From Kocuria rosea (GTDB lineage Bacteria > Actinomycetota > Actinomycetes > Actinomycetales > Micrococcaceae): 64,000 nt of DNA. Of this stretch, positions 1 through 64,000 are shown piece after piece (position 1 is the first letter of the stretch; every line of letters begins with the position of its first letter). The position numbers and the translations under genes are program-made. The stretch covers positions 2,790,001 through 2,854,000 of the forward strand of contig NZ_CP035103.1 of NCBI RefSeq assembly GCF_006094695.1. Direction: 5' to 3'. The notes under the pieces were generated by a model. The model had not been told where the DNA came from. It made no database searches and saw only the letters and a program-made list of their open reading frames with translations.

Positions 1-536
1 CCGTGGCGTGGACCGAGGCCCCCATGACCGTGCGCGGCCTGGCCAAGCAGCGGCTGCGCTGGACCTACGGCAACCTCCAGGCCCTGTGGAAGCACGCCGG
101 GATGCTCTTCCGCCCCCGCTACGGGTTCCTCGGGATGGTGGCCCTGCCCTACACCCTGCTCGCCACCCTCATCCCGTTGGTCTTCCTGCCGCTGACCGTG
201 CTCATGGCCGGGATCAACCTGGCCGCCGGCAACTGGCAGCCCATCGCCGCCTTCGCCGCGTTCGTCCTGGCCATCCACGCCGTGATCTGCGTGCTCGCCA
301 TCCGAATGGTCGGCGAGTCCTGGACCCACCTGCTGGTCGTGCCCGTCTACCGGGTCATCTACGAGCCCCTGCGCGCCTACCTCCTCTACGCCTCCCTGCT
401 CCAGGCGCTGCGGGGCCGGATGATCGGCTGGTACAAGCCCGAGCGCACCAACAGCGTGATCGACCTGACCCCCGCGGCGGATCCCGCCGGCCGGGAGGCT
501 CCGTGGCAGGAGGACCGGCGCGGTGAGCGGGCCTGA
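1..536 (+). CDS. Processive GT2 glycosyltransferase, C-terminal part (truncated by window edge)
   Basis: Only the last ~178 residues are in the window; the reading frame is open at base 1, so the true start lies upstream. A QRLRW motif (residues 16-20 of the visible part) matches the QxxRW box of processive family-2 synthases of the cellulose/hyaluronan/PNAG (IcaA/PgaC) type. It is followed by two strongly hydrophobic stretches (about residues 45-72 and 80-105) and a third weaker one, then a short polar tail, which is the usual C-terminal membrane half. The stop codon overlaps the start of the next gene, an acyltransferase, by 14 bp, so the two are translationally coupled. This pairing suggests synthesis and O-acylation of an extracellular polysaccharide; the polymer itself cannot be told from this fragment. 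Confidence 0.85.
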   Translation, partial: VAWTEAPMTVRGLAKQRLRWTYGNLQALWKHAGMLFRPRYGFLGMVALPYTLLATLIPLVFLPLTVLMAGINLAAGNWQPIAAFAAFVLAIHAVICVLAIRMVGESWTHLLVVPVYRVIYEPLRAYLLYASLLQALRGRMIGWYKPERTNSVIDLTPAADPAGREAPWQEDRRGERA

Positions 537-1794
537 GCCCGGCCGGGACCGGTACCTCGACCTGCTGCGGTCGATCGCGCTGGTCCGCGTCGTCGCCTAC
601 CACACGTTCGCCGGCGCCGCCTTCAGCCTCGTGTTCCCCGCGATGGGCGTGATGTTCGCGCTGGCCGGGTTCCTGATGGCCCGGTCCCTGCGCCGGTCCG
701 CGGGCACGGTCCTCGTCTCCCGGGCCCGCCGGGTGCTGGTGCCGCTGTGGGTCTACGCCGCCACGGTCCTGGCGCTGCTCGTGGCACAGGGCTGGACGCC
801 GGGGGCCGACGCGTCCTGGGGGCAGGTGCTCCTGTGGTTCCTCCCGGTCGGGGACCCGGTCCTCCCCGAGAGCGCCGGGTCCGGGGCGGTGGACCCCACC
901 TGGCCGGTGCAGGCCGGGGAGATCCTCTGGTACGTCCGGGCCTACGTCTGGTTCCTGCTCCTCTCCCCCGTGCTGCTGCGGGCGTTCCGGGCCCGGCCCT
1001 GGCCGGTGCTGCTCGCCCCGCTCGCCCTGAGCGGACTGCTCGCCCTCGGGCTCGTGCCGCTGCCCACCTGGGCGGACGCCCCGGTGACGGACCTCGCGAC
1101 CTACGGCTCCTGCTGGCTCCTGGGCTTCGCCCACCAGAGCGGCATGCTGCGCCGCCTCCCCCGCGGCGCCGTCCTCGCAGCGGGGCCCGCGGTGATGGGC
1201 CTGGGCCTCTGGTGGGCCGCCGGCCACCGCGGCGAGGCGGGGTGGGACCTCAACGAGATCCCTCTCGCCCAGGCCCTGTGGTCGTTCGGCTTCTGCGCCG
1301 TGCTGCTGCGCGTCTCCCCGGCCTGGCGGGAGCTGCCCCGGCCGCTGCGGTTCCTGGACGGGGCCGTGACCCTGCTGAACGCCCGGGCGATGACCGTCTA
1401 CCTGTGGCACAACCTCCTGCTGGTCGGCACCGTCCTGCTCGTCGACGTGCTGTGGGAGAGCGAGGTCCTGGCCACCGCCGTGCCCGGGCTGCTGGCGAGC
1501 CCGTGGCTGTCCTTCGTGCTGGTCTGGCCGCTGCTCGCCGTCGTCGTGCTCGCGGTGGGCTGGGCGGAGGACCTCGCCGCGGGTCGGCGGCCGCGGCTGT
1601 GGCCGGTCCGGCCCGCGGCCGCCCCCGCCACCGCTCCCGCTCCCGTGCCTGCCCCCGCTGCTGCCGCCTCCGCGGGACAGGGAGCTGCCGGCACCGGCTT
1701 TCCCGGCCGGTCCTGGCTCTACCCCCGCTCCGTGCGGGAGCCGGCCCCGCCGGCGGAGCTCAGCCCGCGAAGCCCTCGCGGAGGACCCGGGTGA
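523..1794 (+). CDS. Acyltransferase family 3 membrane protein
   Basis: A 423-aa integral membrane protein starting at GTG 523 inside the end of the upstream glycosyltransferase. The N-terminus RYLDLLRSIALVRVVAYH resembles the first helix of acyltransferase 3 / OafA-type proteins, where an R-x(10)-H pair is conserved. About ten hydrophobic segments follow up to residue ~350, then an Ala/Pro-rich cytoplasmic tail. Proteins of this family move acetyl or succinyl groups onto sugars across the membrane. The coupling to a QxxRW synthase suggests it modifies that polymer, comparable to IcaC beside IcaA. Its last 35 bp overlap the convergent lipoprotein gene. Confidence 0.85.
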   Translation: MSGPEPGRDRYLDLLRSIALVRVVAYHTFAGAAFSLVFPAMGVMFALAGFLMARSLRRSAGTVLVSRARRVLVPLWVYAATVLALLVAQGWTPGADASWGQVLLWFLPVGDPVLPESAGSGAVDPTWPVQAGEILWYVRAYVWFLLLSPVLLRAFRARPWPVLLAPLALSGLLALGLVPLPTWADAPVTDLATYGSCWLLGFAHQSGMLRRLPRGAVLAAGPAVMGLGLWWAAGHRGEAGWDLNEIPLAQALWSFGFCAVLLRVSPAWRELPRPLRFLDGAVTLLNARAMTVYLWHNLLLVGTVLLVDVLWESEVLATAVPGLLASPWLSFVLVWPLLAVVVLAVGWAEDLAAGRRPRLWPVRPAAAPATAPAPVPAPAAAASAGQGAAGTGFPGRSWLYPRSVREPAPPAELSPRSPRGGPG

Positions 1795-2788
1795 ACTCCC
1801 CGGCCTCCTCCTCGAGGCCGCTGCAGAAGTCGTTGGCCTCGGCCGGGTCCCCGTCCTGCGCGGTGCACGGCCGGTCCCGGTTGACCGACCAGTAGGAGAG
1901 CCGCCCCACGCCATGCTCCCGGGCGAACCCGGCCAGCTCGGCGGCCGCGTCCAGGTCCAGGACCTCCCCGGGGACGTCGTTGACCCCGATCATCGGGGTG
2001 AGCCCGATCCGGTTCCACACCTCCTCGGCGGAGAGGTCCTGGCCGGCCGCCTCCCACAGCGCGGTGAGCTGGCCGTGCGCCGAGCGGGCCGCCTCCTCCG
2101 AGGCCGCCGCCATCGACTGCCCCGCGGGCTTGCTCTCGCTGTAGTTCATGGTCATGAGGTTGACCCCGGCGAGGTCCACCTCCGCCGCGAGCAGCTGCGC
2201 CACGACCTCCACCGGGTCCTGGTCCAGACCGTGCGGGGCCACCGGCAGCGTGGCCCACACCTCCAGCGGCTCGTCCCGCTCCTCCTGCAGGCGCACCAGC
2301 ACCTCGGCCCGCCGGCGGTTGGCCTCCCGGTCCTCGAGGTCGTCCAGCTCGATGTCGAAGTCCGCGATGCCCACGTCGTAGCGCTCGAGCACCGTCCGGT
2401 ACGCCGCGAGCAGCCGGTCCGGGTCGGTGCACACGGTGGCCAACTCGGCCCCGGCGGCGCCGCCGAAGGAGATCGCCACCTCCCCGCCCTGCTCCCGGAG
2501 GGACGCGATCTGCTCCTCCATCCGCAGCACGTCCTCTGCCTCGTCCAGCCCGTAGTAGCCGCCCCACGAGGGCGTGCAGGGGTCCTCGGGATCGGCCACC
2601 ACGAACCCCAGCACCGTGCGGGACTGCCCCGCGGTCTCCGCCCCGAAGTCGAAGTACGGATAGGACGTGGTGTTGACGTAGCCTCCGGACCAGGGCTCGC
2701 GCAGGTCGGGGCCGCAGCCGGTGAGGACCAGCCCGGCGGCGCCGCACAGCAGCAGCGGGCCGAGGAGGCGGTGTCGTCGTCGGGTCAT
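1760..2788 (-). CDS. GH18-like glycoside hydrolase lipoprotein
   Basis: A 342-aa protein starting at ATG 2788 with a lipoprotein signal: Arg-rich start, hydrophobic stretch and lipobox LTGC, giving lipidated Cys25. Residues 104-112 (VAISFGGAA) and 138-148 (DVGIADFDIEL) look like the beta3 SxGG and beta4 DxxDxDxE motifs of family-18 glycosidases, with E147 as the putative acid. A further MTMNY and a YWSVNRDR segment fit later barrel strands of bacterial chitinase-like proteins. It is probably an outer-surface enzyme acting on beta-linked GlcNAc polymers. The gene is convergent with, and overlaps by 35 bp, an exopolysaccharide acyltransferase gene, so a role in trimming that polymer is possible (inference). 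Catalytic activity is not proven by motif alone. Confidence 0.75.
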   Translation of the reverse strand: MTRRRHRLLGPLLLCGAAGLVLTGCGPDLREPWSGGYVNTTSYPYFDFGAETAGQSRTVLGFVVADPEDPCTPSWGGYYGLDEAEDVLRMEEQIASLREQGGEVAISFGGAAGAELATVCTDPDRLLAAYRTVLERYDVGIADFDIELDDLEDREANRRRAEVLVRLQEERDEPLEVWATLPVAPHGLDQDPVEVVAQLLAAEVDLAGVNLMTMNYSESKPAGQSMAAASEEAARSAHGQLTALWEAAGQDLSAEEVWNRIGLTPMIGVNDVPGEVLDLDAAAELAGFAREHGVGRLSYWSVNRDRPCTAQDGDPAEANDFCSGLEEEAGEFTRVLREGFAG

Positions 2789-2967
2789 GGGGTGCGGGCT
2801 GTCCTTGTCGGCGCGAAAGTTCCCCGGACGGTGCCGCCCGGGACGGTGGTTCCTGCGGTGCCGGGCTCCGCAGCGGAGGCCCCAGCTGTAGGGCCCCGGC
2901 GGCGGAGCAGCCCCCCGCCGGGTGGCGAGGGGCTGCGTCGTCGTCGTCGACCGTTCCCGGGAGCGGG

Positions 2968-3951
2968 TCAGGACCTGCCGTCGAACAGGCTGGTCACGGA
3001 GCCGTCCTCGAAGACCTCCTGGATGGCGCGCGCGATGAGCGGGGCGATCGAGAGGACCGTGAGGTTCTCGAACTGGTGCTCCGGGGGCACGGGCAGGGTG
3101 TCCGTGACGACCACCTCGAGGGCGCCGCACGTGGACAGCCGCTCCACAGCGGGGTCGGAGAACACGGCGTGGGTCGCGGCGATGATGACGTCCTTGGCGC
3201 CGCGCTCGCGCAGCACCTGCACGGCGCCGGAGATCGTCCCGCCCGTGTCGATCATGTCGTCGATCAGCACGCAGGTGCGGCCCTCGATCTGCCCCACGAC
3301 CTCCTTCGAGGTGGCCTGGTTCGGCCGGGTGATGTCGCGGGTCTTGTGCACGAACGCGAGCGGGCAGCCGCCCAGCAGCTCGGTCCACTGCTCCGCCACG
3401 CGCACGCGCCCGGTGTCCGGGGAGACCACGGTGACGTTCTCGACGTCGACGACGGAGCGCACGTGCTCCGCCAGCAGCGGGATGGCCATCAGGTGGTCGA
3501 CCGGGCCGTCGAAGAAGCCCTGGATCTGCGCCGTGTGCAGGTCCACGGACATCAGCCGGTCCGCGCCGGCGGTCTTGTACAGGTCCGAGATGAGGCGGGC
3601 CGAGATGGGCTCGCGGCCGCGGTGCTTCTTGTCCTGCCGGGCGTAGGGGTAGAACGGGGACACCACGGTGATGGACTTGGCAGACGCCCGCTTCAGGGAG
3701 TCGATCATGAGCAGCTGCTCCATGATCCACTGGTTGATCGGGGCCGGGTGGGACTGGATGAGAAAGGCGTCCGTGCCGCGCACCGACTCCCCGAACCGCA
3801 CGTAGGTCTCGCCGTTGGCGAAGTCGTAGGCGTCCGTGGGGATCAGCTCCGTGCCCAGCTCCGTGGCGATGCGCTCGGCGAGCTCGGGGTGGGCCCTCCC
3901 CGAGACCAGGACCAGCTGCTTGGCGCCCTCGTTGGTGATGGCAGTGGTCAT
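2968..3951 (-). CDS. prs: Ribose-phosphate diphosphokinase (PRPP synthetase)
   Basis: A 327-aa cytoplasmic enzyme making PRPP from ribose 5-phosphate and ATP, feeding purine, pyrimidine, His, Trp and NAD synthesis. It has the class I signature: the flexible-loop segment ARQDKKHRGREPISARL, the metal-binding DLHTAQIQGFFDGPVDHL, and the PRPP-binding loop VLIDDMIDTGGT. Length is normal. ATG 3951 lies only 2 bp after the glmU stop codon, so glmU-prs form one minus-strand operon, the same order as in other actinobacteria. The downstream ~180 bp before the GH18-like gene is GC-rich with no obvious terminator. Confidence 0.98.
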   Translation of the reverse strand: MTTAITNEGAKQLVLVSGRAHPELAERIATELGTELIPTDAYDFANGETYVRFGESVRGTDAFLIQSHPAPINQWIMEQLLMIDSLKRASAKSITVVSPFYPYARQDKKHRGREPISARLISDLYKTAGADRLMSVDLHTAQIQGFFDGPVDHLMAIPLLAEHVRSVVDVENVTVVSPDTGRVRVAEQWTELLGGCPLAFVHKTRDITRPNQATSKEVVGQIEGRTCVLIDDMIDTGGTISGAVQVLRERGAKDVIIAATHAVFSDPAVERLSTCGALEVVVTDTLPVPPEHQFENLTVLSIAPLIARAIQEVFEDGSVTSLFDGRS

Positions 3952-3953
3952 TG

Positions 3954-5540
3954 CTACTCGCTTTCCTCGGTGGTGTCCCCGGTCGCGCCGTGCGCCGTGG
4001 TGCCGGCGCCGGTCCCTGCCGTGGAGTGCTCGGTGGTCCCGGACGGAACGGTCCCGGCCGCGGTCGCGGCGCCGTTGCCCAGGGCCCGGGACGCGGCCTC
4101 GGCCGCAGCGGTGCCGGGACGGTGCTCCACGACCCAGTTCTCGACGACCCGCTGCGCGCCCTCGGTGAGGGCCAGGGCCCCCGGCGGCACGTCCTTGCGG
4201 ATCGTAGTGCCCGCCCCGGAGTAGGCGCCGTCCCCGACCTGCACGGGCGCCACGTACATGTTGTCGGAGCCCATCCGGACGTGGTCGCCGATCACGGTGC
4301 GGTGCTTGCGCACGCCGTCGTAGTTGACGAACACGGAGGCCGCCCCGATGTTGGAGTGCTCGCCGATCGTGGCGTCCCCCACGTAGGACAGGTGCGGGAC
4401 CTTCGAGCCGGTGCCGATCCGGGAGTTCTTGGTCTCCACGAACGTGCCGATCTTGCCCTCGTCCGCGAGCACCGTGCCGGGGCGCAGGTAGGCGAACGGG
4501 CCCACGCTCGCCCGGGGGCCGATCACGGAGCCGGAGCCGTGCGTGCGCACCACGTGGGCGCCCGGGCCGACCTCCACGTCCGTGAGGGTGGTGTCCGGGC
4601 CGACGACGGCGTCCTCGCCCACCCGCGTGCCCCCGTGCAGCTGGGTGCCCGGCAGGATCGTGGCGTCCGCGGCGATCCGCACCTGCACGTCGATCCAGGT
4701 GCTGGCGGGGTCCACGACCGTCACGCCGTTGCGCATGTGCGCCTCGAGGATCCGGCGGTTGAGGTGGGCGCCGAGCTGGGCGAGCTGCACGCGGTCGTTG
4801 GCGCCCTCGACCTCCCAGCGGTCCTCGATCTTCAGCGCGTCCACCGCGTGGCCGGCCTCGCGGGCCAGAAGCGGGACGTCGGTCAGGTACATCTCGCCCT
4901 GCGCGTTGTCCGAGGTGACCTTCGCGAGGCTGTCGCGCAGCACGTCGGCGTCGAAGGCGAAGATGCCGGAGTTGATCTCGGCGACCGCGAGCTCGGCCTC
5001 GGTGGCGTCCTTGGCCTCCTTGATCTCGCGGAACGAGCCGTCGGCGTCCCGCAGGATCCGGCCGTAGCCGCCGGGCTGCTCGTGGTCCGCGGTCAGCACG
5101 GTCACCGCGTTGCGGCGCTCCTCGTGGTGGGCGACCAGCCGCTGCAGGACCTCCGGGGTCAGCAGCGGGACGTCGCCGTAGGTGACCACCACGGTGCCGG
5201 CCAGCCGCTCCTGGGCGTCGAGCGTCTCCACCGCCACCTGGACGGCGCGGCCCGTGCCGGGCACCTCGTCCTGGTCCACGACGATCGCCTCGGGGTCCTG
5301 CTCGAGGACGTGCGGGGCCACCAGGTCCCGTTCGAAGCGCACCACGGCGGCCAGCCGCCGCGGGTGCAGGCTCCGGGCGGCCACCAGGCAGTGCCCGACC
5401 ATGGAACGACCCCCGATCCGGTGCAGGATCTTGGGGGTCTTGGACTTCATGCGTGTGCCCTTGCCGGCGGCCAGGACGATGACGGCGGCGGGCCCGGCGG
5501 CCGCCCCCGGACGATGTGCAGGGGTCTGGGGGGTGCTCAC
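3954..5540 (-). CDS. glmU: Bifunctional GlcNAc-1-P uridyltransferase / GlcN-1-P acetyltransferase
   Basis: A 528-aa bifunctional enzyme producing UDP-GlcNAc for peptidoglycan and surface glycans. The N-terminal pyrophosphorylase signature LAAGKGTRMKSKTPKILH is at about residues 24-41. The C-terminal half is a left-handed beta-helix of hexapeptide repeats, with the acetyltransferase segment KHRTVIGDHVRMGSDNMYVAP. GTG 5540 is chosen because a GAGGAG ribosome site sits about 12 nt upstream and because the longer in-frame start at 5618 would leave an unusual Arg/Ser-rich extension. The tail after the helix is an Ala/Thr-rich disordered extension, common in this family in high-GC actinobacteria. 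Cotranscribed with prs; tRNA-Gln lies just upstream. Confidence 0.97.
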   Translation of the reverse strand: MSTPQTPAHRPGAAAGPAAVIVLAAGKGTRMKSKTPKILHRIGGRSMVGHCLVAARSLHPRRLAAVVRFERDLVAPHVLEQDPEAIVVDQDEVPGTGRAVQVAVETLDAQERLAGTVVVTYGDVPLLTPEVLQRLVAHHEERRNAVTVLTADHEQPGGYGRILRDADGSFREIKEAKDATEAELAVAEINSGIFAFDADVLRDSLAKVTSDNAQGEMYLTDVPLLAREAGHAVDALKIEDRWEVEGANDRVQLAQLGAHLNRRILEAHMRNGVTVVDPASTWIDVQVRIAADATILPGTQLHGGTRVGEDAVVGPDTTLTDVEVGPGAHVVRTHGSGSVIGPRASVGPFAYLRPGTVLADEGKIGTFVETKNSRIGTGSKVPHLSYVGDATIGEHSNIGAASVFVNYDGVRKHRTVIGDHVRMGSDNMYVAPVQVGDGAYSGAGTTIRKDVPPGALALTEGAQRVVENWVVEHRPGTAAAEAASRALGNGAATAAGTVPSGTTEHSTAGTGAGTTAHGATGDTTEESE

Positions 5541-5682
5541 GGCGGGATGCAGCTCCTCGGTCGTCGATCTGAGAGAGGAGGCGGTGGGCTCACCGGCTCC
5601 GGCTCTGTTCCGTCTCACTAGCTTGTGGGCTCTTCGGCTCTGGCGATCTCGAGCTTTCGGGCTCTCCGGCGGGATGCGGACG

Positions 5683-5755
5683 TTCCGCCTCTAGGACTCG
5701 AACCTAGACTCCACGGCTCCAAAGGCCGGGGTGCTGCCGATTACACCAAGGCGGA
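5683..5755 (-). tRNA. tRNA-Gln (anticodon UUG)
   Basis: Read on the minus strand, the acceptor TCCGCCT at 5755-5749 pairs perfectly with AGGCGGA at 5690-5684. A D-arm with GTGT/GCAC, an anticodon loop CTTTGGA and a T-arm containing GGTTCGAGTCC are all in place. The loop gives anticodon UUG, so it reads CAA. One mismatch (C-U) caps the anticodon stem. CCA is not encoded. The position directly upstream of glmU is typical for Micrococcaceae. Confidence 0.93.
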
Positions 5756-5817
5756 GCACCGCCGTGGAACGGCAGTGGTGCACGCAGTGCACAGGCAGTC
5801 ACCCTACCACTCGGGGG

Positions 5818-6594
5818 TCAGGCCCCCGCCGCTCCCGGGCGCCCCAGGATCACGATGATCCGGGCCGCGGCGGCGGCCTCCCGCAGCTCCGGGACGGCGG
5901 CGAACAGGTCCTCCACGGTGTCCTCGTCCACCCCGCAGACGATCAGCGGTGCACGGTCCAGCAGGGGCCGCATCCGCTCGAACGCGGCGGCCGGGCCCTC
6001 CCCCGCCGCGGAGGACGCGGCCACGTTCCAGGCCACCGACGCCACGTAGTGCGGGTCCACGTCCAGGGTCCCCGCCTCCCGGGCGCGCTCCAGGAACTGG
6101 ACCAGCTCCACCTCGTCCGCGGTGGCGCCCTCCGTCTCGAGGAGCAGGTGCACCTGGTGGGCCGAGGCCGCCTCGTCGAGGGCGGCCAGCATCGAGAAGA
6201 TCCGCTCCTCGCTGCGCCCCCGCCCGCCCATCCCGGCCCGGGGCACCACGAGGTACTCGGCGCCCACGCCGGCGGCCAGCGAGAGGTGGTCGTCCAGGAC
6301 CGCGATGACGCCCTCGTCCGGGATGTCCTCGTCGATCGAGATGTCCGCCCGCATCATCAGCGGGTCGGCGCCGGCTCCGCGCAGCGCCTCCCCGACCTGC
6401 CGCTGCGGCACCGAGCCGAGGTGGCGCCCGACCAGCTGGCCGGGGCCCGCCGGGATCTCCACGGGTCCGGGGTGCTCCGTCACGGCACGGACGGCGTTCT
6501 CCAGGTCCGTGATCCCGTCCAGCCTGGTGCCCAGCGGACGGGTGCTCGGGGACGCGGAGGATCGCTCCGTCGGATTCTGCTCCATGCACTCCAT
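5818..6594 (-). CDS. Uncharacterised protein, possibly TIM-barrel (AP endonuclease 2-like)
   Basis: About 258 aa, not recognised by name. The sequence alternates hydrophobic strands and acidic helices (ALRGAGADPLMMRADISI, EGVIAVLDDHLSLAAGVGAEYLVVPR, QVHLLLETEG, APLIVCGVDEDT), which suggests an alpha/beta barrel of the sugar-phosphate isomerase / AP endonuclease 2 fold. It lacks an obvious set of His/Glu metal ligands, so it may not be an active enzyme. There is no signal peptide. The start is uncertain: ATG 6594 and ATG 6585 are both in frame and the frame stays open up to 6744, into the repeat region. Codon use and third-position GC match the neighbours. Upstream lies the palindromic array shared with the divergent ABC-F gene. 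Confidence 0.6.
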   Translation of the reverse strand: MECMEQNPTERSSASPSTRPLGTRLDGITDLENAVRAVTEHPGPVEIPAGPGQLVGRHLGSVPQRQVGEALRGAGADPLMMRADISIDEDIPDEGVIAVLDDHLSLAAGVGAEYLVVPRAGMGGRGRSEERIFSMLAALDEAASAHQVHLLLETEGATADEVELVQFLERAREAGTLDVDPHYVASVAWNVAASSAAGEGPAAAFERMRPLLDRAPLIVCGVDEDTVEDLFAAVPELREAAAAARIIVILGRPGAAGA

Positions 6595-6937
6595 GCTCTC
6601 ACCCGAGCTTGAGCCGCCGCTGAGAAATTCCTGTCCGCACATGTGCCTCCTCCGCCCCCCCCTTCCCGCACCCCCCATTCCGCCGAGCCCCCCATATCCG
6701 CACCTCCATTCCGTCGAGTCCCCCATGTCCTCGCAATTCCCCATGGTCTAGCGGGGGGATTTGCGACGCGATGGGGGACTCGACACGACGAGGGGCCAAC
6801 CACTGGGGGCTCGACGCGGCGAGGGGCCCATCACTGGGGAGTCGACGCGGCGAGGGGCCCCACCCTTGGGGGCTCGGTCGCCCAGGGGCCCAGAGAGTGG
6901 GGACTCGGCGGGGCGGGGGCGCGAGTACCCTTGACGG
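6595..6937. repeat. Gene-free region filled by a palindrome and a ~31-bp tandem array (element A)
   Basis: This 343-bp divergent intergenic region has a central palindrome at 6713-6784. GTCGAGTCCCCCAT pairs perfectly with ATGGGGGACTCGAC, and inside it TCGCAA...TTGCGA and CCCC...GGGG also pair. On the right, box GGGGnCTCG recurs with its CTCG at 6779, 6810, 6841 (GTCG), 6873 and 6904, a period of 31-32 bp. Each unit continues roughly as ACGCGGCGAGGGGCC. On the left, mirror-image units with CCGCCGAGCCCC start at 6677 and 6708, again 31 bp apart. The right edge runs into the abcF promoter. The same architecture recurs at 29.2, 30.4, 36.4 and 57.2 kb. Confidence 0.9.
6926..6931 (+). promoter_or_regulatory. 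Putative -10 of leaderless abcF mRNA
   Basis: TACCCT ends exactly 6 nt before GTG 6938 and there is no Shine-Dalgarno sequence, as expected when transcription starts at the start codon. Pattern match only. Confidence 0.55.
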
Positions 6938-8782
6938 GTGGCACATCTACTCGGCGGCGAGAACCTGCACCTGGAATTCCCCACCAAGACGGTCTTCGAC
7001 GCCGTCAGTCTCGGCATCGACGAGGGCGACCGGATCGGCATCGTGGGCCGCAACGGCGACGGCAAGTCCACGCTCATGAAGCTGCTCGCCGGACGGCTGA
7101 AGCCGGACGGGGGCCGCGTGACCGTGCGCTCGGGCGTGCGCGTGGGCATGCTCGACCAGCCCGACGTGCTGGACCCGGAGCTGACCGTGGGGCACGCCGT
7201 CGTCGGGGACCGCGAGGAGCACGAGTGGGCCGGGGACGCGAAGGTGCGGGACGTGGTCTCGGGGCTGGTCAAGGACCTGGACTGGGACGCGAAGCTCGGC
7301 GAGCTCTCCGGCGGGCAGAAGCGCCGCGTGGCGCTCGCCGCGCTGCTGGCCGGCGACTGGGACGTCATCTTCCTGGACGAGCCCACCAACCACCTGGACG
7401 TGGACGGCATCACCTGGCTGGCCCGCCACCTGGACAACCGCTGGCCGAAGAACCAGGGCGGCCTGGCCGTGGTCACCCACGACCGGTGGTTCCTGGACGC
7501 CGTGTGCACCGACACCTGGGAGGTGCACGACCGGATGGTGGAGCCATTCGAGGGCGGCTACGCGGCGTACGTCCTGCAGCGCGTGGAGCGGGACCGGCAG
7601 GCCTCCACCATCGAGTCGAAGCGGCAGAACCTCATGAAGAAGGAGCTGGCGTGGCTGCGCCGCGGCGCGCCCGCCCGCACGGCCAAGCCGAAGTTCCGGA
7701 TCGAGGCCGCGAACCAGCTGATCAACGACGTCCCGCCGCCGCGCGACACCGTGGCCCTGTCCCAGCTGGCGGTCTCCCGGCTGGGCAAGGACGTGGTGGA
7801 CCTCGAGAAGGTCTCCGTCTCCTACCCCACCGAGGACGACGGACCGCGGGAGGTGCTCCGGGACGTCACGTGGCTGATCGCCCCCGGTGAGCGCACCGGC
7901 ATCCTGGGCGTCAACGGCGCGGGCAAGTCCACGCTCCTGGGCCTGGTCACCGGCGAGGTGCAGCCCACGAGCGGGCGGGTCAAGCGCGGGAAGACCGTGA
8001 AGATCGCGACCCTCACCCAGCAGCTGTCCGAGCTGGAGGACGTGGCCGAGGACCGGGTCTCGGACGTGGTCGCCTCCAAGCGCACCACCTACCTGGCCGA
8101 CGGCAAGGAGATGACGCCGGGCCAGCTGCTGGAGCGGCTCGGCTTCACCAACGAGCAGCTCGCCACCCCGGTCAAGGACCTCTCCGGCGGGCAGAAGCGG
8201 CGGCTGCAGCTGCTGATGATCCTGCTCGACGAGCCGAACGTGCTGATCCTCGACGAGCCGTCCAACGACCTCGACACCGACATGCTCACCGCGATGGAGG
8301 ACCTGCTCGACACCTGGCCGGGCACACTGCTGGTGGTGTCCCACGACCGCTATCTCCTGGAGCGGGTCACCGACCAGCAGTACGCCGTGATCGACGGCCG
8401 CTTCCGGCACCTGCCCCGGGGCGTGGAGCAGTACCTGGAGCTCGCCTCCCAGTCCCGCACCGGCACGGCCGCCGGCTCCGCGAACGCCTCGAACCCGCTG
8501 GCGGCCACGGGGGCGGCGTCCTCGAACGGGACGACGACGGCGCAGGGCGGGCCCAAGCTCTCCGGTGCGCAGGCCCGCACCGCGCAGAAGGAGGTGGGTG
8601 CGATCGAGCGGAAGCTGGAGAAGCTGTCCGCCAGGGTCGACGCCCTGCACGCCGAGATGGCGGCGCACGACCAGTCCGACTACACCGGCCTGGGCGAGAT
8701 CACCGCCCGGCTGACCGCGGTCCAGGACGAGATCGAGGAGCTCGAGATGCGCTGGCTCGAGCTGTCCGAGGACCTGGTCTAG
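6938..8782 (+). CDS. ABC-F family ATPase
   Basis: A 614-aa soluble protein with two ABC domains and no membrane segments. Domain 1 has Walker A GRNGDGKST (about residues 37-45), signature LSGGQ and Walker B DVIFLDEPTNHLD. The linker has the basic, helical ABC-F interdomain region (residues ~215-265). Domain 2 has Walker A GVNGAGKST, LSGGQ and LILDEPSNDLD. The C-terminus is a low-complexity Ala/Thr stretch followed by a predicted coiled coil (GAIERKLEKLSARVDALHAEM). The length and C-terminal coil resemble housekeeping Uup-type ABC-F proteins that act on the ribosome, rather than short antibiotic-resistance ABC-Fs. GTG 6938 is preferred, with a leaderless-type promoter. The next gene follows after 4 bp. 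Confidence 0.93.
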   Translation: MAHLLGGENLHLEFPTKTVFDAVSLGIDEGDRIGIVGRNGDGKSTLMKLLAGRLKPDGGRVTVRSGVRVGMLDQPDVLDPELTVGHAVVGDREEHEWAGDAKVRDVVSGLVKDLDWDAKLGELSGGQKRRVALAALLAGDWDVIFLDEPTNHLDVDGITWLARHLDNRWPKNQGGLAVVTHDRWFLDAVCTDTWEVHDRMVEPFEGGYAAYVLQRVERDRQASTIESKRQNLMKKELAWLRRGAPARTAKPKFRIEAANQLINDVPPPRDTVALSQLAVSRLGKDVVDLEKVSVSYPTEDDGPREVLRDVTWLIAPGERTGILGVNGAGKSTLLGLVTGEVQPTSGRVKRGKTVKIATLTQQLSELEDVAEDRVSDVVASKRTTYLADGKEMTPGQLLERLGFTNEQLATPVKDLSGGQKRRLQLLMILLDEPNVLILDEPSNDLDTDMLTAMEDLLDTWPGTLLVVSHDRYLLERVTDQQYAVIDGRFRHLPRGVEQYLELASQSRTGTAAGSANASNPLAATGAASSNGTTTAQGGPKLSGAQARTAQKEVGAIERKLEKLSARVDALHAEMAAHDQSDYTGLGEITARLTAVQDEIEELEMRWLELSEDLV

Positions 8783-8786
8783 CCCC

Positions 8787-10025
8787 GTGTCGGGCCCGGA
8801 GCAGGAGGCCGTGGCCCTGCTCTCGGGCACCGGGATGGGCCCGGTCCTGGCGGCGGCGCTGAGCCCGGCCGGGCTGTCCGTGCAGCGCTGGACCCGGCGG
8901 CGCGTTCACCACCGGCCGGGCGCCGGGGTCACCGCGGTCTTCGACGTCGTGGCCCTGGCCGGGGCACGGCGGACCGCCGAGGTGGTGTGCGTGAGCACCG
9001 CCTCCCCGCCCGCCGGCACGTCCCCGCCCGCCGGCACGTCCCCGGACCTGGTGCGGACCCGGCACGAGGGCGTGGACCTCGTGGCGTGGCGGCACCCGCA
9101 GGACCCGTGGCTGCCCGGGCTCGCCTGGGCGTCCTCCCCCGAGGCCGTGGGGCGGGAGGTCTTCTGCTCCGCCGAGCCCGCGGAGCTCACCGAGGTCTCC
9201 TACCGGCCCACCCGGCGGGCGGTGCTGCGGGCGGCCCACGGGTCCCGGGTGCGCTACCTCAAGGTGCTGCGGCGGGACCGGGCCGCGGCGCTGCACGCCC
9301 GGCACCGGATGCTGCTCGAGGCCGGGCTGCCCGTGCCGGCGCCCGTGGAGGACCCGGTGCGGGACGTGGTGGTGCTCCGGCAGCTGCCCGGCACCCCGCT
9401 GGCCGCGTCCGTGCGCCAGGACGGCGCCGCTGCGATGCACCCCGAGCACGTGCTGGCGCTGCTCGACGCCCTGCCCGCCGCCGCGCTGGAGCTCCCCGCC
9501 CGCGCCTCCTGGACGGACCGGGTCCTGGACTACGGGCACGCGGCCGCGGTGGCCCTGCCGGAGGAGCGCGGACGGATCGAACGGCTCGCCGCGGCGATCG
9601 ACGAGGCCCGCCGGGCCACGGACCCCGGCCCGGTGGTGCCCGTGCACGGGGACCTCTACGAGGCGAACCTGCTCGTCGGCCCGGCCGCAGGCGGGACGTT
9701 CGGCCCGGTGACCGGGGTGCTCGACGTCGACGCCGTGGGCCCCGGCCACCGGGTGGACGACCTCGCCTGCCTGGTGGCCCACCTGGCGGTCCTGCCCACG
9801 GTCCACGACAGCTACGGGCACGCGCCGGTCGCCGCGCGGCGCCTGCTCGCCGGCTTCGACGCGGCCGTGGACCCGGCCGCGCTGCGGGTGCGCTGCGCCG
9901 GGGTGGCCCTGTCCCTGGTGGCCGGCGCCCGCCGCTCGGGCGGCCCGCCGGACCGGGCCCGGCGCCGGCTGGAGATCGCGGAGGAGTTCCTCGGCGCGCG
10001 GCGGTTCTCGGGCGCGGACGGCTGA
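8787..10025 (+). CDS. Aminoglycoside phosphotransferase (APH)-fold protein
   Basis: A 412-aa protein with the kinase-like fold of the APH/choline-kinase superfamily. The Brenner-type catalytic loop HGDLYEANLL has H287, D289 and N294, and a DVDAVGPG segment ~26 residues later plays the role of the metal-binding DxD. The N-terminal lobe is poorly conserved, but RYLKVLRRDRAAALHARHRMLL looks like the ATP-lobe Lys strand and helix. A 17-18-bp direct duplication near 9002-9037 encodes a repeated PPAGTS. GTG 8787 lies 4 bp after the abcF stop, so the two are probably cotranscribed. Substrate unknown; nothing here argues specifically for drug resistance. Confidence 0.8.
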   Translation: MSGPEQEAVALLSGTGMGPVLAAALSPAGLSVQRWTRRRVHHRPGAGVTAVFDVVALAGARRTAEVVCVSTASPPAGTSPPAGTSPDLVRTRHEGVDLVAWRHPQDPWLPGLAWASSPEAVGREVFCSAEPAELTEVSYRPTRRAVLRAAHGSRVRYLKVLRRDRAAALHARHRMLLEAGLPVPAPVEDPVRDVVVLRQLPGTPLAASVRQDGAAAMHPEHVLALLDALPAAALELPARASWTDRVLDYGHAAAVALPEERGRIERLAAAIDEARRATDPGPVVPVHGDLYEANLLVGPAAGGTFGPVTGVLDVDAVGPGHRVDDLACLVAHLAVLPTVHDSYGHAPVAARRLLAGFDAAVDPAALRVRCAGVALSLVAGARRSGGPPDRARRRLEIAEEFLGARRFSGADG

Positions 10026-10050
10026 CACGGGACGGATGACTGACACGGTG

Positions 10051-10118
10051 CCAGGAAGCACCGGCGCGCGGCCGTTCCGGGCCCCGCGGACCGGGCTCGC
10101 GGCGGGCGCCGGTCCTGG
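10051..10118. terminator. Possible bidirectional hairpin between convergent genes
   Basis: CCAGG and ACCGGCGC (10051-10067) pair with GCGCCGGT and CCTGG (10106-10118) around a GC-rich loop, with a 3-nt bulge. No T-tract. It fills the gap between the phosphotransferase-like gene and the convergent metalloprotease gene. Confidence 0.35.
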
Positions 10119-10892
10119 TCAGTACCGGGGGGAGCGGGCGTCCGTCCGGGCCGTGACCGGCAGCGCCCCGGCGGCCTCCGCGACCGGTGACCCGGAGGCG
10201 CTGTAGGGCCGCACGAACCGGACCGGGGTGCCGTTGATGTCGGTGAGGTGGCCGGCCCAGGCCAACCGGTAGAGCTCCCGCAGGTCACCGAGGTCCTCGT
10301 CCGTGAGCTTGCTCATCGGCCCGTAGTTCATGATCGAGAACGGGCTGTGCGTCCCGAAGACCTCCGAGGGCCACGGCTTCTCGAAGTTCGCCGCGAAGAA
10401 GTGCCGCAGCCCGAAGACGTGGCCGAACTCGTGGATCATCGTCTCGATCTGCTCCTCGTGGGACTGCTCGAACATCGTGGGGTAGACGGTCAGCTCGTGC
10501 CGGCCCCCGTCCGGGAAGAACGCGCTGGCCAGGACGCAGCCCTCCGGGGTGCAGTCCGCGGCGTTGCGCAGCACCACCTCGAAGTCCCACAGGTCGGGGT
10601 CGTGGGTGAACCGGACCGGTGCGGCCGAGCTCCACCGCACCAGGGCCTCGCTCATGAGCCCGCCGACGATCGACCGGCTCTCCTGCGGGTCGGGGGCGAG
10701 CGCGAAGCTGCGCTCCTGGAAGCGCCACTTCAGCATCGACCCCGGCTGCCACAGGGGGATGAACCCCTCGGTGGCGTCGACCACGATCCTGCTCGGGGGC
10801 CGCCCTCCCGGCGTGGCGTGCCCCCTCCCCTCGGTGGCGCAGACGAACCCCTCCGCGATGAGGTGGACCAGGTCTTCGGTCGTCGGTGCCAT
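10119..10892 (-). CDS. Matrixin-like zinc metalloprotease, no signal peptide
   Basis: A 257-aa protein carrying a complete metzincin zinc site HEFGHVFGLRH (H154, E155, H158, H164) and a Met-turn SIMNYG (M188). Upstream lies an edge-strand region VRWSSAAPVRFTHDPDLWDFEVVLRN, as in matrixins. The sequence begins MAPTTEDLVHLIAEGFVCATEGRG with no hydrophobic segment, so classical export is not predicted, which is odd for a matrixin. A ribosome site (GAGG) lies 5' of ATG 10892. The ScyD-like secreted-protein gene lies 147 bp upstream on the same strand. Substrate unknown. Confidence 0.8.
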   Translation of the reverse strand: MAPTTEDLVHLIAEGFVCATEGRGHATPGGRPPSRIVVDATEGFIPLWQPGSMLKWRFQERSFALAPDPQESRSIVGGLMSEALVRWSSAAPVRFTHDPDLWDFEVVLRNAADCTPEGCVLASAFFPDGGRHELTVYPTMFEQSHEEQIETMIHEFGHVFGLRHFFAANFEKPWPSEVFGTHSPFSIMNYGPMSKLTDEDLGDLRELYRLAWAGHLTDINGTPVRFVRPYSASGSPVAEAAGALPVTARTDARSPRY

Positions 10893-11039
10893 GGCTCTTC
10901 CTCGCCTCGAACGTCGTTCCCGGGTGGTCCTGCGTGCCTCCGGCCCCCGGAGGCCGGTCGGTGCGGTCCGGCGGCGGTCCGGCGGCGGTGGCGGGCCGGC
11001 GCCGCGCCACCGCCGTCGTCGTTCCTCCGGCGCCGGGGC
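10893..11039 (-). other. 147-bp spacer with small hairpin and GGCGGTCC repeats
   Basis: Holds a perfect 8-bp hairpin GCCTCCGG-CCC-CCGGAGGC (10936-10954) and a short run of GCGGCGGTCC direct repeats. No T-tract. It may weakly separate the two minus-strand genes. Confidence 0.35.
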
Positions 11040-12311
11040 CTACTCCCTGGTGTCCTCCAGGCGGTAGGCGTCCGAGAAGTCCAGCTCCCAGACCGCTCCG
11101 CCGCCGACGGCGCCGAACGGGTTCTGGGGGCCCTCCGCGATCCCCTCGGCCGGAGCCACGCTGTTGACCGAGGCGTAGACCTGGCCGTGCCGCCCGGTCG
11201 CCAGACCGGCCGGCAGGGGCACGTCGATCGCGTACCGTGCCGCGTCCTCGTGGTGCCGGTGCAGGACCACCACCTGGCCGGGGACCTGCCCCGGGCTCGG
11301 CGGCGCCTCCGCCGCCGGGGTCTCCCCCGGAGGCATGGGCGGCGTGGGCCCGAACAGCTGCGAGACGTACAGGTGGCCGCGGTCCACCGCCACGCCGGTG
11401 ACCGCGGTGAAGCCGTCCCAGCGGCCGAGCGCGGTGCCGTCCGCGGAGAACTGCACGACCGCGCCCTCCCCCGGACGGACCGATCCCAGCCCGCCCACGT
11501 AGACGTTGCCGTGCTCGTCGGCGGTGAGGGACGTGGGCACGAACTCGGCCGGGCCCTCCGGGTCGTCCGTGCCGTCGGGCAGGGCGGTGGTCGGCCAGGT
11601 GGCCCACGCGGTGATCTCGTACTCCGGCGGCGCGTCCTCCGTGGCGGTGGAGAAGTCCGGCTCCACCTTCCACACGGTGTTCGCGCCGGCGTCGGCCACG
11701 AGCGCGTAGCCGTCCGGCGAGACCTCGTCGTCCTCGTCCACGTACAGGACCGCGTACGGGTTGGAGTCGATCTGCGCGCCGTCCGGGTTGAGCTCCTCCT
11801 CGGCCGCCTGCAGATCGGCGTACGCGAGCAGGTATTCCTCCCCGTTCTCCTCGGTGCCCGCCACGAGCATCGACGCGCCGCGCGCCTCGAACACCGACAG
11901 GTCGAGCCGCTCGGGGTCGTAGCCCGCGACGATGTACTGACCGTCCACGTCCGTGGCGTCCGCGCCGCCGGGCCCCTCCGCGAAGGACGCGTCCGGCGCC
12001 GCCACGGACAGCAGGCCCTCGACCACGGTCGACACCGCGGGCGCGTCCCGGTGCGGATCCTCGATCAGGGTGACGGCGCCGGTCGGCCCCGCGCACCGCT
12101 CGGCGACGCAGTCCGGGCCGCCGCGGCCGGCCTCGACCACCACCAGGTTCCCGTCCTGGTCCCAGTTCAGCTGCCGCGGGTTGTCCAGGCCCTCCGCGAC
12201 CACGCGCGGCCCGTCCGGCCGGTCGTCCCCGTGCGCGAACGCCGCCGGCACCGGCCCCGCCAGCACCACCACCGCCGTGACCACGCCTGCTCCGAGTCCC
12301 TGTCCTGTCAT
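11040..12311 (-). CDS. Secreted ScyD/ScyE-like beta-propeller protein
   Basis: A 423-aa protein starting at ATG 12311 with a clear signal peptide (hydrophobic core GLGAGVVTAVVVLAGPVPAAFA, cleavage near residue 29). The mature part starts RVVAEGLDNPRQLNWDQDGNLVVVEAGRGG, then NPYAVLYVDEDDE, ALVADAGANTVWKV, PTSLTADEHGNVYVGGL and FTAVTGVAVDRGHLYVSQLFG. These are the repeated GLxxPxGL / YVAD blades of the ScyD/ScyE family (named after cyanobacterial scytonemin genes but widespread in actinobacteria). An LxxG-rich C-terminus gives the last blade. It is exported; function in this lineage is unknown. Longer in-frame starts up to 12437 exist but would bury the signal peptide. Divergent from the bactofilin-like gene. 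Confidence 0.82.
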   Translation of the reverse strand: MTGQGLGAGVVTAVVVLAGPVPAAFAHGDDRPDGPRVVAEGLDNPRQLNWDQDGNLVVVEAGRGGPDCVAERCAGPTGAVTLIEDPHRDAPAVSTVVEGLLSVAAPDASFAEGPGGADATDVDGQYIVAGYDPERLDLSVFEARGASMLVAGTEENGEEYLLAYADLQAAEEELNPDGAQIDSNPYAVLYVDEDDEVSPDGYALVADAGANTVWKVEPDFSTATEDAPPEYEITAWATWPTTALPDGTDDPEGPAEFVPTSLTADEHGNVYVGGLGSVRPGEGAVVQFSADGTALGRWDGFTAVTGVAVDRGHLYVSQLFGPTPPMPPGETPAAEAPPSPGQVPGQVVVLHRHHEDAARYAIDVPLPAGLATGRHGQVYASVNSVAPAEGIAEGPQNPFGAVGGGAVWELDFSDAYRLEDTRE

Positions 12312-12502
12312 GACCCACCCCCGGTCGGATCCACCCGCGCGCCCGCCACGCGACAGCCCCAGGCTAGGACCGCGATCCCGCTCCCACGGGGAACGGTCCG
12401 CAACCGTGACCACCTCTTCACCTACGCACGGGTACATGGCGGACCGCCGTCACACTGGGCCGCGTCTTGACTCCGTCCCTGCCCGGGCGTGGACTCGGGA
12501 CC

Positions 12503-14149
12503 ATGGAGACCCTGCCGGTGCCCCGCACCTCGCCCGTCCCGTTCCTCCGCCGCCTGCCGATCCTGCTGACCTTCCTGACCCTGCTGGCCACCGCGCTCGC
12601 GGGCCTCCTGCTCACCGCCCCCGCCGCGGGGGCCGCCGAGATCCGCGGCGAGGAGAACGTGGTGGTGGCGGCCGACGAGGTCGTGGACGACGACCTGTAC
12701 GTGACCGGCGGGGACGTGGTGGTCGACGGCACCGTGCGCGGCGACCTGCTGGTGGCCGCCGGGACGGTGACGATCAACGGCACGGTCGAGGGGGACCTGA
12801 TGGCCGCGGCCCAGACCGTGGTGATCGAGGGCACCGTGGGCGACGACGCCCGCGTGGCCGGCCAGGTGCTCCGCCTCGGCGAGCAGGCCCGGGTGGCCGA
12901 CGACCTGGTCACGGCCGGCTACAGCCTGGAGGCCCGCCCCGGCGCCGAGATCGGCGGGGACGTCCTGCTCGGCGCGTACCAGGCCCTGCTGGCCGGCACG
13001 GTCGAGGGCGAGGTGACCGCCGGGGCCGCCGCGCTCGCCCTGGCCGGTGCGATCGGCGGGGACGTGCAGGCGGACGTGGGTTCCGCAGACGAGGTGGGGG
13101 CCGTCTGGGCGCCCACCACCGGGGTGGCCGTGCCGCGGGTGGAGCCCGGGCTGACCCTGACCGACGAGGCCCGCCTGGACGGGAGCCTGTCCTACCGGTC
13201 CGGGACGGAGGCCGCGATCGCCCCGGGCGCCGAGATCGCCGGGGAGGTCGTCTACGAGCAGGTCGTGGTCGAGGAGGAGCCGGCCGGGCCCGCCGGGCCG
13301 CTCGCGCTGCTGCTCGCCGGGCTGCGCCTGTTCGTAACCCTGTTCCTGGTCGGGCTGCTCGCCCTGTGGCTGCTGCCCCGGGCCGTGACCGGGGCGGCGC
13401 GCACGCTCCGGGCCCGGCCCTGGCTCAGCCTCGGCTGGGGCGCGCTGACGATCGCGGGGACGGCCGTGGCCGTGCTCGCCGTGCTCGTCGTGTCGATCCT
13501 GCTGGCCGTCGCCCTGGGCTGGATGACCCTCGCCGGGCTGGCCGCCGCGGTCGTGACCACGGCCGTGGTGCTGGACCTCGTGCTGGTCCTGGGCCTGGTG
13601 CTCGCCGTAGCCCTGCTGGCCCCGGTCGTAGTGGGCTTCACCGCGGGCGGGCTCCTGCTCCGGGACAAGGCACCGGCGAGCTTCGGCAAACGGGTGCTCG
13701 CCCTGGCCCTCGGCCTCCTGGTCTACGTGCTGCTGCGGGCCGTGCCCTTCCTGGGTCCCGTCGTCGGCCTGCTCGTGGCGCTGCTCGGCCTCGGCGCCCT
13801 CGTGGTGTGGGCCTGGGACGCCGCCCGCCGCTCCCGCGCGCGCCGGCGCGCGGACCAGGGCCGGGACCACGGACTCGACCGCGGCCGGAGCGGCGACGCC
13901 GGGTCGTGGCCCGGCGGCCCCCAGCACGCCGATCCCCGGCACGACGGTCCGCAGTCCCCCGGTGCGTGGCGGGACGGCTCCCAGCGGGACGGCTCCCCGT
14001 CCGCCGGTTCGTGGCAGGACGGCCCCGGCCGCACCGGTTCCGAGCAGGCCGGTCCCGGGCACGCGCCGCCGGGACCGCCGGAACAGCACCGGCCGCCGTG
14101 GGCCGGCGAGCGCCCGGGGCGGCAGCTCCCCCCGGAGCCGCCGCGCTGA
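12503..14149 (+). CDS. Bactofilin-like (polymer-forming) domain fused to membrane domain
   Basis: A 548-aa protein. ATG 12503 is chosen because it places a classical signal peptide at residues 1-45 (core PILLTFLTLLATALAGLLL, AxA-type site). A TTG at 12467 is an alternative. Residues ~48-250 form short right-handed beta-helix-like turns such as DVVVDGTVRGDLLVAAGTVTINGTVEGDLMAAAQTVVIEGTVGDD (quoted only as the repeated GTVxGD theme), the hallmark of polymer-forming cytoskeletal proteins. Residues ~265-455 hold about six membrane helices, followed by an Arg-rich, then Gly/Pro/Asp-rich disordered C-terminus. The beta-helix would face outward, unlike cytoplasmic bactofilins. Role unknown, probably cell envelope. 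Confidence 0.75.
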   Translation: METLPVPRTSPVPFLRRLPILLTFLTLLATALAGLLLTAPAAGAAEIRGEENVVVAADEVVDDDLYVTGGDVVVDGTVRGDLLVAAGTVTINGTVEGDLMAAAQTVVIEGTVGDDARVAGQVLRLGEQARVADDLVTAGYSLEARPGAEIGGDVLLGAYQALLAGTVEGEVTAGAAALALAGAIGGDVQADVGSADEVGAVWAPTTGVAVPRVEPGLTLTDEARLDGSLSYRSGTEAAIAPGAEIAGEVVYEQVVVEEEPAGPAGPLALLLAGLRLFVTLFLVGLLALWLLPRAVTGAARTLRARPWLSLGWGALTIAGTAVAVLAVLVVSILLAVALGWMTLAGLAAAVVTTAVVLDLVLVLGLVLAVALLAPVVVGFTAGGLLLRDKAPASFGKRVLALALGLLVYVLLRAVPFLGPVVGLLVALLGLGALVVWAWDAARRSRARRRADQGRDHGLDRGRSGDAGSWPGGPQHADPRHDGPQSPGAWRDGSQRDGSPSAGSWQDGPGRTGSEQAGPGHAPPGPPEQHRPPWAGERPGRQLPPEPPR

Positions 14150-14152
14150 GCC

Positions 14153-14599
14153 TCAGCCCACCGGGAGCGAGAGCACCTCGAGGGCGGCCCGCAGCTTCGT
14201 GGAGGACGTGTGGACCGTGTACGGGAAGTACACGACCTCCACGCCCACCGCCGCGAACTCCCGCTCGAGCCGCTCCCCCTTCGGGGTGCCGCGCCAGTCG
14301 TCGCCCTTGAAGAACACGTCGAAGCGCAGCTGCCGCCAGGTGTCCAGCTTGTCCAGCAGCACCTCGGCGTGGATCTGGTCCACGTAGCGGATGTGCTCGA
14401 CGATCTCCATCCGCTCGCGCAGGGAGACCACGGGCCGGTGGCCCTTGGTGATCTCGATCAGGTCGTCCGAGACGACCCCGGCGATCAGGTGGTCGCAGTG
14501 CATCCTGGCCTGGCGCAGGATGTTCAGGTGCCCCACGTGGAACAGGTCGAACGCCCCGGCCGCGTACCCCACGCGCGGTGCGTGCTTGTCGGTGCTCAT
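14153..14599 (-). CDS. Cytidylyltransferase-family protein (TagD/glycerol-3-P cytidylyltransferase-like)
   Basis: About 148 aa. The nucleotide-binding loop GAFDLFHVGHLNIL near the N-terminus is the HxGH signature of cytidylyltransferases. A late SSTKLR segment replaces the usual ISTT loop, and RRERMEIVEHIRYVDQI-like text (here LRERMEIVEHIRYVDQ) matches glycerol-3-phosphate cytidylyltransferases. ATG 14599 gives a GGGGGA site 9 nt upstream; ATG 14608 is also in frame but too close to that site. Predicted to make a CDP-alcohol. The surface-polysaccharide island also encodes a CDP-alcohol phosphotransferase (21.1 kb), so the pair could form a transfer route (inference). Convergent with, and 3 bp from, the bactofilin-like gene. 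Confidence 0.85.
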   Translation of the reverse strand: MSTDKHAPRVGYAAGAFDLFHVGHLNILRQARMHCDHLIAGVVSDDLIEITKGHRPVVSLRERMEIVEHIRYVDQIHAEVLLDKLDTWRQLRFDVFFKGDDWRGTPKGERLEREFAAVGVEVVYFPYTVHTSSTKLRAALEVLSLPVG

Positions 14600-14766
14600 G
14601 TCAGTCATTCCCCCCTCGGGATCCTGCCGGGGCCTCCTCAGCCCCGGCCCGGTGGACCGCCCGGACTGCGCCGGAGGTCCCTCTCGGTCTGCTCGCCGCG
14701 AGCACCTCGGGTGCGCGGCGGAAATCTGTGGGCCCGCCCGCCCGCAGCGGACGGGCAGGTGTCGGT

Positions 14767-15951
14767 CTAGCCGGACGTCTGCCCGGCGGGCACCGGGGCG
14801 GCGGCCGCCGCGGGGCGGCGAGCGGCGCGGCGGCGGTGGTGCCAGCGGGCCACGGGCTCCTCCACGCACCACCAGCAGGCGATGCCGGCCGCCGTGCCGA
14901 CCAGCACGCGCAGGGCCACCCCGGCCGGCCCCGGCAGCTCCCCGAACACCGCGCTCAGCGCGTGCCCGGCGCCCAGGTGGAGCAGATAGATGCTGTAGCT
15001 TGCCAGCCCCAGCAGCTGGATCGGCTTCCACCGCATCCCCGCCAGGACCCGGATCCCGATCCGGCCGGTGGGCCCGTGCAGGCCCCAGAGCACCACCAGG
15101 CAGGCCGCCACCGCCTGGGCCGTGTAGCGGACAGTCTCGCGGAAGAGCTCGTCCCGGATCAGCAGCGAGGCCAGGTAGAGCAGCACCGCCAGCACCAGGA
15201 CCCAGTCCCGGCCCCACCACGCGGGGGCGTTAGCAACGGGCTCCCCGGGCGCACGCTCCCCGGTGGCACGGGCGTACCAGACGGCGGCGAGCACCCCGAT
15301 CGCGATGGCCTCGAGCCGGGTGTCCGTGCCGAAGTAGATCCGGTCCGCACTCGCCCCGCCCAGGTGCAGGGCCACCCGCGCGCCCGCCGAGGCGAGCGCG
15401 GCGGTCCCCGCCAGCACCGCCAGCGCGGTGGCCGGGCGGCGCCGGCCCACGAGCAGCAGCCAGATCAGCGCGAACGCCACGTAGAACTGCTCCTCGATGG
15501 ACAGGCTCCACACCACGATCGAGCCGGGCAGGACGTCCACCTGGGAGTCGGTGTAGCGCCAGTTGAAGAAGAAGAAGACCTGCCCCAGGAAGTCCCCGAG
15601 GCTCACCGGCCGCACCAGCCACGCGTACAGGGCGGTGGGCAGCACCAGGGCCACCAGCAGCGGCGGGGCCAGCTTCAGGGCCCGCCGGCGGTAGAACCCC
15701 GCGATGTCGAAGCCCCCGGTGCGCCGGTGCTCCTTGAGCACCAGGTGCGTGATGATGAACCCGGAGATGACGAAGAAGATCGTCACCCCGCTGCCCCCCG
15801 GCACCACCTCGAGCCCCGCGTGCGCGAGCACCACGAGCATCACCGCGGCGGCCCGCATCGCGTCGAGGTGCGCGAACTGCCGCACGGGCAGCTGCGCCCT
15901 CGGACGCCGGCGCGCCCCTGCCGGAACCGGTCCTGATGTCTCCCCCGCCAC
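14767..15951 (-). CDS. Acyltransferase family 3 (OafA-like) membrane protein
   Basis: A 394-aa membrane protein. It starts with a polar Arg-rich tail, then FAHLDAMRAAAVMLVVLAH (R and H of the acyltransferase-3 signature). GVTIFFVISGFIITHLV, FYRRRALKLAPPLL and SIEEQFYVAFALIW are all classic OafA motifs. About ten TM helices and a basic C-terminus follow. GTG 15951 has AGGGAG 5 nt upstream. A longer open frame continues to 16920 but runs through the divergent promoter region and an opposing gene. Likely adds an acyl group to the surface glycan built by the neighbouring locus. Confidence 0.9.
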   Translation of the reverse strand: MAGETSGPVPAGARRRPRAQLPVRQFAHLDAMRAAAVMLVVLAHAGLEVVPGGSGVTIFFVISGFIITHLVLKEHRRTGGFDIAGFYRRRALKLAPPLLVALVLPTALYAWLVRPVSLGDFLGQVFFFFNWRYTDSQVDVLPGSIVVWSLSIEEQFYVAFALIWLLLVGRRRPATALAVLAGTAALASAGARVALHLGGASADRIYFGTDTRLEAIAIGVLAAVWYARATGERAPGEPVANAPAWWGRDWVLVLAVLLYLASLLIRDELFRETVRYTAQAVAACLVVLWGLHGPTGRIGIRVLAGMRWKPIQLLGLASYSIYLLHLGAGHALSAVFGELPGPAGVALRVLVGTAAGIACWWCVEEPVARWHHRRRAARRPAAAAAPVPAGQTSG

Positions 15952-16282
15952 AACGTCTCCCTGCGTTCGCCGGACGCCGCGCTCCCCCGAGCCGCGGCCG
16001 TCCCGTGCTGCGTCCGGACCCCCGTTTGCTCGAGGGAATTCCGGTGATCGCCTCACCCTACTGCGGAGAAACCCGCGTTTGCATCTGATAATCCGGGTCA
16101 CAAAAGGGGACATCGGATTCCGTTCCCGATCGTTAACGCCGGGGTTAGACTCCATGCGATCCAATGAATCCGGGCGGGGGGTCGTCCGGAACGCCGCGGG
16201 GGTCCCTCGACCCACAACCTGCGGCGGATCACCGCGGCGCCGGCCACTCGGCGCCGGAAGTTCAGATCTGGGGGGAGCTGAC
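15952..16282. promoter_or_regulatory. 331-bp divergent control region, unusually AT-rich
   Basis: No gene seen. The stretch 16025-16160 is far more AT-rich than the rest of the window and contains GTTTGCATCTG...GACATCGGATTC (16077-16120). The same two blocks recur upstream of the chain-length gene at 25.7 kb. GTTAACGCCGGGGTTA (about 16130-16147) is an imperfect repeat of the GTTA type. TAGACT at 16146-16151 could be a -10 for the lipoprotein gene, giving a ~125-nt leader. It drives acyltransferase (left) and lipoprotein-to-capsule genes (right). Confidence 0.55.
16077..16120. promoter_or_regulatory. Two-block motif, copy 1 (GTTTGCATCTG / GACATCGGATTC)
   Basis: GTTTGCATCTGATAA followed, 32 nt start to start, by GACATCGGATTC. 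The blocks match copy 2 at 25714-25753 in 11/11 and 11/12 positions although the surrounding sequence differs. Both copies lie in rare AT-rich spacers of the same surface-polysaccharide island. Confidence 0.55.
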
Positions 16283-16996
16283 ATGATCCTTGACCTGTCG
16301 TGCACATCGAGCACTCGAGGTCCCACTGCCCGAACAGCCCGCACGGTGCTGGGCGGGCTCCTGCTCGCCGGCGTCCTGACCGGCTGCGGCACCGCCGGCG
16401 CCACGGACGACCCGGCGGCCGACGCCCTCGAGGCGTCCACCGTGGTGGAGCTGGAGACGCCGCAGGAGGTCCGCGCCAAGGACCTGCCCTCGGCGGCGCC
16501 CGTGGCCGCGGACGCGCCCGAGGTCGAGCAGATCGAGGCGGTGCTCGAGGCCCAGGAGGCCTTCGTCCCGTCCGACCGCCCGGCCCCGGCGGACCCCGCC
16601 AACCCGGAGTCCTCCGCCGAGCTCGGCGGCGCGAACGATCCCGCCGAGCTGGACCCGGCCGCCGTCGCGGCGGCCGAGGAGAACGCCGCCGGCGCCGCCC
16701 TCCAGGAGGTCCTCGCGTCCCTGGCCGAGTTCGAGCACCAGGGCTGGGAGCAGCGCGGAGCGCCCGTCGTCGTCGGCGATCCCGTCTCCGCCCCGCTGCC
16801 CACGGACGACGGCGAGGCCGTGCGCGTCACCGTCTGCCTGGACTCCTCCGAGGTCACCGTCGTGGACCGCGACGGCGTGGTCGTCAGCGGCAAGCAGAAG
16901 GACCGCAGGGTCCTGCACAACTACGACCTCTTCCGCCAACCGGGCCAGTCCTGGCAAGTCGTCCAGCACGGCTTCCCCGACGACCCGACCTGCTGA
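16283..16996 (+). CDS. Secreted lipoprotein of unknown function
   Basis: A 237-aa protein. ATG 16283 has GGGGGAG 5 nt upstream. The N-terminus has a hydrophobic core TVLGGLLLAGVLTGC, giving a lipobox LTGC near residue 36. The mature part is acidic and Ala-rich (PAADALEASTVVELETPQEV, AAAEENAAGAALQEVL), followed by a compact domain with AVRVTVCLDSSEVTVVDRDG and WQVVQHGFPDDPTC. That C-terminal domain looks like the small NTF2-like/Ig-like domains of actinobacterial surface lipoproteins with a possible Cys pair, but I cannot name it. It is 33 bp upstream of the giant secreted protein and likely part of the same transcript. Confidence 0.8.
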   Translation: MILDLSCTSSTRGPTARTARTVLGGLLLAGVLTGCGTAGATDDPAADALEASTVVELETPQEVRAKDLPSAAPVAADAPEVEQIEAVLEAQEAFVPSDRPAPADPANPESSAELGGANDPAELDPAAVAAAEENAAGAALQEVLASLAEFEHQGWEQRGAPVVVGDPVSAPLPTDDGEAVRVTVCLDSSEVTVVDRDGVVVSGKQKDRRVLHNYDLFRQPGQSWQVVQHGFPDDPTC

Positions 16997-17029
16997 TCCG
17001 TCCGCACGAACCTGTTGAGGAACCACACC

Positions 17030-20000
17030 ATGGGAAACACGAACACCCCGCCCCGGGCGGACAGGAGCCGGCGCCGTGCGCGCACGGCCCGCACCAAGGC
17101 GTCCCTGGGCATCGGCACCGTGCTGGCCGTCGCAGCGACGCTGCTGACCTCCGTCCCGGTGGGCGCAGCCGAGGCGCCGCCGGTGGACGGCAAGTCCGCG
17201 GCCTCGGCCGCGGCGTCCTGCTGGGAGATCAAGCAGAAGGACCCGAAGTCCGCCTCCGGCGTCTACTGGCTGGTCACCCCGGCCATGACCGCGCCCGAGC
17301 AGTTCTACTGCGACCAGGTGACCGACGGCGGCGGCTGGGTCCTCGTGGGCCGCGGCCGCAACGACTGGAAGGAGTACTACCAGGGCGTGGGCACGCCCAA
17401 GGACGTCTCCTCCACGGTCTCGGGCACCGCGGCCTTCGCGCCCAAGCAGCTGCCCTCCGAGACGGTCGACGAGCTCCTGAACGGGCAGCGGCCCGACTCC
17501 CTCGAGGACGGCATCCGGATCCGCCGGGCCCGTGACGCCGGGGGCACCACCTGGCAGGAGGGGCGGATGAAGATCTCCGCCAAGCCGTACTGGAACTGGA
17601 CGTTCGGCTCCCGCACCCCGGTCACCTCCTTCTCCCTGGTCTACGGCACCGGGGTGGCCTCCGGGACCACCGGCACCACCAACGACTTCGGCACGAACAC
17701 CGGCACCGCCCGCGTGCGCTTCCAGGACGTCACCGAGACCAGCTGGCAGCGCGGCTTCCGCTACGGCGACGGCGTGACCGGCAGCAACACCAGCACCACC
17801 TACCTGTGGACGCCCACCGCCGGCGGGAAGGGTGCCATCCCCTTCACCCAGATGTACCTGCGGCCCAAGGTCACCCAGCAGGCCTTCACCGGCAAGGCGA
17901 TCCCGGACTCCGGCACCGCCGCGGCCGCCCAGCGGGCCCTGCCCAACAGCGGCGCCGAGCCCACGAAGTGGGGTGCCGTGGAGCGCGCCGACGGACAGGG
18001 TGAGGAGATGAACACGGAGGTGCAGGCCTTCGAGCAGATCGGGAGCACGGTCTTCGCCGGCGGCAACTTCAAGGCGATGCAGCGCAACGCGGCCGGCACC
18101 GGGCGCGTTGCCCAGTCCTACCTGGCGGCCTTCGACGTCAACACCGGCGAGCTGCGCACCGACTTCCGCCCGGTCTTCAACGGCCAGGTGAAGGCCCTCG
18201 CCGAGCTGCCGAACAACCGGCTGGCCGTGGGCGGGCGCTTCAGCACGGTCAACGGCGTGAGCGCCCCCGGCTTCGTGGTGCTCGACTCCACGACCGGCAA
18301 GGTCGACACCGCCTGGAACCTCAAGGTGGAGAACCTGCTGACCGGCGGCGTCCTGCAGGTCCGGACGCTGGACGTGCAGGGCGACCACCTGTACCTCGGC
18401 GGGGCCTTCACCCACCTCAGCGGCGGGCAGGAGACCGGGCGTGTCTACGCCCGGTCCGGCGCCCGCGTGAAGATCTCCACGCGCACCCCGGACGCCGGCT
18501 GGAACCCGGAGTTCAACGGCACCGTGACGAGCGTGGACGCCTCCGCGAAGGGCGACCGGCTCTACGCGGCCGGGTACTTCAACCAGTCCCAGGGCGCCTC
18601 GGCGTTCCGCCTGGCAGCGGTGCGCACCACCGCCGGCGCCCCGCTGGACACCTGGACGTGGGAGCCGTCCGTGCCCGTGGACTACGCCAACCCCGGCCAG
18701 ACGGCCTTCCAGCTCGCCGTGCGCGAGCAGGGGAACACCGTCTGGGCCGGCGGCGCCGAGCACTCGATGTTCGGCTACGACCGCTCCACCTTCCAGCGCA
18801 CCTCCTGGGGCATCACCTCCCTGGGCGGTGACATCCAGGCGATCACCTCCACCGACGACACCGTCTACGGCGCCTGCCACTGCTTCCACTGGTTCAACGC
18901 CGGCGCCACCAAGTGGATCAAGGCCGGGGGCAACACCCAGCCCGTGACCGTGGCCGACCGAATCAACGCGATCGGCGCGTGGGACGCCGCCGGCGGCAAG
19001 TACCTGCCCGGCTTCAACCCGGACATCAAGGGCTTCGGCGGCTGGGGCGTGTGGGCCACCCTCGTGGACAGCAACGGAGTCCTGTGGACCGGCGGCGACA
19101 TCAACCGCAGCGTCTCCACCTCCGGCTCCGCGCAGTGGTCGGGCGGCTTCCTCCGCTTCGCCCCGCGGGACGCCAAGGCCCCGGCCGCGCCCACGGGCCT
19201 GAAGGTCGCCCGGGACGGCGACTCCGCCGCCCTCTCCTGGACGGCGGCCCCCGAGTCCGGCGTGACCTACCAGGTGCTGCGCAACGACCGGCCCATCGGC
19301 ACCGCCACGGGCACCAGCCTGAAGGTCCCGCACGTGGACGCCGCCCGGTACGCGGTGCGCGCGGCGGACGCCGCGGGCAACGTCTCCGCCTCCACCCCGG
19401 TGGTGGTGGCCGGCTCGCAGCCTGCCCCGGAGCCGCAGCCCGAGCCCGCGCCCGGCACGAGCACCCTGATCGCCGAGGGCGCCACGTGGAAGTACCACCA
19501 CAACCGCGACGTCTCGCCCGGGGCGAACTGGACGGCCGCCGACTACGACGACTCCTCCTGGAAGCAGGGCTCGGCCGTGCTCGGCTGGAACGACGCCTCG
19601 GTGAAGACCACGCTCGTGGCCGACGGCACCCGCCCGATCGTCACCCAGTTCCGCAAGACCGTGGACGTGGCCGACGCCTCCAAGGTGGCCAAGCTGACCC
19701 TCACCACCCGCGCCGACGACGGTGTGGTCGTCTTCGTCAACGGCAAGGAAGTGGTCCGCTCCAACGTCGCCGAGGGCTCGCTCGAGGACACGCCGTGGGC
19801 GCTGTCCGCGCGCCGGACTGCCACCGCGGTGGCCGAGCCGGTCGTGGTCGAGGTGCCCGGATCGGCGCTGAAGACCGGCAAGAACGTGATCTCCGCCCAG
19901 ATGCACTCCAGCTGGACGAACACTACCGACGCCACCTTCGACCTCTCCGCGGTGGTCACCGCCGGCACGCAGCCGGCGCCCCCGGCGGAGGAGGAGCCGC

Positions 20001-21124
20001 CGGCCGAGGAGCCGCCCGCGGAGGAGCCCCCGGCCGACGAGCCGGCCGGTCCCAACACGCTGGTCGCCGAGGGCGCCACGTGGAAGTACCACCACGACCG
20101 CGCCAACCCGCCGGCCGGCGACTGGGCCGGCACCGGCTTCGACGACGCCGCGTGGAAGCAGGGCTCGGCCGTGCTCGGCTGGGGCGACGCCTCGGTGAAG
20201 ACCACGCTCGTGGCCGACGGCACCCGCCCGCTCACCACCTACTACCGCAAGGAGGTGGACGTGGCGGACGCCTCCGAGGTGGCGAAGCTGACCCTCACCA
20301 CCCGCGCCGACGACGCCGTGGCGGTCTACGTCAACGGCAAGGAGGTCGCCCGGGACAACCTGCCCGACGGCGACCTCGGCCCCGGCACCTACGCGACGGC
20401 CCCGCGCCGGACGGCCACCGCGGTGGCCGACCCGGTCGTGGTCGAGGTGCCCGGATCGGCGCTGAAGACCGGCAAGAACGTGATCGCCGCCGAGGTGCAC
20501 TCCAACTGGACGAACACCACCGACGCGACCTTCGAGCTCTCCGCGGTCGTCACCCCCGGCACGCAGCCGGCGCCGCCGGCGGAGGAGTCCCCGGCCGAGG
20601 AGCCGGACGCGCTGGTCGCCGAGGGCGCCACCTGGCGGTACCACCACGACCGGGCGAACCCTCCGGCCGGCGACTGGGCCGGCACGGCGTTCGACGACGC
20701 CGCGTGGAAGCAGGGCTCGGCCGTGCTCGGCTGGGGCGACGCCTCGGTGCGGACCACGCTCGTGGCCGACGGCACCCGCCCGCTGACCACGTACTACCGC
20801 CGGTCCCTGGACGTGGCCGACGTCTCCAAGTACGGGAAGCTCACGCTCACCACCCGGGCCGACGACGCCGTGGCGGTCTACGTCAACGGCAAGGAGGTCG
20901 TCCGGGACAACCTGCCGGACGGCGACCTGGGCCCCGGGACCTACGCGCTGGCGCCGCGCCGGACGGCCACCGCGATGGCCGCCCCGGTCGTGGTCGAGAT
21001 CCCCGCGTCGGCGCTGCGCAACGGCAAGAACGTGATCGCCGCCGAGGTGCACTCCAACTGGACGAACACCACCGACACGACCTTCGACCTCGAGCTCGTG
21101 CCCAGCACGGAGGCGAACGCCTGA
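17030..21124 (+). CDS. Giant secreted fibrinogen-domain / beta-propeller / triple lectin-like repeat protein
   Basis: 1364 aa, starting at ATG 17030 with GAGGAA 8 nt upstream. Domains in order: Arg-rich signal peptide (cleavage near residue 47); a fibrinogen C-terminal-like domain at ~60-285 (YCDQVTDGGGWVLVGRGR, WQRGFRYGDG); a WD/delta-60-like beta-propeller at ~315-715 (IGSTVFAGGNFKAM, NNRLAVGGRFSTVNG, GDRLYAAGYF, NGVLWTGGDIN); a fibronectin type III domain at ~718-795; then three ~165-residue jelly-roll-like repeats at about 811-980, 1009-1178 and 1193-1362 (EGATWKYHH, WKQGSAVLGWGDASV, LTLTTRADDAVAVYVNGKEV), separated by acidic Pro/Glu linkers. No LPxTG or C-terminal anchor. Sits inside a Wzx/Wzy polysaccharide locus, so it may bind or organise the glycan (inference). 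Confidence 0.88.
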   Translation: MGNTNTPPRADRSRRRARTARTKASLGIGTVLAVAATLLTSVPVGAAEAPPVDGKSAASAAASCWEIKQKDPKSASGVYWLVTPAMTAPEQFYCDQVTDGGGWVLVGRGRNDWKEYYQGVGTPKDVSSTVSGTAAFAPKQLPSETVDELLNGQRPDSLEDGIRIRRARDAGGTTWQEGRMKISAKPYWNWTFGSRTPVTSFSLVYGTGVASGTTGTTNDFGTNTGTARVRFQDVTETSWQRGFRYGDGVTGSNTSTTYLWTPTAGGKGAIPFTQMYLRPKVTQQAFTGKAIPDSGTAAAAQRALPNSGAEPTKWGAVERADGQGEEMNTEVQAFEQIGSTVFAGGNFKAMQRNAAGTGRVAQSYLAAFDVNTGELRTDFRPVFNGQVKALAELPNNRLAVGGRFSTVNGVSAPGFVVLDSTTGKVDTAWNLKVENLLTGGVLQVRTLDVQGDHLYLGGAFTHLSGGQETGRVYARSGARVKISTRTPDAGWNPEFNGTVTSVDASAKGDRLYAAGYFNQSQGASAFRLAAVRTTAGAPLDTWTWEPSVPVDYANPGQTAFQLAVREQGNTVWAGGAEHSMFGYDRSTFQRTSWGITSLGGDIQAITSTDDTVYGACHCFHWFNAGATKWIKAGGNTQPVTVADRINAIGAWDAAGGKYLPGFNPDIKGFGGWGVWATLVDSNGVLWTGGDINRSVSTSGSAQWSGGFLRFAPRDAKAPAAPTGLKVARDGDSAALSWTAAPESGVTYQVLRNDRPIGTATGTSLKVPHVDAARYAVRAADAAGNVSASTPVVVAGSQPAPEPQPEPAPGTSTLIAEGATWKYHHNRDVSPGANWTAADYDDSSWKQGSAVLGWNDASVKTTLVADGTRPIVTQFRKTVDVADASKVAKLTLTTRADDGVVVFVNGKEVVRSNVAEGSLEDTPWALSARRTATAVAEPVVVEVPGSALKTGKNVISAQMHSSWTNTTDATFDLSAVVTAGTQPAPPAEEEPPAEEPPAEEPPADEPAGPNTLVAEGATWKYHHDRANPPAGDWAGTGFDDAAWKQGSAVLGWGDASVKTTLVADGTRPLTTYYRKEVDVADASEVAKLTLTTRADDAVAVYVNGKEVARDNLPDGDLGPGTYATAPRRTATAVADPVVVEVPGSALKTGKNVIAAEVHSNWTNTTDATFELSAVVTPGTQPAPPAEESPAEEPDALVAEGATWRYHHDRANPPAGDWAGTAFDDAAWKQGSAVLGWGDASVRTTLVADGTRPLTTYYRRSLDVADVSKYGKLTLTTRADDAVAVYVNGKEVVRDNLPDGDLGPGTYALAPRRTATAMAAPVVVEIPASALRNGKNVIAAEVHSNWTNTTDTTFDLELVPSTEANA
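19462..21115 (+). repeat. Three tandem ~500-bp in-frame repeats
   Basis: Repeats begin near 19462, 20056 and 20608. Repeats 2 and 3 are nearly identical over long stretches (for example GACGCCTCGGTG and GACGACGCCGTGGCGGTCTA recur). Repeat 1 is more diverged. This suggests a recent duplication of the last domain. Confidence 0.85.
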
Positions 21125-21941
21125 TGAGCACCACCGACACCGCCGCCCCGCGGCACCGTCCGAGCTACGAGGAGGCCCTGGCCGGGCTGCGCGCGGCGCA
21201 GAAGCCCGGCCAGGGGGTCCCGGCGTACACCCGGTGGGTGAACCGCCCGCTGGCCCGCTACGCCGCCGCGCGGGCCGCCGCGGCGGGGCTGACCCCCAAC
21301 GGGGTGACCGCCCTCAGCGCGGTCCTCTCCGCGGCGGGGCTGGTCGTGCTCGTGGCGGCCCCGCCCACCCCGGCCACGGGCGTCGTCGTCGCCCTGCTCC
21401 TCGCCGCCGGCTACGTCCTGGACTCCGCCGACGGGCAGGTGGCCCGGCTCACCGGCACCGGCTCGCCGGCCGGGGAGTGGCTCGACCACGTGGTCGACTC
21501 GATCCGGACCCCCGCGCTGCACCTGGCCGTGGCGGCCGCCGCCCTGCTGCACCCCGGCCCGAGGCGTTCCCGGCAGCGGCCCTCGCGGTGCTCGCCGCGC
21601 TGTTCGTGCTCGTGGAGGTCGGCCAGTTCATGAGCCAGATCCTCGCCGAGCAGCTGCGGCGCAAGGGCGGGATCGCCGGGCCGCCCGCGGGCGGGACGCT
21701 GCGCTCCTTCCTCAACCTGCCCACCGACGCGGGGGTCACCTGCTGGATCTTCCTCCTCTGGGGGCTCCCCGCGCTCTTCCTGCCCGCCTACGCGATCCTG
21801 CTGGCCGCCCTCGCGGCGATCAGCGCGGTCTCCATGCGGCGCAAGTACCTGGGGCTGACCGCACGGCCCGCCGCCACCGACCCGGACGCCGACGCCGTCG
21901 GCGCCCTCCCGACCGACAGGAGCACCCGCCATGTCCGCTGA
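21124..21941 (+). pseudogene. CDP-alcohol phosphatidyltransferase family, frameshifted
   Basis: ATG 21124 overlaps the preceding stop by ATGA. Residues ~100-127 contain the full family motif DSADGQVARLTG...GEWLDHVVDS (D-x2-DG-x2-AR-x8-G-x3-D-x3-D), so the catalytic site is intact. After ...AAAALLHPGP (about 21553-21565) that frame turns into Arg/Ser-rich nonsense and stops at 21633. The natural continuation PEAFPAAALAVLAALFVLVEVGQFMSQILAEQLRRKG is in the next frame and runs to 21941. A one-base deletion near the CCCCGGCCCGAGG tract would explain this. With the shift repaired the protein is ~272 aa with normal membrane helices. It may be a real mutation, a sequencing error or, less likely, programmed slippage. 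Predicted to transfer a phospho-alcohol from a CDP-alcohol. Confidence 0.8.
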
Positions 21942-22908
21942 CGTCCTCGCCCCGGCCCCGGCCACGACCGCCGCCACCGCCGCAGGCTTCCGCACCGCCC
22001 ACCCGTCCGTGTCCGTCCTGATCGCCACCGCCGGGCGGCCCGAGATGCTCCGCGAGGCGGTCCGCGCGATCGTCGAGCAGGACTACGCCGGCCCGCTCCA
22101 GGTCGTCGTGGTCTTCGACCGGATCGAGGTCGACCCGCTCACGGACGTGGAGGTCCCGGCCGGCGTGGAGCTGCGCACCGTGCCCAACACCCGGTCCCCG
22201 GGCCTGGTGGGCGCCCGCAACACGGGCATCCACGCGGCCACCGGGGAGATCATCGCCTTCTGCGACGACGACGACGTGTGGGTCCCGCGCAAGCTCACCC
22301 GGCAGGTGGCGCACTGGCACCGGCACCCGGAGGCCTCCGCGATCGCCGGCGCGATCGACATCGTCTCCCACGAGCGCACCATCCGGCGCGTCCCGCAGGC
22401 CGTGGCCACCTTCCCGGAGCTGCTGGCCGACCGGATGATGGAGATCCACCCCTCGGCGCTGATCTGCCGCCGCGCCGACCTGTACGGGCCCGTGGGCCTC
22501 GTCGACGAGGACCTGCCGTCCTCCTACGGCGAGGACTACGACCTGCTGCTGCGCCTGGCCCGGCACGCCCCGGTGCACTCCGTGCCCGAGACCGTGCTGA
22601 CCGTGCGCTGGGACCGGCCCTCCTTCTTCCGCCAGCAGTGGGGGGACATGGCGGACGCCCTGACCTACATGCTGCGCAAGTTCCCCGAGTTCGAGACCTC
22701 CGACCAGGGCACGGCCCTGATGGCCGGCCAGGTCGCGTTCGCCCACGCCGCCCGCGGCGACCGCCGGGAGGCGGTCCGGTGGGCGCGGGCGGCGCTGCGC
22801 CGGAACCGCGGCCAGCTGCGGGCGTGGGGCGCCCTGGCCGTGGCGACCGGCGCGGTCAGCGCCGAGCGGCTGCAGAACGCCGTGTCCTTCTTCGGCAGAG
22901 GGGTGTGA
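21931..22908 (+). CDS. Family 2 glycosyltransferase
   Basis: A 325-aa protein of the GT-A fold: PSVSVLIATAGRPEMLREAVRAIVEQDY at the N-terminus, the donor-binding GARNTGIHAATGEIIAFCDDDDVW (acidic DDDD standing for DxD), and SSYGEDYDLLLRLAR with the acceptor-side ED. No membrane segment, so cytoplasmic. ATG 21931 overlaps the end of the upstream CDP-alcohol phosphotransferase frame by 11 bp, which indicates tight operon coupling and that the upstream frame was until recently translated to 21941. Probably adds one sugar to the lipid-linked repeat unit. Confidence 0.93.
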   Translation: MSADVLAPAPATTAATAAGFRTAHPSVSVLIATAGRPEMLREAVRAIVEQDYAGPLQVVVVFDRIEVDPLTDVEVPAGVELRTVPNTRSPGLVGARNTGIHAATGEIIAFCDDDDVWVPRKLTRQVAHWHRHPEASAIAGAIDIVSHERTIRRVPQAVATFPELLADRMMEIHPSALICRRADLYGPVGLVDEDLPSSYGEDYDLLLRLARHAPVHSVPETVLTVRWDRPSFFRQQWGDMADALTYMLRKFPEFETSDQGTALMAGQVAFAHAARGDRREAVRWARAALRRNRGQLRAWGALAVATGAVSAERLQNAVSFFGRGV

Positions 22909-22915
22909 GGCGGCC

Positions 22916-24190
22916 GTGGCGCTCCTGAGCCCCTCGGTGGTGCGGCCGGCCCCGGTCCGCCGCACCACCGGCGTCCTGCCCGCCTGGCCGCTGCTGGTCC
23001 TGTTCTGGGGGCTGCCGCTGATCTGGGCCTCCGGCGCCCTGCAGTTCGCCCCGGCGCTGCTCGCCGTGGTCATGCTCTTCCTGCTCGTGCTCCACCGCTC
23101 GGTGACGGTCCCGTGGCCGGCCTGGCTGCTGGTGGTGTTCCTGCTGTGGATGGCGGCGAGCTCGGTGCAGATCGAGGGGTTCGGCTCCTGGATGGGCTTC
23201 GCGCTGCGCTGGGTCAACATCTGCGCCGCGCTGATCTACTTCGTCTACTACTGGAACGCCCGGGAGACCCTGGACCACCGGCGGTTCCTGCGGGCCGCCG
23301 TGGTCGCGTGGGCCACGCTCGTGGGACTGGGCCTGCTGACGTTCGTGATCCCCGAGGCGCGGCTGACCACGCCGATCGGCCTGCTGCTGCCGGAGGGCAT
23401 CACCTCCAACGCGCTGGTGCAGAACTTCTTCTTCCCGCCCCTGGCGGAGGTCCAGCTCCCCTGGGGCGCGCCCGAGCCGTACAACCGGCCGGCCGCACCG
23501 TTCCCGTACACCAACGGGTGGGGCTCCGGGTTCGTGCTCCTCACGCCCCTGGTCCTCGCCTACCTCACCACCGTCCGCTTCCGCGCCCGGCACCTGCTGA
23601 TCGTGGCCGGGCTGGTGGCCTCGCTCGCCCCGGCCGTGGCGACCACCAACCGGGGCATGTTCCTCGGCATCGCGGTGGCGCTGGGCTACGTCATGGTCCG
23701 GATGGTCCTGCGGGGCCGGATCGGGGTGGCCCTGGCCGGGGTCGCCGGCACGGCCGCCGTCGGCGGGTGGCTCGTGGCCAGCGGCGCCGTCGAACGGATC
23801 CTGGGCCGCCAGGAGTACAGCGACAGCACGGGCACCCGCTCCGACCTGTACCGGGACACGTTCCTGGCCACCCTGGACTCCCCGCTGCTCGGCTACGGGG
23901 CGCCGCTGTACGACGAGACCGTCGGCATCGAGATGGGCACCCAGGGCTACGTCTGGACCCTCATGTTCTGCTACGGGCTCGTGGGCCTGGGCCTGTTCGT
24001 GGCCTACCTGCACGGGACCACGCTGCTGACGCTGAAGGTCCGCACCACCACCGGGCTGCTCGTGCACTCCGCGCCCGTGGCCGCGTGCCTGTTCTTCACC
24101 TACTACGGCCTCGACGCGGTGCAGTTCATCCTGATCAGCCTGAGCCTGGCCGTGCTGCTGCGCTCCCGGCGCTACGGGGAGGGGCTGTGA
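22916..24190 (+). CDS. O-antigen ligase / Wzy-type polymerase
   Basis: A 424-aa membrane protein with about ten helices, starting at GTG 22916, 7 bp after the glycosyltransferase. A large extracytoplasmic loop (residues ~185-215, EPYNRPAAPFPYTNGWGSGF) and a second loop with NRG and SDSTGTRSDLYRDTFLATLDSPLLGYG match the WaaL/Wzy O-antigen ligase family, in which the R and the GxG-type loop residues contact the lipid-linked substrate. It most likely polymerises the repeat unit, since a flippase and a chain-length regulator follow. The stop overlaps the next start by GTGA. Confidence 0.9.
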   Translation: MALLSPSVVRPAPVRRTTGVLPAWPLLVLFWGLPLIWASGALQFAPALLAVVMLFLLVLHRSVTVPWPAWLLVVFLLWMAASSVQIEGFGSWMGFALRWVNICAALIYFVYYWNARETLDHRRFLRAAVVAWATLVGLGLLTFVIPEARLTTPIGLLLPEGITSNALVQNFFFPPLAEVQLPWGAPEPYNRPAAPFPYTNGWGSGFVLLTPLVLAYLTTVRFRARHLLIVAGLVASLAPAVATTNRGMFLGIAVALGYVMVRMVLRGRIGVALAGVAGTAAVGGWLVASGAVERILGRQEYSDSTGTRSDLYRDTFLATLDSPLLGYGAPLYDETVGIEMGTQGYVWTLMFCYGLVGLGLFVAYLHGTTLLTLKVRTTTGLLVHSAPVAACLFFTYYGLDAVQFILISLSLAVLLRSRRYGEGL

Positions 24191-25713
24191 GCGCGCAGCC
24201 GCTGGCGCGCTCGGGCTCGCTGACCTTCGCCTTCGTGGTCACCGGCGCGGGCCTCGCCTTCGCCGCCACGCTGGTGGTCTCCAACGCCTCGGGCGCGGCG
24301 GCGGCCGGTCAGTTCTTCCAGGTGGTGGCCGTGCTGGCGATCGCCACCACCCTGTCCACCTTCGGCGCCGACACCGGGCTGGTGCGGGCGGTCCCCGCCC
24401 TCACCGCCCGGGGCCAGGGCGCCGCGGTGGCCGGGGTGCTGCGGATCGCGGCCCGGCCGGTGCTCGTGCTCGCCGCGGGCGTCGCCGCCACCGCGGCCGT
24501 GCTCACGCTCGTGCCCGGGGCCCTGCCCGACGGCGTGGGCCCCGCCGTGCTGCTCGCCGCACCCTTCCTCGTGCTGGGCGCCGTGCTCAACCTCGCCTTC
24601 GGCGCACTGCGCGGGCTGCACCGGGTGCCGACCTTCTCCTTCCTGCAGAACGTGGTGCTGCCCTCGCTGCGGGTGCTCGGCGTCCTCGCCGTCGTCGTCG
24701 CCGGCGGCGGGCTGCTCGCCCTCACGGCGGCGTGGACGGCACCGGTCGCCGTGGTCGCCGTGCTCGCCCTCCTGCTGCTGCGCCGCTGTCTCCGGGACCT
24801 GCGCGACCGGCCCGGGGCCGCTCCCCCGCCGGAGCCGGACCAGCAGCGGCGGGCGTTCTGGTCCTTCTCCTCCGCCCGCGGCGTGACCGCCTTCGTCGAG
24901 GCGCTGCTCGAGTGGCTCGACGTGCTGCTCGTGGCCGCGTTCCTGGGCCCCGCCGCGGCGGGCGTCTACGGCGTGGTCAACCGGTGCATCCGGGTGGGCG
25001 CCATGCTCGACCACACCGCGCGCATGGTCACCGGCCCGTCCATCAGCGCCGCGCTGGCGGTCGACGACCTCGCCACCGCCCGCTCCGTGTTCACCCGCAC
25101 CACCGCCGTGCTCGTGGCCGGCGCCTGGCCCTTCTACCTCACCCTGCTGCTGTTCGGGCCGGTGGTCCTGTCCTTCTTCGGCGAGGGCTTCGAGTCCGGC
25201 TACCCCGCGATGCTCGTCATCGCCACCGCCATGCTCCTGGCCGTCTCGGCCGGCGGCGTGCAGTCCCTGCTGCTGATGGCCGGGCGCAGCCGGTGGCAGC
25301 TGATGAACAAGTCCGCGGCCCTGGCCGTGGCCGTGGCCCTGAACCTGTGGCTGATCCCGCAGTGGGGCCTCGTGGGAGCCGCCACGGCGTGGGCGGCGTC
25401 GGTGCTCACCGACACGGGGCTGGCCCTGTTCCAGTCCGTGCGGCTGCTCGGCATCGCCCCGCGCTGGTCCGTGGTCGGCGCCATCGCCGCGGCCGCGGCC
25501 GTGCTCACGGGCGGGGGCGGGCTGGCCGTCCGCGCCCTGCTCGGCACCACCACCACCGGCCTGCTCGTCCACCTCGCGCTGACCGGCCTGCTCGTGGCCG
25601 GCGCCGGGGCGGTCCTCGTGCTCCGCGGCCGCGCCGCCGTCCGGGGGACGGACGCCGAGGCGTGTGGTCCGAAGAGACCACGGGATCACCGGGTCCTGCT
25701 GTGGTCCCGATGA
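24187..25713 (+). CDS. Wzx/MOP-superfamily polysaccharide flippase
   Basis: A 508-aa protein starting at GTG 24187 in a 4-bp overlap with the polymerase gene. It has about 14 hydrophobic segments in the two-bundle arrangement of the MATE/MOP flippases: SLTFAFVVTGAGLAFAATLVVS (helix 1), FSSARGVTAFVEALLEWLDVLLVAAFLG (start of the second bundle) and FYLTLLLFGPVVLSFFGEGFESGYPAMLVI (a loop typical of Wzx). It flips lipid-linked repeat units outward. The C-terminal end (GPKRPRDHRVLLWSR) is polar. Confidence 0.9.
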   Translation: MSAQPLARSGSLTFAFVVTGAGLAFAATLVVSNASGAAAAGQFFQVVAVLAIATTLSTFGADTGLVRAVPALTARGQGAAVAGVLRIAARPVLVLAAGVAATAAVLTLVPGALPDGVGPAVLLAAPFLVLGAVLNLAFGALRGLHRVPTFSFLQNVVLPSLRVLGVLAVVVAGGGLLALTAAWTAPVAVVAVLALLLLRRCLRDLRDRPGAAPPPEPDQQRRAFWSFSSARGVTAFVEALLEWLDVLLVAAFLGPAAAGVYGVVNRCIRVGAMLDHTARMVTGPSISAALAVDDLATARSVFTRTTAVLVAGAWPFYLTLLLFGPVVLSFFGEGFESGYPAMLVIATAMLLAVSAGGVQSLLLMAGRSRWQLMNKSAALAVAVALNLWLIPQWGLVGAATAWAASVLTDTGLALFQSVRLLGIAPRWSVVGAIAAAAAVLTGGGGLAVRALLGTTTTGLLVHLALTGLLVAGAGAVLVLRGRAAVRGTDAEACGPKRPRDHRVLLWSR

Positions 25714-25753
25714 GTTTGCATCTGTAACATTTCAATCGATCGACATCGGAATC
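25714..25753. promoter_or_regulatory. Two-block motif, copy 2 (GTTTGCATCTG / GACATCGGAATC)
   Basis: GTTTGCATCTGTAAC followed, 28 nt start to start, by GACATCGGAATC in a short AT-rich island between the flippase and chain-length genes. It matches copy 1 at 16077-16120. It probably marks a second promoter or operator within the island. Confidence 0.55.
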
Positions 25754-25883
25754 AGGACGCGGCCGGCCGGGCTGGACCCGGCAGCGCTTCCCGGGGCCGG
25801 GGTCGGCGATCCGCCGGGGGGCGGACGCCGGGCGCGGCTGCTCCATCCGAGACGACCCGCGATCCACCAGGGGGGAAATCCAC

Positions 25884-27245
25884 ATGAGTGAGACTCTGAA
25901 CACCATCGGCGCCGAACGGCGCCGAACCCAGGACGACACCGTCCGGGCCCGGCCGAACCGGCCGGAGCCGGCGGACCCGACGCCCGCGTGGCGCCGCGTC
26001 CTGCACCGGTGGCCCACGATCCTCAGCACCTGGCTCGTCGTGCTGGCCGCCGCCCTCGTGGCGGGCCTGCTGTGGCCGCCGACCTACCAGGCGACCGCCT
26101 CGATGACCGTCACGCCGAGCGCGGTGAACCCGCTCACCGGCGACTCCGGCTTCGAGGAGGTCGAGATGCAGACGGAGATGGCCACGATGGCCTCGCAGCG
26201 CATCACCCTGCGGGCCGCCGCCCTGCTGCAGGACGTCCCCGTCGAGGAGGCCGACCCCGCGCTGGCCGAGGACCTGCTCGAGCGGCTCTCGACCACCGCC
26301 CCGGACGACACCCAGGTGCTCCGCGTGACAGTGACCGGCGACGACCCGAACCAGGCCGCCGAGCGCGCCAACGCCCTGGCCACCGCCTACCTCGCCGACC
26401 GCGGGGAGGACGTGCAGACCACCGCCGACGACACGCTGAAGCGCATCGACGAGTCCATCGCCGGCCTCGAGCGCAGCGACGACGACTCCTCCAGCCTGCG
26501 GCAGCTGCGCGAGCAGCGCACCGCCCTCGCCCTCATCGCCCCGACGCCGGGCCGCGTGATCAGCGAGGCCACGCCGCCGCAGGAGCCCTCCTCGGCCGGC
26601 ATCCCGCTCTTCGTGGCCGGCGGCGTGGTGGGCGGCCTGGTCCTCGGCGCCCTCGCCGGGGCGTTCCGGGAGCGCGCCGACCGCAGCGTGCGCCGGCCCG
26701 ACCGGCTCGCCGACGGGACCGGTTCGCCCGCCGTGGTGCTGAACTCCGTGGACGACGAGGACGGCGCACTCGAGCTGCTGCGCCGGCTCTCCCAGGACGA
26801 GGACCGCGCGGTGCCGCGGCCCGGCTCCCGGATCGCCGTGCACTCGGCCCTGCCCGGACAGGCCACCGTGGTCGTCCAGGCCCTGGACGCCGTCGTCTCC
26901 TCGTGGGGCGGCACCGTGGAGGTCGTGGACACCCGCACCCTCACGGACGCCGTGGGCCCGCTGGGCGACACCGACTGGCTGGGCATGGACGACACCACGC
27001 CCTCGCTGCTCGTGGCCACGGTCCCGCCCCGCGCGGGTGCCGCCGAGCTCGCCGCCCTGACCGACCGGGTGGACGGCGTGGTTCTGGCCGTGGAGCCCCG
27101 GGGCCGGCTGCGCCGGTTCCAGGAGCGCTTCGAGCGGCTCAGCGGCCGCGGCGCCGCCGTGGTCCCCGCGTTCGTGGTGCAGCGCCAGGTGCGCCCGGGC
27201 ACGGACGCCGCGCCGGCCCGGGACGCCGCGCCGCAGCACCGCTGA
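25884..27245 (+). CDS. Wzz-like chain-length determinant, degenerate BY-kinase half
   Basis: 453 aa. ATG 25884 has GGGGGG 8 nt upstream. After a polar N-terminal ~45 residues, helix TILSTWLVVLAAALVAGLLW starts the Wzz domain (YQATASMTVTPS, then a periplasmic helical part to ~205). The second helix AGIPLFVAGGVVGGLVLGALAGAF at ~235-258 closes it. The cytoplasmic C-terminal ~190 residues look like a P-loop fold (SRIAVHSALPGQATVVVQALDAVVSSWGGTVEVVD) but have no GxxxxGKS Walker A and no Tyr-rich tail. So it resembles a bacterial tyrosine kinase that has lost catalysis. Sets polymer length; separated from the flippase by 170 bp with its own putative control motif. Confidence 0.82.
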   Translation: MSETLNTIGAERRRTQDDTVRARPNRPEPADPTPAWRRVLHRWPTILSTWLVVLAAALVAGLLWPPTYQATASMTVTPSAVNPLTGDSGFEEVEMQTEMATMASQRITLRAAALLQDVPVEEADPALAEDLLERLSTTAPDDTQVLRVTVTGDDPNQAAERANALATAYLADRGEDVQTTADDTLKRIDESIAGLERSDDDSSSLRQLREQRTALALIAPTPGRVISEATPPQEPSSAGIPLFVAGGVVGGLVLGALAGAFRERADRSVRRPDRLADGTGSPAVVLNSVDDEDGALELLRRLSQDEDRAVPRPGSRIAVHSALPGQATVVVQALDAVVSSWGGTVEVVDTRTLTDAVGPLGDTDWLGMDDTTPSLLVATVPPRAGAAELAALTDRVDGVVLAVEPRGRLRRFQERFERLSGRGAAVVPAFVVQRQVRPGTDAAPARDAAPQHR

Positions 27246-27250
27246 TCGTC

Positions 27251-27300
27251 CGCCGGCGCCGCCTGAACCCGGGAGGTCAGGTCAGATCCAGGCGCCGGCG
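27251..27300. terminator. Hairpin between Wzz-like gene and ispE
   Basis: CGCCGGCGCC (27251-27260) pairs perfectly with GGCGCCGGCG (27291-27300). A smaller CCTGA/TCAGG stem lies in the loop. There is no T-tract. It lies between convergent genes at the right edge of the accessory island. Confidence 0.5.
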
Positions 27301-27315
27301 GCCGGAGGCCAGGGG

Positions 27316-28263
27316 TCAGGGAGCCCGCACCGCGAGAGCGGGCGCTCCCTGGCCCCTGAGCACGTCCGCGAGGTCCTCGGCCGCGGCGGCGTCCGCCACC
27401 AGGTGCGCCACCGTGGGCCCGGACCCGGACACGAAGCTCGCCAGGGCGCCGGCGGCCGCGCCCGCGGCCAGCACCGGCCCCAGCTGCGGCGCGAGGGACA
27501 GGGCCGCGGCCTGCAGGTCGTTGGCCAGCAGCGGGGCCAGCTCACCGGCCGCCCCGGCGCCCAGGACCGCCTCGAGGTCGCCCGGCAGCCGCGGCGCCGG
27601 GACGTCCTGATCCGCGCGCAGCCGGTCCAGCTCCGCGTAGACGGCGGGCGTCGACAGGCCCGCCTCGGCCGCCACCAGCACCAGGTGCAGCGTCGCCCCG
27701 ACCGCCACCGGGCGCAGCCGGGATCCCGTCCCGGTGCCGACCGCGGCCCCGCCCGTCAGCGCGAACGGCACGTCGGCGCCGAGACCGGCCGCGAGCTCCA
27801 GCAGCGCGTCGTCGTCGAGCTCGGGCTCCCCCGAGACGCGGGCGGCGAGCCGGTTCACGGCGACCAGGGCCGCCGCGGCGTCCGCGGAGCCCCCGCCCAT
27901 GCCGCCGGCCACGGGCACGGCCTTGTCGAGCTGCAGGTGCAGCCCGCCCGCCAGGGGCGGGAAGCGGGCGAGCACGGCCTCGGCGGCCCGGACGGCCAGG
28001 TTGGACCCGTCGGTGGGCACGGCGTCCAGGGAGAACGTCCCGCGGTCGAGCTGCTGGGCCACGAGCGAGCCCGGGACCGCCGCCACGCCCACGGTGGTGC
28101 CGGCACCCCGGGTCAGCGTGGCCGTCACGGTCTCCCCCGTGCTCACCGCGCAGTACAGGCTCGCGACGTCGTGGTAGCCGTCCGGGCGCGGCGGGCCCGC
28201 AGCGAAGAACAGGTTGACCTTGCCGGGCGCGCCGGCGCGCTCCGTGAGCAGCACCGCGGTCAT
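27316..28263 (-). CDS. ispE: 4-diphosphocytidyl-2-C-methyl-D-erythritol kinase
   Basis: A 315-aa GHMP kinase of the MEP isoprenoid pathway, phosphorylating CDP-ME at the 2-OH. It shows the N-terminal APGKVNLFF, the ATP-binding [17 protein letters not shown] loop, and the C-terminal [13 protein letters not shown] motif. ATG 28263 overlaps the rsmA stop by ATGA. rsmA-ispE is a conserved actinobacterial pair. Confidence 0.97.
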
Positions 28264-29162
28264 GCCCCGCGCACCCCGGCGGTCAGGCCCGCGGCGGCGC
28301 CGGCCCGCGCGATCCGGGCGAACTCGTGGACGTCCAGCTTCTCCCCGCGCTCCCCGGGGTCGATCCCGGCGGCCTCGAGGATCTCGCCGGCCGCCGCGGC
28401 GGAGCCCGCCCAGCCGGCGAGGGCGGCCCGCAGGGTCTTGCGCCGCTGGGCAAAGGCGGCGTCCACCGCGGCGAAGACCAGCTCCCGGTCCACGTCCGCC
28501 ACCGGCTGCTCGCGGCGGACGAAGCGCACCAGCCCCGAGGCGATCTTCGGCGCCGGCCAGAACACGTTCTTCCCGATCGTCCCGGCCTTGGTGACCTCCG
28601 CGTACCAGGAGGCCTTGACCGACGGCACCCCGTACACCTTGGAGCCCGGCGCCGCGGCCAGCCGGTCCGCGACCTCCTCCTGCACCATGACCAGCCCGCG
28701 GCGGATCGAGGGGAAGCGGGCCAGCAGGTGCAGCAGCACCGGGACGGCCACGTTGTAGGGCAGGTTCGCCACCAGGGCGGTCGGCTCGGCGGGCAGCTCC
28801 TGCACGCGCATGGCGTCCTGCTCGAGCACGGTCAGCCGTCCGGCCCGCTCGGGGCGCAGCCGCTCCACGGTGTGCGGCAGCTGCGCCGCCAGCGGGGGGT
28901 CGATCTCCACCGCCACGACCTGCTCGGCGGCGTCCAGCAGCCCCAGGGTCAGCGAGCCGAGGCCAGGTCCCACCTCGAGCACCGTCTCGTGCTCCCCCAG
29001 CCGCGCGGCGGCGATGATCCGCCGGATCGTGTTGGGGTCGATCACGAAGTTCTGCCCCAGCGTCTTGGTCGGCCGGATCCCGAGCTGCTCGGCGAGCGCC
29101 CGGATCTCCGCGGGCCCCAGCAGGGCGCGGGCGGCGGGCTCTGGCGCGGTGGATTCTGTCAC
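28260..29162 (-). CDS. rsmA: 16S rRNA dimethyladenosine transferase
   Basis: A 300-aa methyltransferase that dimethylates A1518/A1519 of 16S rRNA (E. coli numbering). It has the N-terminal [20 protein letters not shown] motif [10 protein letters not shown], and catalytic [14 protein letters not shown] 29162 is chosen because a TACGAT box sits exactly 6 nt upstream (29169-29174, minus strand), which fits a leaderless message. A longer frame up to 29267 would run into the palindromic element D. In many actinobacteria rpfB lies between tatD and rsmA; here a nuclease-like gene takes that place. Confidence 0.96.
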
Positions 29163-29168
29163 CGCCCC

Positions 29169-29174
29169 ATCGTA
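29169..29174 (-). promoter_or_regulatory. Putative -10 of leaderless rsmA mRNA
   Basis: TACGAT on the minus strand ends 6 nt before GTG 29162; no ribosome site is present. Element D begins about 25 bp further upstream, near where a -35 would lie. Confidence 0.5.
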
Positions 29175-29190
29175 TCGGCCCGGTGCCCTG

Positions 29191-29315
29191 GCACCCCTCG
29201 CCCCCCTCGCCGCCGAGCCCCCACATTCCGGCCTCCCTCGCCGCCGAGCCCCCCACTGCGGTCGCATATCCCCAGAGGAATGCTGGGGACATGCGACCGC
29301 AGTGGGGGCTCGGCG
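29191..29315 (-). repeat. Palindromic element D with 31-bp units on its left
   Basis: Left arm CGCCGAGC...ATCCCCAG (29242-29275) pairs with CTGGGGAC...CTCGGCG (29283-29315), about 32 bp with one bulged C and one mismatch. The core follows TCGCAnnTCCCC and its mirror. Unit CTCGCCGCCGAGCCCC occurs at 29206 and 29237, a 31-bp period, on the outer (rsmA) side. The element is therefore inverted relative to element B at 30.4 kb. Confidence 0.88.
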
Positions 29316-29425
29316 AGCACCGCATTCGCACTCCCCATTTCCCTGCGGCGCGGTCCCTCCGGATTGTTGTTCCCCGTGGCGGCGGCACCGGCCCGCCCGG
29401 CCGGCGCCGGACCTATCACGGAGTC

Positions 29426-30322
29426 ATGACCGAGCCCATGAGCCTCCACCAGCTGCACGACACCGGCCTCAGCGGCCGAGGGATCCGGCGCCGCCTCCGC
29501 GACGGAGATCTCCACCGGGTCCACCCTGGCTACTTCACGGCGTCGGACGCCTATCTGCGACTTAGACCCGAGGAGCAGGCGCTGCTCCGGCACCGGGCGC
29601 TCAGCCGGGCTGCCTCCGTGCCGCCGATCTTCTGTCTCGCCTCGGCGGCCCTGGTGCACGGCCTGGATCTTCGGCGCGTCCCGGCCCGTCTGCACACGCT
29701 CACCCGGCCGGGGCAGGGAACCCACAACGGATACGCCGGCATCGTGAGGCACCAGGAGCCCCTGCCGGCGTCCGACATCGTCACTGTCGGCGGGCTGCGC
29801 GCGACCACAGGTGAACGAACTCTGCTGGACTGCGCCCGCCTGCTGCCTTTCACGGACGCCGTGGTCCTGGCAGACCAGGCGCACTGTTTCGGTCTCACGC
29901 GGGCCCGGTTGGAGCAACGACTACCGGAGTGGGCCGGCCGACGCGGCGTGCGCAGAGCTCGGCGCGTGCTCGCCGCCATGGACACGCGCTCTGAATCCGT
30001 GGGTGAGACCCTTACCCGCCTCATGCTGGCGGAGTCCGTCCTGCCGGCGCCGGAGCTGCAGTGGGTGATCGTGGGCCGGACGGGGACCTACCGGGCCGAC
30101 TTCGCGTGGCCCGAGCAGTGGCTGGTGCTCGAGTTCGACGGCGAGAGCAAGTACAGCGACTCCGCGGCCACGGTGATCCGCAACGAACGGCGGCGCGAGG
30201 TCGAGATCCAAGAGCTCGGGTGGACCGTCATCCGGGTCGGTTGGCACGACGTCGTCCGTACCCCGGCCGCGACCGTCGACCGGATCTCGGCCGCACTGCG
30301 CCGCACGGCAACGCCCCGCTGA
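29426..30322 (+). CDS. AbiEi-like winged-helix + DUF559/Vsr-like nuclease-fold protein
   Basis: 298 aa. ATG 29426 is preferred over upstream in-frame starts that lie within element D; TATCAC sits 6 nt before it. The N-terminal ~45 residues (MSLHQLHDTGLSGRGIRRRLRDGDLHRVHPGYF) resemble the winged helix of AbiEi-type antitoxin-domain proteins. The C-terminal ~110 residues resemble DUF559/Vsr: YRADFAWPEQWLVLEFDGESKY, RNERRREVEIQELGWTVIRVGWHDV, with D and E positioned like a PD-(D/E)xK core. Such two-domain proteins are common, and functionally undescribed, in Micrococcales; no partner toxin gene is next to it. GC at the start is somewhat lower than the neighbours. It is framed by inverted palindromic arrays D and B. 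Confidence 0.75.
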   Translation: MTEPMSLHQLHDTGLSGRGIRRRLRDGDLHRVHPGYFTASDAYLRLRPEEQALLRHRALSRAASVPPIFCLASAALVHGLDLRRVPARLHTLTRPGQGTHNGYAGIVRHQEPLPASDIVTVGGLRATTGERTLLDCARLLPFTDAVVLADQAHCFGLTRARLEQRLPEWAGRRGVRRARRVLAAMDTRSESVGETLTRLMLAESVLPAPELQWVIVGRTGTYRADFAWPEQWLVLEFDGESKYSDSAATVIRNERRREVEIQELGWTVIRVGWHDVVRTPAATVDRISAALRRTATPR

Positions 30323-30370
30323 CCCAGGCTCCATCCCTCCCGGCCCGCCGCGTACCCGCCACTGGCCCGC

Positions 30371-30480
30371 CGAGTCCCCAAAGTGCTCGCATTTCCCCAG
30401 AGAGTTTCTGGGGAAATGCGAGCACTTTGGGGACTCGCCGCGTGAAGGGGCCAAGGTGTGGGGACTCGGCGGGGCGGGGA
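30371..30480 (+). repeat. Palindromic element B with 31-bp unit on its right
   Basis: A perfect 31-bp inverted repeat: 30371-30401 (CGAGTCCCCAAAGTGC then TCGCATTTCCCCAGA) against 30407-30437, with a 5-nt loop GAGTT. It is followed by a direct unit: GGGGACTCG at 30429 recurs at 30460, a 31-bp period, ending in GGCGGGGCGGGG as element A does. It fills the space between two convergent genes and could also fold in RNA as a terminator, although no T-tract follows. Confidence 0.93.
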
Positions 30481-30502
30481 GGGGAAACGGGGGCGCCGCG
30501 GG

Positions 30503-31516
30503 TCAGAAGGGGCCGTACACCTCCAAGGTGTTCGCCCAGAGGCGCTCGCACAGCGGCTCGAGTTCCTGCTCGAGGATGTCCGCCATGCCGCGCACGGTGT
30601 AGTTGACCACGTAGCTGGCGTTGGGCCGGCCCCGGTACGGGTGGGGGGTGAGGAACGGCGCGTCGGTCTCGGTGAGCACGAGCTCGGGGCGGGCGGTGCG
30701 CAGCGCGGCCTTGAGGTCGTGGCTGTTCTTGAAGGTGACGGTCCCGGAGAAGGACATGTACCAGCCGTGCTCGTTGCAGGTGCGCGCGAGCTCCTCGTCC
30801 CCGGAGAAGCAGTGGAACACGGTGCGCTCGGGGGCGCCCTCCTCCAGCAGGACGGCGACGACGTCGGCGTGGGCGTCCCGGTCGTGGATCTGCAGCGCCT
30901 TGCCGGTCTCCTGGGCGAAGCGGATGTGCTCCCGGAAGGACCGCTTCTGGTGCTCCCGTCCCTCTCCCTCGGTGCGGTAGTAGTCGAGACCGGTCTCGCC
31001 GAAGGCCCGGACCCGCTCGTGCTCCCCCAGGGAACGGATCGCGGCGAGCGCCTCGTCGAGGGTCCCGGCGGCCGCGAGCTTCGGCGCCTCGTTGGGGTGC
31101 AGCGCCACGGCGGCCAGCACCCGGGGGTCGGCCTCGGCGGCGGCCACGGCGAAGCGGGAGGAGGGGACGTCGCAGCCGACCTGGACGAGCCCGCCCACCC
31201 CGGCGAGGGCGGCGGCGTCCGCGGCGTCCCGGACCGAGACCTGGACCCGGCCGTCCTGCAGGTCGAGGTGGGTGTGGTTGTCGGCCACCGGGTGCGGCAG
31301 CGGCTCCGGGGCGGGCGGGTAGGAGAGGTTGCGGCGGCGCCCGTCGTCGGCCTGGGCGGAACGGCGCCGGGTGCCCTCCCCCGCGGGGACGTCCTCGGGC
31401 ACGGCGTAGTGCTCGGGCTCGTAGGCGGCGGGGGCCGCGCCCGGGGCGGGAGCGGGCCGGGCGGCGGGGTCGGGCCACAGGGAGGCGGCGAGGAGGGTGG
31501 CGTTGGGGTCGGTCAC
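30503..31516 (-). CDS. TatD family metal-dependent hydrolase
   Basis: 337 aa. GTG 31516 has GAGG 8 nt upstream; GTG 31525 is less well placed. After a long ~75-residue Pro/Ala/Arg-rich N-terminal extension, the TIM-barrel motifs appear: DNHTHLDL (metal HxH), FGETGLDYYR, IHDRDAHADV, HCFSGDEEL, ETDAPFLTPHPYRGRPN. These give the complete metal site of TatD/YcfH deoxyribonucleases. The N-terminal extension is not part of the fold and may be disordered. Conserved neighbour of rsmA/ispE in actinobacteria. Confidence 0.93.
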   Translation of the reverse strand: MTDPNATLLAASLWPDPAARPAPAPGAAPAAYEPEHYAVPEDVPAGEGTRRRSAQADDGRRRNLSYPPAPEPLPHPVADNHTHLDLQDGRVQVSVRDAADAAALAGVGGLVQVGCDVPSSRFAVAAAEADPRVLAAVALHPNEAPKLAAAGTLDEALAAIRSLGEHERVRAFGETGLDYYRTEGEGREHQKRSFREHIRFAQETGKALQIHDRDAHADVVAVLLEEGAPERTVFHCFSGDEELARTCNEHGWYMSFSGTVTFKNSHDLKAALRTARPELVLTETDAPFLTPHPYRGRPNASYVVNYTVRGMADILEQELEPLCERLWANTLEVYGPF

Positions 31517-31677
31517 GGGCGGCACCTCAGGAGGTCTCGGGGGAGCGGATCGGGAAATGGGGACGGGACAGCGGACAGGTCAGCGGGCGGGAAACACGCG
31601 GGCACCGACCAATCTACGAGCTGGGCCCGGGCAGACATACTGGGAGCTGCAGACGCGAGCAGGAAGCCGAGGAGCCC

Positions 31678-32628
31678 ATGGAGTCCTTCCCCCAGTACAC
31701 GCAGGCGATCCTGGACCGGATCAACGCGGTGATCGACGGCAAGCCGGAGGCGGCGCGCACGGCCCTGAGCGTGCTGCTGGCCGGCGGGCACCTGCTGGTC
31801 GAGGACGTGCCGGGCGTGGGCAAGACCATGCTGGCGCGCACGCTGGCCACCGCGATCGGCGGGACGGTCTCGCGCGTGCAGTTCACCCCGGACCTGCTGC
31901 CCACGGACATCACGGGCGTGTCGGTGTACGACCAGGCCCGGCGCGAGTTCGAGTTCAAGCCCGGTCCGGTGTTCGCCAACGTGGTGATCGGGGACGAGAT
32001 CAACCGGGCCTCGGCCAAGACGCAGTCCGCGCTGCTCGAGTGCATGGCGGAGGGACAGGTCACGGCGGACGGCACGACCTACCGGCTGTCGACCCCGTTC
32101 ATGGTGGTGGCCACGCAGAACCCTGTGGAGATGGACGGCACGTTCCCGCTGCCGGAGGCGCAGCGGGACCGGTTCACGGCCCGGATCTCGATGGGCTACC
32201 CGGACACCGCGGCGGAGATGACGATGCTCACCGACCACGGCGGCGGCTCCCCGCTGGAGGGCCTGCAGCCGGTGGTCTCCCTCGAGGACGCGGCCCGCCT
32301 GGTGGCGCACGTGCGCGGCATCCACGTCTCGGACGCGGTGCGCGCCTACATCGTGGCGCTGGGCCAGGCCACGCGCTCGCACCCGCAGATCCGGCTGGGC
32401 GCCAGCCCGCGGGCGCTGCTCCAGCTGCAGGCCGCGGCCCGCGCGGAGGCCGCCCTGAGCGGGCGCGAGTACGTGCTGCCCGACGACGTGCGGGCGGTCG
32501 CGGTGCCGGTGCTCGCCCACCGCCTGATCCTGGACCGGCGCGCCGGCACCGACTCCGCGGAGGAGCTGGTGCGGGCGGTGCTGGACGAGGTGCGGGTCCC
32601 GGCCGAGCACACCCCCCGGACCCGATGA
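31678..32628 (+). CDS. MoxR-family AAA+ ATPase
   Basis: 316 aa. ATG 31678 has GAGGAG 3-6 nt upstream. Motifs: Walker A EDVPGVGKTML, the MoxR insert VQFTPDLLPTDITGVSVY, Walker B VVIGDEINRASAKTQSALLE, sensor 1 VVATQNP, and the arginine finger/lid segment FPLPEAQRDRF. MoxR ATPases work as chaperones in operons with DUF58 proteins. The ATGA overlap with the next gene and GTGA overlap with the third show one tightly coupled MoxR-DUF58-transglutaminase operon. Such operons are linked to envelope integrity in the few studied cases. Confidence 0.96.
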   Translation: MESFPQYTQAILDRINAVIDGKPEAARTALSVLLAGGHLLVEDVPGVGKTMLARTLATAIGGTVSRVQFTPDLLPTDITGVSVYDQARREFEFKPGPVFANVVIGDEINRASAKTQSALLECMAEGQVTADGTTYRLSTPFMVVATQNPVEMDGTFPLPEAQRDRFTARISMGYPDTAAEMTMLTDHGGGSPLEGLQPVVSLEDAARLVAHVRGIHVSDAVRAYIVALGQATRSHPQIRLGASPRALLQLQAAARAEAALSGREYVLPDDVRAVAVPVLAHRLILDRRAGTDSAEELVRAVLDEVRVPAEHTPRTR

Positions 32629-33995
32629 GGCGCCGGCCGGCGCCGGGGCGCACGGCGGAGGGCGAGCGGGCGGAGCAGCCCGTGGACTCCCGCGCCCGGT
32701 TCACGGGGCGCGGCTGGGCCTTCCTGGGGGCCGGCGCCCTGTGCCTGCTGCTGGCCACCTGGCTGGGCCGCAAGGACGTGCTGGCGCTGGCCCTGTTCCT
32801 CGGCGGCGCCCCCCTGTTCGCGGCCATGTCCCTGTACGTGGTGAAGCCCAGGGTGCTGCTCAAGCGCGGCGTGGACCCGGCGCTGGTGACGGCCGGGGAC
32901 TCCGCGGTGGTCCGGCTGCGCGTGCGGCACCGGACCCGGCGCGGCGGGACGGTCACCGGGGCGGTCGCCGTGCACGAGACGGTCCCGGAGCCGCTGGGCG
33001 GGGACCGCGAGCTGGTCGTGGAGGCCGGCGGGGAGCCCGCCGCCTACACCGTGCGCCCCCGCCGCCGGGGCGTGTACGCCCTGGGGCCGGCCACCGTGCG
33101 GGTGGCCGACCCGTTCGGCCTCGCCGCCGAGCTGCTCGACGCCTCCGAGCGCACGTCCCTGCACGTGGCCCCGGACCCCGTGGAGCTGCCGGAGATCAGC
33201 GCCGACCGGCTGCGGGAGTCCGGCACCGACCCGTCCCGGACCGCGCAGCCGCAGCCGGGCCCGGACAACGTCACCACCCGCGAGTACCGGCACGGCGACC
33301 CGATGCGCCGGGTGCACTGGGCCGCCTCCGCGAAGCACGGCCAGCTGATGGTCCGCCAGGAGGACCCCCGCAGCACCCGCCGCCTCACCCTGGTCCTGGA
33401 CCGCGACGAGACCTCCTGGCCCGGGGAGCGCCTGTGGGCCGGCGTGCTCCCCAGCACCGCCGAGTTCGAGTGGGCCGTGTCCTTCACGGCCGCCGTGCTC
33501 GAGCACCTCACCCAGCGCGAGACCGCCCTGCACGCCCTCGACACCTTCGGCCGCCCGCTCCCCCGCGGTGGCGAGGACGACGACGACGCTCCCGCCCGCA
33601 CCCGCGCCACCGCCGTCACCGACGACGGCGCCGAGGACGCCCGGCACGGGCTGGCGCGCGTCCGCCCCGAGCCCGCACCCCGGGAGACGGGGCCCGGCGG
33701 GACCGCGGAGGACGCGCTGGCCGAGCGGTTCGACCGCGACGGCCTGGTCCACCCCGTGCTGCTGGTCTCGGGGGACCTCTCCGCCGCGGCCGCCGAGCGG
33801 GTCCTGGGCGGCACGCGGCGGGCGGCCGCCGGCAGCGCGGTGCTGGTGACCTCCTCCGCCGACCACGTCCCGGACGGGGCGGGGGTGCTCGAGGCGGCGG
33901 GCTGGTCCGTCGTCGTCGTGCCGGCGTCCGCCGCGCCCGAGGACGCGTGGGCGCAGCTGGGCTCCGGGACCCGCGCGGCCGGGGCCGTCCGGTGA
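32625..33995 (+). CDS. DUF58 domain protein
   Basis: 456 aa. ATG 32625 is within the MoxR stop. Two hydrophobic segments near residues 28-70 (GWAFLGAGALCLLLATWLG, LALALFLGGAPLFAAMSLYVV) anchor it to the membrane. An all-beta part follows, and then the DUF58 signature NVTTREYRHGDPMRRVHWAASAKHGQLMVRQED at ~215-250, where the R-H-W residues are invariant in the family. A von Willebrand-like C-terminal part (RRLTLVLDRDETSW) is interrupted by an acidic/Arg-rich low-complexity loop. Confidence 0.92.
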   Translation: MRRRPAPGRTAEGERAEQPVDSRARFTGRGWAFLGAGALCLLLATWLGRKDVLALALFLGGAPLFAAMSLYVVKPRVLLKRGVDPALVTAGDSAVVRLRVRHRTRRGGTVTGAVAVHETVPEPLGGDRELVVEAGGEPAAYTVRPRRRGVYALGPATVRVADPFGLAAELLDASERTSLHVAPDPVELPEISADRLRESGTDPSRTAQPQPGPDNVTTREYRHGDPMRRVHWAASAKHGQLMVRQEDPRSTRRLTLVLDRDETSWPGERLWAGVLPSTAEFEWAVSFTAAVLEHLTQRETALHALDTFGRPLPRGGEDDDDAPARTRATAVTDDGAEDARHGLARVRPEPAPRETGPGGTAEDALAERFDRDGLVHPVLLVSGDLSAAAAERVLGGTRRAAAGSAVLVTSSADHVPDGAGVLEAAGWSVVVVPASAAPEDAWAQLGSGTRAAGAVR

Positions 33996-36409
33996 GCGCC
34001 GCCGTCCGCACCCCTGCGCCCACCCGCCCGCCGGAGACCGCCGGACCGCCGGAGGACGCCAGGACGGGCCGCCGCCCGGTGCGCGCCGTGCTGGGCCTGG
34101 CCGGCACGGTCCTCGTGGCGGTCGGGCTGTCCCTCGTGGCGCTGACCGGGGTCCTCGACGGCGCGGGCTGGGTCCCCGGCGCGCTGCTCGCGGCCCTCGC
34201 CGTGGTCGTGGCGACCACGACGTCCCGCCTGCTGCGGCTGCCGGGCCTGCTGGCGCCCCTGTTCGGCGCCGGCGCCCTGACGCTCGTGCTCACGCTGCTG
34301 TTCCTGCGCGAGCCCGCGCTGCTCGGCCTCGTGCCCACCCCCGGGAGCCTGTCCCTCGGCGCGGAGCTGTGGCGGGAGGCGGCCGGGATCGTCGCGGAGC
34401 GGCCGGCCCCGTATCCGGGGGGCGCGGCGCTCGCGTTCGTCGCCGCCCTCGCCACGGGTCTCGTGACCCTGTTCGTGGACACGGTGCTCGTGGCGCTGCG
34501 GGCGCCGGGGCTCAGCGCGCTCGGCGTGCTGGCGCTGCTGGTGGTGCCCGCCCTGGTGCTGCCCGGGAGCGTGGGCGCGGCCGGGACGGCGGCCGCCGTG
34601 CTCGCGGCCCTGGTCCTGCTCGGCGGCGGACGGCGCTTCGGCGCGGTCCGCGAGCCCCGCACCGCCGCGGCGCCGGGCAGCTGGCCGCGGGCCCTCGTGG
34701 TGGGCGCCGGTGTGCTCGCGGTGACCCTGCTGGTCCCGGGCCTGGTCCCCGGCTTCGTCAACGGCGCGTTCCCCCAGGGCAGCGGTCTCGCCGGCGAGCG
34801 CGCCTCCGGGGTGGGCCCGCTGCGGGCCGTGGGACAGGACCTGCGCTCCGCGCAGCAGCTGCCGCGCCTCGAGTACACGACGAGCACGGACGAGCCGGAG
34901 CTGCTGCGGGTCCTCACGCTCTCCGACTTCTCCGGGGCGGAGTGGTTCCCGGACACCACCGGGCTGGACCCCGAGCTCGACGACCTCGGCCCCACCCCGC
35001 TGCGCCCCGTGGGCGGGGGCCCCGAGCGCAGCACCGCCGTGGAGCTGCGGGACTGGTCCGAGCGCTGGCTGCCGCTGCCGTGGGCGCCCGTGGACGTGGC
35101 GGGGCTCGAGGACGGCGGCTGGGCCTGGAGCCCGCTCGACCTCACCGTGCACGGGGAGCAGGTCCCGCCGGAAGGCACCGCCTACGAGGTCCGCTCGATC
35201 GTGCCCGAGCCCACGTCCGCGCGGCTGCGCGAGGCCCCCGCCGCGCCGGACTCCCCGGAGCTCGCCCCGTTCCGCGAACTGCCGGGCGAGACCCCGGCCG
35301 CCCTCCGGGACGCGGCCCGGGAGCGGGCGGGGGACGCCCCCACCGCCTTCGACCAGGCCCTGGCCCTGCAGGAGTGGCTGCGCTCGGACGAGTTCCGCTA
35401 CGACGTGGACGCCCCGCTCGCGCAGGGCTACGACGCCGGCGGCATGGCCTCCCTCGAGGAGTTCCTGGCCGTGCGCACGGGCTACGCCGGTCACTTCGCC
35501 CCTGCGATGGCCGTCATGGCCCGGGAGCTCGGCATCCCCGCCCGCGTGGCGGTCGGCTACCTTCCGGCCACCGGCGCCGCCCCGGACCAGTCGGCGGACC
35601 CCGACGAGCCGTTCGGGGACGCGGCGGAGGCGGGCGCCTTCACGGTCCTGCCCCGCGACGCGCACGCGTGGCCGGAGCTGTGGTTCGAGGGCTCCGGGTG
35701 GGTGCGCTTCGAGCCGACCCCCGGCACCGGCGACCTCCCCGGCTACGCCGCCGAGGGGCCGCAGGACGGGGACGGGCAGTCGCAGGAGGGCGAGGGCACC
35801 GCGGAGCCCACCGGCGCGCCGAGCGACGCCCCCACCCCGGCGAGCACGGCGGACAGCCCCGACGAGGACGCCCCCTCCGCCGAGCCGACCGCCGTGCCGA
35901 CCCCGGAGTCCCCCGCCGCGCCGGAGCCCGACGACGACGCCGGACCGGCCGGGTGGCTGCCGTGGCTGGCCGGGATCCTGACCGCCGCGCTGCTCGCCCT
36001 GCTGGCCGCCCTCCCCCGGCTCCTCCGGTCCCGCCGGCGCCGGCGCCGGATGCGGGTGCTGGGCGATGCGCAGGCGCCGGCGGCCGATCGGGCCCTGGCG
36101 GGGTGGGCGGAGGTCGAGGACCTGGGTGTCGACCATGGGCTGGGCCGCGCCGCCGCGGAGACGCCCCGGGCCTACGTGGACCGGCTCGGCGCCGTGGTCC
36201 CGGCCGCCGCGCCGGCGCTGGGGCGGCTCGGCCGGGACGTGGAGCGGGCCCTCTACGCGCCGGGCACCGCGGAATGGACCCCCGAGGCCGGCCCGGAGGA
36301 CGTCGCCGCGCTGCGGACGGGTCTCGCCGAGCGCGGCGGCCCCGGCGCACGGCGCGCCCGGTGGCTCCCCCGCTCGGTGACGACCCGCTCGGTGCCGCCC
36401 CGCGGCTGA
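33992..36409 (+). CDS. TgpA-type transglutaminase-like membrane protein lacking the catalytic Cys
   Basis: 805 aa. GTG 33992 overlaps the DUF58 stop. About seven N-terminal TM helices (residues 30-270) are followed by an extracytoplasmic DUF3488-like part and a transglutaminase core. There the usual GYCxxFA reads GYAGHFAPAMAVMARELGIPARVAVGYLP, so position 499 is Ala instead of the nucleophilic Cys. The His is kept in DAHAWPELW (H558) and the third element in VRFEPTPG. A Ser/Thr/Pro/Glu-rich stalk, another TM helix (~650) and an Arg-rich cytoplasmic DUF4129-like tail complete it. With the Cys missing it should be a pseudo-enzyme, perhaps a binding or scaffold protein. The DNA reads GCC at 35486-35488 with no sign of frameshift. 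Confidence 0.88.
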   Translation: MSAAVRTPAPTRPPETAGPPEDARTGRRPVRAVLGLAGTVLVAVGLSLVALTGVLDGAGWVPGALLAALAVVVATTTSRLLRLPGLLAPLFGAGALTLVLTLLFLREPALLGLVPTPGSLSLGAELWREAAGIVAERPAPYPGGAALAFVAALATGLVTLFVDTVLVALRAPGLSALGVLALLVVPALVLPGSVGAAGTAAAVLAALVLLGGGRRFGAVREPRTAAAPGSWPRALVVGAGVLAVTLLVPGLVPGFVNGAFPQGSGLAGERASGVGPLRAVGQDLRSAQQLPRLEYTTSTDEPELLRVLTLSDFSGAEWFPDTTGLDPELDDLGPTPLRPVGGGPERSTAVELRDWSERWLPLPWAPVDVAGLEDGGWAWSPLDLTVHGEQVPPEGTAYEVRSIVPEPTSARLREAPAAPDSPELAPFRELPGETPAALRDAARERAGDAPTAFDQALALQEWLRSDEFRYDVDAPLAQGYDAGGMASLEEFLAVRTGYAGHFAPAMAVMARELGIPARVAVGYLPATGAAPDQSADPDEPFGDAAEAGAFTVLPRDAHAWPELWFEGSGWVRFEPTPGTGDLPGYAAEGPQDGDGQSQEGEGTAEPTGAPSDAPTPASTADSPDEDAPSAEPTAVPTPESPAAPEPDDDAGPAGWLPWLAGILTAALLALLAALPRLLRSRRRRRRMRVLGDAQAPAADRALAGWAEVEDLGVDHGLGRAAAETPRAYVDRLGAVVPAAAPALGRLGRDVERALYAPGTAEWTPEAGPEDVAALRTGLAERGGPGARRARWLPRSVTTRSVPPRG

Positions 36410-36424
36410 GCGAGCGGCCCCGAA

Positions 36425-36498
36425 CGCCGAGTCCCCCCGGTGCTCGCAGTTCCCCCGGATCGATCGGGGGGAACTGCGAGCACCGGGGGGACTCGGCG
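36425..36498. repeat. Palindromic element C
   Basis: A perfect 32-bp inverted repeat (CGCCGAGTCCCCCCGGTGC then TCGCAGTTCCCCC) with a ~10-nt centre GGATCGATCG, between the convergent transglutaminase and cyanase genes. Arm bases that differ from element B (CCGGTGC for AAAGTGC; GTT for TTT) are matched by complementary changes in the other arm. No clear 31-bp unit follows, only a GGGGTCAGGGGCGGGG tail. Confidence 0.93.
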
Positions 36499-36522
36499 GG
36501 CAACGGGGTCAGGGGCGGGGCG

Positions 36523-36972
36523 TCACCACTTGTAGTCGAGGAACTTCCCGTCGAAGGTGACCACCACGCGGTCGCCGTCCGGGTCGGGCCGGCGGGAGAC
36601 GTCGACCCGGAAGTTGATGGCGCTCATGATCCCGTCGCCGAACTCCTCGTGGATGAGCTCCTTCAGGGCCGGCCCGTACACGGAGAGCGCCTCGACGAAG
36701 CGGTAGACCGTGGGGTCCGTCATCCGCGCCGGGTCGCTGCCGCGGGACGGCTGCTGCTGCAGGCTCTCGGCGACCGTCCCGTCCAGGCCCAGCAGGTCGC
36801 AGACCTGCCGGGCCTGCTCCGGGGTCATCGGGTGCTGGCCCAGCAGCGCGGCGGTCGTCCAGACGTGCGGGGCGCGGATCTCGTCGGCGATCTCGCGCCA
36901 GGACAGGCCGCGGCGCACCCGGGCGGCGACCACGAGGTCGGCGGCGTCGGACTTGGTCAGGATCGGGGTCAT
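36523..36972 (-). CDS. cynS: Cyanate hydratase (cyanase)
   Basis: 149 aa; ATG 36972 has GAGGAG 6 nt upstream. It converts cyanate and bicarbonate to ammonia and CO2 in the cytoplasm. The N-terminal helical DNA-binding-like domain is followed by the catalytic domain with YRFVEAL (R91, E94) and FGDGIMSAINFRVDV (S117), which match the Arg-Glu-Ser catalytic triad of the E. coli enzyme. The C-terminus GKFLDYKW is normal for the family. It is the second gene of an FNT channel-cyanase operon with 50 bp between them, so cyanate use or detoxification may be coupled to transport. Confidence 0.96.
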   Translation of the reverse strand: MTPILTKSDAADLVVAARVRRGLSWREIADEIRAPHVWTTAALLGQHPMTPEQARQVCDLLGLDGTVAESLQQQPSRGSDPARMTDPTVYRFVEALSVYGPALKELIHEEFGDGIMSAINFRVDVSRRPDPDGDRVVVTFDGKFLDYKW

Positions 36973-37022
36973 GCGGGGCTCCTCGGGAGTCGGCGAGCTG
37001 GTGGGGCGGGCGGGTCCGGCGC

Positions 37023-37865
37023 TCACGCGACCGGGACGCGGTCCTCCTGCGCCGCCGGCCGGATGCGGGGCGCCCCGGTGCGGGCGTGGGTGGCGTAGAG
37101 GGTGAGCCCCACGAAGGTCAGCCCGCCCACCAGGTTGCCGAGCACGGTGGGGATCTCGTTCCACACGAGGTAGTCCATGACCGAGAATCCGCCGCCGAGG
37201 AGCAGACCGGAGGGGAACAGGAACATGTTGACGATCGAGTGCTCGAAGCCCATGTAGAAGAACAGCATGATGGGCATCCACATCGCGATCACCTTGCCGG
37301 AGACGCTGGTGGACATCATCGCGGCGACCACCCCGGTGGAGACCATCCAGTTGCACAGGACGGCGCGGACGAACAGCGTCAGCATCCCGGCGGCGCCGAA
37401 CTCGGCGTAGCCGACGGTCCGGCCCTCGCCGATCTCGCCGATCTGGCGGCCGACCTCGTCCGGGGGCAGGGAGAAGCCGTAGGTGAAGATGATCGCCATC
37501 AGCACGGCCACGACGAACGCCCCGGCGAAGTTGCCGGCGAACACCAGGCCCCAGTTGCGCAGCATCGAGCGGACGGTGACGCCGGGCCGCTTGTCGATGA
37601 GCGCGAGCGGCACGAGGGTGAACACGCCGGTCAGGAGGTCGAAGCCCAGCAGGTACAGCAGGCAGAACCCGACCGGGAAGAGCACGGCCCCGAGCAGCGG
37701 CTCGCCCGTCCGCACGGTGACGGTGACGGCGAAGGCCGCGGCGAGCGCGAGGATCGCTCCGGCCATGAACGCACGGATCAGAGTGTCGCGGGTGGACATG
37801 GCGACCTTCGCCGCTCCGGCGTCGATCATCTTCGTGACGAAGTCGGCGGGCATCACATAGGACAT
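37023..37865 (-). CDS. Formate/nitrite transporter (FNT) family channel
   Basis: 280 aa; ATG 37865 has CGGAG 7 nt upstream. Six TM helices with the FNT signatures VRSMLRNWGLVFAGNFAG and FYMGFEHSIVNMF, whose His is the central gating/proton-relay residue of FocA/NirC. These pentameric channels pass small monovalent anions such as formate, nitrite or hydrosulfide. Being directly upstream of cyanase, with the same strand and no terminator between, suggests that this one may carry cyanate or bicarbonate-linked substrates (inference). No nitrite reductase or formate gene is nearby. Confidence 0.93.
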   Translation of the reverse strand: MSYVMPADFVTKMIDAGAAKVAMSTRDTLIRAFMAGAILALAAAFAVTVTVRTGEPLLGAVLFPVGFCLLYLLGFDLLTGVFTLVPLALIDKRPGVTVRSMLRNWGLVFAGNFAGAFVVAVLMAIIFTYGFSLPPDEVGRQIGEIGEGRTVGYAEFGAAGMLTLFVRAVLCNWMVSTGVVAAMMSTSVSGKVIAMWMPIMLFFYMGFEHSIVNMFLFPSGLLLGGGFSVMDYLVWNEIPTVLGNLVGGLTFVGLTLYATHARTGAPRIRPAAQEDRVPVA

Positions 37866-38050
37866 GGCATGGCTCCGTTGCTGGACGGACAGGAGGATGC
37901 CGGGTCCCGCGCGGCACGTGCCCCGCTCCCGGCACGTCCCAGTCTGGACGGGCCGTGTTTCCGCACCGTGTCCCCGTCCGCTCCCGGGGGTCAACTCGGC
38001 CTCACCGGGGCGCGGCGAGCCTGTGAGGCGACGCCCGGGCCGGGCCGCCC

Positions 38051-39013
38051 CTATGCCTTGCGGGCGGCCAGCACCGTCTCGTAGAGCTCCCGCTTGCCCA
38101 CGCCCGTGCGCTCGGCCACGCGGCCGGCGGCGTCCTTGAGCCGGGTCCCGGCGGCCACGAGCGCCTCGACCTCGGCCACGAGGTCCTCGGGTCGCGCGGC
38201 CTCGGGGGCGGGGGCACCGGCGACGACGACGGCGATCTCCCCGCGCACCTGCCCCTGCCCGCACCAGTCCACGAGCTCGGTGAGCGAGCCCCGCACGACC
38301 TCCTCGTGCAGCTTGGTGAGCTCCCGGGCGACGACCGCCCGGCGGCCCGGGCCGAACGCGTCCCGCAGCGCGGCGAGCATGACCTCGAGCCGGTGCGGGG
38401 CCTCGTAGAAGACCATGGTGCGCCGCTCGCCGTCGAGCTCCGCCAGCCGGGCGGCACGCTCCGAGGACTTCCGCGGGAGGAAGCCCTCGAACGTGAACCG
38501 GTCCGTGGGCAGGCCGGACACGGCCAGTGCCATGAGCACCGCCGAGGGGCCGGGGATCGCGGTCACGGTCAGGCCCTCGGCGGCCGCGGCCTCCGCGAGC
38601 CGGTAGCCGGGGTCGGAGACGGTGGGCATCCCGGCGTCGGAGAGGACCAGCACGGTGCTTCCCGACCGGACGGCGTCGAGCAGCTCGGCGACCCGTCCGG
38701 CCTCGTTGTGCTCGTGGTGGGTGAGCACCCGGCCGCGCGTGGTGACCCCGAGCCCGGCGGTGAGCCGGCGCAGCCGCCGGGTGTCCTCCACGGCGAGCAC
38801 GTCCGCGGTCTCGAGGGCCGCCCGCAGCCGGGGCGGCGCGTCCCCGAGGTTGCCGATCGGGGTGCCCGCCAGGACCACCTGCCCGGGGCCCGCGGCGGCG
38901 CCGTCGGAGGCGCCGTTCCGGGCGTCGGCGGCGTCGGTGGGGGCGCCGTTCCGGGCGTCGGCGGCGTCGGTGGGGGCGTCGGCAGGAGTGTCGTCGTGGG
39001 GTTCCGTGTGCAC
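38051..39013 (-). CDS. rsmI: 16S rRNA (cytidine1402-2'-O)-methyltransferase
   Basis: 320 aa, starting at GTG 39013. The tetrapyrrole-methylase fold is clear: VLAGTPIGNLGDAPPRLRAALETADVLAVEDTRR, LVLSDAGMPTVSDPGYRL and TAIPGPSAVLMALAVSGLPTDRFTFEGFLPRK (all RsmI hallmarks). The N-terminal ~42 residues are a variable Asp/Ala-rich extension in which an 11-residue segment PTDAADARNGA is repeated exactly (33-bp DNA repeat). Leaderless-type promoter TAGAGT 6 nt upstream. Divergent from pmt, a conserved actinobacterial arrangement. Confidence 0.96.
   Translation of the reverse strand: MHTEPHDDTPADAPTDAADARNGAPTDAADARNGASDGAAAGPGQVVLAGTPIGNLGDAPPRLRAALETADVLAVEDTRRLRRLTAGLGVTTRGRVLTHHEHNEAGRVAELLDAVRSGSTVLVLSDAGMPTVSDPGYRLAEAAAAEGLTVTAIPGPSAVLMALAVSGLPTDRFTFEGFLPRKSSERAARLAELDGERRTMVFYEAPHRLEVMLAALRDAFGPGRRAVVARELTKLHEEVVRGSLTELVDWCGQGQVRGEIAVVVAGAPAPEAARPEDLVAEVEALVAAGTRLKDAAGRVAERTGVGKRELYETVLAARKA
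38909..38974 (-). repeat. Exact 33-bp tandem duplication inside rsmI
   Basis: Two adjacent copies of a 33-bp sequence (starting GGCGCCGTTCCGGGCGTCGG on the plus strand) at 38909-38941 and 38942-38974, in frame, in the non-conserved N-terminal extension. Confidence 0.85.
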
Positions 39014-39019
39014 GGGTCC

Positions 39020-39025
39020 ACTCTA
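39020..39025 (-). promoter_or_regulatory. Putative -10 of leaderless rsmI mRNA
   Basis: TAGAGT on the minus strand, 6 nt before GTG 39013; no ribosome site. Confidence 0.5.
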
Positions 39026-39079
39026 CGGCGCGCCCCGCGGGCCTCCTCCGCGGCTCAGCGGGCGCCGGGACGCGTCCCC

Positions 39080-39085
39080 TACGAT
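39080..39085 (+). promoter_or_regulatory. Putative -10 of leaderless pmt mRNA
   Basis: TACGAT, 6 nt before GTG 39092. Together with the rsmI box this gives two face-away leaderless promoters within 78 bp. Confidence 0.5.
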
Positions 39086-39091
39086 GACACC

Positions 39092-40735
39092 GTGAGTTCC
39101 TCGGTGCGCGCCCCAGTCCTGGCGCCGGAGCCTCGGCCGGCGGCACCGGTGGGCACCCTGCGCCGGTCCCTGGCCCCCGCCGCCCTGCGGGAGCGGCTGC
39201 TGCCGGCCCCCCCGGCGGTGGCCCGGTTCGCGTGGCTGGGGCCGCTGCTGGTGGTCCTGCTCGGCGGGCTGCTGCGCTTCCACCGGCTCTCCCACCCGGA
39301 CGCGATCGTCTTCGACGAGACCTACTACGTGAAGGACTCCTACTCGCTGCTGCTGCACGGCTACGAGCGGCAGTGGCCGGAGGGCGCAGACGAGCTGTTC
39401 GTGGCCGGCACCCCGCCGGAGGCCCTGGCCACCCCCTCCTACGTGGTGCACCCGCCGGCCGGGAAGTGGCTCATCGCGTTCGGCATGTGGCTCTTCGGCG
39501 CCGAGGACCCGCTGGGCTGGCGCTTCTCCGCGGCCCTGGTCGGGACGCTGTCCATCGCACTGGTGTGCGCCGCCGGGTGGCTGCTCTTCCGCTCGGTCAC
39601 GGTGGCCACGCTCGCGGGGCTGTTCACCGCGGTGGACGGGCTGCACCTGGTGCAGTCCCGGCTCGCGATGCTGGACGTGTTCCTGATGTTCTTCGTGCTG
39701 CTCGCGTTCGTCCTGCTCCTGCTGGACCGGGAGCACGGGCGCCGCCGCCTGGTCGCCCGGCTGGGGGTGGCCCCGGGCCGCGACGTCCCGGAGGCGGAGC
39801 TGCGGCGCCGCCTGGAGTGGGGGCCGTGGCTGGGCGTGCGCTGGTGGCGGATCGCGGCGGGCGCGGCCTGCGGTCTCGCGGTGGGCGTGAAGTGGAGCGC
39901 CCTGTTCCTGGTGGCCGGGCTGGGCGTGCTCACGGTGCTGTGGGACCTCAACGCCCGCCGGGTGGCCGGGGTGCGGCGCTGGCTGCCCGCCGGGGTGCTC
40001 AAGGACGGCGTGCCCGCGTTCTTCGCGGTCGTCGGGACGGGCCTGGTGGTCTACGTGTCCACTTGGGCGGGCTGGTTCGCCTCGACGGACGCCTACGACC
40101 GCACCTGGGCGCAGCAGCACCCGGGCGAGGGCCCCCAGTGGCTGCCCGCGCCCCTGCGCTCGCTGTGGGCCTACCACTCCTCCGCCTACGGCTTCCACAG
40201 CGGCCTGGGCACCGAGCACGCCTACGAGGCGCTGCCGTGGCTGTGGCTGACCCTGGGCCGGCCCACCTCCTACTTCTACGAGGACCCGGAGCGGGGCAGG
40301 TCCGGGTGCGCGGTGGAGCACTGCTCGCAGGCGATCCTCAACATCGGCAACCCGCTCCTGTGGTGGACGGCGATCGCCGCCGTGCTCGTGGCCGCGTGGC
40401 TGTGGGCCGTGCGGCGGGACTGGCGCTTCGGGGCGCTGACCGGTGTGTTCGCCGCCGGGTACCTGCCCTGGTTCCTGTACCCCGAGCGCACCATGTACTA
40501 CTTCTACGCGCTGCCCGTGCAGCCGGCCCTGATGCTCATGCTCGCCGGCATGCTCGGCCTGGTCCTGGGCCGTCCCGGGGACACCGTGCGGCGCCGGCGC
40601 GCGGGTCTCGCGGTGGTGGGGGTGTTCACGGCCGCGGTGCTCCTGCTCAGCGCGCACTTCGCCCCCGTCTGGTACGCGGAGACCGTCGAGTACGCCCAGT
40701 GGCGAGAGCGGATGTGGTTCACCGCCTGGATCTGA
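39092..40735 (+). CDS. pmt: Dolichyl-phosphate-mannose-type protein O-mannosyltransferase
   Basis: 547 aa, starting at GTG 39092. A polar N-terminus is followed by about eleven TM helices. The first large loop has HPDAIVFDETYYVKDSYSLLLHGYERQW with the DE pair essential in actinobacterial Pmt and eukaryotic PMTs, and later HPPAGKWLIAFGMWLFG. The C-terminal part has the GF/YFY rich TM segments (MYYFYALPVQPALMLML). It transfers mannose from polyprenyl phosphate to secreted proteins. Several secreted proteins with Thr/Ser/Pro linkers in this window would be plausible substrates. Convergent and 9 bp from the TIGR01906 gene. Confidence 0.95.
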   Translation: MSSSVRAPVLAPEPRPAAPVGTLRRSLAPAALRERLLPAPPAVARFAWLGPLLVVLLGGLLRFHRLSHPDAIVFDETYYVKDSYSLLLHGYERQWPEGADELFVAGTPPEALATPSYVVHPPAGKWLIAFGMWLFGAEDPLGWRFSAALVGTLSIALVCAAGWLLFRSVTVATLAGLFTAVDGLHLVQSRLAMLDVFLMFFVLLAFVLLLLDREHGRRRLVARLGVAPGRDVPEAELRRRLEWGPWLGVRWWRIAAGAACGLAVGVKWSALFLVAGLGVLTVLWDLNARRVAGVRRWLPAGVLKDGVPAFFAVVGTGLVVYVSTWAGWFASTDAYDRTWAQQHPGEGPQWLPAPLRSLWAYHSSAYGFHSGLGTEHAYEALPWLWLTLGRPTSYFYEDPERGRSGCAVEHCSQAILNIGNPLLWWTAIAAVLVAAWLWAVRRDWRFGALTGVFAAGYLPWFLYPERTMYYFYALPVQPALMLMLAGMLGLVLGRPGDTVRRRRAGLAVVGVFTAAVLLLSAHFAPVWYAETVEYAQWRERMWFTAWI

Positions 40736-40744
40736 CCCGCCGGC

Positions 40745-41767
40745 TCAGCGACCGGCCAGCCGCCGCTTGAGCTCCTGCCGCCGGCGCACCCGGTCGAGGG
40801 CCCGGTGCCGGCGGAAGGCCGTGGGCCAGGTGGCGGCCATGACCGCGAGCGCCCCCAGGAGGGCGAGGCCGGCCACAGCGATCGCGGCGTCCATCCAGAA
40901 CTGGGTGGGGTACAGCCGGATGAGGGTGTCCGAGGCCCGGAAGGTCCAGGACCCGTCCGCGAAGAACAGGGAGTGGAACAGCGCGAAGAACTGCTGCCAG
41001 CCGAGCACCGCGGCGACGGCCAGCGCCACCAGCAGCGCCACGGTCAACCACGAGCCGAAGAACAGGGCGCCGGAGGCGGCCCCCGGGGCCTTCGCCCGCA
41101 GGTACAGGCACGAGACGAGGCCGAGCAACGCGAGGACCGCGACCACCGCGAGCGCGGCCTGCAGCACGATCTTCACGTCGGTCATGTGCGCGACCTCGGA
41201 GCCCAGGAACAGCGGGGCGCCGTCCGCGTCCTGCAGCCCGCCGAGGAACCCGGCCGGGGCCCAGTTCATGACGTAGTCCAGCCCGTAGGAGCCGAAGACC
41301 ATCCGCTCCTCGGTGGAGAAGCCGTAGGAGTCCGCCGGGAAGCCCGGGCGGTGGTACTCCGCCCACAGGAACAGCGGCGTGGCCACCACTCGCACGGCCG
41401 CGGCGAGCAGCGCGAGCGGGAGCACGAGCGCCAGGAGGACCTGCTGCAGCCGCGGCAGCCGCGGCTCGTCCGCCAGCGCGTCCCGGCGCAGCGCGGACCG
41501 GCGGCGCGCCTCCGCGTCCGGGTCCTCGTCCCCCGCGGCCTCGTCGGCCCCGACGGCGCGGGCGCCGCCCCCCGTGCGGCCCGTCCCGGCGCCGCGGCTC
41601 CCGCCGCGCCCACCGGGGCGGTCGTCGTCGTGCGCGTCCTCGGACGCGCTCTCCGCGGGGACGACGGCGGGGAGCAGGCCCGTCCACACGGGCTCCTCGC
41701 GCTGCCGGTCGTCCGCGGGCGGGTCTGCCTGCTGCCAGGGCGCCTTGTCGTTGCTGGGGGTGGCCAC
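40745..41767 (-). CDS. TIGR01906/DUF1461 integral membrane protein
   Basis: 340 aa, GTG 41767 with GAAGGA 7 nt upstream. A ~95-residue charged, disordered N-terminus is followed by five predicted TM helices. The extracytoplasmic region between helix 1 and 2 has the family motif STEERMVFGSYGLDYVMNWAP and EVAHMTDVK; the C-terminus is a basic tail. This family is a usual companion of rsmI-pmt in Micrococcales. A TAGGAT box at 41834-41839 may be its -10. Function unknown. Confidence 0.85.
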   Translation of the reverse strand: MATPSNDKAPWQQADPPADDRQREEPVWTGLLPAVVPAESASEDAHDDDRPGGRGGSRGAGTGRTGGGARAVGADEAAGDEDPDAEARRRSALRRDALADEPRLPRLQQVLLALVLPLALLAAAVRVVATPLFLWAEYHRPGFPADSYGFSTEERMVFGSYGLDYVMNWAPAGFLGGLQDADGAPLFLGSEVAHMTDVKIVLQAALAVVAVLALLGLVSCLYLRAKAPGAASGALFFGSWLTVALLVALAVAAVLGWQQFFALFHSLFFADGSWTFRASDTLIRLYPTQFWMDAAIAVAGLALLGALAVMAATWPTAFRRHRALDRVRRRQELKRRLAGR

Positions 41768-41887
41768 GGGCGGGTCCTTCGGTCGGAGGGGGTCGGTGGT
41801 CCGGGGCGGGCGGGTCCGCTCCGGCCGGTCCCGATCCTACCCACCGCCGGCCCCCTCCCTCACCAGCGGGGGCTCACCGGCGGGGGC

Positions 41888-43165
41888 TCACCAGTCGCCC
41901 TTCCACTCCTCGTCCGCGTAGTGCTCGAGCGGGATGTTCCAGTCGCCGTACCCGTCGTCGGGATCGGCCTGCGGGTAGCCGGTGCCCACGACCTCCACGA
42001 CGTCCCCGGGCCGGAACACGTCGTGGATGAACTTCGCGCCCTCGGGCGGCATGCCCACGCATCCGTGGGAGACGTTGGCGATCCCCAGGACGGGCAGCGC
42101 GGAGGGCAGCGCCTGGTGCACGAACTCGCCGCTGGCGGTCAGCCGGGACACGTTGGAGGCCCAGAACGTGTCGTACCAGTGCGGGTCCCCCGGCTCCAGT
42201 TCCAGCGAGGAGGCCTTGAACAGGTACGTCGGGGCCTGCTCCATGATGACCTTCTGCCCGGTGGTCGAGGGCCAGTCCGGATTGCCCAGGGTCACGGGGA
42301 ACGTCCCCGCGACCTCGCCGTCCACCCAGGCGGTCAGCGTCTTGGTCTCGTTGTCCACCCGGGCGTAGTGCTCGGCGCCGGTCGAGAAGCTCCGGCGCAG
42401 GTCGTGGTTGCCCACCATGCCGTGGCCCACGTCGAGTCCGAGGAGGTCCAGGGAGACCGTGATCTCCGAGCGCGGCGCCCACTTCTCGGCGGGGCGGTAG
42501 CGCAGCATCGTGTCCGAGTACCACCGGAAGGCGCCCGCCCGGTCGCCGCCGCCGTCCACGGTGACGGCCTCCTCGACCTGCTCCTTGTGCACGACGGGCT
42601 CGGAGAAGGTGAACTCCAGGACCTGACCGGTGCCGTAGACCCCGCCCTCGGCCACGTTGAGGCGCGCGTCGACCTCGTTCGCCGCGAGGACGGTCGTGAA
42701 CGTGCTGGTGCCCGTGGTCGGCTCCGTCCCGGACGCGGCGCTCCAGTGCACGACGTAGGGGGTGTCGAAGGCCAGGACCGCGGTGCTGGTCCAGGTGCGG
42801 CCGTCGGCGGAGAGCTCCCCGGGCACCGGATCCCCGCCGGCGGCGGGCACCAGCACGACGTCGGTCAGCTCGCCCCCGTCGGCGCGCACCACGACCGGTT
42901 CCACGGGGTTGTGCTCGACCGCCGCGTCCGCGGGGGCGACGGTGACCTCGGCCGGTGCGGCCGTGGCCGGCCCGCTCGGGGACGGCGTGGCCGGGGCAGT
43001 GGCCGTCGGGGCGGTGGCGGCCTGCTCTGCCGCGGGGGCCCCGGAGGCCTGGGCGCAGCCGGTGGCGAGCAGGACCGTCACGGCCCCCAGTGCGACCAGG
43101 CGCCGGGGGGCCGGCAGCGCTCGCGGGGAGGGGGGCGCGGGAACCGGGCAGGAGGACAGGGGCAT
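41888..43165 (-). CDS. L,D-transpeptidase lipoprotein with Ig-like domains
   Basis: 425 aa; ATG 43165 (GTG 43177 is an alternative). Lipobox ATGC about residue 37, then a Thr/Ala/Pro linker and two Ig-like beta domains (~75-250). The YkuD domain ends in SHGCVGM with catalytic H367-G-C369 and the substrate-gate HQALPSALPVLGIANVSHGC. It makes 3-3 (mDAP-type) or related crosslinks in peptidoglycan, although Micrococcaceae carry lysine-type walls, so the bond made here may differ. The domain layout follows mycobacterial LdtMt2-type enzymes. An inverted repeat upstream (43268-43293) and a TATCGT box at 43223-43228 may control it. Confidence 0.93.
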   Translation of the reverse strand: MPLSSCPVPAPPSPRALPAPRRLVALGAVTVLLATGCAQASGAPAAEQAATAPTATAPATPSPSGPATAAPAEVTVAPADAAVEHNPVEPVVVRADGGELTDVVLVPAAGGDPVPGELSADGRTWTSTAVLAFDTPYVVHWSAASGTEPTTGTSTFTTVLAANEVDARLNVAEGGVYGTGQVLEFTFSEPVVHKEQVEEAVTVDGGGDRAGAFRWYSDTMLRYRPAEKWAPRSEITVSLDLLGLDVGHGMVGNHDLRRSFSTGAEHYARVDNETKTLTAWVDGEVAGTFPVTLGNPDWPSTTGQKVIMEQAPTYLFKASSLELEPGDPHWYDTFWASNVSRLTASGEFVHQALPSALPVLGIANVSHGCVGMPPEGAKFIHDVFRPGDVVEVVGTGYPQADPDDGYGDWNIPLEHYADEEWKGDW

Positions 43166-43267
43166 GGGAAGCGGCACCTCGGGCGTCTGGGGGGTGGGGG
43201 GAACGCTGGGGAACTGCTTCCCACGATAGGTCCGCCGGCCGCGCAGGACCGCACCCGCCGCCCCTCG

Positions 43268-43293
43268 GTCACGAATGTTAACGCCTTCGTGAC
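43268..43293. promoter_or_regulatory. Inverted repeat upstream of the L,D-transpeptidase gene
   Basis: GTCACGAA and TTCGTGAC (8-bp arms) around TGTTAACGCC, in an AT-richer patch ~100 bp upstream of the start codon. It looks like an operator. It could also be a hairpin ending the Trm112-like transcript, but lacks a T-tract. Confidence 0.45.
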
Positions 43294-43318
43294 CCCCGGC
43301 GACGTGGCCGGTGCGTCA

Positions 43319-43663
43319 TCACCCGGGGGTCAGGCAGGCGATGCCGTGGGCGATCGGATAGACCGGGTGCACGCCGTCCCGGAACGGGCGGTCGCTCATC
43401 AGCCGGTCGGCGTCCACGGGGATCAGCGTCCCGCCCGTGAGGGGGCACCGCAGGAGCTCGAGCAGACCGGGCGCCAGGGCGACCGCCACGGGGGGCACCG
43501 GCTCCGGCTCGGGCACCGGCATCGCCCAGGGGGCGGGGCGGCGGTCGGCCGGTGCCTCGTGGTGCCGCGCCGGCCGGCTCTCGTGGCGGGTCTCGGTGCG
43601 GAGACCGGTGTGGAACTCGGTGTGGAGTTCGTGAGCCGGCTGCGTCGTTGCAGGGACAGTCAT
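43319..43663 (-). CDS. Trm112-like small protein with incomplete zinc ribbon
   Basis: 114 aa, ATG 43663 with AGGAG 7 nt upstream. A His/Pro/Arg-rich ~60-residue N-terminus leads to LLELLRCPLTGGTLIPVDADRLMSDRPFRDGVHPVYPIAHGIACLTPG. This is the Trm112/UPF0434 fold pattern (usually CPxC...YPI.dGIPxLL/LTP). Only the first Cys of the first CxxC is present, so zinc is unlikely to bind the normal way. Small Trm112-like proteins typically sit near the whiB-DUF3499 block in actinobacteria. Confidence 0.7.
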   Translation of the reverse strand: MTVPATTQPAHELHTEFHTGLRTETRHESRPARHHEAPADRRPAPWAMPVPEPEPVPPVAVALAPGLLELLRCPLTGGTLIPVDADRLMSDRPFRDGVHPVYPIAHGIACLTPG

Positions 43664-43779
43664 GGGGGGACTCCTGGTGCTCCGGGGGGAAGAGCCTTCC
43701 GCACCGGACAGGTGCGGTCTGCGGCTCATCCTAGGGGCGGAGCACGGGCACGGTGCGGAACCGGCCGGGGACGCGCGGT

Positions 43780-44478
43780 TCAGGCCTCGGGCCGGGCGGA
43801 GCCCCCGGGCACGGCGGGCCGGCGCAGGTGCGCCCGGTGCAGGGCCGCGGGCACCGGGACGTCGTTCCACGGCATCTCGGGGGCCGGCTCGGGGGCCGGC
43901 CGCGGAGCGCGCTCGGGCACGGCCGGGCGGGAGATGCCGGTGGCGGGGCCCCGGGGGTCCTCCGCGCCGGCAGCCCGGGGGTTCTCCGGGGCGGGCACCG
44001 AGGGGCGCTGCGGGGCCGTCGTCGGGCCGCCCGGTGCGGCACGCTCCGGGGCACCCGCCCGGCCACCGGTCCGGGGGGTCGTGCGGGGGCTCTCAGGACG
44101 CGGCGCGTGCGGTGCCGGGGATGCCGGGGATGCCGGGGAGGAGGGTCGCGGCAGGGAGACGTCGCGCAGCACCGTCCGCGGGCGGTCGCGGACGGGCGCC
44201 GGGGGCTCGCCCTCCCGGACCGCCTCCGCCACGGCGCCGATGTCCTCGCGCCGGGCCCGCGCCTCCGGCGGCTCCAGCCGGACCACGCGCCAGCCCCGGG
44301 GCACCGTGAGCCGGTCGGCGTGCACGGCGCACAGGTCGTAGGCGTGGGGCTCCGCGTGTCCGGCGAGCGGGCCGACGACGGCGGTCGAGTCCGAGTACAC
44401 GTAGGTCAGGGTCGTGACGGCGTCCCGCCTGCAGGTCTGGCGGGAGCAGAGGCGGGTGGGACTGCCGGAGGAGCTCAT
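43780..44478 (-). CDS. DUF3499 protein with long disordered tail
   Basis: 232 aa, ATG 44478. The conserved N-terminal ~75 residues contain CSRQTCRRDAVTTLTYVYSDSTAVVGPLAGHAEPHAYDLCAVHADRLTVPRGWRVVR, a small zinc-ribbon-like domain with two Cys pairs/His that defines DUF3499. The remainder is Pro/Arg/Ala-rich and probably unstructured. The start lies 14 bp after the whiB stop, so the pair forms one operon, the order seen widely in actinobacteria. Function unknown. Confidence 0.85.
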   Translation of the reverse strand: MSSSGSPTRLCSRQTCRRDAVTTLTYVYSDSTAVVGPLAGHAEPHAYDLCAVHADRLTVPRGWRVVRLEPPEARARREDIGAVAEAVREGEPPAPVRDRPRTVLRDVSLPRPSSPASPASPAPHAPRPESPRTTPRTGGRAGAPERAAPGGPTTAPQRPSVPAPENPRAAGAEDPRGPATGISRPAVPERAPRPAPEPAPEMPWNDVPVPAALHRAHLRRPAVPGGSARPEA

Positions 44479-44492
44479 GGCCCGAAACTACC

Positions 44493-45023
44493 TCAGCGGG
44501 CGAGACGGCGCAGGCGGCGGCGCTCGCGCTCGGAGAGCCCGCCCCAGATGCCGAACTTCTCGTCCTTGCTCATCGCGTAGTCGAGGCACTCCGCCTGCAC
44601 GGGGCAGGCCTCGCACACGCGCTTGGCGTCACGCGTGGACCCGCCCTTCTCGGGGAAGAAGGCCTCCGGGTCGGTCTGGGCGCACAGTGCGTCGGTCTGC
44701 CACGCGAGCTCGCCCTCGTCCTCGTCCACGGCGTACAGCCCGGCCACGGCGCTCCAGTCGGAGCCCTCGTCGGCCGCCGGTGCCTCGAGCAGGTCGAGAG
44801 CGGGTGCCGCGCCGGCGCCGGAGAGGTTCTGGACGGCCTCGTGGGCCCGGAGGTAGGCCGTGGCCTGGTCCTCCATGCTCCCGGCCGCCCGGCGGACGTG
44901 CCGCTCGGCGGCCCGGGGGTCGACGGGATCGACGAACCAGTCCTCTGGCACCGAGCGCATGCTCAGCCGACGGGCCTCGAGGGGGCTGGATTCCACGACC
45001 TGCTGTCGTGCGGCCTCTCCCAT
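44493..45023 (-). CDS. whiB: WhiB family iron-sulfur transcriptional regulator (WhiB2/WhmD-like)
   Basis: 176 aa, ATG 45023 with AAGGAA 5 nt upstream. An unusually long ~110-residue acidic N-terminus precedes the WhiB domain. It has four cluster-binding Cys C114, C137, C140, C146 (ALCAQTDPEAFFPEKGG...RVCEACPVQAECLDYA), the GIWGGLSERERR turn and an Arg-rich C-terminus for DNA binding. Orthologues of this neighbourhood (whiB-DUF3499) belong to the WhiB2/WhmD class that controls septation genes. GTG 45044 is a weaker alternative start. Confidence 0.95.
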   Translation of the reverse strand: MGEAARQQVVESSPLEARRLSMRSVPEDWFVDPVDPRAAERHVRRAAGSMEDQATAYLRAHEAVQNLSGAGAAPALDLLEAPAADEGSDWSAVAGLYAVDEDEGELAWQTDALCAQTDPEAFFPEKGGSTRDAKRVCEACPVQAECLDYAMSKDEKFGIWGGLSERERRRLRRLAR

Positions 45024-45334
45024 GACTTTCCTTCCATCCGACACGATTGCTCGGGTGCGGCGCAGTACGGGGGTCGCCGACCCTGTGCATCCCGGAGAAC
45101 GTATCCTTGCTGATCGTCTGCCGGACTTCCCAATTACACGTGTGTAACTAGTACGGAGTCAACCCGTCCCGGGTGACCGCCCATGCCACGATATCCGGGA
45201 AGAATGTCTTTGGGAGTAGACGTTTTTCCACGTCACGGCCCGATTTTCGACAGGAATGCCGCAGAGGGCGAAGAATGCGGCTCTACGCATATGCCGAACC
45301 GCCGCCGCGGGCACGGCAGCCACGAGGAGGAACC
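45024..45334. promoter_or_regulatory. 311-bp divergent region between whiB and TIGR03089 gene
   Basis: No gene seen. It is AT-rich at 45120-45260 for this genome. A TACGTT-type box on the minus strand near 45086-45091 could be the whiB -10. The TTACAC-GT-GTGTAA operator candidate sits at 45134-45147. The right half, with GTTTTTCC and ATTTTCG patches, probably drives the TIGR03089 gene. Confidence 0.5.
45134..45147. promoter_or_regulatory. Palindromic operator candidate TTACAC-GT-GTGTAA
   Basis: A perfect 6-bp inverted repeat with 2-bp centre, in an AT-rich spacer between divergent genes, ~110 bp upstream of whiB. Confidence 0.45.
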
Positions 45335-46126
45335 ATGGACACCCCGACCCCCCGATCTGTCCCCCGCTTGGTGGACAAGCTGCGCAGCAGCAGCCGCCCG
45401 GCCCTGATCTGGTACGGCCGGGACGGCGAGCGCGTGGAGCTCTCGGGGCGGGTCCTCGACAACTGGGTGGCCAAGACCGCGAACCTGTGGGTGGACGAGC
45501 TCGACCTCGAGGCGGGCGACGTCGTGGCCGTCGGCGACGAGGTGCACTGGCGCAGTCTCGCGGCCGTCCTCGGGTCGTGGACCATGGGGGCCGCGGTGCG
45601 GGTGGTCGATCCCCGCGAGGACGCGGCGGAGCCCGGGGACCGGGCCGTGGTGGGCCTCGTCGACCCGCAGGGGGCGACTCCCCCGCTGCTGGACCGGGTG
45701 CCCGCCGGGGCGCGGGCCGTGGTCCTGGACCGGCCGGCGCTCTCGCTCGGCCACCGCGGCGAGCTGCCGGACGGGGACGTCCTCGACTACTGCGCCGAGG
45801 TCCGCTCCCACGCGGACGTCTACGACGGCCTCGAGGAGCCGGCGCCGGACGGTGCCGCGCTCCGGGCCGCGGGCTCCGACGACGGCTTCCTGCCGCACGA
45901 CCGGCTGATGCCGGCCGCGGGCGAGCTCGCGGCCGGGCGGGAGGACGTGTGGGGGACGGCGTCGGCCGTGCACGTGCCGGGCCGGCGGATGGACGCCGAG
46001 TTCCTGCTGCGCGTGCTGGCCGTGCTGGCCGGGGGCCGGGCCGCGGTCGTCACGGACCGTCCGGCGGACGCGGCCGACGACGGCTGGCGGTCAGTGCTGG
46101 CGGCCGAGAACGCCGTCGCGTTCTGA
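45335..46126 (+). CDS. TIGR03089 family protein (reduced AMP-binding fold)
   Basis: 263 aa, ATG 45335 with GAGGAGG 4 nt upstream. The sequence RPALIWYGRDGERVELSGRVLDNWVAKTANLWVDELDLEAGDVVAVGDEVHWRSLAAVLGSWTMGAAV resembles the N-terminal part of acyl-CoA/AMP ligases (LTYAELxxxxxxxAxxLxxxGxxxGDxVAV). The catalytic C-terminal domain and the ATP loop are missing. TIGR03089 proteins are always this short form. Position next to whiB and gtrA/purK matches other actinobacteria. Function unknown. Confidence 0.88.
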   Translation: MDTPTPRSVPRLVDKLRSSSRPALIWYGRDGERVELSGRVLDNWVAKTANLWVDELDLEAGDVVAVGDEVHWRSLAAVLGSWTMGAAVRVVDPREDAAEPGDRAVVGLVDPQGATPPLLDRVPAGARAVVLDRPALSLGHRGELPDGDVLDYCAEVRSHADVYDGLEEPAPDGAALRAAGSDDGFLPHDRLMPAAGELAAGREDVWGTASAVHVPGRRMDAEFLLRVLAVLAGGRAAVVTDRPADAADDGWRSVLAAENAVAF

Positions 46127-46136
46127 GCGGAACGGC

Positions 46137-46793
46137 TCAGCGCCCCTCCGCCGGCTCCGTGCTCCCGTGGCTCTCGTGGCTCTCGTGGGTGTCCGAGCCG
46201 GGGGCCGCCGCGCTCCCCGCGCGGTGGCGGGCGCCCTCCCGGTGGGGGTGCTGGTGCGCGCGGTGGGGGTGCTCGGCGCCTTCCGCGGGCTGGTGACCCG
46301 TGATCAGGGCGATCTCGAGGGCCGCGGTGTCCGCGAAGTTGGGGTCCTCGTCGAGCTCCTCGGTGAACACCCAGAAGCGGTAGGCGAAGTACCGGAAGAC
46401 GGTGCCGAGGATGGTCCCGATGATCGTGCCGGACACGAAGGACGCGTAGGCGCTGGTAAGACCCAGCACGTAGTAGCTGAAGCCGAGGCAGCCGAGCTCG
46501 ATGGCCATGCCGATGCCGTTGGCCACGAGGAACTGGACCAGCTCGCGGCGCTTGTCCGACTGGCGCTTGTGCCGGAAGGTCCACAGCCGGTTGGCGACCC
46601 ACGCGAAGACGATGGCCACGGCCGTCGCCACGAACTTCGCCTTGAGGTGGCCGTCCTCGAACACCGTGTGCATCAGGATCCAGGTGAGCGACGCGTTGAT
46701 CACGAACGCGAGGGCGCCCACGACGCCGAACTTCATGAGTTCCTTGACGAAGAGGTGCCACAGGGCATCGAAACGGTCGACGAGGCGGTTCAC
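46137..46793 (-). CDS. GtrA family membrane protein
   Basis: 218 aa, GTG 46793. Four TM helices: KFGVVGALAFVINASLTWILM, FVATAVAIVFAWVANRLWTF, FLVANGIGMAIELGCLGFSYYVLGL and GTIIGTILGTVFRYFAYRFWVF, with the typical NRxWTF/YRFWVF boxes. These proteins are thought to flip polyprenyl-phosphate-linked sugars for envelope glycans. A His/Glu/Ser-rich tail of ~60 residues is lineage-specific. Convergent and 10 bp from the TIGR03089 gene. Confidence 0.93.
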   Translation of the reverse strand: MNRLVDRFDALWHLFVKELMKFGVVGALAFVINASLTWILMHTVFEDGHLKAKFVATAVAIVFAWVANRLWTFRHKRQSDKRRELVQFLVANGIGMAIELGCLGFSYYVLGLTSAYASFVSGTIIGTILGTVFRYFAYRFWVFTEELDEDPNFADTAALEIALITGHQPAEGAEHPHRAHQHPHREGARHRAGSAAAPGSDTHESHESHGSTEPAEGR

Positions 46794-47077
46794 GCGGCTT
46801 CAGGTCTCCCAGGTGGTGAGGCGGTGGGCGCCGGCCGGCGCGGCGGTCGACGCCCACGGACGAGCACCCGCGGCGGACCTCGGCACATCCTACCCCGCCC
46901 CTCCTGCACGGCACCGGAGAGTTACAGCACAGTCCCCTGGCCGTCGCGGGGCCCGTGCCGGGCAGGTGCCGGGGCCGAGGCGGGAGCACGACGCCGGAGA
47001 CCGGGCGGCGGGCGGCCCCGGAGGCAGGGCATCCCGGCCCGCCGAGCGGTCCCGGCGTACCGGGATACCCTGGTCGG
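46794..47077. other. 284-bp spacer between gtrA and purK
   Basis: GC-rich, no ORF with coding character on either strand. Contains the upstream region of gtrA (left) and the leaderless-type purK box at its right edge. Nothing else recognised. Confidence 0.4.
47066..47071 (+). promoter_or_regulatory. Putative -10 of leaderless purK mRNA
   Basis: TACCCT, 6 nt before GTG 47078; the same hexamer and spacing as at abcF. Confidence 0.55.
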
Positions 47078-48253
47078 GTGAATTCTTCTGTGACCGCCCC
47101 TGTCGTCGGCGTCGTCGGAGGCGGGCAGCTCGCCCGCATGATGGCGCCCTCCGCCACCGCCCTGGGGATCGAGCTGCGCGTGCTCGCCGAGGGCCCCGAC
47201 GTCTCGGCGGTCGCCGCCGTGCCCACCGCCCCCGTGGGCGACTACACCGACCTCGACGTGCTGCGCCGGTTCGCCGCGGGCGTCGACGTGCTGACCTTCG
47301 ACCACGAGCACGTGCCCACCGAGCACCTGCAGACCCTGCTCGCCGAGGGCGTGGACGTCCGCCCGGGCCCGGACGCGCTGGTGCACGCCCAGGACAAGCT
47401 GTGGATGCGCGCGGCCGTGGAGCGCCTCGGGCTGCCGAACCCGCGGTGGGAGGCGGTCGCCGACGTCGAGGAGCTGATCGCCTTCGGGGAGCGCACGGGC
47501 TGGCCGGTGGTGCTCAAGACCCCGCGCGGCGGCTACGACGGCAAGGGCGTCATGGTGCTCGGCACCGCCGAGGACGCCCGCGGCGCCGAGCCGGCGCAGT
47601 GGTTCGCCCGCACGGACGGGCCCCTGCTGGCGGAGGAGAAGGTCGGGTTCTCCCGCGAGCTCTCCGCGCTCGTGGCCCGGACCCCCTCCGGCGAGGTGCG
47701 GGCGTGGCCGGTGGTGGAGTCCATCCAGGTGGACGGCGTCTGCGACGAGGTGCTCGCGCCCGCCCCGCAGCTGCGCCCCGAGGTCGCGGCCGCGGCCGCG
47801 GACGCCGCCCGGACACTGGCCACCGAGCTAGGCGTGACCGGCGTGATGGCCGTGGAGCTCTTCGAGACCCCCGGCCGCGGTACCGGGTTCCTGGTCAACG
47901 AGCTCGCCATGCGCCCGCACAACTCCGGGCACTGGACCATGGACGGATCCGTGACCAGCCAGTTCGAGCAGCACCTGCGCGCCGTGCTGGACCTCCCGCT
48001 CGGGGACACCGGGCTGATCGGCGGGTCCGCGGTGATGAAGAACTACCTGGGCGGGGCGAACCAGGACCTCTTCGGCGCCTACCGGGCGGCCATGGGCGCA
48101 GAGCCCCGCGCCAAGATCCACAACTACGGCAAGGCCGTGCGGCCCGGGCGCAAGATCGGCCACGTCAACCTCACCGGCACCGCGGACGAGATCCCGGAGC
48201 TGCGCCGGCGGGCCACCCGCGTGGCCGCTGTGCTGCGCGACGGGCAGGCCTGA
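47078..48253 (+). CDS. purK: N5-carboxyaminoimidazole ribonucleotide synthase
   Basis: 391 aa, starting at GTG 47078. An ATP-grasp enzyme of purine synthesis that carboxylates AIR. Signatures VVGVVGGGQLARMMAPSA, FDHEHVP, QDKLWMRAAVERLGLP, KTPRGGYDGKGVMVL and NELAMRPHNSGHWTMDGSVTSQFEQHLRAV. purE follows after 100 bp. Confidence 0.97.
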   Translation: MNSSVTAPVVGVVGGGQLARMMAPSATALGIELRVLAEGPDVSAVAAVPTAPVGDYTDLDVLRRFAAGVDVLTFDHEHVPTEHLQTLLAEGVDVRPGPDALVHAQDKLWMRAAVERLGLPNPRWEAVADVEELIAFGERTGWPVVLKTPRGGYDGKGVMVLGTAEDARGAEPAQWFARTDGPLLAEEKVGFSRELSALVARTPSGEVRAWPVVESIQVDGVCDEVLAPAPQLRPEVAAAAADAARTLATELGVTGVMAVELFETPGRGTGFLVNELAMRPHNSGHWTMDGSVTSQFEQHLRAVLDLPLGDTGLIGGSAVMKNYLGGANQDLFGAYRAAMGAEPRAKIHNYGKAVRPGRKIGHVNLTGTADEIPELRRRATRVAAVLRDGQA

Positions 48254-48353
48254 CCCGCGTGCCTCCCACGGCCCGTCCAGCCGGGACGGATAGCGTAGCC
48301 CCAGACCGGACCGCGATGGCGGCCCCCACCCGCCGAGCAGCCCAGGAGCACCA

Positions 48354-48875
48354 GTGAACGAGAAGCAGCAGCCCGTCGTCGGCGTCGTGATGGGCTCGGA
48401 CTCCGACTGGCCCGTGATGGAGGCCGCCGCCACCGCCCTCGAGGAGTTCGGGATCGCGTACGAGGCCGACGTCGTCTCCGCCCACCGGATGCCCACCGAG
48501 ATGATCGAGTACGGTCGGCGGGCGCACGAGCGGGGGCTGCGGGTGATCATCGCCGGGGCCGGCGGCGCCGCCCACCTGCCGGGGATGCTCGCCTCGGTGA
48601 CGCCCCTGCCCGTGATCGGCGTCCCCGTCCCCCTGAAGACCCTCGACGGCATGGACTCGCTGCTGTCGATCGTGCAGATGCCCGCCGGCGTCCCGGTGGC
48701 CACCGTGTCCATCGGCGGGGCGCGCAACGCCGGGCTGCTGGCCGCCCGGATCCTCGCCGCCGGCGCGGGCCCGCAGGCCGAGGCCCTGCGCCGGCAGCTC
48801 CTGCGCTTCGCCGACGAGCTCCGGGAGACCGCCCACGCCAAGGGCGCCGCCCTGCGCACCCGCCTCGACGGCTGA
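48354..48875 (+). CDS. purE: N5-carboxyaminoimidazole ribonucleotide mutase
   Basis: 173 aa, GTG 48354 with CAGGAG 5 nt upstream. Class I PurE motif: [36 protein letters not shown], and [27 protein letters not shown]. It converts N5-CAIR to CAIR, directly after PurK. Confidence 0.97.
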
Positions 48876-48941
48876 CCCGGGCGCCCGCGCTCCCGCCCTC
48901 CCGTCCTTCCCCCTGCCCGCCCTTCCCCGCCGGAGCTGCCC

Positions 48942-50558
48942 GTGAACAGCCACACCCCCCGCGCTGAGCACGATCCCCGCCCGCCCCACGACCCGTCCGC
49001 CGAGGGCTCCCGGTCCCGGGACCTCCCGCCCGACGCCGTGACGGCCGTGCGGGGCGTCGACGACGACGCGGCGAGCCCGCCCCGGCTCACGGATCCGCTG
49101 CGCCACCCGCAGCACGCCGGGGACGGCACCCGGGCCCGACGCGCGTGGACGCTGCTGCTGTCCACGCTCGTGGTCCCCGGCAGCGCGCAGCTCGTCGCGG
49201 GCCGGCGGGCCGTCGGTCGGGCGGTCCTCAAGGTCGACGTGGTGGTCTGGGCCGCGGCGGCGCTGGCGCTCCTGTCCCTGGTGCTGTGGCGCACTCCCCT
49301 GGTCTGGTTCCTGACGAACTCGTTCACGTCCCTGCTCCTGATCGCCGGGCTCGTGGCCCTGGCGGTGGGATGGGCGCTGCTCTTCTTCGACACCCTCCGG
49401 CTCATCCGGCCCGGCCTCCTCGTGCAGCGGACCCGCCGCGCGGTGGCCGCGGCCACCGTGGCGCTCATGCTCGTCACCTCCGGCGGACTGGCCTGGTCCG
49501 CCTACCTGCTGTCCGTGACGCGCGGTGCGGTCTCGGACGTCTTCGGGGGCGGGCTTCCCTTCCGGCCCGCGGACGGGCGGTACAACATCCTGCTCATGGG
49601 CACCGACTCCGGGGAGGACCGCTCGGGCCGCCGCCCCGACTCGATGACGGTGCTCAGCGTGGACGCCGACTCCGGGCGGACCGTGACCGTCTCCCTGCCG
49701 CGCAACCTGCAGAACGCGCCCTTCCCTTCGGACTCGCCGCTGGCCGACGTCTATCCGGAGGGCTTCGACTGCGGCGACGAGTGCATCCTCAACGCCCTCT
49801 ACACCGACGTCACGAACAACCACGCCGAGCTCTACCCGGACGCCGCGGACCCCGGCGCCGAGGCCATGAAGGACGCCGCCTCGGGCGTCCTCGGCATCGA
49901 GGTCCAGGCCTACGCGATCGTCGAGATGAACGGTTTCGAGCAGCTCGTCGACGCCCTCGGCGGGATCACCATCGACGTCGGCGGGCGCGTCCCGATCGGC
50001 GGCGGCACCGACCTGGTGACGGGCCTGCCGAACGAGATCTTCGGGTACATCGAGCCTGGCGTGCAGCGCCTGGACGGCTACCACGCCCTCTGGTACGCCC
50101 GGTCCCGCGAGGGGGCCACGGACTACGACCGCCAGGCGCGCCAGCGCTGCGTGCAGGCCGCGATGCTCAAGCAGCTCAACCCCGTCAACGTGCTGACCCG
50201 GTTCGAGGACCTCGCGAACTCGGGCACACAGGTCGTCGAGACCGACATCCCGCAGAGCCAGATCGGCTCGTTCGTGGACGTGGCGCTGAAGGCCAAGGAG
50301 CACGAGCTCGTGCAGTACGCCGCCGGCCCGCCGTACTACGACCCGTCCTTCCCCACCTACCCGGACTTCGACCTGCTGCACGAGGACCTCGACCGGGTGC
50401 TCGAAGAGGCCACGGACCGCGGCGCGCGGGACGCGGAGGCCCTGCCGGCCGGCACCCCGGTGGGCTCCGGGATCGCGATGGCCGCCCCCCTCGCGGCGGC
50501 GAAGCCTCTCGTGGGGACGCAGGAGCTCACGCCCAACGGCACCTGCTCGGTGCCCTGA
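48942..50558 (+). CDS. LytR-CpsA-Psr (LCP) family cell-wall glycopolymer ligase
   Basis: 538 aa, starting at GTG 48942. A polar N-terminus is followed by three TM helices, two of them close together (~75-150), then LMLVTSGGLAWSAYLLSV. The LCP domain starts RYNILLMGTDSGEDRSGRRPDSMTVLSVDADS and contains TVSLPRNLQ and QRLDGYHALWYARSREGATDYDRQARQRCV (the Asp and Arg that bind pyrophosphate). It attaches teichoic-acid or similar polymers from a lipid carrier to peptidoglycan, so it may finish the surface glycans made by the 14-27 kb locus (inference). Follows purE after 66 bp. Confidence 0.93.
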   Translation: MNSHTPRAEHDPRPPHDPSAEGSRSRDLPPDAVTAVRGVDDDAASPPRLTDPLRHPQHAGDGTRARRAWTLLLSTLVVPGSAQLVAGRRAVGRAVLKVDVVVWAAAALALLSLVLWRTPLVWFLTNSFTSLLLIAGLVALAVGWALLFFDTLRLIRPGLLVQRTRRAVAAATVALMLVTSGGLAWSAYLLSVTRGAVSDVFGGGLPFRPADGRYNILLMGTDSGEDRSGRRPDSMTVLSVDADSGRTVTVSLPRNLQNAPFPSDSPLADVYPEGFDCGDECILNALYTDVTNNHAELYPDAADPGAEAMKDAASGVLGIEVQAYAIVEMNGFEQLVDALGGITIDVGGRVPIGGGTDLVTGLPNEIFGYIEPGVQRLDGYHALWYARSREGATDYDRQARQRCVQAAMLKQLNPVNVLTRFEDLANSGTQVVETDIPQSQIGSFVDVALKAKEHELVQYAAGPPYYDPSFPTYPDFDLLHEDLDRVLEEATDRGARDAEALPAGTPVGSGIAMAAPLAAAKPLVGTQELTPNGTCSVP

Positions 50559-50601
50559 CCGGCCCGGACCGCGGGGCACCGGCGGCGCCCTGACGCCCCG
50601 G

Positions 50602-50607
50602 TACAGT
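50602..50607 (+). promoter_or_regulatory. Putative -10 of leaderless FemX-like mRNA
   Basis: TACAGT, 6 nt before GTG 50614; no ribosome site. Confidence 0.5.
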
Positions 50608-50613
50608 GGGGGC

Positions 50614-51633
50614 GTGGCGAACATACTGCAGTCGAACGCATGGGCCGGATTCCAGCGGAACCTGGGGCACAAGGTGTTCCAGGCCTCTGGGGACGGATGG
50701 CGCTACCTCGCGATCCTCGAGGGCGGCCGGACGGGCCGCTACCTCTACTGCCCGTACGGCCCCGAGGCGCTGACCCCGCAGGCCTTCGAGGCCGCGCTCG
50801 AGGACCTCGCCCGCACGGCCCGGTCCGAGCGCTGCTGGTTCGTGCGGGTGGAGCCCGTCGACGCCGCGGTGACGGACGGGCTCGAGACGCCGGAGGCCTC
50901 GCTGCGCCGGCGCGGAATGCGCCCGGCCCCCCGGCAGGTGCAGCCGGGGCACACCCAGGTCATCGACCTCACCCAGGACGAGGACGCGATCCTCAAGGAC
51001 ATGAAGTCCACCAACCGCAACCTGCACCGCAACATCGCCAAGAAGGGCGTGACCTTCACGACCTCGACCGACCCCGAGGACGTCGACGTGCTGCTGGGCT
51101 TCCTCGAGGCCACGGCCGAGCGCAAGGACTTCGCCCGGCAGCAGGACGCCTATCTGCGCGAGGCCGCCCGCAGCCTCATGCCCGTGGGCGCGGCGGCCCT
51201 CTACGTGGCCCGGCTGGACGGGGAGCCCATCGGCGCCTCCCTCGTCTACGACTCCGACGACACCCGCACCTACGCCCACGCCGCGATGGACTTCGAGCAC
51301 CGCAGGCTCTCGGCGGGGATCCCCCTGGTCGTGCGGATGGTCCTGGACGCCAAGCAGAAGGGCCTGAGCCGTTTCGACCTCTTCGGCACGGCGCCCGAGG
51401 ACGCCGGCCCGGACCACGCGTGGCACGGCTTCACGAAGTTCAAGAAGTCCTTCGGCGGCCGCCCGGAGTCCTATCCCGGGACCTGGGACCTGCCGCTGAG
51501 CCGCGGGACGTACGCCGCGTACACCGGTGTGCGCGCCGCCAGGGAGGCCGCCGTATCGGCCCGCAAGAGCCTTCCGGGCCTGACCGGCCGGCTCCGGGAG
51601 TCCGTCGCCGGGCTGCGCCGCCGGGAGTCCTGA
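50614..51633 (+). CDS. FemAB/FemX-type peptidoglycan bridge aminoacyltransferase
   Basis: 339 aa, starting at GTG 50614. The GNAT-like twin-domain fold of FemABX: NILQSNAWAGFQRNLGHKVFQ at the start, YLYCPYGPEAL, GHTQVIDLTQDEDAILKDMKSTNRNLHRNIAKKGVTF and LYVARLDGEPIGASLVYDSDDTRTYAHAAMD. Enzymes of this type add Gly, Ser or Ala from charged tRNA to lipid II to build the interpeptide bridge of lysine-type peptidoglycan, which fits Micrococcaceae. Convergent and 10 bp from the GNAT-like gene. Confidence 0.9.
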   Translation: MANILQSNAWAGFQRNLGHKVFQASGDGWRYLAILEGGRTGRYLYCPYGPEALTPQAFEAALEDLARTARSERCWFVRVEPVDAAVTDGLETPEASLRRRGMRPAPRQVQPGHTQVIDLTQDEDAILKDMKSTNRNLHRNIAKKGVTFTTSTDPEDVDVLLGFLEATAERKDFARQQDAYLREAARSLMPVGAAALYVARLDGEPIGASLVYDSDDTRTYAHAAMDFEHRRLSAGIPLVVRMVLDAKQKGLSRFDLFGTAPEDAGPDHAWHGFTKFKKSFGGRPESYPGTWDLPLSRGTYAAYTGVRAAREAAVSARKSLPGLTGRLRESVAGLRRRES

Positions 51634-51643
51634 GCGCCCGGTC

Positions 51644-52819
51644 TCAGCGCCCCGCCGCGTCCCGGAGGGCGGAGATGCTCTCGCCGACCACGCGGCGGGT
51701 GAGGTCCCGGGCCCGCCGGGCACGCCCCCGGGCGGGACGGGACGCGCCGTCGTCGTCCTCGGGCACGTCGTCCGGCTCCCCGAGGTCGGGGGACCACGCC
51801 GGGGCCGGTTCGCCCAGGCCCAGCTCCGCGGCGACCGCGGTCCCCGAGGCCTCGGCGGCGGCCTCGGCGACGTCCTCCGAGAACTCCCCCGCCGGGCCAC
51901 GGCCCAGGGCCTTCTCCCAGGGGCCCAGCACCGGGCGCTCCGTCGCCGCCAGCTCGCGGACCACGAGCGGCACCTCCGTCTCGTCCGGGTCGCCGCCGTC
52001 GAGTCGCTGCACGCGCCGCTTCTGCAGCTCGACGATCCCGGTCAGCAGCAGGGCGTCGTCCACGCCCAGGTCCCGGCCCCGGCGGGTGAAGCCGAGCCGG
52101 TAGATCATCGCCAGACCGCGCGTGTGCACGAACCACAGGTAGCCCAGGGCGGCCTCGCGGCCGTCCTCGGCGGCCTCGGTGGCCACGAGCAGCAGCGAGT
52201 CCTCGCCCAGGTCCTCCAGCAGCTGGGTGATGAGCCGGGTCCGCAGCCCGATGTTCGCGAGGACCCGGCTGCCCGCCGTGACCTCCCGCACCGTCACGCC
52301 CGGGGTGCGCAGTGCCGTGCGGCAGCGGTCCAGGGTGGCCTCCGAGAGCCGCCGCGAGAGGTCCCGCTCGGTCTCCCCCAGCACCACCTCCAGCCGCCGG
52401 GGCTCCTCCGGCCCGGCGCCCGCGGCGGGCCGGGTGAACCCGGCGGCCTCCAGCGCCTCCGGGGTGCCGGGCGCGCGCAGGGTGTCGGCCTGGAAGCGCA
52501 GCAGGACGGCCGAGTGCTCCTCCCGGGACCAGTCGGCGAGGGCGGCGGCGACCACGGGCAGGTCCTCGGGCCGGTGGACGTGGCAGTGCACGGTCCCGGC
52601 GACCACGCGCTCGGCCTCGGAGCGCAGGTAGAGCTGCGCGTAGCCCACGGTGCGCTGCTCGGCGTCGTGGACCATGACGCGGTCGACCCGCAGACCGGGG
52701 CCCTCGGCGGAGACCTGGGCCTCGCCGATGCCCCACAGCTGCTGCGGGTGCCCGCCGGTCACCCGGACGGTGGCGTCCCAGGTCTTGCGGTTGGGACAGG
52801 GGCTGACCGTGGTGCTCAC
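51644..52819 (-). CDS. Two-domain GNAT-like acetyltransferase
   Basis: 391 aa, GTG 52819 with GAGGAGG 8 nt upstream. It seems to hold two GNAT-type halves. The first (~40-150) has RVDRVMVHDAEQRTVGYAQLYLRSEAERVVAGTVHCHVHRPEDLPVVAAALADW. The second (~165-290) has a REVTAGSRVLANIGLRTRLITQLLED segment and AALGYLWFVHTRGLAMIYRLGFTRRGRDLGVDDALLL. The classical QxxGxG acetyl-CoA loop is weak in both. The last ~100 residues are acidic and then Arg-rich. Similar double-GNAT proteins are seen in actinobacteria; substrate unknown. Confidence 0.75.
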   Translation of the reverse strand: MSTTVSPCPNRKTWDATVRVTGGHPQQLWGIGEAQVSAEGPGLRVDRVMVHDAEQRTVGYAQLYLRSEAERVVAGTVHCHVHRPEDLPVVAAALADWSREEHSAVLLRFQADTLRAPGTPEALEAAGFTRPAAGAGPEEPRRLEVVLGETERDLSRRLSEATLDRCRTALRTPGVTVREVTAGSRVLANIGLRTRLITQLLEDLGEDSLLLVATEAAEDGREAALGYLWFVHTRGLAMIYRLGFTRRGRDLGVDDALLLTGIVELQKRRVQRLDGGDPDETEVPLVVRELAATERPVLGPWEKALGRGPAGEFSEDVAEAAAEASGTAVAAELGLGEPAPAWSPDLGEPDDVPEDDDGASRPARGRARRARDLTRRVVGESISALRDAAGR

Positions 52820-52949
52820 GTGGGGATCCTCCTCGTCACCCGGGCGCTCCGCCCCGGCTGGGGGACCGCGGTCGGCGCCCGCAGTTCGGCCTCCAGTCTA
52901 TGGCCGGGAGGGCTCGCGACCGGTGCCGGACACGGTCCGACCGGGACGG

Positions 52950-52986
52950 CAGGACCCCCGCACCGGAGGTCGGTGCGGGGGTCCTG
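52950..52986 (-). terminator. 15-bp perfect hairpin downstream of glpX
   Basis: CAGGACCCCCGCACC pairs perfectly with GGTGCGGGGGTCCTG around GGAGGTC. It lies 45 bp after the glpX stop. There is no T-tract, as is usual for high-GC terminators. Confidence 0.6.
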
Positions 52987-53030
52987 TCACGGCCGTGCCG
53001 GCCGGGCCCGGCGACGGCCCGGTGTCAGGC

Positions 53031-54044
53031 TCAGTGGCGCGCGTACTTCTCCCACTTGGAGGCCAGGTGCTCGGCCTCGACCATCCGCACGGTCCCGGAG
53101 CGGGAGCGCATCACGATGGACTGGGTGGTGATGCGGCTGCCGCGGTAGCGCACACCGCGCAGCAGGTCCCCGTCCGTGATGCCCGTGGCGGAGAAGAAGC
53201 AGTTGTCCGAGGTGACGAGGTCGTCGGTGGTCAGCACGGCGTCGAGGTCCAGCCCGGCGTCGAGGGCCTTCTGCTTCTCGTCGTCGTCCGTGGGCGCCAG
53301 CCGGCCCTGGATGATGCCGCCGGTGGCCTTGACGGCGCACGCGGTGACGATGCCCTCCGGGGTGCCGCCGATGCCCATCATGACGTCCACGCCGGTGCCC
53401 TCGCGGCACGCCGCGATCGCCCCGGCCACGTCCCCGTCGAGGATCATCCGGGTGCGGGCGCCGGTGGCGCGGATCTCGTCGACGAGCTTCTGGTGGCGCG
53501 GGCGGTCCAGCACGCACACGGTGAGCTGGTTGATCTTGATGCCCTTGGCCTTGGCCACGAGGTGCAGGTTCTGCTTGACGGGCAGGCGCAGGTCCACGAA
53601 GTCCGCGGCCTCCGGCCCCACCACGAGCTTGTCCATGTAGAACACGGCGGAGGGATCGAACATCGACCCTCCGTCGGCCACCGCGATGACGGCCAGGGCG
53701 TTGTTCATGCCCAGCGCGGTGAGGCGGGTGCCGTCGATCGGGTCCACGGCGACGTCGGAGGCCGGCCCGGAGCCGTCACCCACCTGCTCGCCGTTGAAGA
53801 GCATCGGGGCCTCGTCCTTCTCGCCCTCGCCGATGACCACGGTGCCGTTGAAGTGCACGGTGGAGAGCAGGGCGCGCATGGCGTCGACCGCGGCCCCGTC
53901 GGCGGCGAGCTTGTCGCCGGCGCCCACCCACTGGCCCCCGGCGATCGCCGCGGCCTCGGTGGTCCGCACCAGCTCCATCGCCAGGTTGCGGTCGGCCACA
54001 TTGTTGGAGCGCGCCTGGATCGTTCCGGTGGATTCTTCGGCCAC
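53031..54044 (-). CDS. glpX: Class II fructose-1,6-bisphosphatase
   Basis: 337 aa. GTG 54044 is chosen because GAGG sits 6 nt upstream; GTGs at 54056 and 54068 would add a short tail. Motifs for the lithium-sensitive GlpX phosphatase: [48 protein letters not shown] and DGDVAGAI. It is the essential gluconeogenic phosphatase of most actinobacteria. Divergent from the DUF4245-carbonic anhydrase pair, the arrangement kept around Rv1099c-Rv1100. Confidence 0.96.
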
Positions 54045-54259
54045 GTTGTTCCTCACCTTCGAGTTCACGTTCTTCGGGACCCCCGGGCCGGGCTCGGCCG
54101 CGGGTGCGGTCCACGTCCCGCCCAGCATATCGCCCGCGCCCCCGCGGACCGCGACCTGGGCCACATTGCGGCCGGGTGCGTCCGGGCGGGTCCGGGGCGG
54201 AGGGAGCGGGGGCGGCGGACAGGGCGGCGGGCGCGGCGGACAGGGGCCGGCGGACAGGG

Positions 54260-54265
54260 CACAAT
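54260..54265 (+). promoter_or_regulatory. Putative -10 of leaderless DUF4245 mRNA
   Basis: CACAAT, 6 nt before GTG 54272. Less perfect than the other boxes (C instead of T at the first position). Confidence 0.4.
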
Positions 54266-54271
54266 GGACGG

Positions 54272-54982
54272 GTGAGCTCCTCGACCCCCGACCGTCCCGC
54301 AGAGCACCCCTCGGCAGAGCACCCCGCGGCCGCCGGCCCCGGCACCGCGTCCGGCCCCGAGGCCGCCGAGACCCCGGAGCAGCCGCTCCCGCAGATCACG
54401 GAGAAGCAGGCCCGGCGGCTCAACGCCCCGGTGCAGGGGATGATCATCTCCATGGCGGTCCTCCTCCTGCTGGTCCTGCCGTTCGTGTGGCTCCAGCCCC
54501 GCCCCGACGCCCAGCCGTACCGCCCCGACGTCGACGTCGCCCAGGAGGCGGACTACGTCGCGGACGAGGCGCCCTTCACCCCGGTCGTGCCGGAGCCGGG
54601 CGAGGACTGGACCGCCAACTACGCCCGGTGGAACGGCGGCGCCGCCGAGGGGGTGCCCTTCTGGGAGATCGGCTGGGCCACCCCGCAGGGCAGCTTCATC
54701 GGCCTGGTGCAGACGTCCATGGCCAACCCCACGTGGCTGGCCCAGCAGGCCGAGGCCGTCCCCGCCACCGCGACGGTCGACGTGGGCGGCGTGCCGTGGG
54801 ACGTCCACATCCGGGAGGAGTCCCGGAACCAGGACGCCCTGACCGTGTACACCGGTGAGGTCAACGGCTCCACCGTGGTGCTCAAGGGCGACGCGCCCGG
54901 CGCCGAGCTGGACCAGCTGGCCGCCGCCGTCGCCGAGGACCTCACCGACGCCCCTGCCCCGAGAACCACGGAGATGCCATGA
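54272..54982 (+). CDS. DUF4245 membrane-anchored protein
   Basis: 236 aa, GTG 54272. A ~50-residue polar N-terminus, one TM helix ([19 protein letters not shown]) and an extracytoplasmic domain with [14 protein letters not shown] text ([56 protein letters not shown]) and W...R/E pairs that define DUF4245. It lies next to glpX in many actinobacteria, on the opposite strand. Role unknown. The stop overlaps the carbonic anhydrase start by ATGA. Confidence 0.88.
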
Positions 54983-55629
54983 CCCCGGACACCCGCCCCG
55001 ACGACACCTCGCCCCGCACCCCGGCCGCCGCCTGGCAGCGCCTGCGCGAGGGCAACGCCCGCTTCGTGGCGGGCGAGTCCATGCACCCCAACCAGGACGC
55101 CTCCCGGCGGCAGTCCGTGGCCGGCGGGCAGAACCCGTTCGCCGTGATCTTCGGCTGCTCGGACTCGCGGCTGGCCGCCGAGATCATCTTCGACCTCGGC
55201 CTGGGCGACGCGTTCGTGGTGCGCACCGCCGGGCAGGTCATCGACGACGCCGTGCTCGGCTCGATCGAGTACTCGGTCGCGAACCTCGGCACGCCGCTGA
55301 TCATGGTCCTCGGCCACGACTCGTGCGGGGCCGTGACCGCCGCGCACGACGTCGCCGGCTCCGGGCAGATGCCCCGCGGCTTCCAGCGGGACCTCATCGA
55401 GCGGATCATGCCCTCCGTGCTCGAGACCCAGCGCCACGGCCACGAGGACGTCAACGCGGCGGTCGTGGAGCACACCAAGCAGACGGCGTCCCGCCTCATG
55501 GAGCAGTCCCGGGTGATCGCGGACGCGGTCTCCAACGGCGAGGTCGCCGTGGTCGGCGTCTTCTACCACCTCGAGGACGGCCAGGCGGAGCTCGTCCACG
55601 GGCACGGCACCTGGCTTCCGGGCCGCTGA
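54979..55629 (+). CDS. Beta-class carbonic anhydrase
   Basis: 216 aa, ATG 54979 overlapping the DUF4245 gene. It has the zinc site C60-x-D62-x-R64 in FGCSDSRLAAEIIF, plus H113 and C116 in GHDSCGAVTA. Interconverts CO2 and bicarbonate. The cyanase at 36.5 kb consumes bicarbonate, but the two loci are separate. Confidence 0.95.
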   Translation: MTPDTRPDDTSPRTPAAAWQRLREGNARFVAGESMHPNQDASRRQSVAGGQNPFAVIFGCSDSRLAAEIIFDLGLGDAFVVRTAGQVIDDAVLGSIEYSVANLGTPLIMVLGHDSCGAVTAAHDVAGSGQMPRGFQRDLIERIMPSVLETQRHGHEDVNAAVVEHTKQTASRLMEQSRVIADAVSNGEVAVVGVFYHLEDGQAELVHGHGTWLPGR

Positions 55630-55694
55630 ACCGGGTGCCCGGCGCGGCGGCCGTCACCCCGGGTCGCCGTGCCGGGCGTCACCCGGCGCTGTCC

Positions 55695-55700
55695 TAGACT
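55695..55700 (+). promoter_or_regulatory. Putative -10 of leaderless fumC mRNA
   Basis: TAGACT, 6 nt before ATG 55707; no ribosome site. Confidence 0.5.
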
Positions 55701-55706
55701 GGCGCC

Positions 55707-57128
55707 ATGGCTGATACCACCGCAGAGACCACCGAGTACCGCATCGAGCACGACACCATGGGCGAGGTCCGCGTTCCCGCGAACGCCCTGTACCGCGCTC
55801 AGACCCAGCGTGCGGTCGAGAACTTCCCCATCTCGGGCAAGCCCCTCGAGCCCCAGCACATCGTCGCGCTGGCACAGATCAAGAAGGCCGCCGCCAAGGC
55901 GAACGCGGAGCTGGGGGTGCTCGACGACGAGCGCGCCCGCGCCATCGCGGACGCCGCGGACAAGGTCGCCACGGGGCAGTACGACGAGCACTTCCCGATC
56001 GACGTCTTCCAGACCGGCTCCGGGACGTCCTCCAACATGAACACCAACGAGGTGCTGGCGACCCTCGCCAACCAGGCGCTCGAGGGCACGGACGTCGAGG
56101 TCCACCCCAACGACCACGTCAACGCCTCCCAGTCCTCCAACGACGTCTTCCCGACCTCCGTGCACGTCGCCGTCACGGGCGCGCTGATCAACGACCTGGT
56201 CCCGGCCATGACGCAGCTCGCCGAGTCGCTCGAGCGGAAGGCCGCGGAGTTCCAGGACGTCGTGAAGTCCGGGCGCACCCACCTCATGGACGCCACGCCG
56301 GTGACCCTGGGCCAGGAGTTCGGCGGCTACGCCGCGCAGGTCCGCTACGGCATCGAGCGGGTCGAGTCCTCGCTGCCGCGGGTGGCCGAGGTCCCGCTGG
56401 GCGGCACCGCCGTGGGCACCGGCATCAACACCCCCGCCGGCTTCTCCGCCCGCGTCATCGAGCTGCTCGCCGAGGAGACCGGGCTGCCGATCACCGAGGC
56501 CCGCAACCACTTCGAGGCCCAGGCCAACCGGGACGGCCTGGTCGAGGCCTCCGGGCAGCTGCGCAACGTCGCCTACAGCTACATGAAGATCAACAACGAC
56601 CTGCGCTGGATGGGCTCCGGCCCCAACACCGGCCTCGGCGAGATCCTCATCCCCGACCTCCAGCCCGGCTCCTCGATCATGCCCGGCAAGGTCAACCCGG
56701 TGATCTGCGAGTCCACGATCCAGGTCTGCGCGCAGGTGATCGGCAACGACACCACCGTCTCGCTGTCCTCCACCAACGGGGCGTTCGAGCTCAACGTGGG
56801 CATCCCGGTCATGGCCTCGGCCCTGCTGGAGTCCATCCGGCTGCTCGCGAACTCCTCGCGCGTGATGGCGGAGAAGATGATCGACGGGCTCGAGGCGAAC
56901 ACGGAGCGCTGCCGCTTCCTCGCCGAGGCGTCCCCGTCCATCGTGACCCCGCTGAACAAGGCCATCGGCTACGAGGCCGCCGCGAAGATCGCCAAGCACT
57001 CCGTGGCGAACAAGATGACGGTGCGCGAGGCGACCATCGCCCTCGGCTACGTCGAGAACGGCCAGCTCACCGAGGAGCAGCTGGACCGGGCGCTGGACGT
57101 CACCACCATGACGGGCCCCAACACCTGA
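55707..57128 (+). CDS. fumC: Class II fumarate hydratase
   Basis: 473 aa. Interconverts fumarate and malate in the TCA cycle. It shows [63 protein letters not shown], the superfamily signature [15 protein letters not shown] and [15 protein letters not shown]. Ends 20 bp before palindromic element E. Confidence 0.97.
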
Positions 57129-57147
57129 CCCTGCGCTCCCGGCGCAC

Positions 57148-57248
57148 CGAGGGGTCGCGTCCGGACGGAAATGCTGCGGCATTCCCTCCGGACGCGACCC
57201 CTCGCTGTGTCCGGGCTCAGTTCGCGACCCCTCGCGGCATCCGGGGGC
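57148..57248. repeat. Palindromic element E (second subfamily)
   Basis: CGAGGGGTCGCGTCCGGA (57148-57165) pairs perfectly with TCCGGACGCGACCCCTCG (57187-57204). Inside, GGAAATGC and GCATTCC form a further stem. The unit CGCGACCCCTCGC recurs at 57193 and 57223 (30-bp period). It ends at the NUDIX stop codon. The layout matches elements A-D (long palindrome, then a ~31-bp direct unit) but the sequence differs. Confidence 0.88.
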
Positions 57249-57719
57249 TCAGACCACGAAGCGGGGCGGGCCGCTGTGCGCCCGCGCGGCCCGCAGGCGC
57301 TCGAGCTGGTGGGTCGGCATCGGCGGGAGCTCGTCCATGGAGTACCAGCCGACCTCGAGCGACTCGTCGTCGTTGACGCGGGCCTCGCCGGAGACCCAGC
57401 GGCAGCGGAAGGTGTGGTCCAGGAACTGGCAGCGGTCCCCGTTGGGGTACTGCACGGGCTCCCCCGCCCTGACCGCCACGAGCTCCTCCACGACGGCGAC
57501 GACGCCGGTCTCCTCCAGGCACTCGCGCACCGCCGTGACCGCCGGCTCCTCGCCGGGCTCCACGATCCCGCTCACCAGTCCCCAGTTGCCGTTGTCGCTG
57601 CGCCGGGCCAGCAGCACCCGGCCGTCCTCGCGCAGCACCACGGCGGTGACGGCAGGCAGCCACAGGAGATCGTGGCCGATCTTCTCCCGCAGGGACAGGA
57701 CGAACTCGGGGGTGGGCAT
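57249..57719 (-). CDS. NUDIX hydrolase
   Basis: 156 aa, ATG 57719 with GAGGAG 6 nt upstream. The Nudix box GIVEPGEEPAVTAVRECLEETGV satisfies GX5EX7REUXEEXGU. It has a LREKIGHDLLWLPAVTAVVLRE start, as in the ADP-ribose/NAD-type small nudix proteins of actinobacteria. Substrate not predictable. Convergent with fumC across element E. Confidence 0.93.
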   Translation of the reverse strand: MPTPEFVLSLREKIGHDLLWLPAVTAVVLREDGRVLLARRSDNGNWGLVSGIVEPGEEPAVTAVRECLEETGVVAVVEELVAVRAGEPVQYPNGDRCQFLDHTFRCRWVSGEARVNDDESLEVGWYSMDELPPMPTHQLERLRAARAHSGPPRFVV

Positions 57720-57780
57720 GCGGGCTCCTCGTGCAGTGTCTTGGGGTGGGGTCCGGCCCATTCTGGCAGGCCGGCGCGGG

Positions 57781-58305
57781 TCACAGCAGCAGGAGGACCC
57801 CGAGGGCCCCGGTGATCATGGCGGGACCGAACGCCACCCGGGAGCGGGCGTCGACCCGACCGAGCACCACGAGCACCGCCCCGGCCAGACCGCCGAGCAC
57901 GAACCCGGCCGCCGCCCCCAGCACGGCGTGCCAGACGGAGACGAAGCCCAGGCACATGCCGAGCAGACCGGAGAGCCGGACGTCGCCCATGCCCATCCCG
58001 GCCGGGTGGAGCATGCGGAGCAGGACGTAGAGCCCGCCCACGACCACCAGGCCCCACAGCATCCACAGCAGCCGGACCGGCTCGCCGGCCACCACCGCCG
58101 CCCCGCCCAGCAGCACCCCGCACCCGGGGTACAGCGGGCGCACCACGCGGCCGGGCAGCCGGTGCTCCCGCACGTCGGTGCGCCACAGCCACGCGCACGC
58201 GACCACGAGCACGGCGGTGCCGAGCAGTGCGAGCGCCCCGGCGGCCCACCCGGCGGCGTCCCCGCGGGTGAACTGCTCGGTCAGGAAGGTGCCCACACCG
58301 GGCAT
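57781..58305 (-). CDS. Prepilin peptidase-like (A24) membrane protein
   Basis: 174 aa, ATG 58305. Five or six TM helices. The two catalytic Asp positions of type IV prepilin peptidases are kept: WRTDVREHRLPGRVV after helix 1 and the GxGD-like GMGMGDVRLSGLLGM. It lacks the N-terminal methyltransferase domain, as in archaeal-type and TadV-like peptidases. No pilin or tad genes lie nearby, so it serves genes elsewhere or is a remnant. Confidence 0.88.
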   Translation of the reverse strand: MPGVGTFLTEQFTRGDAAGWAAGALALLGTAVLVVACAWLWRTDVREHRLPGRVVRPLYPGCGVLLGGAAVVAGEPVRLLWMLWGLVVVGGLYVLLRMLHPAGMGMGDVRLSGLLGMCLGFVSVWHAVLGAAAGFVLGGLAGAVLVVLGRVDARSRVAFGPAMITGALGVLLLL

Positions 58306-58359
58306 CGTAGCCCCGGCCCCGGCCGGGACGGGGCGCCTGTGGACGCGCGGGGCCCTCCC

Positions 58360-58365
58360 TAGACT
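58360..58365 (+). promoter_or_regulatory. Putative -10 of leaderless mRNA of the 58.4-kb gene
   Basis: TAGACT, 6 nt before ATG 58372; identical to the fumC box. Confidence 0.5.
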
Positions 58366-58371
58366 GGGGTC

Positions 58372-59127
58372 ATGCACCGCTCCCCCGTCCCCGCGCCCAC
58401 CGACCAGAACGAGTTCTGCGCGCTCAGCCGCTCCTCCCCGTGGCGCTGGGACACCCTGCGGTTCGTGCTGTCCTGGCCGGCACCCGCGGACGCCGCGCCC
58501 CGCCGGCCCGTCCGGGCCTGGGTCCGCCGCCCGGACGGCCTGCGCGTCGAGGCCCTGGACGGCACCCCCCTCTACACGGCCACCACGCGGGAGCAGTCGC
58601 GCGACGACTTCTACGTCGCCTCGACCTCGGCCTCGTGGCTGCTCGCGCCGCAGCTGGTGGCCCCGGTGTTCACGGACTCCGGGCTCGTCGAGCGCAGGCC
58701 CGAGGCGGCCTACGGGGACCCCGTCTTCGGCGGCGGCCGCTGGCAGGCCATCCTCGACCCCGTCGAGCTGGCCGGGGACGCCCCCGTGCCGCCCTACCTG
58801 CCGGAGCGGCGGCCCTGCACGGTCGAGGACGTCCGCACCGGCACCCACCACGGGCGGCCCGTGCGCGGCGCCGTGGTGGTCCCCGGCCACGCCTACACCC
58901 CGACGACGCCGGGGCACCCCCTGGCCCCGGCCCGCACCCGGGTGCTCCTGGACGAGCGGACGGCCGTCTGCGTCCGCTCCGAGGTGCTCGAGGGCCCGCT
59001 GGCCGGCACGGGCCACGACCTGCGGATCGAGGCCGTGGACGAGTACTTCATCGACGACCTCTTCCGGTCGGTGCCCCTGGACCTCACGGACGTGAGCAGG
59101 CACCTGCCCTGGCCCGTCGGCCCCTGA
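58372..59127 (+). CDS. Hypothetical protein
   Basis: 251 aa, not recognised. No signal peptide or TM segment. Arg/Pro-rich with short beta-like stretches (TLRFVLSWPAP, RPVRAWVRRPDGLRVEAL, RPVRGAVVVPGHAYTP). Residues near 193-205 (RTAVCVRSEVLEG) and a C-terminal DEYFIDDLFRSVPLDL motif could be family signatures. Third-position GC is normal, so it is probably real. Convergent and 10 bp from the PIN-PhoH gene. Confidence 0.7.
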   Translation: MHRSPVPAPTDQNEFCALSRSSPWRWDTLRFVLSWPAPADAAPRRPVRAWVRRPDGLRVEALDGTPLYTATTREQSRDDFYVASTSASWLLAPQLVAPVFTDSGLVERRPEAAYGDPVFGGGRWQAILDPVELAGDAPVPPYLPERRPCTVEDVRTGTHHGRPVRGAVVVPGHAYTPTTPGHPLAPARTRVLLDERTAVCVRSEVLEGPLAGTGHDLRIEAVDEYFIDDLFRSVPLDLTDVSRHLPWPVGP

Positions 59128-59137
59128 GGCCCCCGGC

Positions 59138-60487
59138 TCAGCTGTCCAGGTCGCCCAGGACCTCCGTGACCAGGGCGGCGATCGGTGAGCGCTCCGAACG
59201 GGTCAGCGTGACGTGGCCGAAGAGCGGGTGGCCCTTGAGCGCCTCGACCACGGCGGTCACGCCGTCGTGGCGGCCGACCCGGAGGTTGTCGCGCTGGGCG
59301 ACGTCGTGGGTCATGACCACCTTGGAGTTCTGCCCGATCCGCGACAGCACGGTGAGCAGCACGTTCTTCTCGAGGGACTGCGCCTCGTCCACGATCACGA
59401 AGGCGTCGTGCAGGGACCGGCCGCGGATGTGCGTCAGGGGCAGCACCTCGAGCATGCCCCGGTCGAGCACCTCCTCGACGACCTCCTGCGAGACCAGCGC
59501 CCCGAGGGTGTCGAACACGGCCTGGCCCCACGGGTTCATCTTCTCCTCCTCGGAGCCGGGCAGGTAGCCGAGCTCCTGGCCGCCCACGGCGTAGAGGGGA
59601 CGGAAGACCATGACCTTGCGGTGCTCCCGGCGCTCCATCACCGTCTCCAGGCCCGCGCACAGGGCCAGGGCGGACTTGCCGGTGCCGGCGCGCCCGCCCA
59701 GCGACACGATGCCCACCTCGGGGTCCAGCAGGAGGTCGATCGCGAGCCGCTGCTCGGCGGAGCGCCCGTGCACGCCGAAGACGTCCCGGTCCCCGCGCAC
59801 CACCCGGGCGGAGCCGTCGGCGCGGACCCGGGCCAGGGCGCTGCCGCGCACGGAGTGCAGGGTCAGGCCCGTGTTGGCCGGCAGCCCCTCGGCGCCCGGG
59901 ACCACGACGGCCTCGCCGCCGTAGAGCCGGTCCACCACGTCGTCGGGGACCTCGAGGGCCGCGGTCCCGGACCACTCGACGTCGGAGCCGACCCACTCGG
60001 CCCGGTACTCCTCGGCCTCCAGGCCCAGGGCGGAGGCCTTGACCCGCATGGGCAGGTCCTTGGAGACGATGCACACGTCCTTGCCCTCGTTGGCGAGGCT
60101 CAGCGCCACCGCCAGGATCAGGGAGTCGTTGTCCTTGAGCCGGAAGCTCACCGGCAGGACGGTGTCCGAGACGTGGTTGAGCTCCACCACCAGGCTCCCG
60201 CCCTGGTCCCCGAGGGGCACGGGCCGGTTGAGCCCGCCGTGCTCCACGCGCAGGTCGTCGAGCAGCCGCAGGGCCTGCCGGGCGAAGTAGCCCAGCTCCG
60301 GGTCGTGCCGCTTGCCCTCCAGCTCGGTGATGACGATGACGGGCAACACCACCTGGTGCTCGGCGAAGCGCAGGATCGCCCGGGGGTCCGACAGCAGCAC
60401 CGAGGTGTCGATCACGTAGGAGCGCACCCCGGCGCCCAGGGGGGCGGAGATGTCGGTGATGCGCTCCTGCTTCTTGGAGATGCTCAT
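59138..60487 (-). CDS. PIN-PhoH fusion (PhoH2-type) RNA helicase/ribonuclease
   Basis: 449 aa, ATG 60487. The N-terminal PIN domain ([34 protein letters not shown], with acidic residues for metal) is followed by a PhoH ATPase ([19 protein letters not shown]alker [26 protein letters not shown]alker B/motif III). In mycobacteria PhoH2 unwinds and cuts RNA. Conserved neighbourhood with fumC and the cis-prenyltransferase. Confidence 0.95.
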
Positions 60488-60677
60488 GGTGGCCCTTCCT
60501 CCTCGGTCCGGCGGGCGGCGTCAGCGCCGTCCACCTGAGGACAACGTATGCGGACCGGACCCGCCGCGCGAGCAGAAACGATGAACGGCGCGCAAATTGC
60601 CAGCGACCGCCCCGGACGTGCCCGGCGCCGCGCCCGGGGACGGCGTCCGGGACGACGACGGGCGGGGTCCGGTGGGC

Positions 60678-61439
60678 TCAGCCGCCGAAGCGCCGCTGCC
60701 GCGAGGCGTAGTCCCGCAGCGCCCGCAGGAAGTCGACGCGCCGGAAGTCCGGCCACAGCGCCTCGCAGAAGTAGTACTCGCTGTAGGCGGACTGCCACAT
60801 GAGGAACCCGGACAGCCGCTGCTCGCCCGAGGTGCGGATCAGCAGGTCCGGGTCCGGCTGCCCGCGCGTGTAGAGGTGCTGGGAGATGTCCTCCACGGAC
60901 AGGCTCTGCGCGAGCTCCCGGACGTCCGCGCCGGCGTCGAGGGCATCGGTGAGGACCTCCCGCACGGCGTCCACGATCTCCTGCCGGCCCCCGTAGCCGA
61001 CCGCGATGTTCAGGTGCGGGCCGGCATTGCCCGCGGTGCGCTCCGTGAGGTCGGCCAGGCACGCCGCGAGCCGCGGCGGCAGCATCTCGAGGGCGCCGAC
61101 GGGCTGGACCCGGCAGATGCCCGTCTCGGTGAGCGTGTCCATGAGGTCGGAGATGATCTCGAGCAGGGGTTCCAGCTCCGCGGCCGGGCGCTTGAGGTTC
61201 TCGGTCGAGAGGATGTAGAGGGTGACCACCTCGATGTCCAGCTCCCGGCACCAGCCGAGGAACTCGACGATCTTCTGCGCGCCCGCCTTGTGCCCGTCCG
61301 CGGTCGAGGCGCCGAACTGCTTGGCCCACCGCCGGTTGCCGTCCACGAGGACGCCGACGTGCTTGGGCAACCGCCGCGGGTCGAGCTCGGCGGAGAGCCG
61401 GCGCTCGTAGAACCGGTAGAGCGGCCGTGGCTTGGGCAT
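60678..61439 (-). CDS. cis-prenyltransferase (short-chain Z-type or UPP synthase)
   Basis: 253 aa, ATG 61439. Signature HVGVLVDGNRRWAKQFG with catalytic Asp, plus YGGRQEIVDAVREV, DLLIRTSGEQRLSGFLMWQSAYSEYYF and WPDFRRVDFLRALRDYASRQRRFGG. The DGNRRWA variant (not DGNGRWA) and the position next to hemolysin III resemble Rv1086, which makes Z,E-farnesyl diphosphate in mycobacteria; a second UPP synthase would then be expected elsewhere in the genome. Product length cannot be told from sequence alone. Confidence 0.92.
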   Translation of the reverse strand: MPKPRPLYRFYERRLSAELDPRRLPKHVGVLVDGNRRWAKQFGASTADGHKAGAQKIVEFLGWCRELDIEVVTLYILSTENLKRPAAELEPLLEIISDLMDTLTETGICRVQPVGALEMLPPRLAACLADLTERTAGNAGPHLNIAVGYGGRQEIVDAVREVLTDALDAGADVRELAQSLSVEDISQHLYTRGQPDPDLLIRTSGEQRLSGFLMWQSAYSEYYFCEALWPDFRRVDFLRALRDYASRQRRFGG

Positions 61440-61556
61440 CTGTGCTTCCTCCCGGGTTCTCGCGCACGGTGTCGGGGGTCGGGCCGGACGTGGTGGGGGC
61501 CACGGTGCCGGGCGTGGTGGTGATCACGGACCCGGCCGGCTCTCGGCGACGCCTCC

Positions 61557-61562
61557 TAAACT
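61557..61562 (+). promoter_or_regulatory. Possible -10 of the hemolysin III gene
   Basis: TAAACT ~50 nt upstream of ATG 61614, leaving a short leader that carries GGAGG. Confidence 0.4.
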
Positions 61563-61613
61563 ACCCGGTGGGAGACCGGACGGACTCACGCACAGCACGC
61601 CGGGAGGAACATG

Positions 61614-62321
61614 ATGGAGCACACGCACAGCGCCGCCCGCCGGGCCGCCGGCCGCGTCGAGGAGGCGGTCGAGCACGGGATCGAGGGACTCGTGGAGCGC
61701 AAGCCCGCGTGGCGGGGCTGGATCCACGCGAGTTTCACGCCCGTCGTCGTCGCCCTGGGTCTCGTGGCGATCCTGCTGGCGCCCAGCACCGAGCTGCGGA
61801 TCGCGTGCGCCGTGTACGGCGTGACGGGCATCCTGCTGTTCGGCGTGTCGGCGATCTACCACCGCGCCTACTGGCCCCGGCGGCTGCACATGGTCCTGCG
61901 CCGGATGGACCACTCGAACATCGCGCTGCTGATCGCCGGCACCTACACCCCGCTGGCGGTCGCGCTGCTGGACCCGCCGCAGTCCCGGCTGCTGCTGGTT
62001 GTGATCTGGTCCTGCGCCGCCGGTCTGGTGCTCTTCCGGCTGCTGTGGACCCTGGCGCCCCGCTGGCTGTACACCCCGCTGTACGTGGTGATGGGCTGCC
62101 TGGCCCTCTTCTACCTGCCGCAGTTCTGGCAGACCAGCCCCCCGGCGGCCGCGCTGACCGCCGCCGGCGGCATCGCCTACATCACCGGCGCCGTGGTCTA
62201 CGGCACCCGGCGGCCGCGCCTGCTCCCCGAGGTGTTCAGCTTCCACGAGGTCTTCCACGCCTTCACGGTGCTGGGCTTCGTGCTGCACTACGTGGCGATC
62301 ATGCTCGCGATGCTCCGCTGA
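61614..62321 (+). CDS. Hemolysin III / PAQR family membrane protein
   Basis: 235 aa. ATG 61614 is preferred to ATG 61611 because it is 6 nt rather than 3 nt from GGAGG. Seven TM helices with the zinc-binding PAQR residues: SAIYHRAYW (His), DHSNIALLIAGTYTP (Asp/Ser) and SFHEVFHAFTVLGFVLHYVAI (His pair). A basic N-terminus faces the cytoplasm. Bacterial members are of uncertain function. Same neighbourhood as Rv1085c. Confidence 0.93.
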   Translation: MEHTHSAARRAAGRVEEAVEHGIEGLVERKPAWRGWIHASFTPVVVALGLVAILLAPSTELRIACAVYGVTGILLFGVSAIYHRAYWPRRLHMVLRRMDHSNIALLIAGTYTPLAVALLDPPQSRLLLVVIWSCAAGLVLFRLLWTLAPRWLYTPLYVVMGCLALFYLPQFWQTSPPAAALTAAGGIAYITGAVVYGTRRPRLLPEVFSFHEVFHAFTVLGFVLHYVAIMLAMLR

Positions 62322-62355
62322 GCGGCTCCGCCCCGCCCACCCGCTCACCGGGCTC

Positions 62356-62381
62356 CGCGGGCCCCGGGGGCCGCGCCCGCG
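62356..62381. terminator. Weak hairpin after the hemolysin III gene
   Basis: CGCGGGC and GCCCGCG around a 12-nt GC-rich loop; no T-tract. It lies between convergent genes. Confidence 0.35.
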
Positions 62382-62397
62382 AGGCCGGGCTCTTGCC

Positions 62398-62769
62398 TCA
62401 GCCGCGCGGGTCGGGCCCCTCCGGCTCCTCGGCCCGCGCCGCCGGCCCTCCCCCGGCCCGGTCGCCGTCGGCGCCGGTCCTGGCGTCGGCGCCGTCCGTC
62501 CCGGCGCTGTCGGTCCCGGTGTGGCCGCCGGCCCGCTCCTCCGCGGCGCGGCGCTCGGCGTACTCCGCGCGGTAGCGCAGCCGCCGGTTGCGGCGGTTGA
62601 AGTCGCGCACCAGGAAGATGACCGCCACGGCCAGCAGCAGCGTCATGAGGAACCCCAGCATCCCGGGGGTCACCTGGCTCGGGTCCAGGCCGGGGCGCAG
62701 CGTGCCCTCGTCGATCGGGTTGGGCGCCATCGCCGGCAGCAGGGCGAGCACGTTCAGCACGGTGGTCAT
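62398..62769 (-). CDS. Small single-helix membrane protein
   Basis: 123 aa, ATG 62769, 8 bp after the mca stop, so cotranscribed. A polar N-terminus with ALLPAMAPNPIDE, one TM helix (GMLGFLMTLLLAVAVIFLV), then an Arg-rich stop-transfer segment and a Gly/Asp/Ala-rich tail. The short N-terminus, TM and basic tail recall the small proteins that follow mca in other Micrococcales. Function unknown. Confidence 0.78.
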   Translation of the reverse strand: MTTVLNVLALLPAMAPNPIDEGTLRPGLDPSQVTPGMLGFLMTLLLAVAVIFLVRDFNRRNRRLRYRAEYAERRAAEERAGGHTGTDSAGTDGADARTGADGDRAGGGPAARAEEPEGPDPRG

Positions 62770-62777
62770 CCCGGCGC

Positions 62778-63674
62778 TCAGCCCACGATCCCGGCGAACA
62801 GGTCGTGCTCCGGCAGGTCGGTCGGCACCCGGGACTCCGCCAGGACGTAGTCCTCCCACGGCCACACCTGGGACTGCAGCTCGGCGGAGACGGCGAAGAA
62901 CATCCCGTCCGGCGCCACCTGGGTCCGGTGGCTGCGCAGCGCCTCGTCCCGCAGCGCGAACGTGTCCGGGCAGCGCACCTTGGTGGTGGTCTCGTGCCGG
63001 GGGGCCGGCGGGCGGTGGCCCTCCGGGTCGCTCTCCTGCAGCATCGCGATCCGGGCCGCGTACGGGGACTGCAGGCCGCGCTCCTCGAGGGCCTCGTGCA
63101 GGGCCACGAAGCGCTCCAGGTTGAAGGCCCGGTCGTAGTAGAGCTTCTGCGGGGTCCACGGCTCGCCGAGGCCGGGGTACCGCTCGGGGTCGCCGGCGGC
63201 GCGGAACGCCTCGACGGAGACGTTGTGCGTCTGGATGTGGTCCGGGTGCGGGTAGCCGCCGTTCTCGTCGTAGGTCAGGATCACGTGCGGGCGGAACCGG
63301 CGCACGAGCCGGACCAGGGGCGCGGCGGCGCGCTCGAGCGGCTGCAGGGCGAAGCAGCCCCACGGCAGCGGCGGCAGGGGGTCCCCCTCGGGCAGCCCCG
63401 AGTCCATGAAGCCGAGCCAGCGGTGGTCGACGTCCAGCGCGGCGGCCGCCTGCGCCATCTCGTGCCGCCGCAGACCGGTCAGGTCCCGCTCGGCGTGCGG
63501 GTGGCCCTCCATCTCGGCGTTGAGGATCGAGCCCCGCTCCCCACCGGTGCACGTGGCCACCATGACCTCGACCCCCTGCCGGACGTAGTGGGCCATGGTC
63601 GCGGCGCCCTTGCTCGACTCGTCGTCGGGGTGGGCGTGGACGGCCAGCAGGCGCATCTCTGACAGGGAGGTCAC
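62778..63674 (-). CDS. mca: Mycothiol S-conjugate amidase
   Basis: 298 aa, GTG 63674 with GAGAGG 9 nt upstream. Cleaves mycothiol conjugates for detoxification; diagnostic for actinobacteria. Zinc motif AVHAHPDDESSKGAATMAHY and HPDHIQTHNVSVEAF, plus the Mca-type DNGG-like TYDENGGYPHPDH and a C-terminal VWPWEDYVLAES that distinguishes Mca from the shorter MshB. TAAAAT at 63743-63748 (minus) may be its -10. Confidence 0.96.
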   Translation of the reverse strand: MTSLSEMRLLAVHAHPDDESSKGAATMAHYVRQGVEVMVATCTGGERGSILNAEMEGHPHAERDLTGLRRHEMAQAAAALDVDHRWLGFMDSGLPEGDPLPPLPWGCFALQPLERAAAPLVRLVRRFRPHVILTYDENGGYPHPDHIQTHNVSVEAFRAAGDPERYPGLGEPWTPQKLYYDRAFNLERFVALHEALEERGLQSPYAARIAMLQESDPEGHRPPAPRHETTTKVRCPDTFALRDEALRSHRTQVAPDGMFFAVSAELQSQVWPWEDYVLAESRVPTDLPEHDLFAGIVG

Positions 63675-63742
63675 TCGGGGGGTCCTCTCGGGAACGGTCG
63701 GGGAGTCGGGGAAGCGGCCGGTGCGGGCACGGGCCGCGGCCC

Positions 63743-63748
63743 ATTTTA
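63743..63748 (-). promoter_or_regulatory. Putative -10 of mca
   Basis: TAAAAT on the minus strand, the only A/T-rich hexamer in the divergent mca/DUF4307-like region. Confidence 0.4.
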
Positions 63749-63797
63749 CGCGTTCGCCGGGCGGTCCTGCGCCCGGGGTGCTCCCAGGGGCCTCGGC

Positions 63798-63803
63798 TAC
63801 AGT
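63798..63803 (+). promoter_or_regulatory. Putative -10 of the DUF4307-like gene
   Basis: TACAGT ~57 nt upstream of GTG 63861. Confidence 0.35.
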
Positions 63804-63860
63804 GGTCGGGCGGTCGCCGGGCCCGGCGCCGCCCCCTTGCCCCCGAGACCCGAGGCCGCC

Positions 63861-64000
63861 GTGTCCACCGACTCCCCAGACCTGCTCCGCGACCGCTACG
63901 GAGCCCCCCGCCGCGAGCGCCGGATCGGGACGCGCGGCTGGATCGGTCTCGCCCTGGCGGCCACCCTGGTCACCGCCGTCTTCGTCGTCTGGGTGGTCAC
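63861..64000 (+). CDS. DUF4307-like membrane protein, N-terminal part (truncated by window edge)
   Basis: 46 residues visible: VSTDSPDLLRDRYGAPRRERRIGTRGWIGLALAATLVTAVFVVWVV. The DRYGAPR motif and single helix, divergent from mca, match DUF4307 proteins of actinobacteria. The rest lies beyond the window. Confidence 0.75.
   Translation, partial: MSTDSPDLLRDRYGAPRRERRIGTRGWIGLALAATLVTAVFVVWVV

Follow-up and report, generated by a model that had tools for sequence, protein, structure and literature searches.

Palindromes that accompany a gene of their own have been described for REP and REPIN sequences and their partner RAYTs (REP-associated tyrosine transposases), which are Y1/HUH enzymes. In the available text of one report, a single-copy gene is flanked by extragenic palindromes whose lineage matches its own, solo copies are found elsewhere, and different gene copies have different palindrome families (PMC3116915). 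The accessible parts of a second report give REPs a length of 20-40 bp and a GTAG or CGTC tag, and also describe TIRtrons, in which RAYT-like genes have long inverted repeats on both sides, which differ from gene to gene (PMC3733652). Inverted repeats are also bound by proteins of type IV toxin-antitoxin systems: in the portion of PMC7319586 available, AbiEi binds two 23-bp inverted repeats that are 3 bp apart and bends the DNA, and Rv2827c binds four inverted repeats, the two in each pair being 13 bp apart.

In a 64,000-nt stretch of Kocuria rosea DNA (the window), we analysed a family of palindromes, two of which flank a nuclease gene. As in REP/RAYT systems, these palindromes flank their own gene and recur elsewhere in the genome. 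Unlike classic REPs, they are present at low copy number (about 5-9 per Kocuria genome), and they have 31-bp tandem units. As the partner gene encodes an AbiEi-nuclease protein rather than a RAYT, the unit is longer (~74 nt with 31-nt arms) and the REP tag is lacking (the alignment has a CGNCGAG foot), the element is not a REP/RAYT system. TIRtrons share the long flanking repeats that differ between genes, but their enzyme is unrelated, and each flank here is a palindrome in its own right, the two copies being in direct or inverted order. The partner protein has an AbiEi fold by fold match, as in type IV toxin-antitoxin systems, but it is fused to a nuclease and has repeats on both sides of its gene. 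Since no AbiEii (DUF1814) nucleotidyltransferase toxin gene adjoins it, the neighbours being ksgA and tatD, the element is not a type IV toxin-antitoxin system either. It shares with I-Bth0305I and Vsr a nuclease fold with the catalytic-type residues kept, but differs from them in its AbiEi-like DNA-binding half and its own palindromes on both sides, and no intron is evident.

Four palindromes of about 70 nt had been claimed in a preliminary description of the window, and all four were recovered (Table 1, where the letters A-D differ from those used earlier). The unit is 72-74 nt long, with arms of ~31 nt and a loop of ~12, and the arm consensus is roughly CGNCGAGTCCCC-N7-TCGCA-NN-TCCCC. We agree with the earlier observation that the outer N7 of palindrome A pairs only in part. 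The 31-bp units reported outside the palindromes are formed by the boxes CGAGTCCCC/GGGGACTCG; they were found beside A (with one step of 32), C and B, and none was found beside D. The genes on either side diverge at A and C and converge at B and D. The intergenic status of A and C depends on downstream start codons, with the longest left-hand open frames running into both palindromes; beside C, the ksgA start at 29162 is backed by relatives. Folded as single-stranded DNA, A, C, B and D have z scores of -6.1, -11.0, -13.2 and -12.9 (200 shuffles each). Another long inverted repeat at 57138-57214 of the window (33-nt arms, 85% complementary, 11-nt loop) is unrelated to A-D in sequence.

Table 1. 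Palindromes, box units and partner gene in the window
Feature	Position	Strand	Details
Outer box, left of palindrome A by one 31-bp unit	6684..6692	+	
Palindrome A, solo	6713..6784	no strand	30-nt arms, 87% complementary; flanked by a leftward gene of unknown function and an ABC-F gene
Four tandem box units, right of palindrome A	6805..6907	-	steps of 31, 31, 32 and 31 bp
Outer box, one 31-bp unit from palindrome C	29214..29222	+	
Palindrome C, upstream flank of nuclease gene	29242..29315	no strand	reported core with 26-nt arms, 96% complementary; between ksgA (leftward) and the nuclease gene (rightward)
Partner nuclease gene	29426..30322	+	DUF559/MTES_1575
Palindrome B, downstream flank of nuclease gene	30368..30440	no strand	34-nt arms, 97% complementary; between the nuclease gene and tatD, convergent
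Outer box, one 31-bp unit from palindrome B	30460..30468	-	
Palindrome D, solo	36425..36498	no strand	37-nt arms, 97% complementary; between a TgpA/transglutaminase gene and a cyanase-like ORF, convergent

What is unusual in the genome is the composite and not the single box, which is not over-represented alone (51 matches with at most one mismatch, 67 expected); nor is TCGCANNTCCCC (9 at one mismatch, 9.9 expected). The 3.95-Mb genome contains five copies of the strict core, TCGCANNTCCCC-N4..18-GGGGANNTGCGA, of which four lie in the window, and no match to the reversed pattern used as a control. A sixth, imperfect and degenerate copy, F, lies at 2.22 Mb, so that the further copies implied by the earlier proposal of a repeat family do exist. 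For a covariation analysis, we used 24 of 30 collected Kocuria elements, excluding six that were not 74 nt as cut. Across the 31 pairs of the stem, 89.2% of cells are paired, against 79.0% after shuffling, and 15 of the 31 pairs have changes on both sides, a number reached by 8 of 500 shuffles. The covariation score is 0.290, compared with 0.118 for shuffled alignments (none of 500 reached it) and 0.045-0.066 for slid registers, a control that favours this structure because the structure was derived from the same 24 sequences. The complementarity of the arms is therefore maintained, as had been claimed. The cells that are not Watson-Crick pairs comprise 24 G-T, 27 A-C and 53 others, and this even split between G-T and A-C gives no pointer to RNA; the covariation may reflect either selection on DNA symmetry or quasi-palindrome correction. 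A chance origin of the palindromes is rejected by the five strict cores against none in the control, the covariation above shuffles and fold z scores of -6.1 to -13.2.

The preliminary description had noted that no transposase is present. This holds for the genes that we examined, but the description overlooked the partner, the nuclease ORF between C and B. The protein is predicted to be a fusion of an AbiEi-like DNA-binding module (residues 1-186) and a Vsr/I-Bth0305I-type nuclease (190-296), in line with fold matches to AbiEi and to I-Bth0305I/Vsr, and its catalytic-type residues are conserved in 42-48 of 48 sequences. Palindrome C lies ~110 bp upstream of its start codon. No methylase or toxin was found among the scanned neighbours. 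AbiEi-DUF559 genes are present in 202 of 395 Micrococcaceae genomes (E<=1e-20), and in just 63 of 396 genomes sampled across Actinomycetota (E<=1e-15). A plasmid search with the protein returned two partial matches, which cover 45% and 50% of it.

The association of gene and palindrome is near certain. Within Kocuria, the strict palindrome is present in 4 of 27 genomes, and exactly those four have a gene copy at least 85% identical (85-86% for copies other than the window's own), although the close relationship of these genomes means that the co-occurrence does not count as independent evidence. Among 40 other Micrococcaceae loci (L133-L172), 20 palindromes scoring at least 16 lie near the gene (~1.1 kb) and 9 far from it (~9 kb per locus, a stretch ~8 times longer); these loci were picked roughly by rank, skipping entries with internal stops, some near contig ends and a few others, and the sample is therefore non-random and tilted toward closer homologues. 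Furthermore, we aligned the left and right 450-bp flanks of the gene with each other at every locus. The mean score at 80 other Micrococcaceae loci is 32.3, compared with a mean of 12.1 and a maximum of 19.0 for 134 control ORFs from the same regions, and 66 of the 80 exceed that maximum. With a stricter joint control that includes swapped pairs, some of them from related genes, 36 of the 80 loci exceed the 99th percentile. A set of 29 loci drawn from the whole of Actinomycetota was compared with 812 swapped pairs; 22 of these loci score above the 99th percentile of the swapped pairs, and 12 above their maximum. Clear flank pairing was not found at 14 of the 80 and 7 of the 29 loci. In the 59 loci scoring above 22, the flanking copies are in direct order at 22 and inverted order at 21, and score equally in both at 16. 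Eighteen loci had been excluded from the 80-locus test, namely nine duplicates and nine loci from the genus with short matches to the nuclease domain (L098-L102, L104-L107); of the latter, L099 and L101 have one palindrome each, and the finder returned none in the other seven.

The sequence of the palindrome is peculiar to each gene lineage, while a layout with 19-bp and 31-bp spacings recurs. Gene copies with 64% identity in two further Kocuria genomes, G005 and G006, have variant palindromes alongside. In the window's own genome, a paralogue at 759 kb (46% identical) is flanked by an unrelated palindrome pair, and this second family has one solo copy in addition to that pair. The share of locus pairs whose flank similarity exceeds a score of 25 rounds to 0.00 below 40% protein identity and is 1.00 at 80-90%, where (above 80% identity) the scores partly reflect shared host sequence and not palindromes alone. 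Tandem arrays of period 31 occur 12 times near the gene (at 9 loci, including two with Kocuria relatives of the window gene) and never far from it, and arrays of period 19, the spacing of the two boxes within an arm, occur 11 times near and 3 times far, in search spaces of 131 kb near and 383 kb far. Periods 12, 15 and 30 show no enrichment near the gene, or a small excess at most (10 vs 23, 7 vs 19 and 1 vs 5, near vs far). Dispersal is weak in one other family, that of G071, with 1, 2, 0 and 1 exact cores in G044, G071, G113 and G094, respectively.

Comparison of Kocuria genomes reveals occupied, empty and palindrome-only states of the site between tatD and ksgA. A window-type gene lies directly upstream of ksgA in 6 of 27 genomes, a distant DUF559 relative lies within the fetched ksgA flank in another 6 (L201, L202, L205, L207, L210, L212), and tatD adjoins ksgA with nothing between in 12; three were not classed (tatD 0.9 and 1.4 kb off, or a contig end). 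The distant relatives suggest that this gap may be a hot spot for the family. The site in G015 has a gap of ~100 bp without a palindrome, and that in G014 lacks the gene but has a single palindrome with 31-bp units. By eye, the empty site of G015 and occupied sites are too diverged to locate an insertion boundary, and neither a target-site duplication nor an exact boundary was found in this comparison.

The solo copies of the window-type palindrome are A, D, E and F, and the stretches examined around solo sites yielded no partner gene. Orthologous copies were called by matching flanks, with letters and unit numbers varying between genomes. Palindrome A has orthologues in G021 and G023, and C and B in G021 (B and C copies flank the gene in G003 and G023, too). 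D has orthologues in G003 and G023, and G021 has a D-like copy in the same order. Orthologues of F are present in G003, G021 and G023. At site A of G023 (L178:17859-17907), the tandem boxes are spaced 20 bp apart, not 31. Judged by eye, the palindrome at site E is perfect in G000, diverged and accompanied by tandem units in G003, represented by box remnants in G021, and absent from G023 and G005. A DcuC-type transporter gene (L192:4156-5595) adjoins this palindrome in G000 and is absent there in the other four genomes. Cargo at site F measures ~1.6 kb in G000, 5.5 kb in G003, including a serine recombinase (L277:338-1741), and 1.1 kb in G023, with almost none in G021. The strain-specific cargo at E and F looks as if the palindromes were serving as entry points.

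A gene with its own matching palindrome pair, as is mostly the case in other actinobacteria too, looks like an undescribed and possibly mobile small element. Our preferred reading, to which we give a probability of about 60%, is that the palindromes are the cognate sites of the nuclease, and that the gene, together with its flanking palindromes, is a small element, selfish or domesticated, comparable to REP/RAYT systems or TIRtrons but with another enzyme. The REP/BIME-like or miniature-element character suggested in the preliminary description is supported. By comparison with known AbiEi proteins, the N-terminal module would bind each arm as one half of an inverted repeat; arms of ~31 bp and a gap of ~12 would suit a pair of AbiEi-type proteins. 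The Vsr-like domains might then nick or cut in or near the palindrome, by analogy to REPIN/RAYT systems as set out in the available text of PMC3116915 and PMC3733652, and to homing endonucleases, where the likeness is a fold match only. Repair or copying could, by the same kind of analogy, spread palindromes to other intergenic sites with or without the gene, and recombination between flanking copies would drop the gene and leave one palindrome, with a site such as that in G014 as the result. Cognate binding by the nuclease is likely, and the odds that the element is mobilised are about even. More tentatively, at somewhat less than even odds, there may be a new class of mobile element across Actinomycetota, in which the AbiEi half reads the arms and the nuclease half cuts the palindrome, cassettes and bare palindromes spread to intergenic sites, the 19/31-bp layout places the protein, and palindromes admit other cargo, as at E and F.

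The palindromes could instead be only operators of an AbiEi-type autorepressor, with the nuclease acting elsewhere, for example in phage defence, and distant copies being regulon members or relics. AbiEi and Rv2827c do autoregulate via inverted repeats, according to the available text of PMC7319586, and the positions of C relative to the nuclease start codon and of A upstream of the ABC-F gene would fit. However, an operator does not account for the matching copy downstream of the gene, for B and D between convergent genes, for a site (E) that is gained or lost between species, or for the palindrome that G014 retains without the gene, and we consider this explanation unlikely. A still less probable alternative is that the palindromes are host hot spots for recombination or insertion, where nuclease genes settle like any other cargo. 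Although the cargo beside E and F does vary between species, and 12 of 27 Kocuria genomes have DUF559 genes of various kinds near ksgA, the palindrome sequence tracks the gene lineage and not the host, such that two paralogues in one genome have unrelated pairs; flanks are unrelated below 40% protein identity, and none of the 134 ordinary ORFs is so flanked.

In a defence against foreign DNA, palindromes might also label the chromosome or titrate the nuclease. AbiEi modules do form part of abortive-infection systems (PADLOC AbiEi models) and the nuclease residues are conserved, but just ~5 copies per genome, clustered in the window, and no methylase or toxin among the scanned neighbours make such a role very improbable. 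The nucleoid or partition array considered earlier is unlikely because every nuclease lineage has a palindrome sequence of its own. A role as transcription terminators or structured RNAs, also raised in the preliminary description, would fit the covarying arms and the convergent genes around B and D, but we reject it as scarcely credible, given A and C between divergent genes, G-T pairs not favoured over A-C, lineage-specific copies on both sides of one gene, no Rfam family at the gathering score at the palindromes around the partner gene and no terminator-like site found in 29100-30560.

In the open-access literature, at the level of titles and abstract openings, we found no account of palindromes flanking DUF559 or AbiEi genes. 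Many actinobacteria have AbiEi-DUF559 genes, which are annotated as hypothetical endonucleases or orphan antitoxins. If most of these genes have cognate flanking palindromes, they would make up a large and so far unrecognised group of elements, each a gene with its palindromes, that parallels REP/RAYT systems but uses another enzyme. Such cognate palindromes would provide a testable substrate for AbiEi-DUF559 proteins, explain a class of intergenic palindromes, and offer a pairing of DNA recognition and nuclease whose specificity can be read from sequence.

The strict core was also sought more widely. Among 197 Micrococcaceae genomes, a sample with just 13 Kocuria including the window's own genome, it is present in that genome only. 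A scan of genome contigs gave 26 stretches: 5 from Kocuria, 10 from the metagenome-assembled genome (MAG) SZAS-14, 6 from the MAG Solirubrobacterales 70-9, and 5 single matches in Streptomyces, Desulfovibrio, Clostridiales and two Anaerolineae, which look like hairpins that fit the query by chance. The stretches in the two MAGs belong to another hairpin family that has only the core letters in common with the window palindromes, and no homologue of the partner gene was found in them. This family, GCGTTCGCA[GC]TTCCCC-loop-GGGGAA[CG]TGCGAACGC, is dispersed in both of these actinobacterial MAGs (L064-L089; for example L071:2476-2510), and one of its copies, judged by eye, seems to be located within an ispE-like reading frame.
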